A DNA stretch of 64,000 nucleotides, taken from assembly GCA_026874595.1 (NCBI GenBank), contig CM049314.1:11586729-11650728 (forward strand), in the 5' to 3' direction. Below the pieces are notes generated by a model. It was given only the letters and a program-made list of their open reading frames with translations, was not told where the DNA came from and did not search any database. The stretch is from Sipunculus nudus (taxonomy: Eukaryota; Annelida; Sipuncula; Golfingiida; Sipunculidae). Each line of letters opens with the position of its first letter. Position 1 is the stretch's first letter. Both the position numbers and the translations under genes were made by a program. Below, piece by piece: positions 1-64,000 of the stretch.

Positions 1-1493
1 ACACTCGGGGAAGAAAATATTTAAGTTAGAAATTTATTATATAATAATATAATAATAATCATAATTGTATAATTATAAATATTGTATGGGCCATATATGT
101 CGTTTGTACTTTGTCACGTGTATAGGTTTTCGTTGTTCTGATTACCTAGAATGACTTTCAAATATAGAAACGTATCATTTATTTAAATAACGGTAACATT
201 TAAACAGAAATTACTTATTTAAAACGAAACAGAATTAAAAAAATAAAGTCTCGAGATCAAGGACTAATCATCAAGAAAATCAATAAGACAAATAATAAGT
301 AATGAAAACAGTGACGATATCATCAAATGACTAGATGAATAAGACGATAACTATAATAAAACCAACTTAAAAGTCCTCGTTCTTAACCTTATTTTCATTT
401 ACATTTACCGCAACAGTCAGCATGAGATCGCATATAAAAGAAATTCAATAACCATCCAAAGGGAGCGTTAGAGCTGCAAAGAAAGGCGTTAATATTTTGC
501 CGTGAATGTTTCTGCCCCATCCAAACCAAAATTTTTCCTTGATAAATGGTTTAGACGAGTAGTAAATGTTGCACCTAACTTAGCCAAACATGGATTCGAG
601 TCTTCGTTGCCATGGAAATTCTCTGAAACAAAATTGAAATCCTAAATAAAACAAAAAAACCCCACGAAATAAGGAATATACTGGTATATAAGTTATATAA
701 GTTACCATTAACTTATTCCTTTCATACATTTCCATTGTCATACACTTCTCTCGCATACGATGGTTCAGAGGTTATGAATGGAAACTTAGTTACACGAGCA
801 GGTGCAAAAGAAGATTGGGTTTAATTCAGGCCATGGATACTCGACAGCCTCTCAAAGTTCATATCATCAGTCCATAAGCCTCAAGAGTTGTTGAAACCGT
901 CGACCCACGGAAAAACTTCCCGCTATGAATGGTCTAGTCCGCTTCTAGGTTTCCTGAGGAACAAAGGTCACGTGATTGCACGTCTTACTGCCTCTGATTT
1001 GTAGATCAGCTACTACCAAAGTACAATTTTGATAGTTATGTAGTGAATATATTGTGGTTTGCGTGAAGTGAGACCATTGTTATCCGTGATATATTCTACA
1101 GAAAGACCCCGTTCTGTTTAACCGTGGTCTCCGTCTCCCGCTAACATTATGCTCCTTTTTGTTTGTTCCGTTATTGATAGAATCTCCATCGCACGCGGAT
1201 GACTATTGTTTCATTTTCAAAAGTGCTGCAGTCATAAGACACTACAGTGCTGCGTGTATGTATACTTGTACTACATTTCCTTACACTTTCAGACAGAGTC
1301 CTCTGGTCGACATGTAATTCTAACACTGCATCAAGGTAAGAAAGGTATAAATGAAGGGCAGACGAGCAATCTTAATAGGTCGACCTCACCCTTTTGATAA
1401 ATACACGGCCTTTTATATCGACTGCCGGATCGTGATGTCGTTTGATAATTAGAAATTATACCTTACTCCTTTTTACTATGAGAACCTTCATCC
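1..1493. other. 3' flank, no gene recognised
   Basis: AT-rich DNA with only short open frames that show no protein-like composition. Two CACGTG E-box sites occur at 115-120 and 969-974. No RNA gene or domain is visible. Confidence 0.5.
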
Positions 1494-4081
1494 AAACAAG
1501 GGACCCATGGGTCACGGTGCTCAGCTGTTATATATGATAAAAAATATGATTTGGGAAAGAGGCACATGCTTGTTTTGTGTGGTAATAAATATAAGCTTTA
1601 TTATGAGTTGTTGGTGTTTAGCTTATGTATGATTTTGATAGTATCTTTGGAGACAGGGAAGAGGACTGATTTCATTTATTTTATTAACAAATGGAGTGCT
1701 ATTGTCACACAGATTTTGACTTGGTCATATAACTTATAAGCAGCACATATAATTAAAGAGTTTAACTATTTATTAAAATCTAATAACAAATATTGTGCCA
1801 ATATAATTAAAAAAAATAATAAGGAAATCATATGATTTTTTAAAATAAAATATAACTAAAATGATTATTGAAATAATATTATAGAATATATTCATGAATG
1901 CATTCATGAATACATTGTGAAAGTATCTGCACTGGTATTCAAATACTTTCATTTTTTTCTGAAATTCCCATTCTTATGCAATAAATTTTTTTAATGCAGT
2001 ACATATTCATATTCGTATTCAAATACATTTGCAAAGCATTCGCACCATGTCTAGTATTTATTCAGTTTATCCAGAATATACAAAATTCACAAATTTAAAC
2101 AATGATCATAAGTACCTGGTTTTATGGATTTTATTTATATTAAAAAAATAATGTAATATATTCACTTTGGACTACTTTCACATCAATATACACACTAGAC
2201 ACAGTAGGAATCTAGATTAATATTATCAACTGCATCTTTGTCTATCATTAATTTCCTTCATATGATCCTTAATGATTAGTAATGAATAATATGATTTATT
2301 TTTTATCATTGAAATTTCACTGAAAAATACCATAGGTGACTGCATGGTGTTATTTGGAAAAACATTGACATTCTATCCATCCATACAAGATTCTTACATC
2401 ATCAGTAACTGCAAGTTAATTTTCTATTACTCATCAACTAACAAATTCCTTTTCTATTAATTTTTCTTGAATTTGTTATAAAAAACCAATACAAAATTAT
2501 TAATTTTTTGTTTATTTTTTTGTTGTTTTTCAAAACCACTACTAGATGAGTTGGGTTGGACACCTGGATGAAATGTGGCTGGGCATTAGCTGCCTGGCTG
2601 CCCCAGTGTATGCTTCGCTCAAGCATGCATAATTTGATGAAAGGTCAACAAGGTCAACATACAGGTGACTGAAGAGGGGCTGGATTAAGCCTTGGTCTGA
2701 CATGGTCTCATAAAAAAATTAATAAAAGCTACAATATTAGGCCAATTTCTTTCAGCTTTCTAAACTACAAAGATGAAATCCTTATGTGAGCATGATATGA
2801 AAATTATTTCAACAGTTCTCTCAGGAAACAAACGTGCCATGGTCAAAGTTGGGCAAAATTTAAGGTACTAATTTTATATTTATACTAATAACTTATACAA
2901 TTTGAAAAATTCAGAACTGACTTTTGGAATTCAATTGAATCTTGTTTAAATAATGTTACATCCCTGACAAAAAATCTATAGCTTCAGCAATCCTCTTGTT
3001 AAGGGAGTAAATATATTTCTTGATTTTTTAAAAAGTGCATTATGTTTGGGCCCATAACTTAAAACAATTACGCAATACTGACATCATTCCTGGCATATGC
3101 ATAGCGAATGTATAGAAAAATATGTATATTATATATGATCAAAGTCAGATCAGTGGTTTTGATATTAGGCAGTCTTACAGTGTAACAATGGGTTTTTAAT
3201 GGAAAAATGGAGTTTTTCATTAATATTTCGAAGGAATTAAGTCCTAGTGATCAAATTCTTGGCATGGTAGGGGATTTTGGAGACATCTAACTGTATGCTA
3301 AATTTAAGGAACTTAGAGCTGAAGCTGGGGAGCTGAGCTATAGCAAACTGCATAACACTAGCTTGATGTAAACTTGATGTGACATGGTGCTTGAAAACTT
3401 GAATAAAATCTACAGTTTTTGATCAACTGGTTTCAAATTTTTGGTGTTAACAGACAAAATGCTAACAAAAACATGCTGTAAAAATTAAATCCACAGTACT
3501 TACAGGAACAAAACGTGCCACGGTCAAATTCGGGCAAAATTTAGGTACCAATTTTATATTTTTGCCAATATTAAAAAAATTTAACAGATTTTGATCTGTT
3601 TTTTGGTATACAATAAATTTTTGATCAATTAAAGTTGTATTACTGAAAAAAAGTCCCTTTCTTTAACACTTTTGGTCTTAAGTGACCAAATACCTTTCCT
3701 GATTTTTTACAAAGTCCATTATGTTTGGGCCCATAACTTTTTTAAATTAAATAATACTGACTTAATTTCTGGCATGTACATAGGAACTATATAAAGGAAT
3801 ATTTATGGTAAATATGAAGAAACCAGATGAGTGGTTTTGATATTAGGCAGTCCTGAAGTGTGAAAATAGTCCTATTGACCCAATTTTCGGCATGGTAGGA
3901 GATTTTGGGGACATCTAACTGTATGGCGAATTTCAGATTCGTAGGTCCAATGGTGTCAAAACGAGCCAGTCTTACGGACGGACATCCGGAAAGACGGACG
4001 GACGGACCGACAGACAGACGGACGGACGACGGACAATGGACCACGACTATAGGTCAGATGACTTATAGTCAGCTGAGCTAA
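1494..4081 (+). mobile_element. Family A Helentron-like non-autonomous element
   Basis: The left end reads AAACAAGGGACCCATGGGTC, containing a palindromic hairpin (GACCCATGGGTC), followed by GCTCAGCTG. The right end is a hairpin, CAGATGAC...GTCAGCTGAGC, ending in TAAAA after a GACGGACGG-rich stretch (3975-4030). The interior from about 2200 holds two diverged copies of an approximately 700-bp segment (marker GTGCCAYGGTCAAA near 2838 and 3518). The same interior recurs at 53000-54945. No coding capacity. Confidence 0.65.
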
Positions 4082-5595
4082 AAATGTGTAATGATTGAAT
4101 CGAAATATGGTCTATCGACAAGATGGTCCATAAGGATATCAAGCAAGTTTAAATTGTTACTGACAAGTTTAAACCGATATTAGAGTTTATTTAATTCCCA
4201 ATTAATATTGTTATTTTTCTCACTGAACAAGATAAATGTAGTAAGGTCATTATATTGTAAAGTCAGTATTCCGAATAATGAATGTGAGTAGCTGCTTTTT
4301 CCCGAAATACTAATCGAAAATATAAGATAACATGCGAAGTACATCGATTTGTAGTAAATTTATACTGAATTCTTTCACCCACGTGCGTGTATATGTGTAA
4401 AAATCGCTCATATGATCTTGAAGTGAGTAAAAATAGTATGCGTATTTGTCATGACGATGAAAAACCTCCCGGTTGTTAAATTCATGCATAACAATGAGAT
4501 GTCCCTAAAAGATCAGCGTGCATGAGTGGCCCATTAGGAAGAGAGTTTACTCAATAATGCAAACTTTTCTCACAGCTGCAACTCAAATACAGTTATGGTG
4601 ATTTCATCTCTTTTTCTTGCTGCCATCGCAAGGAAGTGGTCTTGACGGTTGTCACCACAGGGTATCATCTAATTTCTGACCTCAAAGATATGCAGACGGG
4701 AAATGTGCCGGTAGAAATCTGATCACGTGCAGCAGACGGTCTGATTGGTGGAGGAAGAGCCTCGCTTTCCTGTCACATCACGTGCTCACCTAGCAATCAG
4801 CCCTCTTTCCTGTTCGGCAGCTCGAGTAACGTGTATTATGTACATACACCACTCCCAGACTCAAACAATAATTATCCTCAGCTAAGCTATTTATGTGTTT
4901 GAAGCAGATAAGTTTTTTTATTGAACTAGTTTTCTCCATCTTCTTTTCATGAGTTACCCGTCAGAAGCTATATCCATTTAACCCTTGATAGTGTGAAGTC
5001 TGAAGCAGCACTGTTTAGAAAGAGTAGCTCAAATATGAAAGTTCCTTTTTTGTTTCCGTATAAATTTTACCCCATAGGAATATAAAGGACCGCAAGCTAA
5101 ATTAAGGTTCAAGAGAAATGAAAGAAGTTTTGACACAGAACTGGATGGAAAACCAGATGAAAAACTATGACAAATACCTACGTTTAACAACTTTCCGTGT
5201 TCTTCTTGGCCTTTAGACTAAGTGGCATGGTGTTTTGATATGAGCTGTTAACCTCATGTTTATTGCATTGTATTTTTCCTTAGATTATTTATGGCCGAAA
5301 CAAACAGTCGACGGCTTTTAAATGTTGTTCCGCGTGTATGTGACCAATCACATTGACAAGCCACAAAGGAGCTGAGATGTAAATTAACAATAGAATGCTT
5401 TTGCAAATACTGATTTTATTGCACTTGCAATAATACGTAAGGTATGGTTATGGTTTGATTCTGGTTAATAAGCCTATCCTACATTAGGATAGGCAGTTTA
5501 GATTTTGTAATGATCTGCCAATATATAAGCATATTGCCTTTTTTTAAATGTGTATTACAGACTATAGAAGCATATTCATTCCTCATTTGTGCAGT

Positions 5596-5775
5596 TTATA
5601 ATTGAACCAGGTGCAGAGGTCCTCTGGAGCCGTGTTCCCTGTCACGTGTCGGCAACCGATGACAGAAGCGTCTATGTACACGCCATCGAGAGCATAGGCA
5701 AATAATTAAAAACAATATTAAAATAACTATAAATAATTTTGGTTCATCAAAAAAAATCTTTACTATTTCCGCCAT
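5596..5775 (-). CDS. Candidate first exon of a small membrane protein, unrecognised
   Basis: A minus-strand frame begins ATAATGGCGGAA, a start context typical of animal genes, and reads MAEIVKIFFDEPK followed by a hydrophobic run, LFIVILILFLIICLC, then a basic Arg/His-rich tail. This has the layout of a short N-terminal segment, a membrane anchor and a cytosolic basic region. Only about 59 residues precede the stop, and no downstream exon was found on the left. It may be a real first exon with a donor inside the basic tail, or chance in a CpG-richer patch. No family was recognised. Confidence 0.25.
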   Translation of the reverse strand: MAEIVKIFFDEPKLFIVILILFLIICLCSRWRVHRRFCHRLPTRDREHGSRGPLHLVQL

Positions 5776-6419
5776 TATCACGCAGGGGATAAGGCAGAAA
5801 AAAGACTATAAATGCCCTTTTACCATGCGGTAGCCATCAATTTTGAGATGTTCTTTAACGTTGAGAGTTAATAATCGACAGGTCCCCGAATTGCTATGAA
5901 CATGCAGTGAATATCGATGTTATATAGTGGACACGTACACCATGCTGTGATCTGAAGCTTACTGGGACAATGTGTTTTTATTTTTCACAATGTGTTGACA
6001 GTTCTTCACATGTTAACATTTTGGCCATGCAATACAAATTTGAATGCGAAAAAAATATTATTATTATCAACTTTTAATGAATATGACCGAATGGTTTATG
6101 ACATCCAATGGTTTATAAATAGAACAGACAATAAGTATACCAGGTAATTTTGCCTTCACAATATAAGCCGTGTAATGACTGACAAATGAAAAGCATGACT
6201 GATGAAACGGTGGATAAAAGGCTCTTCCTGTTAACGACTGCTTAATCTCACGGCCGCTCGACCCAATATGTCTCTCGGAATACTCCAAGTATGAGGCCTT
6301 TCATTAGTGCGTCAAGCCTCCACCTGATTAACTCGCCACAGACGGACACAACAAGGCCATTGGTCATTTATTAAGGTCGTACCTGAGAGAGTCAATGGGG
6401 GGGGGGGGGGGTTCAGGAG

Positions 6420-6447
6420 TGACGTCATCACAGCTATAATGACGTCA
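6420..6447. promoter_or_regulatory. Twin consensus CRE sites
   Basis: Two perfect TGACGTCA palindromes lie at 6420-6427 and 6440-6447, exactly 20 bp apart start to start, close to two helical turns. A G15 run ends 9 bases to the left. CREB/ATF proteins bind this palindrome; function here is inferred only. Confidence 0.5.
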
Positions 6448-6528
6448 TCGCGGACCTTGGGCAATTATCTTGATGAATGGATCTCGGATATTGGAAGGTC
6501 ATTGCATTTCTCTGAATTATTGTTTTTT

Positions 6529-6580
<52 letters not shown>

Positions 6581-8800
6581 ATACAGAACTACAAATAAGC
6601 GGCCTAATTAAAGAGAAGATGGATTATCTTCCGGTTTAGTTATAATTGGAACTGTCGAAAACTTTTTCATAAAACCAGAATTAATTATGTCTGATCATAT
6701 TGAAGTTTAGACATTTATGATTCAAACGATTATTGACCTTATTGTCCATTGTCGTCGGGGATTCTCCGAGTGATTGTATCTGGGTTTACATGCTACTAAA
6801 CAATGGTTGTATCTGATAACTGTCCACATACATTATTTGAAGAAAATGAAGATGTAAATTGGAATTTCTCGGTTTTACATTCAAAATAATCCATATTATT
6901 CCATTTATGTATATACACAGAAAGCAGAAATTCTATCCAAACCATGCCCTTGGGGTTCTATATGCACCAGCAGCGTGGGTATAAATGTAGTGAAAAGCAC
7001 GGCGTTGTCCAAGAGGTGATTCAAGGCAAATTACATAAACATCCAAGTTTGTTTTGTATGAAGAAATTCACAGAATAAGTAATATTTTATAAAGCATGCG
7101 CATGTAAAATTTATACAGAATATATATCCTTTAATTTTGACTTTAATGTTTTGTAGAAGAGACGTTCGAACATTTCTCAACTGGAACAGGTTTTCTTTTC
7201 GCAGAGAAACGACCCCTGACGGAAGAGTGTTGTGTATGCTGATGTCTGGAACTTTGAATAGTGACTAAAGTTTAAATTGGCAAGTCTCTTAACTTGGGTT
7301 ATTCTATATCCCATCATCCACAGCTATGTACGACAGACGAAACAAATGATCTACAATGAAAGGGAAAGCAAAAAAATGAAAGATAAAACTCGATAAGTTC
7401 AAAGAGGCTTAACACCGGTTGTGGGAGGGACACTTGGGGCGGTGATTTGTAACGGGCAATCGAACGTGGTTGGGCCCCGGCTGTTTAGGCTCGAGGGTAT
7501 CCAGACAAAGGCATTGATGTCCTGTGCCATCGATTTCCCAATTTCGTTCATATACCTGATTGCAGATGTTCGGACAAACCAACAAACCGTGCATATCCAA
7601 TCAGAATCATCCCCCGGGTTAATAAGACCGGACAAATGATCGACCTTACACGGACTGGCCGCATAATTAACGCGCAGGACTACGCGAAGTCTCTTCTTAA
7701 TAACCAAGACAAACCATAGAAGGGCACGTTTGCTAGATTTCCTTTCATGCTAATCATAGCCAGGGTTGGAGTTTGGACATTATGCACAGTAAAAAGAGGA
7801 TATGTAACATTATAGTTTTCATTTCTAATTCACGGAAAGAATGAATATTCATGAACGCCTGAAAATTCTTTATGAAAAGGCTTTGCCAAAAGAGAAAAAT
7901 CTGTTCCATGGTGTTCACATTTCTGCTTCAAATGTAATCAGTCACGCAAAAAAGTGATTTTCGGTATATTTCAGTAATTTTCCCCTCTAAAGAAATAAAC
8001 GCGAGAAGATACCGTGGTATTCCTTTAGGGTTTGTGGCTTTTAGGTTATATGCGAACACCAGAGCGGCGCGATGAAGTAAGGTGTCTGAAAGCGTAGCGG
8101 CTAGAGCCTTGCTAGTCTCTCTTGTGAACAAACAATGGATGTTGCATCTCGATAGCATGGAAGATGGAGTGGGGAGTAAGGCTAGATAATGAAATACAAT
8201 TTTCTTTTCTTTACACGTACTTTGAAGGTTTTTAATGTCGTAAGCACTATCTTCACTGTGCATTATTAACGCCTTAGGTACCAGAGCTGTAGAGCTGGTT
8301 GTGTAAATCATATCTGTTCACCTGCACCTATTGATAAATCGACATATTTCGCTTGTGCCAGATTCACCAAAGCACCAATAAAAACACAAGTGTAAGCACG
8401 TTAGCCTTTATTAGAAAAAAATAAGGAATGTACAAGCCATTCAGGCAAAAATCAGAACCTGTGTAGCTAATAATATCGCAATACGCCGTAGCTCAAACTA
8501 GGCACTCAACCAACTAGAGCGGAAGGCGCATTTATTAAACGTAACCCTAATTAATCGGACGTCTATAACCAACTGCATGAAATATTTTTTGTTTCCTTTA
8601 CATTTTGTTCAAATTTTAGAATGAACCTAATGACGAATCTTCCTGGCTCATGACATATAAAAGACATGTAAAACAGACGTGAATAATTAAAGAAAAGAAC
8701 TTGTAATATTACAAGACCTGACCATGGTGTTTTGATAAACAAAACAAGGAAACTGTAGGTCACGGCGCTCTGCTGAATTTAATTATTAGAATATTTTGAA

Positions 8801-10038
8801 AACTAGGGACCCTGGGGTCTCGACGCTCTGCTGTATATGTCTATAAGGATATTTTGAAGAAATTTTTCAGAATGACGGTCCTGTGACCTTCACCTTTGAC
8901 ACTGAAAATCAAAATGTTTCTTACTTAAGTGGTTGGTCATTAAAAGATCAAGTTTGAAGCCAATTTGTCTAGACAAAGTAGAATTATCATCCATAAACTA
9001 ATTTGTGAATGAACGGGACCTGTGACCTTGACCTTTTACCCTATGACCCCAAAGCGAAAAGAATCTTCCCCATCTGCAGGTGAGTAATTTCTTGAAGTTT
9101 GAAGGTTTGTGATGAAATGTTTGGCTTGAAATGCATACACATTCCTTTTAAAGAAACGGGTCCTATCACCGTGCCCTTTGGACACAAAAATCGACATGAT
9201 TCTTTCTTTGGTTTCGAGCCATATATAAGTTAAGTTTGAAACCATTATGTCAAACTAAACTGGAGTTATCATCTGGAAACTAATTTGTGAACAGATGACC
9301 CTTGTGACCTTGACCTTTGAACCCAAATTTATGTATGCTCTCCCCATACTGGCAAGTCAGCTAAATGTGCAAGATGGAAAGTTTGGGATGAAAAGCTTGG
9401 CTTAAAATGCAGCCATAATCTTTTTAAATAAGAGAGTCTTGTGACCTTGACCTTTGACCTCCTCATGACTCAAAAATCATACATGTTCTTTCTTTAGTGG
9501 TGGGCCATTTGTAAGTTGTGTTTGAAATCCAGACAGACGGCTAGACAAACAGACAAGGTGATTACTATAGGGCATCCACTTGTGATCGATAAACACACCA
9601 GGTTTGGGACACTAGATGGAATCATAGTGGAGAAACTGACATGATTGTCGTCATTTTATAAAGAAAAAAAAAATAGAAAAAATATTCGTAAAAATATGAA
9701 AAAAAAAACAGGTGGCGCCAGCATTTTTCGGAAACTAACAAAACTAGTCATCGACAATATTCAAGGCAAGTTTCATGACAATCCATGCATTAATTATCAA
9801 GATATTGAAGATTTGTATTAAATTTTTGATAATCCTGGGGGGTACTTACAAGCCCTGTAGCTCGGAGGATATAATTCGCAGTGACCTAATTTCAGGTTTC
9901 TAGGAGATTTTTTATTGACCTCCTTAGATGTGACCAATAATTTCTAGGACCAGCAGTTACGATTTGTGCCCTGCTAACGGACGGCCGGACGGACAAAGCG
10001 CCATTTCTACACCTCAGTTGACTTACAGTCAGCCGAGC
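8801..10038 (+). mobile_element. Family A element carrying TGACCTTTGACC-type repeats
   Basis: The left end AACTAGGGACCCTGGGGTC leads into GACGCTCTGCTG. The right end GTTGACTTACAGTCAGCCGAGC is a hairpin after a GGACGGACAAAGCGCC stretch. Inside are three to four repeats of about 160-190 bp containing TGTGACCTTGACCTTTGACC (for example 9448-9460). The same interior repeat occurs at 23690-24720, 35790-36400 and 47500-47960. Confidence 0.65.
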
Positions 10039-10240
10039 AAAAAACCTAACATATTGAAATACGGCAACAATTATTGTTTGTATATCATTATTTGTGAAAT
10101 GTACACAATACTCCTATTTGAAGCTATATAATCTCTGGAGTGCATTGTCTTCTAATAACTTAAATTTATTCTAGGTTTTTATCAAATGTTTTCAAATTTA
10201 TGATTATTAAGTTTATACCATTACGTCTGCATAATGTGAA

Positions 10241-10837
10241 AATTAAATCAACAGTGCAAGGGTCATGATAGGATGCGTTAAGATGGGCAAAATTAAAGGT
10301 AATGATTTTACATTTATGCTGATAACTTTAAAAAAATACGCAACATTTTGACCTAGTTTCTGGTATTCAATTAAATTTAAATTCAATACAGTTACATGCT
10401 GGATAAAGGCTCTCTGGATTCACCGGTTATCATATAAAGAGTGAATAAATGTCCTAATATTTTGAACATAAACATAAATTCAGGCCCTAACTCCAACAAA
10501 TAACGCATTATTGACCTAATTTCTGGCATGTACAGAGGAAACTATATAGTGGAAAAGTTATGCCAAATATGAACAAAACATAACTGATTGTTCTGATGTT
10601 GGGCAGTCTTGAAGTGTAACAATAGAATTTTAATGGAAAATGGGAGGTTTTTCCTTTATTTCTCGAACGGAGTCACAGTGACACAGTTTTGGGTTTGGTA
10701 GGAGTTATAATGCTAAATTTCGGATTCGTAGGTTCAACGGTGTCAAAACATGCCAGTCTAATGTACGGACAGACAGATGGACGGACGATTGACGCTGACC
10801 AATCACTATAGCTCAGTTGACGTTCAGTCAGCTAAGC
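10241..10837 (+). repeat. Right-hand fragment of a family A element
   Basis: It matches the second interior segment of the copy at 1494-4081 (TTCTGGCATGTACA, GGCAGTC...TGAAGTGTAA, GTGTCAAAAC.TGCCAGTC). It ends in the same hairpin, CAGTTGAC...GTCAGCTAAGC. No left end was found. Confidence 0.6.
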
Positions 10838-13800
10838 TAATAAAATTGGTACTTTCAAAAAGGACATAACTAAAGCAGATGGGAACTGAAGTTCTAGGAT
10901 TCAAACTGAGGGATACTAATAAAACCGATAGAAAGAAACATACTATTGATAATCGACAGAATAATTATGATTTCTACTTAGTTCCAGATTTCTCTATGCA
11001 GCAATGATAGCAATATTGGTTTTCCATAATTTACTTCCATTTTATTTTTCTGAAGCACCGTTTTGGCTACACCTCTTGAAAGCAAATGTATGTTAAAAGT
11101 CAATGTGTCAGGCATATTTATACATTAAACACCTACTGCAATCAACAAGCTCATACGTGTTAAACTCACTCCCATATGTCAGATTCTTCGGAAACCTTCA
11201 TCTGATAAATTAAATGCACTTATCTGCTGTGCGTTCCCCCAAGCATATGCATGAAATCTTTGTACCATGGTAACTGAGAAGTATATCGAGTTAAACATGC
11301 TCATTATACATTGTTACTAAGCACCATTTCCCTGACACCAAATGTGTAGTTTTTATATATAATTCGTCCAACTCGTGTATTCTGGAACCAATGCCCCACA
11401 CACTGAGCAGTCGAAAACATGACAGAGTAGCAAATATGGAGTATTATTTCAATGGATGTGTAACTTTTAATACCTTATATTCATCCCAATGTATCATGTA
11501 TCATATGTTAGTATGATAAAACCCTTTAACACCAGTCCAAATAAAAATAGACGTTGACAAAATTCATAAAACAAATGACATATCAACATGTGGCAGTAAC
11601 GAGTGACCAATGGTCATGACGCTCATCTAACTAGTTTACCTAATATGATGTTGATCACACGTATTTATAACTTTGCATGATGTCAGATACACAAGTATGC
11701 CTGTATACTACTTGTTTATCATGTAAGATCAACAAGTATATCAAATTTCCAGTCAATCAATACACATGGGATGTAATAACCCCCTCTGTCTGTCTAAGCA
11801 GGCAAACGTGCATTTTCAATGTTGTTCCAATCCGCTGAAAAGGTCAACACCTACATGTTTTCCACATTGATAGCTAATAAGTAGTAATAAACATAACACA
11901 AAAAACATTTTACCTGTGGTCTTCAACTGACTCCCTTGATTTCCTATATTTTTCTATAAAAAATAAGTCTCATACGTATATGTCTAATTTCTTTTACTTT
12001 CCAGCATTAAGGCATTCACCTCCTAAATTTTTCCTGTTTTTTTTCCCTCTGCATTCACAGTCGTGTTTCTGATGTAACAATGTTGCTACTGGAAACACGG
12101 TTCTTTTTGCAGCAATAGTGCATGTAGCATTGCATTTAAGATGGCAGAATCAGGTTTACACTGAGCTTAGTATTACTGAAAGTTTGATATGACTAAAGGA
12201 TGCATCTTCATCAGAAAGGAAAACTTTTCAGCGGAAAGGCAAACCTGTATTGATGGGAAATGTGAACATTTCAAAGTATTACAATTTCATGACACATATA
12301 CTCTTGAGAAATGTTGAGTTGTTAAGTTATTTAAAGTAAAATGGTCAAATTTCGATGAAATTTCACGACTATATATAACATTTATGAAATCCTGGTCAAC
12401 AGACTTTCCATTATGACAGGGGCAGAGGAGTTAATGAGGCAAATTATTTCAATGCCATGATCACAGGAAAAAACTTTGTTGTTGTTAAAGAATGCTTGAA
12501 TAAACACAAGTTTTAAAGAGGCTCTGTGTGAATGTTTCTGTGTCCAACAATTATAATGTGTGCCATTTGCCATCGACAGAACAATCATGGGCTATAGCTT
12601 AAAGCAGAGATCACTTAACTGTATGCCTGCTAAGGAAAAACTGCATTTCTGCATGTCATTATTACTTTTAATATATAAATATATAACTAGTGTGTGTGTA
12701 TGTATTCAAGAGTATTACAGCTTATGGAAATCTAAACAGATGATGGTGTGTTATGCTAACAATAGTGGAACAGTCACTTTTAGCTTGCTGTAAAGGCAGT
12801 TTCATATTACATTTTATGTGTTTTATTCTGGCCTTAATGATCTTAACTGCAACACAAACACAACTTACAAGTACCTGTGATATGTTTACAGCATTTCAAT
12901 CCATAAGGGACATTTTTTAGGATAAATAGGTAATCTAAACACTTGTGCAGATGACAAAAATAGTCCATTTTCTTGAAATGCATTATGTCAGTGAATCAAT
13001 TTGCTGCAAGTGATTTCAATGATGCCTGTATCAAATACCTGTATCAATTCTCATATGGACATATCAGTCTTAATAGAAGACTTAGTATATCAATATCTAA
13101 AGTCATTATAAATACAAAACATTTTGTGAATAAAGCAAAATATGTTTTGATAATCAACCATACCATAAACTATCTATGAGCTACATTTACCCAGCTAAGG
13201 GGTTAACAAATCATAACAACCATCGCAACTATATTTTAAGAATGAGGAAAATCACAGCTTGCATCTACCCACAGGTAATTTAGATTATAGACATTCCAAA
13301 TTGAGATTAGTGTTCCCCAATAAAAGATTTAAGTTCATATTGCAGTAGATGTCATGAAAACATTACATATTTAGAAATAGGTATGTAGTTACAAGTCAAA
13401 AAGTAGGCTATGACAGAATTGAGTGGTGGTTCATTACCATGAGGAATCAAAACCACACATTGTAAAATACTGAGAAATGAAATCACTATATTTTATATAG
13501 TCCTCTTACTCAAGACAAGTAAACTGAGGTAAAATGTCAAGATCATTAGTCACATAAATGACCATGTGTGACAGACATTGTATGACTGTTCTTACCATAA
13601 ATACTTATGGCTGTTCTTACCATAAATACTCATTGCTGTTTCTACCATTATTACTCTCAACAATTTAAACATCAGACATGAGGTTGACACCTCATGTGAG
13701 AAGAGGTTCAAGATTTGTAAAATATAATTTACTTCTTGTAACAATTTTTAACATCAAATTAATCATTTATTCCCTTATTCACTTTAAAACTTAACCATGC

Positions 13801-14424
13801 TTAAAATATGTTTAAGAAAATGAACATGCTTACTTCAATGGATTATAATACCTATATGCATCATTCTAGTAAAACCAAACATTAAGTTTATAACAGCATT
13901 TTCATTTATAGTAGAATATTTTCATATTACAAAAAATATACCTCATCATGGTCTATGGTTAACCTTCAGTGTGGTTATTTCTACAGGTAACCAAACTTTA
14001 CATAATCCAGGTGTATGGTTATCCTTCAGCCTGGTTATCTCTAATTCCTAGATGGTTATCCTCTGTTTGGGGTACAGTATGGTTTCATGCAGGCGTCTGG
14101 CATGAGGATATTCCCTGGGCTTAGCTTTAATGATATCCCATGTCTGGCCCAGGACCCATGTCTGGGACAAGGAGTCTGTCACATTCCCATGGTTCTAAAT
14201 CTGGCACCCAACCACTGTCACAGTACTGCATAACATCAACAATTAGTGACGGTGATATATTGCATGTCAGGTCAACAAAAGCAGCAAAGTGCCTTATTTA
14301 GCCTTATTTACACTTTTAGGGAACAATAAATGAAATCAAGAAATGACAAGGTATAATTAACAAATGAATTCTGTCAATGACAAAATTTTATCAATGAAAC
14401 CCTTGGAACTGTAAACTATATCAG
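10838..14424. other. Intergenic 3' flank, mostly featureless
   Basis: Mostly AT-rich single-copy-looking sequence. A degraded family A left end (GACCAATGGTCATGACGCTC) lies near 11606-11626. A GC-richer patch at about 14070-14240 reads on the minus strand as an open stretch after a TTATGCAG acceptor-like site, with PDMGPGPDMG. It could be 3' UTR, an alternative terminal exon or chance. Confidence 0.4.
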
Positions 14425-14430
14425 TTTATT
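14425..14430 (-). terminator. Candidate WRAP53 poly(A) signal
   Basis: The minus strand reads AATAAA here, about 250 nt after the WRAP53 stop codon. It is the nearest canonical hexamer downstream of the stop, which makes it a reasonable 3' end. AATAAA is common by chance in AT-rich DNA. Confidence 0.35.
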
Positions 14431-14677
14431 ATATTTGTCCACAGGTAAACTGATGTTATTTGATTTCTTCAATTAAAAGCAAATTTGTTGCATCAACTTC
14501 ATCATTCATAAACTGTCTAAAAGGCTTACACACTTGCAGCTTCCCCATGGCAGTGTCAAATGTACTTATCAGTAAGGCATGTAATAAACCACAGTATGAC
14601 ATGTGAGTGGATCACACGTTGATATTTTTTTATGATCATCACAGTGTTGATTCCTCCCCTGCGGGGTTTACAGCTCA

Positions 14678-14834
14678 TCACCCCTGGGTTCCAGGGGGTC
14701 CTAACCACCAAAGCCGGAGTGAGTTGTCGATAGCTTCTGCTTGCTCTGCCTCGGAATCGGATTCCTCTCCTGCCGGCAGTGGGAATTTCCTCTGGCCTGA
14801 CGCTGTTGCCAAGACTGGGAGGGTAGGATGTAAG
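14678..14834 (-). CDS. WRAP53: WRAP53 exon 14, terminal exon
   Basis: Acceptor GTTTTGCAG. It encodes residues 639-690: [20 protein letters not shown], an acidic loop, NSLRLWW, then GPPGTQG and TGA. Human WRAP53 has [15 protein letters not shown] and LQLWW at the same place, which closes the propeller. Although 24 kb from exon 13, phase (AG+C, Ser) and homology make the join firm. The acceptor belongs to a short tandem array extending to about 15060. Confidence 0.95.
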
Positions 14835-17800
14835 CTGCAAAACACAAATCAAATGTACCTTTAAAGGCTGCAAAACAGAATCAAAAGTATTCTGATAAGG
14901 CTGCAAAACACAATCAAAAGTACATTGATAAGACTGCAAAACATCGAATGAAAAGTAAATTGTCAAGGCTGCAAAAAACTCAATGAAAAAGTACATTGAA
15001 AAGGCTGAAAAACATTGAATCAAAAGTAGATTCATAATGTAAAGTACATTGAAAAGGCAGAAAAACTAGGTCAAAATGTAATTTGCCTTACAGGACCTTA
15101 TATCCAGCTATTCTATTGGCTGAAACCTGAGGAATGCTTGGGACACTGTGCAACAAGCTGGAAAAATTGAACCTGTTCTATTTCTTGAAACATGCTGGAA
15201 ACTGAAAACATGAAAAATTTTACCACACACATATGCAAGGGTTTTACCACACACATATGCAACATTTTACCACACACACATATGCAGTTTTACCACACAT
15301 ATATGCCAGGTTTTACCACAAACATAAGCCAGGTTTTACCACACACATATGCAAGGTTTTACAGCACACATATATATAACGTTTTACCACACACACGTTT
15401 TACCACACACATATGCAATGTTTTACAACACACATATGCAAAGTTTTACCACACATATATGCCAGGTTTTACCATAAACATTAGCCAGGTTTTACCACAC
15501 ACATATGCAAGGTTTTACCACATACATATATGTTTTACCACACACATATACAACATTTAACCACACACATATCCAACATTTTACCACACACATTTTACTT
15601 TACACACATATACACATTTTACTACACACATACACATTTTACCACACACATATACAAAGTTTTACCACACACTCATATACAACGTTTTACCACACACATG
15701 TTAAGCAACCATGTGAACTGCCGTGTTAATGGCTGGCTTTAGTGTACACTCATAAAGAGACGTTCAAAGAATGTGCACTGCACAGACTGTGATTCTTTCT
15801 TTTATTTTGAATAATAAAAGTTTTTGTAAGGATCTTGCATGATTTTTCCTGCACCCACAAGACAGTTATAACAATATTAATATTGATAACAGAAACCTGC
15901 CAATGCTAGTAAGCCCTCTTTCTACCATAGAAGGACATTTAATAATGAATGCAGCGCTGAAACGTTCTCTGTAATTCTGATTGGATATTCAGAACAGTCT
16001 GGATTAAGAACGGCTGGTATTGACTGGATTTAGAGCTGTCTGGACAGAACTGATTAAGTAAGGATCAGGTCTTAGTGGACTCTGATGCTGTCTGGATACA
16101 ACAGATCAATACAGTCTGGGGAGTCTGAATAAAGAGAATCTGCACAGATTGCACCATTCATAAAGAAAGTTAAAAAAACCCAAAATATCATGTAGCAAGA
16201 GCAGGCCAGAGAATCTGGTTTAATCCGATATAACTTAATTCAACTTATGCCTTATTATTCCAAGTGGCAAGTAATGGAAATTTTCAGTCAAGTAAAAAAA
16301 ATTCATCAGATTCCACATTGTATAAGAACGTGAGATGCTTCAATCAGTTATATACAGCTTAAAGTATCTCTGAAGAATAATGACATATACAGGCATGTAT
16401 ATATAATTCACAGTATATTGTCAAAGAACTGATTTTTGACCCACTATATTGGCAAAAGCATTAAATGGACCCTTTCAGATACCAGGAATGATAGCTTTCT
16501 TTTTAAAGCCTGCCACCCACTGGTGATTTTGCTGCAACACGATACAGATCTGTAACCGGTCGGCAAATATAATCACATGAGAATTGATGTATGCAGGCCT
16601 TGCGATGCAATTTGCGACTGCAAGTCGCAGACAATTGCAAGGTTTCTGGCATGAAAGAAAACTTGCCATTGTGATTCATTGCGACTTTTGTGATCATATG
16701 CAACGCAATTTGCAACTGAACATCATCCAGTTGGGAGTTTTGGCAGGTGACTGTGCCTGCGACCAGTCGGCGACTAGTCACAGATTAAGCTTGTAGGTGT
16801 GAAATGTAGTGTCACCCTTAGTGTTACCCTAAGACAGCTTTTCTTTTGGTCTGCTGTAAAGGAAGATAATTTGATGGTGATGAGGAATCAACCACCATGT
16901 CCATACAACCAGACGTCGCCTGAATACTGCAACCTATACCAGAAGACAAGGGCATGCGAAAAGAAAGGTGTGGTATAGGGCTGTTCTGGTGAGTTCTTGC
17001 TGATACTGTCACAGTTTTAATAAATCAAATTTGTATTTACACAAATGCATCATCTTCACATTAAATAAACAACACTGGAAAGTCTGTTATCTCCAGTCTG
17101 CGTCTGATCACTGAATGTCAATTCTGTCAGTGACTGGTCCCAGACTGTGTGCGACTGGTCGCCGATTGTCAGTTGCAAGCTGGCTCAGATGATTGCCAAC
17201 TATGCGAGTGTTTGCAGATAAAAATTGCAGGAAAATCTATAGTGGGAGGCAGGCTCAATATATTATGATCTCTGCCAACTTTTCTTTCTAAAACTTTTGC
17301 TCAGTCCCTCATACAAGTGAAAATACACATGCACTGGGCACAAACAATGCCCCCCCCCCCCCCCACAAACACAGCACATGCCACCAGGCCAATTCACGTT
17401 AAATCATTATGTTTCAGCTTCAAAACTGTTTTCTCTATGTTTCTGCAATCATAATGTTAAAATTATCCTACAAGCACAAGATTTGACCTCTGGTCATTCA
17501 GTCTTGTTATGCAGTGACGTATGACTCGAGTCCAGTTTTTAAGGGATTCAGAATCGGACTTTGACATGAGGGTCCTAGACTCGGACTTGTACTCAGACTC
17601 TGTCTAGGACTCCAGGGTCATCAACTCGGACTTGTACTCAGACTGGGTGTTGAGGACTGGAGAAACCAGGCTGACTACTACCGGGATCAAAATATTACAA
17701 AATAATAACACTATATGTAACATGATTTGCTCTGTATCAGGAGCTGTAAACATATTTAACCATTAGAGTAACAGCATGTGTGAACTAACTTGTACAAGTT

Positions 17801-18683
17801 AATCTGAAATGTCCATTTAAAATTGCTTTATGGATATTTGTACTGGACTTGGACTTAAACTTGGATGTGGTTTCCAAATGACTCAGACTCGCAGAAGGTG
17901 GACTTGGACTCCAACATCCAGGACTCATACTTGGACTTTCTTGAGTGGCCTACATGGACTTGGCCTCCACCTGATCACTGTTGTTATGATAAAGACACAC
18001 GTCGATTGTATTTATTCAAACAAAGCAGTATATATATATATATATATATAACTCTGAAGAAAAACAACACTATTAATTCACAACAGACTGTTTCACGGGA
18101 TGCGACCCGATCATCAGGTGAATGTGGTTAGAATGAAGCTAACGTCGTGGTTTGAAAAGCCGAGACTTTACGAGATAACGAGATTATGCTTTGTGCGATT
18201 CGGGTCGGGGGGGGGGGGCATGTGAAAGACTGACACTGATCCTATTGTTCTCGGGTGCGCAATAGGATTGGTCGGGGTACACGTGCGATACTGGAACATA
18301 ACAGGGCAGGGCAAAGAGGTTATATAAAGTAGTAAATAGTAAATATAATACAAAGAAATAACCAGGATGCTCAATCAGCATATTGAAATGATGTCTAATA
18401 GGGCCTTGGAAGCAGTGAACATATCAGTAGTATACATATGATATGATAAAAATACACATATACTGTGAAAATACACAATATACAAGGCAAATATACAATA
18501 TAAAAGGCAAATATACTATACCCATACCAAGTGGTGCAAGTCTCCTAGCTGAAGGTCGTAAAGCCCATAGACCAGGATAAAGTAGAACTTTCCAGTCATC
18601 CAATGTTGTTTTTCTTCAGAGTTATACCGCTCTGGCCTAGCTTGTAGGCCATAGAGCACTTTTCATCGGAGGGTAACACTACC

Positions 18684-18718
<35 letters not shown>

Positions 18719-21700
18719 GCAATGTTTAAAACAGGCCAATCACAGAAATTAGTCCATGTGCAAGAATGTTTATTTGTAGTCATCAAAAATGAACTGATAG
18801 CCTGAGATAACACACATATTACTGCCAATGTTTATACAGTCATAAGCCAGAGAGCAATTTTGATGAATTTAAGGCTTATCACAGTGCCCTTTTCAAGCAT
18901 ACCATAAATCGCTTAGTAGAAATAGCATCCTAAACAGAAGATGCACCCAAAGTTTGCATACAATGGCATGTCTCTTGCATAAATCCCCATTAAAAGACAC
19001 ACTTAAATTTGCCCCTCTTATAGGCACTCCTGGGATATAATTTCTCATTTTCGTTTTTCCTACACTACAATGGTTGAAATTAAATTTCTGGCAGGTAAGT
19101 ATGCCATGCAATAATTGTATCCACATCTTGTTCAAGCATAGTAGGCCTCAACAGGAGGTAAGCTGGATAAGGTGTAAGCCTCATCAGGATTTACTAAGGT
19201 GCAACCTGCACACACACACAAACACACATACAAAGGAAAAATGTCTTTATCAAGCTTGCTTCAGTATCTAACTGCTTTAAATTGCCGGACTGCAGAGAAA
19301 TTTAGCAACTGCAAGTGACATTAATTAAAAAACATTACTTGGACTTATTTTGTTCAAACCATGCATGATGACAGGGGCAAAATTCTGACTGTATTTTTTA
19401 AATTTATTAAATAAATGCAAATATAACAGTCTGCTCATCCGACAGTGCAATGATTGCTTCCAGTTTACTTCCAACATGACTTTCAGTGTATTAATAGATA
19501 AAATATATCTTTCCAAGACTTTATTTCATGTTTCCAAGGAGATGTTACCTGTCTTGATGATAAATAAGGATGGAAAGGGAGACAGATGAAGAATGATCGT
19601 AAAAAAGACACACCAATATCAATCAGATGACTAAAAGGCAGCCAGGCTCAAACCTTGCAAACAACAGGACTTTTAGTAAGAGGACATCTGATTAAATATG
19701 TGAAGATTTTGTCACAAATATTGACAGTATCAGTAAAATATTTAATCTGTGGCCAATCAAAGACGTGCTATTCAAAAGGGACTGCTTGAAGGGATAATAT
19801 TGGTTTCACTGCATTCATACCACAATTGTTAGAAAATGAGATGAACAACCCTGATTTTCTTGGCCTTGTATAACTGTAGAAACAACAAAAATCTCAGGTA
19901 AATAATTTAATAGCAGATTTTACTTTTAAAATTGTACAAAAGAGGCCTAGACTTCAGAACTTTGCAGATGTTATGTATGAAAATGAATACAGGATTGTAT
20001 AATGTATGTGAGGGCAAATGCTGAGTCAATCTGCTGTTATACAGTCAGCACTAAATAAATTATCCAGGCAGTACCAGACATAGGCACTGGCCCCTCCTTA
20101 CTTTCAACAAGTCAGCAGTGGTTTGGTGAAGCCACTGGGGTATTTATTGGAGTAATTATTTCATGTTTAGAAAGCTTTCACAGGTCCTGGTACAGTGTCC
20201 CCCTTCACCTTCTCTACAGGGGTCAGTACATATGGGATTATATGGGTGTATCCAGCACAAACATAGCTTTCACATTAATTAAACTATGTACATTAAACCC
20301 CCATGGGTGGACACTGATCCTGGCCCCACAGGTCACCACCAGGCCCTCTCTGCTGCAGTCAGTGCTGACTCTGGCTTGGTAGTGTTATGTGACAGACCTA
20401 ATTTTCCTACAGCTATACCATCCCTGCATATTAATTTGTGTGAATCCCATAACTGTATTTTAAGTGTGTGTATTTCTCATGTGTCTTATTAAAGACCTTT
20501 AAGCGGTATATAACACCAGAGGACCAGAGTTAGTTCAAATTAACTGTTTCAATATTTCATTCCTAAAAATTATATTTTACCACTGTAGTAAAGACATGAC
20601 ACTGTGAGTTACCTCGGAATCAATTTAATTAATTCTTTACTTTTGATTTGATTCTTGATTCAGTTACTACTTTAGCAGTAAATATCAGACTATTTTTTAA
20701 AAAAAAAACAAGGGACCTGTGGGTCAAAATGATCAGCTGAAATTGATTCTGAGAATATTTGTATAAAATCCTAGTGACTGTTTTGACTGTGTACTTATAT
20801 GGACTATATAAAAGATGCAGGAGCCTCTCATGATCACAAACATGTATTTGTTAAAGTTTCAGTATTTCAACTTAGTGACTGTAATATGCACGTATATATA
20901 TTCACTGGGATATATAAAACTTGTAGCCTGAAACCGTTTAATGATTCAATAAGAAAAAAAAAAAATTTTTTTAACATATCCATTTTAGCATGAGTAGTTT
21001 TAACATATTCATTTTTTTTATTTTTCAAATTTTATCAATTTTCTTTATAAAAAAAAGTATATAAAATTTTAGTTGATTCACAACTGTAAAGTGTCATGTC
21101 TAGAGACTGTTGTTAAAGATGTCAATCCACTGACATAACAGCCACCAGGGACACACAGAGATTTTACACATAATATGGAGGTTAGTGTTATGCATTTCAT
21201 AAAATTTGAAATTATATGATTCAGGAAATAGGTAAGAAATTGAGAAGATTATCAAAATAAGTTACTGAAATAACAGTTTGTTATCTATATTAATGATTTT
21301 TTTTTTTGTTTTTGTTTTTAATGTGTTAAATGCTTTTGATCAGTCAAGGTATATAGAGAGGGGTGTGTTTACATTGTCAATTTCTGTATATATTCTGTCT
21401 ACTATTTCTAATATTGCATGTTGGTTGAATGCTTTTTCTGAGTCCATATTGGTTATTATGTAGTAAATTATTTATGTGAAGGTATTCATATAATTGATTA
21501 TATTATATATAATTTTTTAAAAATATTTGTTTAAATACTACGTAGAAGTGATATTGGCCTGTAATTCTCAGGCAAATGAATGTTTTCCTTTCTTAGAATT
21601 GAGTTTATTTTTGCTATTTTTAGTTTACCAGGAAAGATACCTGTGGTTAGTGATTGGCTTATAATAATACATAGTGGCTTGATAACGACAGGACCAATTT

Positions 21701-24700
21701 TCTTTAGTAAATTACTAAAGAGATCATCATAGCCTTTAGTTTTTTTTGCCTAAGATTATTGATTATATTTTGGAATTCCAACTCATTTATATATTTAAAT
21801 GTTAATAAGTTGTCAATTTATTTTTTATGTAGTTAACATATTGTATATTATTTATTTCATCATTATTTTTTACTTCATTATCCATTTTTGTACCTATATT
21901 GCCAAAGAAGATATTTAAATGATATGCTGTTTTTTCAGGATCATTTAATTTTATTGCCATTGATTATGAAGTATTCAGGGAGGCTATTTTTCTCTTTTGT
22001 TTGTATTATTTCTTTGATTGTTTCCCAAGTTATTTATATATCTGTTTTATATTTACTGAATTCATTGTTATTGTATTGTTGCTTTGCTTCATGTATAGTT
22101 TTTTTAATGATAATGTTGTATAATTCAAGTTGATGTTTTTCTTGGTATACATTGTATTCTATGCTATTTTTTTCTGATGCTCTCATGGATTTGTACAGTT
22201 TATCTCTATGATTGATTGATTTGATGAGTCTGAATATTATCCATTTTTTTTTTGTTTTATGTTTGTTATATTTAATTCTCTTTAGTGGTATGTTTTTATT
22301 TATAGCTTGAATCATAATTTGTTTTTTAGAATATTAAAGTATATATTAAGAGGTTTGTGTTTAGTTTATCAATAATTTTTGTTTGATGATTCTTTGTAGA
22401 AGGAGTTTATTGATTGAGGGGATATTTTATGTCTATAGATGTAGTGGTGCTTTCTCAAGTTTTTATATTGCAAAACAAAATTGATAGACAGAAAGCATGG
22501 CAGGGGATCAGAGATGTTATTTATAATAACACCTGAGTGATTTCAGCTGAGGGAAATGTTTGTAAATATATTATCAAAGAGTGTTGCATATGTGTCTGTT
22601 ATCTGAGTGGGTATTGCTATACTCGCATTTAGTCCATGTGTGTGTATTGTTTCTAGAAAATTACTGTATGGGGTTTTATTTTTTAGATTTTATTTTAAGT
22701 AGATCCATATCAAAATCACCAGCTATAACTAGAATAAGGGCAGTCAACAAGTGACAACGTGTATCCGCTGAAATAAGAGTGGGACAGGTGAAGTGAGGCA
22801 TGGATTGAGTTGCAAAGGGAAAAAGAGTGAGATGTGTTACGTATTAGCATGGATGTCTGCAGCCAAAATGAGTATGTAGGTGGCGCCAACTGCCACAAAA
22901 TCCAGAAAGCTATCCAAGATGTATATACATGCAAAATTTCAGGCAGATAAAGCAAACAACTGCCTAGGTATGAGTAATTTTATCCAACGGCAGGCAGATG
23001 GACGCTGTGCAAAATGGTTGTAGGTGGTGCCACCAGTTTTGCGAATGTTATAAAGCTATCCAAGGGCTACATTTGTGCAAAAGAATTTTCCTGATCGGTC
23101 AAACGGTTCCCGAGATATGAGCTTGGATGTCTGCAGCGTAAACGTGAATGTAGGTGGCGCCACCTGTCATAAAATCAGAAAAGCTATCCAGGATGCTATC
23201 CAAGGGCTACATTTGTGCAAAATTTTAAGCCTGATTGGTCAAATGAGTCCGAAGATATGTGGGTTAATATGTAAAAATGGACGCACAGATGGACACACTG
23301 GAGAGAAGAAAGGTCAGAGGTCAACGCAAAATATTTTGGTACCAGTTCACATATGAACTGATAATGGCATTTCAGAAAAAAAATCTGTCCAGTGGTCTAA
23401 GATTTCAATTCTGGAAAGAAATCTGGCGGCTGCAGCTGAACCTGGTAAAAAACATAGTATCCACAAAACTTTGTTTTGGCAGATACAATATCTGCATTAT
23501 ACTTATTTATTTGAGCAAGTTTAGCAGTTAACTGGTAGATTAATTGGTTAATATCATCTATATTGTTGTTATTTGGAGGTTTGTATAATATATTTGCAAG
23601 TTTGATACTCTTGTTCAATTCAGAAAATTTTACTTTAATAAGCTAGAAATTTCTGACATTGGAGATGCCTTAGTATCCCCAGACATAAAATAGGCTCATG
23701 TGACCTTCATCTTTGACCTTGTGACCTTAAAATGGATAGGGGTCTTCCTCTATTGGCAGGTGAACTATATGTGCATGATAAAAGGTCTGAGATGAAAAGT
23801 TTGGCTGAAAATGCATCCACAATCTTTTCAAAGATGTGTGCCCTGTGACCTTGACCTTTCACCTCATGACCTCAAAATCAATAGGAATCTTGTTTTATTG
23901 ATGGGCCATTTATGAGTCAAGTTTGAAACCAATGTATCAATCCAAGCTGAACTTATCATCAGGAAATGAATTTTTTGACAGATGACTCTTGTGACCTTCA
24001 CCTTTAACCTTATGACCTTAAAATGGATAGGTGTCTTCCTCTATTGGCAGGTGAACTACGTTTGTAAGATAAAAAGTCTGAAATGAAAAGTTTGGCTGAA
24101 TATGCATCCACAATCTTTTTAAAGATGTGTTCTGTGACCTGGACCTTTGTTCTCATGACCTCAAAATCAATAGGGGTCTTCCTTTATAGTTGGGGCATTT
24201 ATAAGTCAAGTTTGAAATCCATATATCAATCCAAGCTGGATGGCTCCTGTGACCTTCGACTTTGACCTTGTGCCCTTAAAAAATGGATAGGGTGTTCCTC
24301 TATTGGCTGGTGAACTATTTATGCAAGATAAAATGTCTGAAATGAAAAGTTTGGCTGAAAATGCATCAACAATCTTTTAAAGATATATCCTGTGACCTTT
24401 GACCTCCTGACCCAAAAATCAATTGGGATCTTGCTTTTTTGATGGGACATATATAAGTCAAGTTTGAAACCCATACATCAAAAAAAGCTAGAATTATCAT
24501 CCAGAAACTAATCTTTTGACAGATAGCTCAAGATGTTCAAGATGGAAGATCTGGGATGAAAAGTTTGGCTTAAAATGTATCCATAATATCTTTAAAGATG
24601 TGATTCAAGTGACCTTTGACCTTATGACCCTAGAACCTATAGGGTTCTTACTTTAGTGGTGGGCCATACATAAGTCAATTTTGAAATCCATATAGCTATC

Positions 24701-27700
24701 AACACTGGAGATATCATAAGAGGTGTGTGATTTTCAGCAAATATGGAAATATTAAAGGTCAAGGCCACTCTCATGGTGAAGGTCATGACCCTAATTTAAA
24801 AAGACCTCATCCAATAACCCAGCTCTCTACATGTTCATAATATGAAAGAAAATTGTCCATTAGTTTTTTTTTTTACTTATAATGCTCACAGTACTGTCAA
24901 GTGGCAATTAGGGGGGTATTAAAAGGCGTAAAAACAAGAAAAGGAGAAAAGGTGGCGCCATCAGTTTCCCGCATATAGCAAGGGTATCCAAGATCTTTGG
25001 TCACCTTGATTTTTGGACCAGTCCATGCAAGCTTTCTTGAGATATTTAAGAATTGGTGTTATTTTCAGCAAAAATGGACCTATTCAAGGTCAAGGTCACT
25101 CTTCAAGTACAGGTCATGACCCCATTTAAAATAGACTTTGTCCTCCCACCTATATCTATACAAATGTAACGTTTGAAAAAGACCAGTGAAATATTTTTTG
25201 AGCCATCCTGCTCACAAGATTTTTCAGCAGCGTCGTGAAACCATGGTACCCCGACTTTGTCTATGGATACAATAATCCTTCCCAGATATCAGAATTCATA
25301 TCTGATGGGTAATCTGATATGTAAATATATCATTAAACCTCTATGTTCAGAACAGAATTTCCCTTGATTTTTGCGGTTGTAATGGTTTAGTTGTAAAATA
25401 CTTAGGTCAGATTCCTGCTTAAGCCATGTTTCTTGTAAGCATATATCACTGATTTCAAAGTTAATATACCTTAATTCCTCGATAATATTGCAATTTTGTC
25501 ATATTTTGCATTTAAGCTCTGACAGTTCAGCCATAGCACTGTGAACAGTCCTTTTTGTTTTATGATTTAATTGGTTTTATCACATATTGCCACAACATGG
25601 CGTCTTTGAGATTTTTCTTTGACTCAGTATTAAAAACAAGTGACCCATGGGTCATGACGCTCAGCTACCATGCATGACCTGTGACATCATGGACTGAGAT
25701 TCACAACTTCAAGTCAAATTTTGAAGAACCAATTTGCCAATTTGTTGAAAATTTTCTATGACAACAGAAATATATATCACCTATGTCTGGTTTAAACACA
25801 GTGAATTGATGGTCTGAGGAAAATGCATGATTGTTAAGCTATCAGGAACTATTCCAACAGCTTGCTTGAAACCTGTCAGTCTCATAAGGAACTTCACAAA
25901 GGGCAAATATAAGATCAAAATATATAGCAAAAATCAAGGAAATACATGCCAGAACTAGAATACGGGTAGTCAACAAGCGACTACGTGTATCCGCCTAAAT
26001 CAGAGTGGAACTGGTGAAGTGAGGCATGGATTGAGTGGCAAGGGGAAATAGAGTGAAGTGTTGCATATTAGCATGGATGTCTGCAGCCAAATTGTGTATG
26101 TAGGTTGCGCTACCTACCAAAAAATCCAGAAAGCCGTCCAAGTTGTATACATATGCAAAATTTAAGGCAGATAAGTCAAACCACTACATGTATATGAGTG
26201 ATTTTTGCCCTTGGCAGACAAACAGATGGACGCTGTGCAAAAAAGGGTTGCAGGTGGCGCCACCAGTTTAGCGTATGATAAAGAGCTATGTGAGAACTAT
26301 ACACATGCAAAACTTTGGCCCAATTGGTCAAACGGTTCCCAAGATATGAGCTTGGATATCTGCTGCATAAACTAGAATGCAGGTGGCGCCACCTGTCATA
26401 AAATCAAGAGAGCAGTCTGGGATGTATAAATTTGCAAAATTTTAGGCAGATATGTCAAACCACTGCCGAGATATGAGTGATTTTATCCCGTTGCAGACAA
26501 ACAGAAGGGAGCTGTGCAAACATGGCTGCAGATGGCACCACCAGTTTTGCGTATGATAAAGAGCTATGTGAGATTTATACACATGCAAAATTTTGGCCCA
26601 TTCGGTCAAACGGTTCCCTAGATATGAGCTTGGATGTCTGCAGCGTAAACTTGATTGTAGGTGGCGCCACCTGTCATAAAATCAGAAAAGCTATCCAGGA
26701 TGTATAAGCATGCCGAATTTCAGGTGAATTAGTCAAGTCACTGCAGAGATATGAGTGATTTTAACCCAAGGCAGACAAACAGATGGACACTGTACAAACA
26801 TGGTTGCAGGTAGCGCCACCATTTTTGGTGTATGTTATAAAGCTCTCCAAGGGCTACATTTGTGCAAAAGAATTTTCCGGATCGGTCAAACGGTTCCCGA
26901 GATATGAGCTTGGATGTCTGCAGCGTAAACGTGAATGTAGGTGGCGCCACCTCTCATAAAATCAGAAAAGCTATCCAGGATGTATACGCATGCTGAATTT
27001 CAGGTGAATTAGTCAAGTCACTGCAGAGATATGAGTGATTTTAACCCAAGGCAGACAAACAGATGGACACTGTGCAAACATGGTTGCAGGTGGCGCCACC
27101 ATTTTTGGTGTATGTTATAAAGCTCTCCAAGGGCTACATTTGTGCAAAAGAATTTTCCGGATCGGTCAAACGGTTCCCGAGATATGAGCTTGGATGTCTG
27201 CAGCGTAAACGTGAATGTAGGTGGCGCCACCTGTCATAAAATCAGAAAAGCTATCCAGGATGTTTACGCATGCCGAATTTCAGGTGAATTAGTCAAGTCA
27301 CTGCAGAGATATGAGCGATTTTAACCCAAGGCAGACAACAGATGGACACTGTGCAAACATGGTTGCAGGTGGCGCCACCATTTTTGGTGTATGTTATAAA
27401 GCTCTCCAAGGGCTACATTTGTGCAAAAGAATTTTCCTGATCGGTCAAACGGTTCCCGAGATATGAGCTTGGATGTCCGCAGCGTAAATGTGAATGTAGG
27501 TGGCGCCACCTGTCATAAAATCAGAAAAGCTATCCAGGATGTTTACGCATGCCGAATTTCAGGTGAATTAGTCAAGTCACTGCAGAGATATGAGTGATTT
27601 TAACCCAAGGCAGACAAACAGATGGACACTGTGCAAACATGGTTGCAGGTGGCGCCACCATTTTTGGTGTATGTTATAAAGCTCTCCAAGGGCTACATTT

Positions 27701-30700
27701 GTGCAAAAGAATTTTCCTGATCGGTCAAACGGTTCCCGAGATATGAGCTTGGATGTCTGCAGCGTAAACGTGAATGTAGGTGGCGCCACCTGTCATAAAA
27801 TCAGAAAAGCTATCCAGGATGTATACGCATGCCGAATTTCAGGTGAATTAGTCAAGTCACTGCAGAGATATGAGTGATTTTAACCCAAGGCAGACAAACA
27901 GATGGACACTGTGCAAACATGGTTGCAGGTGGCGCCACCATTTTTGGTGTATGTTATAAAGCTCTCCAAGGGCTACATTTGTGCAAAAGAATTTTCCTGA
28001 TCGGTCAAACGGTTCCCGAGATATGAGCTTGGATGTCTGCAGCATAAACGTGAATGTAGGTGGCGCCACCTGTCATAAAATCAGAAAAGCTACCCAGGAT
28101 GTTTACGCATGCCGAATTTCAGGTGAATTAGTCAAGTCACTGCAGAGATATGAGTGATTTTAACCCAAGGCAGACGAACAGATGGACACTGTGCAAACAT
28201 GGTTGCAGGTGGCGCCACCATTTTTGGTGTATGTTATAAAGCTCTCTGAGGGCTACATTTGTGCAAAAAAATTTTCCTGATCGGTCAAAAGGTTCCCGAG
28301 ATATGTGGGTTTATGTGTGGAAACAGACGCACAAACGGACGCAGAGCGCAGAGGAAAGGTCAGAGGTCAAAACAAAATCGGGGCGCAGCAGTTCACATGT
28401 GACCCGAACATAATCCCGGGTTTCGGAAAATTCCGCCTAGCGGTTACGGAGAAGTTCTCCGGACACCTACGCGGCGGCGGCGGCGTGCAGCTGAAAACAT
28501 AGTATCCGCAAAACTCTGTTTTGGCGGATACAATCAGACTATTCTCTGAGAAGATTTACATGAACTGTTCATTTGAAATATTTGTGTTCAAGGACTCTTG
28601 TTGAGCTGTGACAGTGGTGGTATCCAGAAATTGAAGCCTAGGATCCAGACACTCTGGTACTGTACATTTTATTGTTGTTATACTGTGTAATTGTATTGAT
28701 TTATTTAGTAATGTTAGGATTGTTCTAAGAATAAATTACAATTATCTGTGAACAAAAAACCACTGACTTCTTTATTCATTCCCCTAGACATTTCATGCTG
28801 CCTAGTGTTGTGGAATATAATTTTTTTTTATATCCAATGCATCTCCAATATTAATCTCCAATTTTTATCGCAATTGCATTGTCATACCCCTAATAAACAA
28901 TACACCATTTCCAGCATACAAGAGATGTTTAAAAGTAATTATTGCTGCATTTCATTCTTAAAGAAATTTTGAAGAATGCAGAGTACATGAATTCATGCAC
29001 ATGAGCACCAACCTATACACACAACCAGCCTCAATGGTCTAAATACAAAATGATAACCAGCTGGTGCTTCCCATAAAGCTTCCCATTGTCAATGACAGGA
29101 GTACACTGCATGATAGCGTGTGTCTCCTTCTAACTGATACAAGATAACATCCAGAATGGATGACCTTGTATAGTGGCCATCTTTTGTCAATGTTTGAAAC
29201 TCATGTTTGACATGCTTTTGTATCTCACACCTTGATTGCATTCCTTTGAAGGTTTTTAGGGCCAACTTTAATTTTATGGCTTGAAAGGTAGATTAAAATA
29301 AATTTGATATGAACTGTTATGACTAGGACTAGAGACCCTGGTTTATGGTAGTAAGTTTGGCTTATCAGTAGGCATGCTAACATCACGAAACTACATGCAT
29401 GATATTCCTTTGAGGCTCCATGGTTAACTTTGCAAACACTTTGTGTAAAGGTTTTAATATCAGCAACAGTACACTTTAGTCCATCCCACCATGCTATGTC
29501 CTTCGGTTTTTAGCGATATTTATTTACTAAGTCAGTTTATTTAAAAAAAAAATACCTGTCAGCATATCAAACAGGTACTCTGACAAGTATGTACAAGAAA
29601 CCCACCACCAGATAACCCTGCAAATAACAATTAATTTGATATCTGAGAAAAACATTCTGTTTTTGTCACAACATATTTACTGAGGTGACAAGGTCATGGA
29701 CATGAAAGATGATGATTGGATGAAGATATAATTTTTGGTAGCAAATGATATGATAAATTACACTACTGACTGGATGATGCCATCCTGCACTGTCACTTCA
29801 TGAGGAAACATCTAAAATTATAAATAGTTGAAAATTATACAATTTTATATTTGAATAAAATGTTTAATTCTCTTATGCCTGAGTGCATATAATTTTCCCC
29901 ATAGTGACATACTAGACAGAAATATTAGCATTTTATAACTAGAATACGGGTAGTCAACAAGCGACTACTTGTATCCGCCTAAATCAGAGTGGAACGGGTG
30001 AAGTGTTGCATATTAGCATGGATGTCTGCAGCCAACTTGTGTATGTAGGTTGCGCTACCTACCAAAAAATCCAGAAAGCTCTATACACATGCAAAACTTT
30101 GGCCCAACCGGCCAAACAGTTCCTAAGATATGAGCTTGGATATCTGCTGCATAAACTAGAATGCAGGTGGCGCCACCTGTCATAAAATCAAGAGAGCTGT
30201 CAAGGATGTATAAACTTGCCAAATTTTAGGCAGATATGTCAAACCACTGCCGAGATATGAGTGATTTTATCCCATGGCAGACAAACAGATGGGAGCTGTG
30301 CAAACATGGCTGCAGGTGGCGCCACCAGTTTTGCGTATGATAAAGAGCTATGTGAGATTTATACACATGCAAAATTTTGGCCCAATCGGTCAAACGGTTC
30401 CCGAGTTATGAGCTTGGATGTCTGCAGCGTAAACTTGATTGTAGGTGGCGCAACCTGTCATAAAATCAGAAAAGCTATCCAGGATGTATAAGCATGCCGA
30501 ATTTCAGGTGAATTAGTCAAACCACTGCAGAGATATGAGTGATTTTAACCCAAGGCAGACGAACAGATGGACACTGTGCAAACATGGTTGCAGGGGGTGC
30601 CACCATTTTCGGTGTATGTTATAAAGCTCTCCAAGGGCTACATTTGTGCAAAAGAATTTTCCTGATCGGTCAAACAGTTCCCGAGATATGAGCTTGGATG

Positions 30701-33700
30701 TCTGCAGCGTAAATGTGAATGTAGGTGGCGCCACCTGTCATAAAATCAGAAAAGCTATCCAGGATGTTTAGGCATGCCGAATTTCAGGTTAATTAGTCAA
30801 GTCACTGCAGAGATATGAGTGATTTTAACCCAAGGCAGACGAACAGATGGACACTGTGCAAACATGGTTGCAGGTGGCGCCACCATTTTTGGTGTATGTT
30901 ATAAAGCTCTCCGAGGGCTACATTTATGCAAAAAAATTTTCCTGATCGGTCAAACGGTTCCCGAGATATGTGGGTTTATGTGTGGAAACAGACGCACAAA
31001 CGGACGCAGAGCGCAAAGGAAAGGTCAGAGGTCAAAACAAAATCGGGGCGCAGCAGTTCACATGTGACCCGAACATAATCCCGGGTTTCGGAAAATTCCG
31101 CCCAGCGGTTACGGAGGAGTTCTCCGGACACCTACGCGGCGGCGGCGGCGTCCAGCTGAAAACATAGTATCCACAAAACTCTGTTTTGGCGGATACAATT
31201 ATTGCCTAATACCCATAGGTGCCCTCTGGTGGGACGGACTATAGTCAGGAATATGCCGAGTTCTCTGAATTTAAAGGTTCAGTGTAAGTATAGTCACTGA
31301 GTATACAGCTGTATGACTAGTAAGCCTATTCAAGATCTGACATGACAGACTTCAAGGTCTCTGTGCAGCTAAGAAAGTTAATCTATGATATGAGCTTTAT
31401 GCCCATCTATATTTAGAACTGTTCCCAGGTCTGATAAAAAGACTGTTTATTCTGTATATTAAACAATCTTTCCATTTCAATATCCTAAATAGCATAATAT
31501 ATAAAGTGTTCCTAAATTTATTTTAATATGTTTTGCTGGAACCTTCTGGATATGTGGCTACCATATGTTGTTTCACAAAAATTTCACTTCATGACCTGTT
31601 ATAATTAATCAACAAAAGCTAGCTGAAAGGATCATATTCAAAGGGACTCAGCTTGTAAATAATGCAAGGAACATATTGTGTCATTAACTAAAGCTTAACT
31701 TCATGGCTTCTACCTGTAACTTAATAAGCATATGCTATTAATTTTGATTGATTGCTGAACAAGCAATGACTAATCCCATGGGCAGGGGCTAATGCTAGTT
31801 TAATGAATTATTAATCAACATGCTTTACTGGATGCCATTAGTGAAGGAGAAATGACATTTTGTCCTTTATTTCTTCTGTTTTACATGACATTGTTCCTTG
31901 TACTTGGTATTATTCCTTAAAACTCTCAGCATAAATACAAGGAGTGCACAATCTGGTCTTTATTTATTTAAACTTTTGTAATGGTGATACTTTTAAATCT
32001 TTAATCTAAAAACACTTAAACATAAATTGACAGTTATACAGCCATAACTCTTGTGGCTGTCAGTGACCATCAAACATGTTAATCTTACTATTATTCTGAA
32101 TTTGAAAGTTCCTGGTAATTTCTACCAAAAAAAATCTGTTTTATCAAAAATAACAGCCATATCTGTGCATTTTGCATCTTTCAGATATCTCCTTCAATGA
32201 TTATCAAATGTGATTACTAATTGTCAGATATATTAATCATGAAAACTTAAGCTTTGGTGGCATAAACTTTACCTGACTTTATTTCTGTCAGCTGAAATGC
32301 ATTCTTTCTCTTTTTCCATAGTAACTCATAACACATTAACTTTCATAAAGGAAGGCAAATAACATTATTACAAACTGAGGAAAATTATTATTAAAATGGC
32401 TTCTCTCGAGTGTTCAGAGTTGACTGGTCTCAAAATTTGATGTTTGACAAGTTTACTTATGTAATATACTGGATATTTCATCAATATCTCACGAATGGCT
32501 GCAGCTATACACACATCAAATTTAAAAGGAATACTGACCATGTGACTGATTGTCAAATACCATTCCTTGGAAGAAGGATAATTGAAAGAGTATCAGCTGA
32601 GTTTAATTATTTTCAAAATGTTATCTTTAAGGAATTTACAATTTGGTTGATTACAAATTTGGTTGTGTGAGGTTGTGAGAAAAGATTTCAGAGCAAAAAG
32701 ATTCCTGCCTGGTTAATTAGGTTTGTGTGAGGTTGTGGGAACAGATGGCAGTGTTAAAACGATTTGCGCCTGGTTAATTAAGTTTTGTGTGAGGTTGTGA
32801 GAACAGATGTCAGAGCAAAAAGATTCCTGCCTGGTTAATTAGGTTTGTGTGAGGTTGTGAGAACAGATGGCAGTGTTAAAAAGATTCGCGCCTGGTTAAT
32901 TAAGTTTTGTGTGAGGTTGTGAGAACAGATGTCAGAGCAAAAAGATTCCTGCCTGGTTAATTAGGTTTTGTGTGAGGTTGTGAGAACAGATGTCAGGGCT
33001 AAAAGATTCCTGTTTGATTAATTAAGTTTTGTGTGAGGTTGTGAGAATAGAGGGCAGTGTTAAAAAGATTGCGCCTGGTTAATTAAGTTTTGTGTGAGGT
33101 TGTGAAAACATATGGCAGAGCAAAAAAGATTCCTGCCTGGTTAATTAAGTTTTGTGAGAGGTTGTGAGAACAGATGGCAGTGCAAAATGATTTCTGCCTG
33201 GTTAATTAAGATTTGTGTGAGGCTGTGAGAACAGATGTCAGAGCGAAAAGATTCCTGCCTGATTTATTAAGTTTTGTGTGAGGTTGTGAGAACATGGCAG
33301 TGTTAAAAAGATTCGCGCCTGGTTGATTAAGTTTTGTGTGAGGTTGTGAGAACAGATGGCAGTCTTAAAAAGATTCGCGCCTGGTTTATTAAGTTTTGTG
33401 TGAGGTTGTGAGAACATATGGCAGAGCAAAAAAGATTCCTGCCTAGTTAATTAAGTTTTGTAAAAGGTTGTGAGAACAGATAGCAGTGCAAAATGATTCC
33501 TGCCTGGTTAATTAAGTTTGTGTGGGTTGTGAGAACATGGCAGAGCAAAAAGATTCCTGCCTGGTTAATTAAGCTTTGTGTGAGGTTGTGAGAACAGATG
33601 GCAGAGCAAAAAGATTTGCGCCTGGTTAATTAAGTTTTGTGTGAGGTTGTGAAAACATATGGCAGAGCAAAAAAGATTCGCGCCTGGTTAATTAAGTTTT

Positions 33701-36700
33701 GTGAGAGGTTGTGAGAACAGATGGCGGTGCAAAAAGATTTCTGCCTGGTTAATTAAGATTTGTGTGAGGCTGTGAGAACAGATGTCAGAGCAAAAAGATT
33801 CCTGCCTGATTTATTTAGTTTTGTGTGAGGTTGTATGAACAGATGGCAGTGTTAAAAAGATTCGCGCCTGGTTGATTAAGTTTTGTGTGAGGTTGTGAGA
33901 ACAGATGGCAGTCTTAAAAAGATTCGCGCCTGGTTTATTAAGTTTTGTGTGAGGTTGTGAGAACATATGGCAGAGCAAAAAAGATTCCTGCCTAGTTAAT
34001 TAAGTTTTGTAAAAGGTTGTGAGAACAGATAGCAGTGCAAAATGATTCCTGCCTGGTTAATTAAGTTTGTGTGGGTTGTGAGAACATGGCAGATCAAAAA
34101 GATTCCTGCCTGGTTAATTAAGTTTTGTGTGAGGTTGTGAGAACAGATGGCAGAGCAAAAAGATTCCTGCCTGGTTAATTAAGTTTTGTGTGAGGTTGTG
34201 AGAACAGATGGCAGAGCAAAAGGAATTGTGCATGCTTAATTACATTTTAGTGTGAGGTTATAAGAACAGATTCCAATACCCATCAGATGTTGAAATTAGT
34301 TTCCATAAAGGAGATAGCATGATATGAGAAAGTAAAGTGGCAAAACTTAATTATAAGACAATATATGATTGAGAAATGATCTGACCAGTGATGTGCAGCT
34401 AGTCTATGGATCATCAGTGCTGAATTTTATCTTTTTGTTTGCTTTATGACCAGGGAGGGCTAAGATTACTAATTTAGACTAAATACATATCACTTAGGCA
34501 GCAAATATGTAGATCGTGTCAGCCTCAACCAGCCATTAAATATATAAAATATATATTTTTGGTCTAAATTTACCTGTTGAAGTTGGTCCATGAGGAAAAC
34601 AAAGTATAACAAAGTTTTTATTTTGAAAAAAAATGTTGGTAAGACTAAAGCATTTATTTATTTATTTTTTTTAACAATATTTTCTGAGGAAGCCTTGAAC
34701 AGAACAAAATTTTGTGAACACCAGTGCCTTGGAATTACAGTATACAAGGTACAGATGTAAGATAAACTACCAGTTACTTACTCAAGGGTATGGATCCTAT
34801 GCTGAGTTTCAATGCACCTTCAGTTTTGCTGACCCAACAAGTAATTTTAATCTCTTCATGGGACTTTGCTACGCCCACAAGATGTTATAACTCTAGATAC
34901 ACAGACTGCTTCGCTGGCAGCTTTAGATATTTCTTACCCTCTCCAGATATCATTGTCTGGATACCTGCCTGTCCTTGTGACCACATCAGTGATAAAACAG
35001 TCTGACAGATCAGACTTGAAGTTAACTGAGGGAGACTTGCTCCTGTTGTTGGTGATTAATTCTGACTAACTATGAGTGTGACTGCAAATCACTGGCAAAG
35101 TCAAAACAGTCTTTCATGAGTTTTTATACAATTTTCATTTTCATTTGACAATGTTTAGAATATCACCCCTGAAAATTCTACATAGCTTCAAGATTATACC
35201 AAAACATCAATGGTGTACATGATGTAAGGCATCCCCGCTTCATTAAACTAGATATTTCTTGGCACGACAGGTGCCATAGTATCCCCAGACAATTACACAC
35301 CCCCCCTTTTAGAACAGGCCCCCCATCTTCAGCAGCATATACTGACACTTAGCAAGCAACTATGGTTTCTTACATCTATCAACTTGAGAAACAATATTTT
35401 TCACCAAATATAGGGGCTAATATGTTGGATCTCTCTTGAGAATAGAACATTAATTTATTTTTATTACAGAAACAGGAAGGTAGGTGGTGCCACCTGTCTG
35501 GTTTTCAAGAAAATTTTTCAAGAAAAACAAGAGAAAATGACGCCACCAGTCTTGAGTACAAGATGGAGGAGTCTAAGATCTATGGATATGCAAAATTTCA
35601 GGCCAATAGTGCAAATCACTCCTCAGAAAAGAGCATTAATTTATTTTACAGAAAAGGGAAGGTAGGTGGCGCCACCTGTATGGTTTATGAAAAAACTTTC
35701 CAGATGTATGGACATATATAAGTCAAGTTTGAAATCATATATCAATCCAAGCTGGAGTTATCAACAGGAAATGAATTTTTGGACAGGTGGCTCCTGTGAC
35801 CTTCACCTTTGACCCTGTAACCTAAAAATAGATAGGGGTCTTCCTCTATTGGCAGGTGAACTATATGTGCAAGATAAAAGGTCTGGGATGAAAAATTTGG
35901 CTGAAAATGCAACCACAATCTGTTTCAAAGATGTTTGTGTTGTGACTTTGACCTTTGACCACATGACCTCAAAATCAATTGGGTTCTTGCCTTTTTAATG
36001 GGACATATATAAGTCCCTACATGAAAAAAAGCTGGAATTATCATCCGGAACCTAATTTTTTGATATATAACTTCTGTGCCTTGACCTTTGACCTTGTGAC
36101 CCCAAAATTGATATGGATCATCCACTATTGGCAAGTGAGCTATATGTTTGATATGGAAGATCTAGGATGAAAAGTTTGGCTAAAAATGCATCCACAGTAT
36201 CTTTAAAGATGTGAGTCCAGAGACCTTGACCTTTGACCTTATGACCCTAGAACCTATAGGGATCTTACTTCAGTGGTGGGCCATATATAAGTCACATCTG
36301 AAATCCATATGGCTATCAACACTGGAGATATCATACGAGGTGTGTGATTTTCACCAAATATGGAAATAATAAAGGTCAAGGCCACTCTCATGGTAAAGTT
36401 CATGACCCAAATTTAAAGAGACCTCATTCCATAACCCATCTCTCAACATGTTTATAATATGAAAGAAATCTGTCCATTAGTTTTTGACTTATAATGCTCA
36501 CAGTACTGTCAAGTGGCAATTTTGGGGGTATTAAAAGGCATGAAAACATGTAAAGAATAACAGGTGGCACCACCAGTTTCTGGAAAATGAGAACCCTATC
36601 CATGATCTTTGATCAACTTGATTTTGGGATCAAACCATGCAAGATTTCTTGAGATATTTAAGAATTTGTGTAATTTTCCCTAAATTCGGACCTATTCAAG

Positions 36701-39700
36701 GTCAAGGACACTCTCCTAGTAAAGGTCATGACCTCTTTTTAAATAGGCGTTGTCCTCTCACCCATATCTATACATAAACCAAGTTTGGTAAAGATCCGTG
36801 AAATATTTTTTGTGTTATCCTCCAACAAGATTTATATGCGGCGGCAGGACCGGTTTGAAAACATAGTATCCCCCGACTTTGTCTGGGGTACAATAACTGG
36901 GGTTCCAATGTAAGAAATACACACTGACAACTGATCACTGATCTCTAAGTCAAGAGAATCATATCAATCATATGAAAACTAAAAATGTAGAATATTGTGT
37001 AAAATATTTATTCTAATTTAAATAAATCAGTACATGGATTCTCGCACATTTTCCCTATGATAACTCCAAACACAGTAAGAATTTTCAATTTGAGCTGAAT
37101 TTTGAAATTGAAGGACATTATCTCTGTGTTTATATATGGTGAAATCTCCCATTTATGACCATCCCAATTTAAGGAATACTTAGGAACACCAACCAGTCTT
37201 TTAAGGTCACTATTATTTTTGCTCTTAAATTCATACTTTATACCTCAAAATAGCACGCACCTCTTTTTTTTCTGTTTTGTGGGTACTTGTATGGGTGCAA
37301 CATGGGAATGTGAATCTACATAATGTGATCCCTAAATACTGTATAAACACTGCCAACAGTCAGTTACTTAACACTTTGTTAAGAAGACAAATTGTTGAGG
37401 GGAAAAGTCCTCTGCCGATCCGGGAGTCGAACCCAGTTCGGTGGCGCACAAGTCCGGCAAACCAACCGCTTCGCTAGCAAAGCAAGCTTCGCTAGCAAGA
37501 CGGTTTGGTCAGCTTTTATGTCAACCCCTAACACATCCCCTCTTAAGAACGTTCTGCTTATCAGAACAAGACTAATCATCCAAGGAGTCACACTTCCGTG
37601 AACTTATTCCCAGGGCCACAAAGTTTACCGTCATCCTGGACGAGCCCCCATTTTGTTATAAAGGCAAATTGTTGAGGGGAAAAATCCTGGGCCGATCCCA
37701 GAGTCAAACCCAGGTCCGTGTTGCACAAGTCCGGCGAGCCAACTGCTTCGCTAGCAAAGCAAGCTTCACTAGTGAGACAGTTCGGTCCGCTTTTATATCA
37801 CCCCGTAACAACTTCCATAGTTCAAAGTGACTTGTTCAAAGTGACTTGCTGCTTTGAATTGGCAGAATTGGTATTGTACAGTCATATGAACTGAAAATAA
37901 ATCCTTGCTGGTCCAGCATCTTTCGTATGACCTACATAAGTCCCAAGTCTGAGTCTTTGGGGTCAGAATACAAATCTACTTTCTTCAAGTCTGAGTCATA
38001 TGGAACCCAAGTCCCAGTCCAATCTGAGTGAAATACAAATATCCATAAAAAAGTAATTAAAAATTGAAATTTCAGATAATCAAGTACATTTTAAGTTAGT
38101 TCACACTTGCTCTTGCCTTTACTATAATGGTTAAGTGCATTTACAGCTCCTAATGCTGAGCTAAGAGTGGTATATAATGTGTTTTTTTTTTTGTATTATT
38201 ATTTTAGTAGTTCGCAGATGTACATTTATGTACATCTTTACAATATATGACAAAGCTTTTTACTATTGGATTCGAGATCGACTCGGCTTGATTTCTCCAG
38301 TCCTTACCTCCAAGTCTGAGTACAAGTCATAGTCCAGAACCCTTAAGTCAAAGTCCAAGTCCAAGTTCCTAAAAAAGTAGACTCCTGTCTGGACTCGAGT
38401 CAAAATCGAAACTCAAGTCCTGCATCAATGACTCAGGGTGTTATGGAGACATTGGCAAGAGATTGAATGGTATTTCAGTTTCTGCTTTTAAGTCCAATTT
38501 ATTGTTAATAAAAAGGTTATTTTTGCAGGAACTTGACCAATTTGGCAGCTGCTTGAGACTGTAAAGTGGTGACACCTGGTGTCTGAATTACAAACTATCC
38601 TGATCATACCTAAGGTTGCTTGACTGTTTTGATGATCCCATTCTCTTTTGTTTTCACAGGGTTTGCCAGGATAAAAGATATAAGAGAGGGTTTGATAAGC
38701 TTTAACTTGGTGCGAATTAGTATGAAATAAATATAAAATTGTGTGACAAAGTTTCAAACATCTGACAAAAGCAGTTTCCTGAAGTGTGGCCCCTGGGGCA
38801 AGATTGTCCTGTGGGACGGCCTTGACTTTGTGCTTGATATCCTGAATATTTTTGTACATACCTTATACCATTACAAGCATCCCCATGAGCTTGAAAGGTC
38901 AAGGTTGGCTGAAGAACTGGTTCTTGGTTTCCAGCACCCACTGACTGCTCAGTCTTTGTGTCCCACACATAGACACTGCCGTCATGGTTACCAGAAAGCA
39001 GATATTCTCCAGAACTACAAATAAGAAATAAAAATAAGAATTAATTTTGCCTGAGCCACTTTGGGAGGAATTTTCTCTATAACACTTATGTTCAACAACA
39101 TGAAACCAAGTGCTTCTTCCATACTCCCTGTAGAAAGGCAAGTCTTGTAGGGGTTGATATATTTCTATATCTATATCTGGGTAAAACCTATTTGTAAGTG
39201 GATCTACATGGGTAACTCCCAACCCATCCCAGTGCAAAACCATCAATTTCAAAATCTATATTTTTTTTCTTTCTTCTGCCATTTTCTATTTGTGCTAGAT
39301 CTCCAATATGGCTAATTTTCCAAAGCTGTAATTCGGACACCACAGGTCCTGGGTCAGAGATTCCCATGGATTCACACTCCATACCCAATTGTCCATTTTC
39401 ACACAGCTGCCGGCCTCAGGCTGGGGGGTGGTGGTGTTATCTTGCTTCCCGTGATTGCCTGGTGATTGCGTTTATTGAGTTAGGCCCTGAATATTTTTTA
39501 CAACAACTGGGACTGATCACAATCTCAACAGAGATATGTAAGTGCCCTGTCAATGCTTTTCCTTTTTTTAGAATGTGACAGTGCAACTAAAACAAGAGAG
39601 AAGATTACAGTAATGACTGGGCTCACAGGAACAATTGGTTGAGCCTAGCACCACAACTGAGTGATGTTGTTACTTCCAACCAGAGTGTCCTCTGGTGGAG

Positions 39701-42700
39701 ACTGCAGACATTAACCTTCCATTCGCATTTGATCTTTGGTAACACTACTTATATTTTCACATTTTAGGTGAATATATTATCTTTTTCATAAAAAAAATAT
39801 GTAATATACATGGGGGACTGACATGACCTGCTTGATTTAATCATCGAATTCCAGGTTTAATGCTTAACAACCTCTGGACTATGTCTTTTGACATCACAGG
39901 TACAGTACTTCCTCACGTGGGTAGCGATATTTCACAGAATTTTACAGCTTGGATGGAAAAACTATGAAACATTCTTTCTTTGAACAAATAATTTGCACAC
40001 AAAAATTCAAATTTATATAAAATATTGTTATTCCTCTGGTTCCAGCTTATGAATATTGGGCTTATTTTATGGTATTATAATATATCTTTGTCAGAGCCTT
40101 TGATGATCATATGTCAGCCTGCTTGAATGACTGATTAAAGTATGCTGATAAATCATGCAAAAATCATGTCTATTACCCTGGTGCCGATACAATATATTGG
40201 ACATTTATAAGCAAATGTCAACCTAACATTAAAGGGGCCTAATCACCTATCTGACCTTTATAAACTAAGGATATCCCTTGGAGTTTTCAGAAAAATAAGC
40301 CAGAAAATGTTGGTTTCACCACACACAGGCTGCTTGTTTTGTTTATATCAACTTGTTTATAATATGTGGGGGCCACTAAAATATAACAAATTCAACAAGG
40401 GCATCTGGCAGCAAGTCAGGTAAGCCAGAGCTTTGCAAATGGCATTTGCAACAAGTGAACTTTCTACCTCCTCATTTATGCAACCTACCACCCAAGGTTA
40501 CATGTTTTTCCCTTTTGTCAACATTGCTGTGTTTACATTCATGTTGTTGATAAACAAGTCCACAGCTCCTTCATGAAGGCCTTATAAGAACTTTTCACAA
40601 CCAAAATTACCCTTAGATCATTAATATATAACAAAGGAGCCAGGTCACATAAATTCTTTCTAAAAAAAGATGTGATTGTCACCTTTAACATATATTACCT
40701 GTCAATATCAAAGTATATCCTCTGGTTGGTGTACACCTGACGATTTGCTGTGTACAGCAGTTGCCCAGGGTTCCTGACATCCCAGCACAATATCTCTGGG
40801 TCCTGGGGAAAGAAAGAAACTTGTATTCACACATCATAATCGACATAAAAAACTATCACATCCCTGAAATGACTCAAGCATGAACATGCAATTGGTCTTA
40901 GTAGGATTAGATACACTGGCAGTGTACCCTTTAGTCTGACTTGTGACTTACTGATTTTACTCTTTTGAAAAGATGGTAGCAGGTCAACACTTCTGACACT
41001 CTTGCAGAGAATAAAACAAGTTGCATGTCTCCCCTCTATGGGCCATCCCAAAACATTAGGGGTAAAATATGCACTCAAAAAATAATTCTAGATTTCAGCA
41101 GATTGGACCTTGAAGATCAAGGCCACCACTTTTCAAACCTTGATGAGATTTTTGCAGAAAGATCTTGTGTGTCAAATTTGAAGAAAAAATTTCAGTACTT
41201 CCAAAGTTGTGGGGGTCAATCCTAGAATTCCATAAAACTGACCTTGAAGATCAAAGTCAAGGTCACTGGATTTCAAACTCCATATTGGCTCAGAAGAATC
41301 TGGATGAAACATCTTGCGTGACTGGTAAATACACTCACATCAGTGAATTATACACTGTTTACACAGGGCCTTACCTATAGGCCTACTACCTATATCGTAA
41401 GCACTGTTTGTTTTGACCTCGTATCCTGAATTGCTACACAAGAGGAAAGCGATGTATTTTGATCCAATCAGATGAGTGCTGGTGCTGATGAGATTCTGTG
41501 CTGGAAGGCAAAACAGTTTACCAGCCAAGCGAGGAATACACAAAGCCAATGTCGTTCATTTCTTTCTGAGTGCATGCTCATCGCCCTGGCAACCATTTGA
41601 ACAGGCCACAGGCTCAGAGATAATGGCCCCACACGTGGTTTCTGGGTGGAGCCTGATGCCTGTCGAGTGTTTGTTGACTGGCATTTGTTTGGCTGCTAAT
41701 CACATCAGCTGTTTTTTCAGCAGACAAGCCCATCACTTGGTGTTTAAGTGCATCTTAAATGGTCAAACAGGCAGTGGGAAAATCAGTAGCTTCATTAGAA
41801 GCCCAAGATTTCTGCTGCCTCGGGAGCGTAGTGAATTACAGTAGGATACATGACATCAATTGTATCAAAGTGTACAAAGATGACACATTCCCAAACAGGA
41901 ATGAACCAATCATAAAATTGACATCATTTGCTTTCATTTTTGCAAGACCTGTGATGCTTGCCCATTGCACCCAAACATTGCAGATGACTTTAAACGGCAG
42001 TGCGCATACTACAGGAAAAGGTATATTGACAATTCTCATTGTCAAACGGCAGAAACAGCTACCTGCATCATTTGACTGAATGTTAGGACCATGATCTAAA
42101 GCATGTCTGATGGTTGGTACTCATGACACCTTAACTTCTTTGGACAAAATATATAATTCTGATTACCGTATTCAACATAATGAGCCCCCCACAGCATTTT
42201 GCAGCAGCTGCAGCGTTCATTATGTTGAATACCGTAATCTGATGATACCTACATACCTTTCTGCCCCCTGTGAGCAGCTGATTTCCATCCGTTGAGAAAG
42301 TGATGTGCGTTACCCCGCCCTGCTGACCCTGGAACATGCAGCTCATGTTTCCGTGGGGTTCTGTGTATATCGCAACTGAAAGAAAAAGTGATGGTCATCA
42401 ATGATTATTAACCAGCTACAGTATATCCCAACGGGAGGAGGAAAGTAATGTTAATGATGGTTAACCAGCTTTCCTAGCAAATCTATTCTGATTTGAAGTT
42501 AATATTAACTAGAAATATGTTAATAGTGTACGCAAAACCAAAGGCATCTCCTTTCCCAATCGTTTTAGGTTTCAGCATTAATATGATCATAAAGATGAAG
42601 GTCAAGGTCAATTTTTTTTTTTATAAATCTTTCAAGAATTTGGTTTTAGAAATTGTGTTTAAAAATTTAGGAAACTATGGAGTAGTTAAAAAAGGTATCA

Positions 42701-45700
42701 TGTTTAAAAAATTACATAGGTAAATAAAATATAACTGTTCTTGTTTTATGAGGTTCATTTAGTATATATTATATAATAATAGTATATTATTAAATACTAT
42801 ATTATTATATGAAATATATTATGTTTATCATACTTTCAGACTTCTAGAGTTTTTTTAAAATATGTAAATGTTCACTTTTCTCTCAGATTTACAGAAACGT
42901 GACTGCAAAAGTTAAGTGTACCGGCAATATAAAACATAACAAAGAGGACTGATTGCATCAATGCATCAGGATAGTGAGAGGTTGCTTGACACTCTTTAAT
43001 GGTGAGAAAAGTTCAAAACAAACATAAAAATCATTGGTGATGAAAGATAGGTCTTGACTCCTTGGAAAGTAAGTTTCTCATTGAATTCTGGGAAACATTG
43101 TGCATCTGACTTAATCTTGTATGCATATAAGTGTGGTATAATTACAAACAGACTAAGTGTACTGTATACATATGAATCAGTTTGCAATTACAGCAAAGTA
43201 TACATTTACCAGTTAAATGTTTTAATTAAAATCTAGGAATACCAGTGAATACTAGAAGAAATTTAAAATTTACCAGATCTGGAGTACGATCCTGCTGCGT
43301 ACATCTTTGGTTTGTCAGGGTTGACAGCTATACAGGAGATGATCCCTGGCTGACCCTGCTTCACTGAAACCAGAAGATTGCTAATTTTATTGACCTTTAA
43401 ATCCTAGGCATCAGGTAAAAAGTGGTATACACACAGGAGCAGATACAGATAATACCAAAATGGCCTTTTTTTGCAGTTGCAAAACACTGAAAAATCAGAA
43501 GTCCCCCCCGTGATCCCATGGTAATTTGAGGAACAAATTATTGCAATACTTCAATAATTTATGAAGTCACAATAATCCTAAAGGCTAGAATTATGAAGAC
43601 TTTACCATGAATATTAGGCCACTAGTATTTGAACTCTTCTAAGCACTTAGTAGAAACAATTTGTGAAATAAAAGTGCTTCAGCTTGGTTAAGCACATTCA
43701 TGCAAGGTTTGCATATTTCTGCACAGGTTAACTAGAGGAAGGTATGTACAGTGGAACCTGTGATATGAGGCCGCCCATGGGACTGGTCAAAGTGGTCTTA
43801 ATTCACAGGTGATCTTTGCAGAAAGGTCAGTTATAATCAAAGTGAATGTTTTGGCTCACTCAAGGATGGTCTTAAAAGACAAGTGGTCTCTCATACATGT
43901 TCCCCTGTTATCATTTTAAGCGACGTAACCTTGTGGTCTAAACCAAGAACTTACCATAGGTTGGTCTCTTCATGAACTGCCTTCCTGGCCGTGTTGTATC
44001 AAAAACTCGTATCATCTTGTTAAACCCACAGTATAACTTCATGCCATCTGGACTAAAAGCTACACTGTTAGCAGCCACTAGCTCATCCTGTAAAATATAT
44101 TACATTTAAAGTCATGATACTTGTGATTTGCAGTAATACCAATTGATCACTATTGCCAACAACAGAATATGAAGGAAGAAGTCCACACTGTTCACACATT
44201 TGTTTGTCCAAATGTACTCTTGTTTTACTACTGTGTGACTTAGTATCAATTTGATGTTAATAACACAGAAAATTTATATAGAAATCAGGTTTCAAGAAAA
44301 TGCACTTAAGTGGTGTTTATACCTAAATAAACCTGTGAATAACAATTTACAAAGTTCAAATTACTCTTTATTGTAAATATAATTGATAAATTCTGAAGTG
44401 AATAAAACTGTTTTAATTATACTTGCAGAGAACGTTCACTTATTGGGCTTAAATGCAAATAATCTGTCATTAACAATGTACAAAGTTTAAATTACTCTAT
44501 ACTGATATATTCTGTAGTGAATAAACTGTTTTAATCAAACTTCCAGAGACATTTTACATGTTAGACTTATTGTTACAATTCTATTTCTTACTTTTCAATA
44601 ATGTAATTATTCAAAATTCCATTTCTGGTAAAGGTAGCCAGTATTTATCATTCCTGCTGTAGAGTTCATAAATATCAGCCCTGCCAGATGTAAATGACCA
44701 AAAAAAAGAGTAAGTGATCCGGGAAAAAAAAAGCAGACATCTTTAAAATAAAGAGGGAAAAGAGAGATAAATTTGCGTCAATTTCCCATTTTTTTTATCA
44801 CAGACTGAATAAAGACACAATTCTATATTTATATAAATATATATATATATATATATTGATGCATATAATTTCAAAAGTCAGAAATATACATGGTGATCAT
44901 CCTAATTAATAAAGATAAGTGCATTTTCCACATCTTTTAACACATGCTGGACATTTGCAAACCAAAAAATATCAAATTCCTGTTCTTACTGGACTGTTAA
45001 AGCATGAAAGAAATGTTATATATTGGAATTATTTCATGAGAGAAAGAAGTGCTGCTGAAATAAAGAATGAAACAAGAGAACCAAATATGGTGCACAATTC
45101 AACCTATGTATATTTTGTGACCTCTGACCTCATTAAATATGCATGAATTTGCTGAGAATTTAATTCAGGTGAGTTCTATGAGTTATATGAGGTGAGAAAC
45201 TCTATTGGTAAATATGTATAATAAATTTCATGAAAATCCATAGGATTTTTGGTAAGTCACCACAGTGCCTCCAAAGTGCAGTGACCTCTGACCTCATTCA
45301 GCATAACACCACAGAAGACAACAGACAAACATGGGACTCTTTATATTTACTGGAACTTGTTTCTTTTGTGAACAGTATGACGTCACGTCGTGTAAAGAAA
45401 TAAAAGCATCACATTGCTGATCCTGTATGGGCTGCAATTATTATTTGAACTGTCATGGTGCTTGCCATGCCTGGTTTTGAACATTTGAACTTTGTTTGGT
45501 TTGAGGATGGATTTTTTATTGTGAATGGCTCCTATGCAGCCCAAGGGGCCGTACCTGTACTTGTACTAGCACTCGCACCTTGGGATTTATTGATTGGAGG
45601 CATGCCTACTACACTTCATTTTGAGCTAAGTATTCTATAATATGGGTGTCTCACTTTGTCTCAGTTTGTGAACCAAACATTTTGTATTCTTGTATAAATT

Positions 45701-48700
45701 GTGTATAATGATTTGTCTATTACATATATTATCGTTTAAAGAGTCTTTCTTCAGTTGAGTTTGTTGTGTGTGGATGCCGGTTGAAAGTTTAGTTACACGT
45801 AACAAGAGTGATTCTTTTAAAAAAGAGTATTTTGTAGGCCTGAATTCTATAATAATATACAAAAAATTATAACTACTTGTGTTCTAATATAACCATACCC
45901 ATAGAATCATACTTACAAGATGGTCAAAGGCACGGTATGTACACCTGATTTCTCCGGTGTAGGCATCCCACATGTGAACCGGTGTACTCTGACTGGTGCT
46001 CACTAAACTGTAATGGTCAGAGTCACATACATGAGAGAACTAATTAATAAACACCCAAAGCTTGGTACCAGTTTGTTCCATCTCATCCCATGCTTGGTTT
46101 ACACATGGCTTTGTATGTATTATAGATTAAACAATAGTTTGTTGACCAAGATCAGAGTAAATCAGTTCATGAAAGAAAAGTTGATATTTCCAAAATTTTG
46201 CATTTATTTCCACTTTAAGAGTCTTCAATTTCTTGCTATCCCAACAAGTGATTATTTTACCTAATTTTGATAGCATTTAAAAATTCAAAATATCATTTTT
46301 GCATGGTATACTCTAAGCCCCATATTAAATTAAATTAATTCAAACTAATAAATCTAGACAGGAGCTATATTTTACTATTATGAATCCTCTAAAGATATGA
46401 GGAGATGGAAGAAAAAGTACAGATGTTTTACCAGCAAGTAGCAGCGTCAGATGAGTTCATCAAGGGGTACCAGCAGTAGTCGTAAATCAAACTACCCTCC
46501 TGAAATCTCAGCACAGAAGTCTGAAACATAATGCAAAATATATCATTATCAAGCAGGCCAGACATGTACCAGAGGGTCCAAAATATTATACAAATCTATA
46601 TGAAATATAACATAATTTCTCCTGAAATCTCAGCACAGAAGTCTGAAACATAATGCAAAATATATCATTATCAAGCAGGCCAGACATGTACCAGAGGGTC
46701 CAAAATATTATACAAATCTATATGAAATATAACATAATCTCTATCATGCATGTTACTTATTACTGGCAAACTCACAACTACAAATATCTAACATATATCT
46801 TAAAGGGTATAATTCTAAAGCACAAATTCCAACGGAATATGTTTTACATTTTAGCTTTAAAGATCAAGAACTTTTATGTTTTGCTGACCATCTATCAACT
46901 GGTACACTTTTTAAGCATTGTTGAAACTTCTGTATTAAACAGTTGCTGTCAAGAACTAGATGTGTGAAATAACTCCTAAAAGAAAACAACTATGTGGAAT
47001 ATTTTACTTATGATCTGAAATCAAATGTGTACCTAATTAAATGTCATTATTTATTTTTAATAAATTGATGTTTGTGATATGCCTATGACTGGTGATACAT
47101 ATGCTTGTTATACTGGTTCACTGTGTGTGTGTGTCACATTTATAAATACCTGTTATGTGCTTATCAACAGTTCTGTAAATACATGTACATGTAAAACAAA
47201 TTCATGGTTCCTACAAAATTTTGGAATGCACATACAAGGTATTGTATAGGATTTCAAGGACATAAATTTTCTAGGCTTTTTTTCATGGGCTCCTTTAAAA
47301 CCCAATCAGCTGTCAAATCTTTTTTATTCAAATTTTTTTGCACTAGTCTAGTTTACAAAAACTAGGGACCCCTGGGTCTTGACACTCAGCTGAATATGTC
47401 TATATGGACATGTTTATGAACTTTTTCAAGATGTGGGTTCTGTGATCAAGTTCATAGCCATTCTGTCTACCCATACTTGAGTTATCATCTATTATCTAAT
47501 TTGTGAATGGATGGGCTCTTTGACCTTGAACTTTGACCTTGTGACCTCTAAATCAAACAGAATCTTTCCCTATTGGCAGATGCACCACATGTGGAAGATG
47601 AAAGATTTAAGATGCTACGTTTGGCATAAAATGCATCCAGTCTTTTTAAAGAAGTAGGTGCTATGACCTTGACTTTTGAACTCATAACCCCAAAATCAAT
47701 AGTTCTTACTTTAGTGGTAGGCCATATAAAAGTCAAGTTTGAAACCAATATTTCAATCCAACCTGGAGTTATAATCTGGAAACAAATATGCTGACAGTTG
47801 GCTCCTGTGACCTTCACTTTTGACCTTGTAACCCAAATATCAATCATTTTCTTCCCCTATTATAAGGTCAGCTATATGAGCAAGATGAAGGTTTGGGATG
47901 AAAAGTTTGGCTTAAAATGGATCCAAACTTTTTCTAAATAAGTGGTTCCTGTGACTCTGACCTTTCACCTCATGACATGTGGTGCCACTAGTCTTCATGA
48001 ACTGAAGAAACTAGCCTTTATCAATAAACACACAATGTTTCAGGACACTAGATGAAACAACACCTGAGAAATTGACATAAAATAATTACTGTCATTTGAC
48101 CTTCTCAAAAACAAACAAAAAATTGTAAAAATTAGGAAAAATGCAGTAACTGACAACATTGGTCTTGGTCATTATTAAAGACAAAATTCAAGACAATCCA
48201 TGCATTAGTTATTAAGATACAGGAGGGTTTGTTTCAAATATCTAATCATTCTAAGGGGTATTTATAAGCCCCATAACTCAGAGGATATGTGCCTGTGACC
48301 TTATTTAAAGTTTCCTGGGAGATTTTTATTGAACTCCCTGCATGTTCAATTAAAAGTTTCTAGGCCAAGCAGTTATGATTTGTGCCTTGCTAATGAATGG
48401 TCAGACAGTGGGATGGATGACGGACAAAGCGCCATTCCTATATCTGAGTTGACTTTCAGATATCTGATATCTCTATTCATGGTTTACAAAGTCAGCCTTC
48501 TTCCTCTTGATCTACTTCATCAAAACATTAGTGAAATTCATTTTATACTATAATGCATTATACTTTGTCTGATCTTTAAAATATCTCAATTGACGCACTG
48601 GTAAAATACTAGAATAACAATTGTGTGCATGAAAGCTGACCAACCATCTCTTCTCGAACATCAGTACTGCTGGGCTGCAGGTCTGCTGGCAAGTTGAACA

Positions 48701-51700
48701 GACGCAGACAGTTATCATCGCTGTTGGTCAGGATACAGCTGCCATCTGGTGACCTAAAATGGAATCAGTGTTAGGTCCCTCCTTCAGAGTAGTCAATGTA
48801 TTTATACAGCTGCCATCTGGTGACCTAACATGGAATCAGTGTTAGGTCCCTCCTTCAGAGTAGTCAATGTATTTATACTGATGATGAATCAGTGTGAGGT
48901 CCTTCCTTCAGAGTAGTCAATGTATTTATACTGATGACAAATAAGGGTCAGGTCCTTCCTTCAGAGTAGTCTATGTATTTATACTGATGACAAATCAGTG
49001 TTAGGTCCCTCCTTCAGAGAAGTCTGTGTATTTATACTGATGATGAATCAGTGAGAGGTCCCTCCTTCAGAGTAGTCTATGTGATTAAACTGATGACGAA
49101 TTGGTGTGAGGTCCCTCCTTCAGAGTAGTCCAACAAAGGAGGACTAATGACAAAACCTAAAAAGGTCCCCTGTTCTGGAAAGGGAGTCCGCAAAAATTGT
49201 CTGAAAACCTAAAAGAAAGGTAGTTTTGGCTGAAACAAGGCCTACAGGCCCAATGCGAACTGTTCAATGAGATAAACACCAGGTATAATGCTTCAATGCT
49301 GGACCATTACTTTTCAAGTACACATGTAACATGTATATGAACAATGCAAGTTCTATAAACATTTTGAATAAGGAACAATTACACAAATATCACTGCTGGA
49401 ATTCTGGCATTAGTGCACACAACACAAAAATGAATGAAGCTGGCACCACCAGTCTTGTATACAACAAAGCTATCAGAGATATATACATATGCCCAATTTC
49501 AGACCGATATACCAAACCCCTCCTGGGAAATAAGCAGGGCCATACACTGTGCAAAAATTAATGTAGGTGGCACCACCTGTCTTGTATTCATCAAAGCTAT
49601 TTGATATGTATAAATATGCTCAATTTCAGGCTGATATATCAAATTCATCTGTAGAAATAAGCAGGCACATACACTGTGCAAAAGTCATTGTAGGTGGCGA
49701 CATTTGTCTTGTGAACGAGAAAGCCATCAAAGACACAGACAGGTCAAAATATCAGGCCAATACATCAAACTTACCTTGAGTCTGATGCATGGGGCTGACC
49801 AGACTTAGGTGAGAAAGGCAGTTGCCCCGAGTGAACTGTGACAAATTTGCTGGCTCAGGCTACTGCACTAAGTGAACTCATGACCTGCATCTGGCTAGAC
49901 TGAGTGAACTTTTGACCTGTACCTGGCTGCACGGAGTGAACTCTTGACCTGTTGCATAATCTGACACAGTAAGTAGTCCATATGCAGCCCTGAGGGGCAT
50001 GACACCAATGAGGTGATCACATGGTGGTCATGAGGTGTTCACATGTCATCCATGAGGTGATCACATGCCTTGTTCTTGGCTGCACTGACTGAACTCTTTA
50101 CCTTTATCTGGCTGCACTGAATGAACTCTTGTTCTGTTGCCAAATCTGAAACAGTTGGCAGTTTCTCAACCTATATAAAGATACAAACAAAATCGTGGCC
50201 TGTTGGTAAATCTGTTTACACATACTGAAAGACTTTGGCTAAAATGCTTTTTTTTTCAAGCTGACATATTCATAAACTTTTTATCAAAATATCTAAAATA
50301 ACAAAAGATGCCGTTCTTTCTTTGATAAAGGTCCAATAATTCTGCCAAAAATCATTCAAGTAAACTTGTTCAAAGGCCACCTAAGAATATTTTTTGTGCA
50401 ATGTTACAGAAGTTATAATTGAAACAATAATTTTGTAGAAGAAGAGTTTTGTAGTCCTCAGTTTGAAATAGATATAATAATGGCCATAAGACAAACTTAA
50501 GCTTTTCTGATATGATTGAAAGAACCATGTCCTAGCATAATTCTTTTGAAAAATTGAACAATTCAACTTGACAGTTTCATCATAAACATTTTAAGCTGAA
50601 AGAGGCTAAAATTATGAGGTTTTTGCCCATAAAAAACAGGTCAATGAAGGTGGCACCACAAAATCTGCAACCTCAAATATGAGTCATGTGACCAATATTT
50701 GCACAATACTTTATAATGCTAGCTTCTGTCATTTCTGAGATTACTATGTCAGTATGCTTAATTGGCCAAACGACTGTTCAAACTCGTGTAAGACCACTAA
50801 AATTCATCAAATGCAAACCATATGAACAAACTTGAGAGGGCTTGCCTCTGGGATCATTTTTGTAAAATATTGAACAATATGGCTGGACCGTTTACAAGAA
50901 GAAGTCTTTTAAAGGTTTTTCAGCTTTTTCCCTATAAAATCTAAGTAAATGCAGATAGCAAAAAAATAAGCTGAATCCCACAACATTTTATATGTGATGG
51001 ATTATTGCATAAAATCTAGGGATGGTGGCTCCTGCTATTCCTGAGAAATCATGGGTTATTGTACAGATGACCAATGACCCCTGTACAAAACAAGGGACCT
51101 ATGGGTCACGGCGCTCAGCTGATCCTTATTGGACTATAAATGTATCACCATTGTGATACTATATTGAGTAGATAAAGCTTAGAATATCATGGTCATGTTG
51201 GGTTTTATAAAGGAATATAATGTAATATGTGAGTAAATGATATCTGAAATAACCTGACTGATGGATTAATATGGAGTAAAATATAGTGGTTTATTTTTTA
51301 TTTATTTGGGAGGGGTCGAAAAAAAAGCAATTTATTTGAGCAAATATGAATGCAATGACAGTATGCTAAGCAGTGGTATAATGATGATAAGGCTATTTGT
51401 TGAAGGATCTATAGTGTATGGAAAACTGCAAGAGTTCAATTTGACAGATAAAAGGTTATGATTAACTATACTGATGAGGGGATTTATGAATTTGTGACTG
51501 TATGACATAATATCTTGACAAGATCGGTCTTGACAAGGTGCATTATTTTGATGACCCTCACGTCTACATATTACACAATATTGACATAATTTCTGGCATG
51601 TACATAGGTACCTATGGACAAATGGTCAACAGTACTGAACCACCTGGAAGGTTAAAATCTTAAAAATATGATGAACTGTAGATAATGTTTGAGAGGAAGA

Positions 51701-52487
51701 GGTAATCTGGGCCATGGTTGGTTTATATGATTGAAGAAAATGTTGCAAATAATATTTGAGACCTGACCATGCCTTTCCATTGGTTACCTTTTTGATAAGC
51801 TGTTGACAGTTCAACAGTTTACACATTTGTCTGATGAGATCCAATTTATTTGGTAAACCTTTTTTATCAATTTTATGATATGTATACAGTTGCCATAACG
51901 TCCTCATTCCACAGGTGCAATGACTTGATGGGGGGGGGGGGGGAGGGGTGTTGTGTTATGATCAGAGTTACAATGCCTCTATCTCTCTGTAGATATTTTC
52001 TTTAATTATTAAATTTATGCTATAGCCATAGAACTATTGTTCACAGTGCCAAGGAGCAAAGCCTAAGTGGGATGAAGAAGGGGATGGTGAGAGTTACAAC
52101 ACCCTTGCATATACATACAGGATATGAAATTTAATTCAACAGTGCTTATAAAAAAAAGTTTATTCATGAACATTAAATATTTAAAACAGAAAGAAAAATG
52201 GAGGAACAAAGAAAATAATTTTTTTCCCCATTCTACTGAGCCAAGAAAAAATTAACAATATTTGCATTTATTCCTTTTTTTCATTACATAATTTTAATCC
52301 AAGTTTCTGAATGTTACTATAAATTTACAGTATAACATACATGTGATTGTGAATATTTCAGTTGATTCACATTTCTAAATTGCATCAACATTTATAGCTA
52401 ATGTATCTAGTTTATAGTACCTGTCAACAGAATGGGATGGAGGGAGCAAGGGAGGCAATTAGGGAGGGAGGGAGGGGGGGGGGGGGA

Positions 52488-52518
<31 letters not shown>

Positions 52519-55500
52519 GCTCTGGTAATTACTGCCTGACCCAGCCTGACCCAGACACTCACAGTGGCAGTAGGTCAGACCTGAAGGTGTTATGTAACTG
52601 CCCAGTACACTGCATTTATACCGATCTGATGCAAACAATGAAGACATGGAACCTGGAAACTTGAATAAAATCTACAGTTTTTGATCAACTGGTTTCAAAT
52701 TTCAGATTTTAACAGATGAAATGTTAATGTGTATATGCTGTGAAAATTATATCCACAGCACTAACATGAAAAATTTGAATATTTATATTTTTTTAAATGC
52801 TATCAGGAAAAAAAGAAAAGTATTCTCAGCTATAAAACTAATACATGTGTTAAAATTAATCCACGGATCAAAACACCCAATATATCATACCAGGAGCAAA
52901 CTGGAGTTGGGAATGTTTAATTTTATGAACTGAAACAAAGGAACACTTGTCTGAGTAATATTTTAAATTTTTGACATATTTATTTATTATTTTAATTTTG
53001 TAATAAATATAAACCAACAAGTTAAAGACCTGGAAAAGACCTGGAAATTTAGATTAATTTAATATAATCAACTGCATCCTTGTCTATCATTATCTTGCTC
53101 CATATAATCCCTAATAGTAAACAACAATTTATTTTAATTATTTATTTTTCATTTTTATAGTTGAAATGAAAAATACCCAATGGTGACTGCATGGTGTTAT
53201 TTGAAATACAATTTTGGCCATCCATGGAAGATCCATAAATGATCAGTAATTGCAAGGTAATCCCCTGTAACTCATTAACTATAAATTCCTTTTCCATTTA
53301 TTTTTTTAAGTTCTTATCATAAACCAAATATTAAAAAAAAAGTTTATTGTTATGTTTATGGCCTAAACAAATACTAGTGGAGGGGGTTGGACAGTTAGAT
53401 CCAGTTGAAGCCACCCAAGAGCTGGCTGGCTGCAGAGTGCCTCGCTTCAAGCATGCATAATTGGCCTGAAAGGTCAAAGTGGGGACATAAAAGAGGGGCT
53501 TCAGTACAGCCAAGGTGTGATATGGTCTCTTAAAAACTTTCATAAAAGCTAGTTTTTGACCAATTCCTTTTATAACTTCAGAATTTAGAAGCTTAAATCC
53601 TTACCAGTGCAAGATATGAAAATTAAATCAACAGTGCTTACAGGGAAAAAACATGCCATGGCCAAAGTTGGGCAAAATTTAAGGTACTGATTTTATATTT
53701 ATGCTAATAACTTATAAAATTTGAAAAATTCAGAACTAATTTTGGGAATACAATTGAATCTTGATTAAATAATATTATATCCCTGGCAAAAAATGTCTAC
53801 CTTCAGCAATTTTCATGTTAAGAGAGTAAATATATTTCTTGATTTTTTACAAAGTGCATTATGTTTGGGCCTAGAACTTAAAACAATTACAAGATACTGA
53901 CATCATTTCTGGCATATGCATAGCGAATGTATAGAAAAATATGTATATTATATATTATCAAAGTCAGATCAGTGGTTTTGATATTAGGCAATCTTAAAGT
54001 GTAACAATGGGGTTTTAATGGAAAAATGAAGTTTTTTCTTAATATCTCGAAGAAATGCAGTCCTAGTGACCAAACTTTTAGTATGGAAGAGGATTTGGGG
54101 GACATCTAACTTTTCGCAAAATTTAAGGAACTTAGAGCTGAAGCTGGGGAGCTGAGCTCTAGTAAACTGCATAACACTAGCTTGGTGTAAACAATATATG
54201 ACATGGTGCTTTAAAACTTGAATAAAATCTACAGTTTTTGATCAACTGGTTTCAAATTTTTTGTTTTAACAGTTGAAATGGTAACAAAAACATGCTTTGA
54301 AAATTAAATCCACAGCAGTTACAGGAAAAGAACGTGCCATGATCAAACTTAGGCAAAATTTAAGGTACCAATTTTATATTTTTGCCAATATTTAAAAAAA
54401 TTTAACAGATTTTGATCTAATTTTTGGTATACAATTCAATTTTGATTATTTAAAGTAGTATAACTGAAAAAAAAATTCCTACCTTTAACACTTTTGGTCT
54501 TAAGTGACAAAATATTTTTCCTCATTTTTTTACAAAGTCCATTATATTTGGGCCCATAACTTTTTTAAATTAAATAATACTGACTTAATTTCTGGCATGT
54601 ACATAGGAACCATATAGAGGAATATTTATGATAAAAATGAAGAAAACCAGATGAGTGGTTTTGATATTAGGCAGTCCTGAAGTGTGAAAATAGATTTCCA
54701 ATAAAAAATTGAGGTTTTTCCTTAATATCTCAAAGGAACGAAGTCATATTGACCCAATTTTTGGCATGGTAGGAGATTTTGGGGGCATCTAACGGTATGC
54801 TGAATTTCAGATTCGTAGGTCGAATGGTGTCGAAACGTGCCAGTTTTACGGACGGACATCCAGACGGACGGACAGACAGACAGACAGACGGACGACGGAC
54901 AATGGACCACGACTATAGCTCAGATGACTGATGGTCAGCTGAGCTAAAAAGGTCAATGCAGGTGGCACCACCAATACCTGAATTTCATATATGACTCACA
55001 TGACCAACACTGGCATTAAATTTGGTGATGATAGCTCCAGCCGTTTCAGAAATTGTCATTTTAGTATGCTTTTTTGGACATTTAGTTGAGTTTAACTTCC
55101 CATAACTCGGCCAAAATTCACCGAACTTGAACCATTAGAACAAACTTGAGAGAGATGGTATAAAAGATTATTTCTGTGAAATATTGAACAATTTGGCTAG
55201 ACTGTTTAGGAGGAGAAGATTTTTAAAGGTTTTTTAGCTTTTTCTCTATAAAATCTAAGAAAATGCAGAGTTTTTCAGATGGCTAATATTTTGTATTAAA
55301 TTTCATGATACTAGCTCCAGTTGTTTTCAAAACAGTATGGGTTAACGACAACGACAGACGATGCCAAACCATCGCATTAGCTCACAGGTTCGCTAAAAAT
55401 TACTACAGATGCATATTGAATGCAAAATTATAATACAGATACATCTCACTGATGGCAAAATCTTGAATAAAGTTGAGTATGGATACCAATTATTTAAAAT

Positions 55501-58500
55501 CCATGTACAGCCATCTTTATATACCCACAGAGAGCTGTGTACCTGTGATTGTAAACATTGCCTGCCATCAGGAATATCTAAAATCATAAATCTACATTTT
55601 TTAAAAGCTTTTAAAAAACATTCTTGTCAATATTAACCATTGAAAACCTTAAATCTAAATGTCTGGAGGCATGATGTAACGGATGCTGATAAACTGGTGC
55701 CAGTCTAGATGTATCTGCTTTACACAGCTAACATATATGGTAAAATGACTCAATACAATCTTTATAATTCAGCCAAAATTCATCCTTGGAATCATAAAAG
55801 ACAATTATTATAAGAATTATTCATGGGATTATTCCTGTAAAATATTAAACAAATTGGCCTCAGTGGCGTCAGTCAAAAAATCGTTTTGCAGGTTTATAAC
55901 TCATATGGGAAAATACAGCAAAATGGTTAAGTTAAGCTTCCCATAACTAACCCAAAAATTACTGAACCAAAACCATTTGAACAAACTTGAATTATCAACA
56001 TCTAAGGATAATTAATGTGTGAGATTTAAGAATTTGGCCCAGTGGTTTTTGAGAAGTTTTTTGTAGCCACTGAGTTAAAATTGGCTGTTATGGCATATGA
56101 CTAAATTCAGCTTCCCATAACTCAGCTAAAAGTCACTGAACTGAGACCGCTTCAACACACTTCAGAAAGCACTACCCTAGGATCAATTCTGTGTGATATT
56201 AAACAATTTGGCCATATGGTTTCAGAGAAGAAGTTTTTTGTTGCAGTCAGTATGATACGGGCACTGATGACCCCCGTAAAACAAAGGCCGATGCAGGTGG
56301 CGCCACCAATACCTCTATTTCAGATATGACTCATGTGACCAACATTGGCATAAAATTTGGTGATGATAGCTCCAGCCATTTCTGAGATTGTAATTTTAGT
56401 ATGCTTTTTTGGACAGACGACTAAGTTCAACTTCCTGTAACTTGGCCAAAAATTACCGAACTTAAACCATTCGAACAAACTTGAGAGAGATTGTTGCAGG
56501 AATCATTTCTGTGAAATATTGGACAATTTGGCTGAACAGTTTCGGAGAAGAAGATTTTTAAAGCTTTTTTTTAGCTTTTTCCCTATAAAATCTAAGGAAA
56601 TGCAATTAGCCCAAAAATAAGCAAAATCTGATAGTTTTTTAGATGACTAATTTTTTGCATAAAATTTCGTGATGCTAACTCTTGCCGTTTTCAAGATAGT
56701 ATAGGTTAAGGTACAAACGCCGGACAATGCCACACCAGCACATAAGCTCACAGCTTCCCTAGAAAAAGGGGGGAGGGTGTCTGGATCCCCTGCTCCCTCC
56801 CCATCCCCCCCTGATCCACTTCTGATCAGTCAGGATCTATTCATTTCATTTTTTTATTTGTCTCAGGCTACCAGGTTTCACACAGACAAATTAAGTATCT
56901 CACCATTTGCAGCCTTTGAGAAAGTTATCTCCAACTACATCAAATTCTGTCCAGCATCCCGTCAACTGAATTGGTGGTCTGCTAAAGTCAGCCTTCCAGC
57001 TGAAAATAAATGAAACAAAAATTGACATACAAACACAGAGGTTTAAATGTGGAATTACACCTTTATCATGTATTTTTTAAGTTTTAAAGAAACTGACAGA
57101 TCTTACATAAGTTTTGACCAAGTTCTTGTGTCATACTGGCTGAAATATAATATTTTGTCTAAGTCATAAGCTACAGATCTGAGGCAAGAATTAAAACTAC
57201 ATTCATTACTTATTGCTTTTACCATGGATGTTTAAAAAAATTCTCATTGGTCATTTTCCAATAAAGTATCTCACTTCATATAATATGCAACTCTTTTGTA
57301 AAAACAATTGTATATTGTTTCTTTCAGAGTATTTTGGTGAAATTGCTTTGGTGTGTAGCTAATTCTAACTTATTTGATCATTTTGAGACTTTTCATAGCA
57401 TACCACTTCCTGGGTCAGCTTACCTTTATTATCTCACACCATGCATGTCATTGGACTGTCTTAAGATATCAGTTCATGTTTATACTCCTTATGAAGGGTT
57501 TATATGCTGCATGCTTTCCATAACTCCTTTCATGTAAACACTGTATGCTACAGCATGATTTACTGGGTTTTACCACCAGAGGAGACACTACCAGGTAGAG
57601 ACATTAGAAAAGGAAACTTAACTCTAATGAGAGCCAAATTTTGCATTGTGGATTCAAATTTGAAAACCTTGGAAGTTACACCTAGCAAACAAATCTAGAG
57701 CAAGCAATGGTTTAATGGTTACAGAGAGATTGCAGCACATAACCACTTTGTAAAGAATATATCATGAGTATAACAGAACCTGTCAATTTGTCATCTTTTA
57801 CTTTAATGAGCCAATTTCCATCCTGCTACTATGTTCACCTGCACTGACAGTGTACTTACCTGTGCTGCTGGTATGTTCAGCTGCACTGACAATGTACTAA
57901 CCTGTGCTGTTGGTATGTTCACTTGCACTGACAATGTACTAACCAAAGGTGCTGTTATGTTCGTCTGGTATGTTCACCTGCACTGACAATGTACTAACCT
58001 GTGCTGCTGGTATGTTCTCCTGCACTGACAGTGTACTTACCTGTGTTGCTGGTATGTTCACCTGCACTGAGTGTACTTACCTGTGTTGCTGGTAAGTTCA
58101 GCTGCACTAACAAAGTACTAATCTGTGCTGCTGGTATGTTCAACTGCACTGACAGTGTACTTACCTGTGCTGCTGGTATGTTCACCTGCACTGACATTGT
58201 ACTTACCAGTGCTGCTGGTATGTTCAACTGCACTGACAGTGTACTTACCTGTGCTGCTGGTATGTTCACCTGCACTGACATTGTACTTACCTGTGCTGCT
58301 GGTATGTTCACCTGCACTGACATTGTACTTACCTGTGCTGTTGGAATGTTCACCTGCACTGACATTGTACTTACCTGTGCTGCTGGTATGTTCACCTGCA
58401 CTGACAGTGTACTTACCTGTGTTGCTGGTATGTTCAGCTGCACTAACAAAGTACTAATCTGTTTTACTGGTATGTTCACCTGCACTGACAGTGTACTTAC

Positions 58501-61500
58501 CTGTGCTGCTGGTATGTTCACCTGCACTGACATTGTACTTACCTGTGCTGCTGATATGTTCACCTGCACTGACATTGTACTTACCTGTGCTGTTGGAATG
58601 TTCACCTGCACTGACATTGTACTTACCTGTGCTGTTGGAATGTTCACCTGCACTGACATTGTACTTACCTGTGCTGCTGGTATGTTCACCTGCACTGACA
58701 GTGTACTTACCTGTGTTGCTGGTATGTTCAGCTGCACTAACAAAGTACTAATCTGTTTTACTGGTATGTTCACCTGCACTGACAGTGTACTTACCTGTGC
58801 TGCTGGTATGTTCACCTGCACTGACATTGTACTTACCTGTGCTGCTGATATGTTCACCTGCACTGACATTGTACTTACCTGTGCTGTTGGAATGTTCACC
58901 TGCACTGACATTGTACTTACCTGTGCTGCTGGTATGTTCACCTGCACTGACAGTGTACTTACCTGTGCTGCTGGTATGTTCACCTGCACTGACATTGTAC
59001 TTACCTGTGCTGTTGGAATGTTCACCTGCACTGACATTGTACTTACCTGTGCTGCTGGTATGTTCACCTGCACTGACATTGTACTTACCTGTGCTGTTGG
59101 AATGTTCACCTGCACTGACATTGTACTTACCTGTGCTGCTGGTATGTTCACCTGCACTGACAGTGTACTTACCTGTGTTGCTGGTATGTTCAGCTGCACT
59201 AACAAAGTACTAATCTGTTTTACTGGTATGTTCACCTGCACTGACAGTGTACTTACCTGTGCTGCTGGTATGTTCACCTGCACTGACATTGTACTTACCT
59301 GTGCTGCTGATATGTTCACCTGCACTGACATTGTACTTACCTGTGCTGTTGGAATGTTCACCTGCACTGACATTGTACTTACCTGTGCTGTTGGAATGTT
59401 CACCTGCACTGACATTGTACTTACCTGTGCTGCTGGTATGTTCACCTGCACTGACAGTGTACTTACCTGTGTTGCTGGTATGTTCAGCTGCACTAACAAA
59501 GTACTAATCTGTTTTACTGGTATGTTCACCTGCACTGACAGTGTACTTACCTGTGCTGCTGGTATGTTCACCTGCACTGACATTGTACTTACCTGTGCTG
59601 CTGATATGTTCACCTGCACTGACATTGTACTTACCTGTGCTGTTGGAATGTTCACCTGCACTGACATTGTACTTACCTGTGCTGCTGGTATGTTCACCTG
59701 CACTGACAGTGTACTTACCTGTGCTGCTGGTATGTTCACCTGCACTGACATTGTACTTACCTGTGCTGTTGGAATGTTCACCTGCACTGACATTGTACTT
59801 ACCTGTGCTGCTGGTATGTTCACCTGCACTGACATTGTACTTACCTGTGTTGCTGGTATGTTCAGCTGCACTGATAATGTACATACCTGTGCTGCTGGTA
59901 TGTTCACCTGCTTGACAGTGAACTTACCTGTGCTGCTGGTATGTTCACATGCACTGATAGTGTACTTACATGTGGTGCTGGTATGTTCATATCCACTGAC
60001 AGTGTACTTACCTGTGCTGCTGATGAGTAGGAGACAAGAAAACCTCAGTCCCTTCATCACTGCTTGACTCCACAACTTTGTCCACCTTCAGTTCTAAGGC
60101 CTTTCCTTCTAAGAATTTTAAGAAGAGTGTATTCAGCTGAAGGAAATCATTAAAACATGTATAATGTCAAATAATGATCACAAAATCAATCCACAAACTG
60201 ACGAATAAGCTGTCTACTGTGGACAAGTATCATGGTAAACATTAATGTTATAACATTCTAGAACAAAAACATAAAACAATGGAGTACCCTCCCCCCCCCC
60301 CCCCAAAAAAAAAAATTTAAACAATAGTTTGGAACGGAAATTAATTCCACTGGACATAAAAAATTAGGTGACAAATATGATTGCATAACTGATGGAAAAT
60401 TATAGCTGAGCTGTGTACAGTTTAACAAATAACTCAGCTTACCGTTAGTGTTAGTGTTCTCCGGTGGTTTCACAGCTTCTGTTGACTGAGTTTGTTTTTC
60501 AGATTGGCTGCCCATGTCCTCTGTGGCCCTGTTTACACTCAGACTAGTATCATTTACACCAGTTTGTCCTGACACTTCACCACTCAGAACCGACGGTGGC
60601 TCACTTCCCTCACTGGTGGAGGAGAACAAGCTTGTATCACTATGCAACAAGGCACTACTTTCTGCTGTCTCTGACTGAACTCCCTGGTTAACACTACTCC
60701 TGTTGTCAACCACTGCATCAGGAGTCCTTCTTGTATTATCACAGCTATCATCAGATTTTGTGTCTACATTAACTTCCATATTACTACCGACATGCAGCTG
60801 GGGATTAGAGGTCACCTGACCTTTGACCTCTTGCTCTGATTTATCAGTTTGTGATAAGTTACCACAAGCTTTCAGTTCACATGCTGTATTACATTCCTCA
60901 CCGTCTTTCTTACTCTGCATAGACTCTACTTCTGGATCTTGTTCACTCCTCTGACCTTCTGTTCCCATGGTAACAGTCACATGATCTGCTGGTGATGTAC
61001 TGTAATTTATTTGCTGTTTTTCTGACACTGTAGTACAACTTCTCACACTTTCACTAGTCCTTATATCAGAATCAACTACTGCTGCCCCCTGGTGGAGAGT
61101 TTCATCACAAGGCTTTTTAAATGGTGTTTGATCAGAATCAGTGGTCGCGTTTCTCCTTTTTACTTGCAGTTTTCCCTGAAAACAAAAAACCTTTGATAAA
61201 ACAATATGCATCAAAGGCATAATAAACTATCTTTACAGATTTCCATCACAGATATTTTTAACTGAGAAGCCGATTACTTAAAAGAGTTACAATCAATATA
61301 AATGTAACACAATATGTCAATCTGGATTTACAGTTTCACTTCATCAATTTAATTTCTGCATTTTATTATAAACTTTACACCTCTCTCACAGACAAAACAA
61401 AGTCCTGTAATACTCAGGGCTATGGGCTTATAAAGTCACACTGATCTGCATAAGGGGTGTGCCGATAAATCAATGATTGGTCGTTTTCTTTCAAACTCAG

Positions 61501-61923
61501 ACCATCATTTGTTAAAAAAATTGTATATCAGTTCAGTCATATTTCATTTTGAATTAATCATATGGAATCCACACATGCAAGAATATTACTTTGCCCTCAA
61601 ACTCAGATAATTGCTAAAGTTGCCTGATATGCATCTAAGCTTAACTGAGGTGAGCTTTAGTGGATTTTACAAATTCACAAAGGAACAGGTGGACAGGGGT
61701 AGTAGAATGGAGTATAGTGATATTTCTCTTCTTACCTCATGGGCTCCATCAGACTGATCATGATTTCTCTTCTGACTGGTAGAATCACCTGGTGGGCTGA
61801 CTGGTTCTGTCTCCACTGCCTCAACTTCACCACTGCAACAGACCAAATAAACCTACATTGACTGGCTTGCGATTATCTATAATAAAAGTTTACTTTAAAT
61901 ACTGCCATGAAGCCTTACCTCAT
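14678..61923 (-). CDS. WRAP53: WRAP53 / TCAB1 orthologue (telomerase Cajal body protein 1), 14 coding exons, 690 aa
   Basis: This WD40 scaffold binds the CAB box of small Cajal body RNAs and of telomerase RNA and brings them to Cajal bodies (known for the vertebrate protein). Coding exons on the minus strand: 61919-61923, 61736-61832, 60443-61175, 60012-60108, 56904-56999, 48645-48753, 46432-46520, 45917-46007, 43955-44087, 43274-43363, 42257-42375, 40699-40802, 38862-39014 and 14678-14834. They join in consistent phase to 2073 nt without internal stops. Residues 1 to about 310 are acidic and low in complexity; about 320-670 form the WD40 propeller. Diagnostic stretches shared with human WRAP53 include [63 protein letters not shown] and a C-terminal LRLWW. 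The human protein is 548 residues; the extra length lies in the N-terminal region. The identity is secure; the start codon and exon 1 are less certain. Confidence 0.95.
14835..15060. repeat. Tandem array of the exon 14 splice acceptor
   Basis: CTGCAAAAC-type motifs start at 14835 (the real acceptor), 14868, 14901, 14934, 14969 and, degenerate, 15005. Spacing is 33, 33, 33, 35 and 36 bp. On the transcribed strand each unit reads AA.TGTACTTTTGATT.TGTTTTGCAG|CC, that is, a pyrimidine tract and an acceptor. Use of an upstream copy would add sequence that reaches an in-frame TAA. Confidence 0.85.
15215..15705 (+). repeat. TTTTACCACACACATATGC minisatellite
   Basis: About twenty degenerate copies of GTTTTACCACACACATATGC with period roughly 22-28 bp and loss or gain of short segments. 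It produces His/Thr/Tyr-rich open frames that are not genes. It lies just inside intron 13, beside the exon 14 acceptor array. Confidence 0.85.
16507..17255. mobile_element. Inverted-repeat element (MITE-like)
   Basis: The ends AGCCTGCCACCCACTGGTGA and, in reverse complement, AGCCTGCCTCCCACTATAGA agree at about 24 of 29 positions. Subterminal copies of ACTGGTCGCCGA occur in opposite orientations near 16760 and 17155. A short palindrome, TGCGACT-GCA-AGTCGCA, lies at 16613-16629. No clear target duplication and no transposase. Confidence 0.5.
17350..17364 (+). repeat. Poly(C) run
   Basis: A run of 15 C bases inside intron 13, equivalent to a G run in the WRAP53 pre-mRNA. Confidence 0.9.
17512..17960 (+). 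repeat. ACTTGGACTTG repeat, copy 1
   Basis: Built of variants of GACTTGTACTCAGACT and TGGACTTGGACTT, with flanking ACTCGAGTCCAG and GGACTGGAGAAA. An inverted copy lies at about 37920-38430, so both ends of intron 13 carry complementary sequence. Confidence 0.65.
18047..18626. mobile_element. 580-bp element with perfect 23-bp terminal inverted repeats
   Basis: TATAACTCTGAAGAAAAACA (plus ACA) at 18047-18069 is exactly inverted at 18604-18626. The left end abuts a TA microsatellite, and another TA run begins about 60 bp beyond the right end. The interior includes GTTTCACGGGATGCGACCCG and ATCATCAGGTGAA, a 'fold-back' type motif. No transposase frame; non-autonomous. Confidence 0.7.
18686..18715. 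repeat. TA microsatellite
   Basis: An uninterrupted (TA)n tract, one of several in the window (also 6532-6576, 18029-18050 and about 44836-44857). Confidence 0.85.
18720..20700. other. Intron 13 sequence, nothing recognised
   Basis: AT-rich sequence with a short CA-rich stretch near 19208-19235. Open frames are short and unlike proteins. No exon of the host gene is expected here, because exon 13 to exon 14 phase is complete. Confidence 0.4.
20703..20760 (+). repeat. Family A left end, truncated element
   Basis: AAACAAGGGACCTGTGGGTC followed by GATCAGCTGA matches the family A left end and subterminal motif. No right-end hairpin was found before the LINE fragment that starts near 21250, so the length is unknown. 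Confidence 0.45.
21250..22726 (-). mobile_element. LINE fragment: end of endonuclease and reverse transcriptase, decayed
   Basis: The minus strand reads, in broken frames, endonuclease signatures [24 protein letters not shown] and SDPLP (near 22730-22500). A basic Lys/Tyr-rich linker follows (ORF 22034-22315), then reverse transcriptase signatures ENYRPISLL (about 21570) and TPLSIYLD-stop-SKAFNTL (about 21330). Frameshifts and stops show it is dead. This is an APE-type non-LTR retrotransposon, perhaps Jockey- or CR1-like. It ends before the catalytic YxDD region, and no 3' tail was seen. Confidence 0.75.
22727..23489 (+). mobile_element. Family B (GGCGCC) Helentron-like element inserted in the LINE
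   Basis: The left end is AACTAGAATAAGGGCAGTC, followed by GTATCCGCTG. The right end is a hairpin, GTATCCACAAAACTTTG and GGCAGATACAAT. The interior holds several copies of the motif around GGTGGCGCCACC and a conserved CTTGGATGTCTGCAGC segment. LINE endonuclease sequence continues on both sides in the same frame, so the boundaries are well supported. Confidence 0.75.
23490..23640 (-). mobile_element. LINE endonuclease, middle fragment
   Basis: The minus strand reads [19 protein letters not shown] and [11 protein letters not shown], a typical APE endonuclease stretch (usually VIYRPPN...). It continues directly into AGDFD across the family B insertion on its left. The family C element at 23641 separates it from the N-terminal fragment. 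Confidence 0.75.
23641..25273 (+). mobile_element. Family C Helentron-like element with nuclear-receptor-like repeats, inserted in the LINE
   Basis: The left end AGCTAGAAATTTCTGACAT is followed by AGTATCCCCAGACA. The right end is CATGGTACCCCGACTTTGTC then TATGGATACAATAA, a hairpin. The interior has about five repeats of roughly 170-190 bp with TGTGACCTTGACCTTT and TGACCTTTGACCT (24393-24405, 24610-24622). LINE fragments flank it on both sides. Confidence 0.7.
25274..25626 (-). mobile_element. LINE endonuclease, N-terminal fragment
   Basis: The minus strand reads, with frame breaks, [32 protein letters not shown] and HRGLMIYL, the start of an APE endonuclease domain (N-x-x-S, LQETWL). With the fragments at 23490-23640 and 21250-22726 it forms one LINE copy split by two younger elements. 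Confidence 0.75.
25627..25952 (+). repeat. Family A left end fragment
   Basis: AAAACAAGTGACCCATGGGTC and GACGCTCAGCTA match the family A left hairpin and subterminal motif. The sequence runs into the next family B element with no family A right end. Confidence 0.45.
25953..28534 (+). mobile_element. Family B element with 280-bp tandem satellite core
   Basis: Left end: AACTAGAATACGGGTAGTC, a GTAGTC/GACTAC hairpin (25966-25984), then GTATCCGCC. Right end: a hairpin with GTATCCGC, AAAAC-TCT-GTTTT and GGCGGATAC, ending CAAT. The core, about 26640-28260, is a near-perfect tandem array with period about 280 bp. Each unit has two half-units, each headed by GGTGGCGCCACC. The 60-75 aa frames on both strands are repeat artefacts. 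GGCGGCGGCGG lies just before the right end. Confidence 0.8.
28535..29936. other. Intron 13 sequence, nothing recognised
   Basis: AT-rich sequence between two family B elements, with no repeat match noted and no protein-like open frame. Confidence 0.4.
29937..31199 (+). mobile_element. Family B element, second full copy
   Basis: Same left end (AACTAGAATACGGGTAGTC), same right hairpin (GTATCCACAAAACTCTG, GGCGGATACAAT), and shorter core with about two to three satellite units. Its last 300 bases, including the GGCGGCGGCGG stretch, are almost identical to those of 25953-28534, which suggests recent common origin. Confidence 0.8.
31200..32650. other. Intron 13 sequence, nothing recognised
   Basis: AT-rich sequence with only short open frames; no repeat family identified. 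Confidence 0.4.
32650..34265 (+). repeat. About 57-bp satellite array with higher-order structure
   Basis: About 28 copies of a unit containing CTGGTTAATTAAGTTTTGTG, TGAGGTTGTGAGAACAGATG and GCAGAGCAAAAAGATTC. Two unit classes alternate: CAGAGCAAAAAGATTCCTGC and CAGTGTTAAAAAGATTCGCGC. A block of about five units near 33228-33548 recurs in the same order near 33776-34086, a higher-order repeat of about 545 bp. Confidence 0.9.
34266..35245. other. Intron 13 sequence, nothing recognised
   Basis: AT-rich sequence. An open frame on the plus strand at 34790-35005 has no recognisable domain or splice context. Confidence 0.4.
35246..36894 (+). mobile_element. Family C Helentron-like element, second copy
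   Basis: The left end AACTAGATATTTCT is followed by a perfect hairpin, TGGCAC-GACAG-GTGCCA (35260-35276), then TAGTATCCCCAGACA. The right end is a hairpin, GTATCCCCCGAC-TTT-GTCTGGGGTAC, then AAT. The interior repeats the TGACCTTTGACC segment (36227-36239) and two GGTGGYGCCACC segments (about 35483 and 35666). Confidence 0.75.
37377..37810 (-). mobile_element. TRIM-type mini LTR element with tRNA-Pro primer site
   Basis: Two direct repeats of exactly 157 bp (37377-37533 and 37654-37810) begin TGTTA and end TAACA. They are flanked by a 4-bp duplication, ACTT (37373-37376, 37811-37814). On the minus strand the first LTR is followed after 3 nt by TGGGGGCTCGTCCAGGAT (37650-37633), a primer binding site of tRNA-Pro type differing at one base from the well-known retroviral one. 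A polypurine tract, AAGAGGGGATG (37544-37534), precedes the second LTR. TATA boxes (TATAAAAG / CATAAAAG) lie near the LTR starts. The 120-bp interior has no coding capacity, so it depended on other elements' enzymes. The LTRs have diverged noticeably, so it is old. Confidence 0.85.
37920..38430 (-). repeat. ACTTGGACTTG repeat, inverted copy 2
   Basis: The reverse complement carries GACTCGAGTCCAG, AACTTGGACTTGGACTTTGA, GACTTGTACTCAGACTTGG and GGACTGGAGAAA. These appear in the same order as copy 1 at 17512-17960. Confidence 0.65.
38862..39014 (-). CDS. WRAP53: WRAP53 exon 13
   Basis: Acceptor CTTATTTGTAG and donor ATAAG|GTATGT. It encodes residues 588-639, with [20 protein letters not shown] followed by a variable loop and HGDACNGI, which aligns with human DCTNGVS. 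The following intron is about 24 kb. Reading through the donor adds an unconserved tail, so a short retained-intron form is not supported. Confidence 0.93.
40233..40640 (+). repeat. AAAGGGGCCTAATCACCTAT dispersed repeat
   Basis: Its opening segment matches 63510-63600 on the plus strand and, inverted, 62100-62190. Length and right end are uncertain. It lies in intron 12 of WRAP53. Confidence 0.4.
40699..40802 (-). CDS. WRAP53: WRAP53 exon 12
   Basis: Acceptor TTTCCCCAG and donor GACAG|GTAATA. It encodes residues 554-588, with [18 protein letters not shown] and [10 protein letters not shown], matching human ELLCWDLR and [10 protein letters not shown]. Confidence 0.95.
42161..42239. repeat. 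Perfect 23-bp inverted repeat (hairpin) next to exon 11 donor
   Basis: GATTACCGTATTCAACATAA plus TGA at 42161-42183 is exactly inverted at 42217-42239, with a 33-nt loop containing GCAGCAGCTGCAGC. Such arms are typical of a collapsed MITE or a hairpin precursor. It starts 17 nt into intron 11. Confidence 0.8.
42257..42375 (-). CDS. WRAP53: WRAP53 exon 11
   Basis: Acceptor CTTTCAG and donor AGAAAG|GTATGT. It encodes residues 514-553, with [20 protein letters not shown] and GGRK, matching human GGHQGGITHLCFHPDGNRF. A perfect 23-bp inverted repeat begins 17 bases beyond the donor. Confidence 0.95.
43274..43363 (-). CDS. WRAP53: WRAP53 exon 10
   Basis: Acceptor TGGTTTCAG and donor ATCTG|GTAAAT. 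It encodes residues 484-514, with [12 protein letters not shown], then AAGSYSRS, the most conserved interior blade of the family (human KKQGQSGIISCIA and CGSYGRS). Confidence 0.95.
43740..43930 (+). repeat. 'ACAGTGGAACCTGTG...GGCCGCCC' dispersed repeat
   Basis: The composition and phrasing (CAGTGGAACCTG, GGTCTTAA, AAAGGTCAGTT) resemble a repeat class widespread in marine invertebrates. A weaker relative is at about 37130-37200. The call rests on recognition only. Confidence 0.3.
43955..44087 (-). CDS. WRAP53: WRAP53 exon 9
   Basis: Acceptor ATTTTACAG and donor TATG|GTAAGT. It encodes residues 440-484, with [23 protein letters not shown] and TRPGR. The last is the conserved loop after the blade, also TRPGR-like in human. 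Confidence 0.95.
45917..46007 (-). CDS. WRAP53: WRAP53 exon 8
   Basis: Acceptor CATTACAG and donor CATCTT|GTAAGT. It encodes residues 409-439, including [20 protein letters not shown], the WD blade that human WRAP53 shows as [20 protein letters not shown]. It ends at a codon boundary. Confidence 0.95.
46432..46520 (-). CDS. WRAP53: WRAP53 exon 7
   Basis: Acceptor ATGTTTCAG and donor TGCTG|GTAAAA. It encodes residues 380-409, with [20 protein letters not shown], a signature stretch of the family. The acceptor and the first 24 exon bases lie inside a nearly perfect 122-bp tandem duplication. Confidence 0.94.
46497..46740. repeat. 122-bp tandem duplication spanning the exon 7 acceptor
   Basis: 46497-46618 and 46619-46740 agree at 121 of 122 positions. 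The copies each hold 24 nt of exon 7, the GTTTCAG acceptor and about 97 nt of intron. The functional acceptor is in the left copy, because only that one continues into the rest of the exon. The near identity points to a recent event. Confidence 0.95.
47359..48462 (+). mobile_element. Family A element with TGACCTTGACC-type repeats
   Basis: The left end AACTAGGGACCCCTGGGTC and GACACTCAGCTGA match the copy at 8801. The right end carries CGGACAAAGCGCCATTCC and TGAGTTGACTTTCAGATATC, a decayed form of the right hairpin. The interior resembles 8880-9560 throughout. It lies in intron 6. Confidence 0.65.
48645..48753 (-). CDS. WRAP53: WRAP53 exon 6
   Basis: Acceptor CCATTTTAG. It encodes residues 343-379, with [20 protein letters not shown], closely matching the human first WD repeat. 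The donor is unusual: ATG|GTTGGT, with a pyrimidine at +3. The choice is supported by the human alignment (EM followed by VLR) and by phase. The first 21 exon bases plus the acceptor are duplicated 71 bp upstream in the transcript. Confidence 0.9.
48733..49135. repeat. Tandem array grown from the exon 6 acceptor
   Basis: A 71-bp unit (48733-48803) containing the first 21 nt of exon 6, the acceptor and adjacent intron is repeated at 48804-48874 with one acceptor-side change (CTAAAATGG to CTAACATGG). It is followed by about four shorter related units of 60-65 bp (GAATCAGTGTGAGGTCC, TTCAGAGTAGTCAATGTATT) that lack the exon part. Confidence 0.9.
49420..49780 (+). repeat. Diverged GGTGGCACCACC tandem segment
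   Basis: Three units of about 118 bp, each with a GGTGGCACCACC-like palindrome (or its decayed form), a TTGT..TACA..AAAGCTAT segment and ATTTCAGGC.GATATA. This matches the half-unit pattern of family B satellites but is older. Confidence 0.55.
50630..51086 (+). repeat. Family D repeat unit
   Basis: It matches units at 54946-55400 and 56275-56765: GGTCAATG.AGGTGGCACCAC, ATATGAGTCATGTGACCAA, CATTTCTGAGATT, TGGACCGTTTA, TTTTTCAGCTTTTTCCCTAT. It lies directly left of a family A element. Confidence 0.6.
51087..54945 (+). mobile_element. Long family A element (or two merged copies)
   Basis: Left end AAAACAAGGGACCTATGGGT, CACGGCGCTCAGCTGA; right end GCTCAGATGAC...GTCAGCTGAGC, TAAAA, after a GACGGACAGACAGACAG stretch. 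The segment 53040-54945 parallels 2215-4081 almost base for base in long stretches. An extra part, 51130-52680, includes a G-rich run and another TTCTGGCATGTACATAGG piece, so the length may reflect an insertion. Confidence 0.6.
52438..52520 (+). repeat. G-rich tract followed by GA microsatellite
   Basis: Short G runs at 52441-52467 (GGAGGGAGC and AGGGAGGG) merge into a run of about 14 G near 52473-52486, followed by (GA)n to 52518. The plus strand could fold as a G-quadruplex; the WRAP53 transcript carries the C-rich complement. Confidence 0.8.
54946..56765 (+). repeat. Family D tandem units
   Basis: About four units of roughly 450-480 bp with shared phrases (CTTCCCATAACT.GGCCAAAA, TTGAACAAACTTGAGAGAG, CAATTTGGC, AGAAGAAG.TTTTTAAAG). 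Both 55340-55395 and 56705-56765 end in a segment ACGATGCCAAACCA / AATGCCACACCAG then AGCTCACAG. No coding capacity. Confidence 0.6.
56904..56999 (-). CDS. WRAP53: WRAP53 exon 5, start of the conserved domain
   Basis: Acceptor TTATTTTCAG and donor AAATG|GTGAGA. It encodes residues 311-343 and contains [18 protein letters not shown], the conserved entry strand of the WRAP53 propeller (human has SWSEF...NFLKGCKW). It enters with one codon base and leaves with two (TG+G, Trp). Confidence 0.93.
57831..60030 (-). repeat. 42-bp minisatellite of exon 4 donor sites (about 52 units)
   Basis: The unit on the plus strand is GTACTTACCTGTGCTGCTGG then TATGTTCACCTGCACTGACA and TT or GT. On the transcribed strand each unit contains ACCAGCAGCACAG|GTAAGTA, the last exon 4 bases plus its donor. 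About 40 units carry TACTTACCTG exactly; about five read TACTAATCTG, and a few others are altered. A variant unit recurs at 58458, 58752, 59214 and 59508 (294, 462, 294 bp apart), giving a 756-bp higher-order repeat of 18 units. Because 42 is divisible by three, frames of about 690 residues stay open on both strands; they are not genes. Confidence 0.95.
60012..60108 (-). CDS. WRAP53: WRAP53 exon 4, whose donor seeds the 42-bp array
   Basis: Acceptor TTAAAATTCTTAG and donor CACAG|GTAAGTA. It encodes residues 279-311 ([20 protein letters not shown] and following), the end of the acidic region. The last 11 exon bases and the donor reappear in most units of the tandem array that fills the first 2.2 kb of the downstream intron. 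Reading through the donor in frame gives TAA at once. Confidence 0.85.
60443..61175 (-). CDS. WRAP53: WRAP53 exon 3, long disordered acidic segment
   Basis: Acceptor GTTTTCAG before GGAAAACTG and donor CTAACG|GTAAGC. The 733-nt exon is open throughout and encodes residues 35 to about 279, rich in Ser, Thr, Glu, Asp and Gln with no recognisable fold. This corresponds to the poorly conserved N-terminal region of vertebrate WRAP53 but is longer. A basic patch near its start ([11 protein letters not shown]) could serve as a nuclear localisation signal; that is an inference. Confidence 0.85.
61736..61832 (-). CDS. WRAP53: WRAP53 exon 2
   Basis: Acceptor CTGTTGCAG and donor GAG|GTAAGA. It encodes about residues 2-34, a charged, Pro/Ser/Glu-rich stretch without a domain ([15 protein letters not shown]...). 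The intron before it is only 86 bp. It enters with one codon base and leaves at a codon boundary. Confidence 0.8.
61919..61923 (-). CDS. WRAP53: WRAP53 coding exon 1 (ATG AG, 5 coding nt)
   Basis: An ATG in a good context (AAGAAAATGAG) is followed after two nucleotides by a strong donor, GAG|GTAAGG. Its phase 2 end joins exactly to exon 2 (codon AG+T, Ser), giving a protein that starts M-S-G-E-V-E. The same frame is open upstream to two more ATGs at about 61961-61971, after an in-frame TAG, so a start about 14-16 residues longer is possible. The 5' UTR and any upstream non-coding exon cannot be located from sequence alone. Confidence 0.6.
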
Positions 61924-62237
61924 TTTCTTCAAACATTTAATTTCAAAACCAGGACAGTGACACATGAACATGACACATAATAGATGACACTACTGTTACA
62001 AATAAAACCAGAACTAAGATGGCAGACAACTATCTGAGAAACATAACACCAAAATCATAAATGAGACCAACCTAATCATCAGTGACAAAATCTTAACACA
62101 CATTCTTTAAGGTGTTAATGGTGAAAAACTATTCCAAAGAGAAGACACAATTTTGTGTGTTAATTCAAAATGCTTTATAGGCGATTAGGTCTCCTTACAT
62201 AAAACAAAATGATATGTTGAATATATTTTTATCAATA
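61924..62237. other. Region just upstream of the WRAP53 start, likely 5' UTR
   Basis: AT-rich sequence that should contain the 5' UTR of the minus-strand gene. An inverted piece of the GGGGCCTAATCACCTATAAAG repeat lies at about 62100-62190. No TATA box or initiator can be assigned with confidence. Confidence 0.35.
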
Positions 62238-63340
62238 CAGTCGGGCCCACTTTGTGTCATATTGGTTAATAGGAAATCCTGTTTATTGTCACATAAATCT
62301 GAAATCCCAAACCATTTCCTATATAAACAATGGTAAATCTGACCGTTTAAATTCATGGAATATTGTCATAATCCCGCTAATTGTCATGCTTGGAACCCTT
62401 GGCAGTGATACCAGTTCCAGTTTATATCACATCAGCAGCCAACACGGCGATCAACGAGACCAAGAGCCTGTAATTGGTCAGGCGTATCGAACAATCACAT
62501 CTCCCACCTGTGTGCGGCAGGCAAGTGCAGTGATGCATGAAGATCAATCCACGTCAATTAGCTAATTAACGTCTTAAGATACCACAGTAATCCAGTTCAT
62601 TGCATTTCTTCGTACGTTAACAAGGGCGATGTTTGCTATCACATGTCATACATAATGAACTCCCAGCCTTTGCAAGGCCATGGTTTACACCTCGGTGATG
62701 TTTCGCCAAAAACATATGAAGCACAAGCTCTTAACGTTCCTTACGACTAGAAATCCCCTTTAAGGGTCAACGAAAATCTGGAGGTTTTGTGAGCACTGGA
62801 GGAGATACCCGGTCCAAAACCTCAATCGCGGTGAAACTTCAGAAAGTAGAAAATGGCATGACGATGCCTGCTCCCCAACAGTCCTGTTATAAAGACGATC
62901 ATGGAAATTTGAGTCATTAATAAAATATCCAGAAAATAAGGCGCAATAGTCGGGGAAATAATTATTTAGTAAAATAATTTGCCTAGGTATAACGTTATAA
63001 CTGGGCCGCATATTTCCAGACATTTGACCTCATGACCCAGACGCTACGTCTCTTTCTGTTGGCAAGTTGGATTTTTGTCAGTTATTGCGGCATGTGGAGC
63101 AAAACTGACAGGAAATAAATTGTCAGGTGCACATAAAATTAATTTGATATGCTGTTATGCTATAAAAATATTCATAAATGTTTCTGTTTGCTTTTTGTTG
63201 ACAATTTATATCATTTGAGACATAACACTCCTTTTATGACTCAAAAGGACGTCGATGTTGAAGCCTGCATAATGTCACATCCCGGTTATTATCATAATTT
63301 ATGCATGCACTACCGACATGACAATAAGCGGGATTGACTG
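62238..63340. mobile_element. TA-flanked inverted-repeat element (mariner/pogo-like, non-autonomous)
   Basis: Both ends read TACAGTC outward-in: left CAGTCGGGCCCACTTTGTGT and right (reverse complement) CAGTCAATCCCGCTTATTGT, matching at about 70% over 30 bp. Both are flanked by TA (62236-62237, 63341-63342). Related CCCGCTTATTGTCA-type motifs recur inside both ends. No transposase was seen. The middle, 62440-63100, is less AT-rich and could be captured or promoter sequence. Confidence 0.5.
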
Positions 63341-63509
63341 TACATAAGTTTAATGTCAAATAAAAAATTTCTGTATTTGTTTTGTGATCAAGGCAGTACA
63401 AGTGCTTGGCATAGTTCAAAGCAAATTCATGCAGGGTCAGATGAAGCCTGGGATGTTTGTGTGGCTTTTTATCATGTCTGCTGTTAATTATATATGCATA
63501 AGGTATAAG

Positions 63510-63640
63510 CCCTTAAAGGGGCCAATCACCTATAAAGCATGTTGAATTAACAAAAAAAATAGCTTCTTCCCTTTAAAACAAATCTGTATCTGCCAAAAAT
63601 TTGCTCTAAGACCATTTTCTTACTCATGTAAATGAGTGTT
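63510..63640 (+). repeat. GGGGCCAATCACCTATAAAG dispersed repeat
   Basis: Matches the start of 40233 and the inverse of 62100-62190 (CACCTATAAAGCATGTTGAA, TTAACA, CTTCTTCCCTTT). The right end is not defined. Confidence 0.45.
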
Positions 63641-63820
63641 AAAAAGAGGGGACAAGGAGCTTAAACAACATAAACACACACATGGGGCTATGAGCACTGA
63701 GAAGCCTCAACACATGCCAATCAGGAGATGCTCTGACAGACTTGGCCCAAAGTTGATTATTATGATATTTCACAATATGTAAATATCGACCAAGCATTCA
63801 TGATACATAGGTAATATCAT

Positions 63821-64000
63821 AACTAGAATACCGGTAGTCGACAAGCGACTACACTATCCACGGAAACCAGAGTGGGACGGGTGCAGTGAGGCAGGGATTG
63901 AGTGGCATGGGGAAATAGAGAGAGGTGTGTTGCATATTAGCATGGATGTCTGCAGCCTAAATGTGTATGTAGGTGGCGCCAACTGCCACAAAATCCAGAG
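63821..64000 (+). mobile_element. Family B element, cut by the window end
   Basis: AACTAGAATACCGGTAGTCG, with a GTAGTC/GACTAC hairpin and TATCCACGG, then the usual CATGGATGTCTGCAGCC and AGGTGGCGCCAACTG. Only the first 180 bases are in the window. Confidence 0.75.

Follow-up and report, generated by a model that had tools for sequence, protein, structure and literature searches.

Tandem duplications that carry a splice site have been described in lancelet genes under the name of mirages. The reported cases are Adh3 and the globin genes BflGb6 and BflGb9, with troponin C and PGBD5 as further ones (PMC3087553, PMC3902484; the last two genes in PMC3902484). In the parts of these papers available to us, mirages lie at either a donor or an acceptor, have units of 10-160 bp, are unstable, and are reported to leave splicing undisturbed. 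Intron gain through tandem duplication is represented, in the available part of PMC4974935, by the Rogers model, ATP2A1 and potato RdRp. The decoy exons of OGT, exon-like units in retained introns, have been shown to hold an intron back, according to the portion of PMC12017769 at hand. A TSSK1-like gene of abalone has a polymorphic intron minisatellite with a 27-bp unit (PMC6905558, also seen as an excerpt). No mollusc mirage was found among the papers listed by literature searches, as judged by title or by the start of the abstract.

Here we describe arrays at four splice junctions of the WRAP53 gene of Sipunculus nudus. As in the lancelet genes, tandem copies extend over the splice site and the exon edge, at exons 4, 6 and 7, and many of them retain their splice signals. 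WRAP53 differs from the lancelet cases, so far as the excerpts describe them, in having about 52 copies of a donor, in having three or four arrays in one gene, and in belonging to another animal group. Instability and normal splicing are reported for lancelet mirages, whereas the WRAP53 arrays are known here from the sequence of one assembly. Splice signals and exon sequence have been copied in WRAP53, as in the excerpted cases of PMC4974935, and its introns hold splice-site-like sequences that could rival the real ones, as in the described part of OGT. Judged from sequence alone, the WRAP53 copies remain in existing introns, unlike those cases of PMC4974935 with a new spliced intron or exon, and are tandem copies of one junction, unlike the OGT decoy exons. 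The abalone gene shares with WRAP53 an intronic minisatellite, there variable, which is not described as junction-crossing in the excerpt of PMC6905558. The WRAP53 structures are real, three of the four as first described, and of a known kind, in an animal group that is probably new for mirages. They extend junction-spanning minisatellites from lancelets to another animal group and, with the array in CCT7 described below, to two unrelated genes.

Structure of the WRAP53 gene

The window, the whole stretch of 64,000 nucleotides that was analysed (C9:11586729-11650728), comes from an assembly of 1,426,538,692 bases in 153 contigs, and contains WRAP53 (TCAB1) on its minus strand. The joined exons match human telomerase Cajal body protein 1 (7bgb_K, E 5.9e-83), and the best three of 1495 matches to the protein (120 listed) were from Haliotis, with 57-62% identity. 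Exons 2-14 were positioned by GT/AG signals, reading frame and homology. The coding part of exon 1 (ATGAG, 61919..61923, minus strand) has the donor GTAAGG and joins exon 2 in frame (MSGEV..); no array was found near this donor by TRF. With this 5-nt exon, the gene end point and the 26 coding splice sites given in an earlier note on this DNA hold. The 14 coding exons, when spliced at their exon-proximal sites, give a single open frame of 690 amino acids with one terminal stop, the TGA in which exon 14 (14678..14834, minus strand) terminates. Open frames resembling pieces of a LINE reverse transcriptase were seen by eye at 21531-22333 on the minus strand.

An array of donor sites at exon 4

Exon 4 (60012..60108, minus strand), whose acceptor was picked by reading frame, has the true donor CAG/GTAAGT (the slash marks the splice junction). 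TRF, unit parsing and shift analysis located a 42-bp minisatellite across this donor (57823..60022, minus strand). It comprises about 52 units, found by TRF as 49.1 and 3.3 copies, and its exonic share is the last 11 nt of the exon (60012-60022). Parsing from the true donor yielded 49 units. The sequence CAG/GTAAGT is present in 40 of these, the true donor counted in, and CAG/ATTAGT in five, while CAT/GTAAGT, CAG/GTATGT, CTG/GTAAGT and CAG/GTTAGT occur once each. Units at the edges of the array fit the consensus less well, as in the lancelet globin mirages so far as these are described in the parts at hand. By eye, the unit has a donor but neither a clear pyrimidine tract nor a clear acceptor.

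At a shift of 756 bp (18 units) the array matches itself exactly over 832 nt. This match shows a recent block duplication, and the exactness of the block suggests that the array may still have been changing recently. Among 47 full-length units compared there were 14 distinct types. Across these types the nine donor positions had 1.0 variants on average, against 1.24 elsewhere, and ranked 15th of 42 cyclic windows; extra conservation of the donor letters inside the array was rejected on this ranking.

Acceptor arrays at exons 6, 7 and 14

Exon 6 (48645..48753, minus strand) and exon 7 (46432..46520, minus strand) were placed by homology, frame and splice signals. TRF detected 2.1 copies of a 71-bp unit across the exon 6 acceptor (48733..48878, minus strand; 21 exonic nt), extended upstream by a degenerate array of 5.6 copies of 53 bp (48833..49130, minus strand). 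The decoy acceptor AG lies at 48826-48825, and decoy and true acceptor are identical at 45 of 50 letters. Two 122-bp copies, identical at 120 of 122 letters, lie across the exon 7 acceptor (46497..46742, minus strand; 24 exonic nt), so that a decoy acceptor sharing 49 of 50 letters with the true site stands 122 nt upstream. At the exon 14 acceptor, about six units of 33-36 bp (14834..15037, minus strand; 5.8 copies of a 33-bp unit by TRF) repeat the sequence ..TTTTGCAG/CCTT.. and stop at the AG.

The arrays reported in the earlier note for exons 4, 6 and 7 were thus recovered with their exon edges, including the degenerate tail at exon 6. The note had also counted exon 14 as a duplicated exon edge. 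There the array is present, but the exon edge is not carried: the array includes just one exonic base, and the best nearby match of the 40-mer at the junction is 21/40, like that of array-free junctions. Four fully duplicated exon edges were rejected on this 40-mer result. Copies with exon edge and adjoining intron, as in mirages, are therefore found in three arrays, and the array at exon 14 simply abuts its exon. The exon 14 decoys have a pyrimidine-rich end and CAG in common, and match the true site at 18-25 of 50 letters. As in mirages, splice signals are kept, the full donor in the 40 exon 4 units and the AG in the decoys of exons 6, 7 and 14.

The near identity of the exon 7 copies and the exact block inside the exon 4 array would also be expected if the extra copies were assembly errors, produced by collapsed haplotypes or wrongly stacked reads, and a draft genome reportedly contained one published lancelet mirage in misassembled form, according to the available parts of the lancelet papers. 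This explanation is nevertheless highly improbable. Internal divergence is seen in the 53-bp tail at exon 6, among the copies at exon 14 and in the array of CCT7, and the exon 4 array has its 14 distinct unit types; copy numbers may be off, but the structures would still stand.

Touched junctions in WRAP53 and in control genes

Counting TRF arrays with a period of at least 10, there are 16 in WRAP53 after merging. Together they account for 18.2% of the gene, and four of its 26 coding junctions are touched by an array. When the 16 arrays were dropped at random with an exon intrusion of up to 30 nt, an average of 0.24 junctions was touched (expectation 0.24-0.26), and in 40,000 trials at least four were touched once and at least three 84 times. 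A version with 25 junctions gave 5e-5 over 20,000 trials; touch counts and the copy test described below also first used 25 WRAP53 junctions, the 26th (the exon 1 donor) being added afterwards, and the Poisson calculation used the 25. The cluster is nominally rare, and its rarity is post hoc, the gene having been chosen for this very cluster.

Nine chaperonin genes of the same genome, in stretches totalling 180 kb, served as the control. They were found by a search with PF00118, which gave 63 matches; 49 were kept and 14 left out. Five of those left out were intronless or bacterial-like (two on C74, two on C11 and one at C3:73093755), and the other nine were GroEL-like with an identical score. 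These nine match a bacterial-type GroEL with an open frame of 547 amino acids and no stops, and are found on C61, C62, C66, C72, C73, C75, C89 (two) and C99. They are possibly due to bacterial co-assembly, a symbiont or a contaminant. PDB searches placed and named the chaperonin exons. Of 62 exon matches 56 were admitted (E up to 0.02), and their 112 edges were taken as junctions.

The control stretches contain 40 arrays, amounting to 15.0% of the 180 kb; in the 20 kb on either side of the window, arrays cover 3033 and 1803 bases (15% and 9%). One of the 112 control junctions was touched, against 0.75 expected from array density, a count in which misplaced junctions or gene ends are possible and touched ones may be hidden, as the junctions were set automatically by a home-made consensus score. 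At ten further junctions of one chaperonin gene, judged by eye and used in the touch count but not in the copy test, no array touched the junction, the nearest lying about 20 nt inside the intron. The total is one in 122, a rate of 0.8% with 95% limits of 0.02-4.5%.

The touched control junction is the acceptor GTTTCAG/GTATAACC of CCT7, named by PDB search as T-complex protein 1 subunit eta. Its array, found by TRF upstream of the acceptor (C1:13059847-13060009), is 163 bp long, has TRF periods of 31 and 60, includes 12 exonic nt, and contains repeated edges in which a GTATAAC- or ATATAAC-like sequence comes after CAG (CAG/GTATAAC-like). Its structure is that of the WRAP53 arrays, in an unrelated gene.

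WRAP53 and the control differ in their touched junctions (4/26 against 1/122, Fisher P 0.003; P 0.017 if three are counted in WRAP53). For the first 112 control and 25 WRAP53 junctions together, five were touched against 1.0 expected (Poisson P 0.004), WRAP53 being a non-blind sample. At the control rate, and assuming 20,000 genes with 26 junctions each, about 1.2 genes with four touched junctions would be expected; the limits of that rate correspond to anything between about 0 and about 550 such genes. The WRAP53 cluster is compatible with a scan that singles out an extreme gene.

Copies of junctions compared with copies of random positions

An excess of touched junctions could also arise if a mutational process favoured exon-intron junctions, for example through slippage at AGGT or pyrimidine-rich sequence, or through repair linked to co-transcriptional splicing. 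In the copy test, each junction was represented by its 20 exonic and 20 intronic nt, and an ungapped copy matching at least 28 of these 40 letters was sought up to 1.5 kb away in the direction of the intron. Such a copy was found at three of the 26 WRAP53 junctions (exon 4 donor, 33 of 40; exon 6 acceptor, 39; exon 7 acceptor, 40) and at one of the 112 chaperonin junctions; the exon 14 acceptor and the exon 1 donor of WRAP53 scored 21 and 22. Random positions had a nearby copy in 56 of 250 cases in the WRAP53 introns, and in 50 of 300 at non-exon positions of the chaperonin stretches, flanks included. WRAP53 junctions did not differ from positions in their own introns (3/26 against 56/250, P 0.31). 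With both gene sets pooled, 4 of 138 junctions had a copy, against 106 of 550 random positions, which is a depletion (Fisher 2e-7). This depletion comes from the chaperonins, and is expected if exon sequence resists duplication.

Enrichment at junctions over random intron positions was rejected by this test, and the mutational tendency at junctions put forward in the earlier note drew no support from the comparison it had proposed, carried out here for WRAP53 and the nine chaperonin genes. Its view that duplication at four of 26 sites is more than accidental holds as to nominal rarity, by the placement trials and the Fisher test, but the rarity is post hoc and there is no excess over random positions. 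A junction-favouring process is therefore unlikely. It would account for the four touched WRAP53 junctions where about a quarter of one was expected, for CCT7 as a second gene with one such array, and for the repeated lancelet cases (PMC3087553 and PMC3902484, in the parts at hand). The nine other genes, with one touched junction in 122 and 0.75 expected by chance for 112, speak against it, as does the copy test, though selection on exon sequence lowers the count of copies too. With a control this small, a modest bias towards junctions could have escaped notice.

Consequences of decoy use

As the earlier note had read, use of the decoys leads to early stops. Reading through the true exon 4 donor gives an immediate TAA (AGG TAA), the exon 7 decoy a stop 18 codons past the exon 6 edge, and the exon 14 decoys a stop likewise within the extension; the 71-bp decoy of exon 6 shifts the frame and then meets TGA within that exon, as read from its letters. 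The note had suggested that WRAP53 output might be tuned in this way through nonsense-mediated decay. For comparison, 12 acceptors, the array-bearing ones included, were pushed upstream, and 12 donors were extended by 42 nt. Stops appeared in all 12 acceptor extensions of 71, 122 and 150 nt, in 11 of 12 at 35 nt and in six of 12 at 33 nt, and in eight of the 12 donor extensions. Decoy stops therefore say little, because most exon extensions of such length give stops, and stops as a mark of decoy function were rejected. Neither the extension test nor the conservation within the exon 4 array gave any sign of selection for or against the decoys.

Tuning by the decoys, through premature stops and decay or through an intron held back as by the OGT decoy exons, is accordingly very unlikely, and the suggestion of the earlier note is unsupported. 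The decoys at exons 4, 6 and 7 are close copies of real sites and lead to stops, and intron detention can come from decoy splice signals, according to the available part of PMC12017769. Yet extensions of this length usually hit stops, the donor letters of the exon 4 array are not specially conserved, and a similar array is present in the unrelated CCT7. In addition, a decoy exon has an acceptor and a donor together, and the exon 4 unit, inspected by eye, offers a donor but no clear pyrimidine tract.

Origin of the arrays

We think it probable that the WRAP53 arrays are mirages, that is, minisatellite-type duplications whose founding segment happened to lie over a junction, and that they cluster in this gene by chance. 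Tandem arrays are abundant around the genes studied here. Three junctions of WRAP53 and one of CCT7 lie at the exon-side end of such an array, and the exon-proximal copy is intact. A short tandem duplication over a junction would survive because the outermost copy still links the whole exon to a good splice site, and the extra copies would therefore be intronic. Slippage or unequal exchange might then enlarge the array. The spliceosome would be expected to take the exon-proximal copy and to pass over the others, as reported in lancelet mirages, and undisturbed splicing of WRAP53 is assumed by this analogy. The number of arrays in WRAP53 would be a chance cluster such as a genome scan would find. 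Most likely mutation drives the arrays, and they are tolerated and do little, because splicing would proceed normally from the copy nearest the exon. They look like a by-product of a repeat-rich genome. Some points stand against the mirage reading. About 40 perfect donors follow one another in series, so that unused decoys would need an explanation of their own, four touched junctions in one gene with 26 are nominally rare, and the pooled count of five exceeds the 1.0 expected.

With about 40 perfect copies following the true donor, the array at exon 4 offers a natural experiment on how the spliceosome picks the right one. If such arrays turn out to be frequent, new introns and exons could readily arise from them. 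It is conceivable, but distinctly unlikely, that mirages are common genome-wide, that the 40 or so exon 4 donors bind U1 snRNP along intron 4 and delay or set the splicing of WRAP53, and that spare junctions feed the birth of introns.

Arrays were also found in WRAP53 introns away from the junctions discussed. A 61-bp unit is repeated 26 times at 32663-34271, in the 24-kb last intron, with no exon edge involved. Arrays of 280 bp and one of 127 bp (26065-28305, 30109-30970 and 49425-49733) have, by eye, a common core ..GTAGGTGGC.CCACCTGTC.., and are probably one dispersed satellite-like family.
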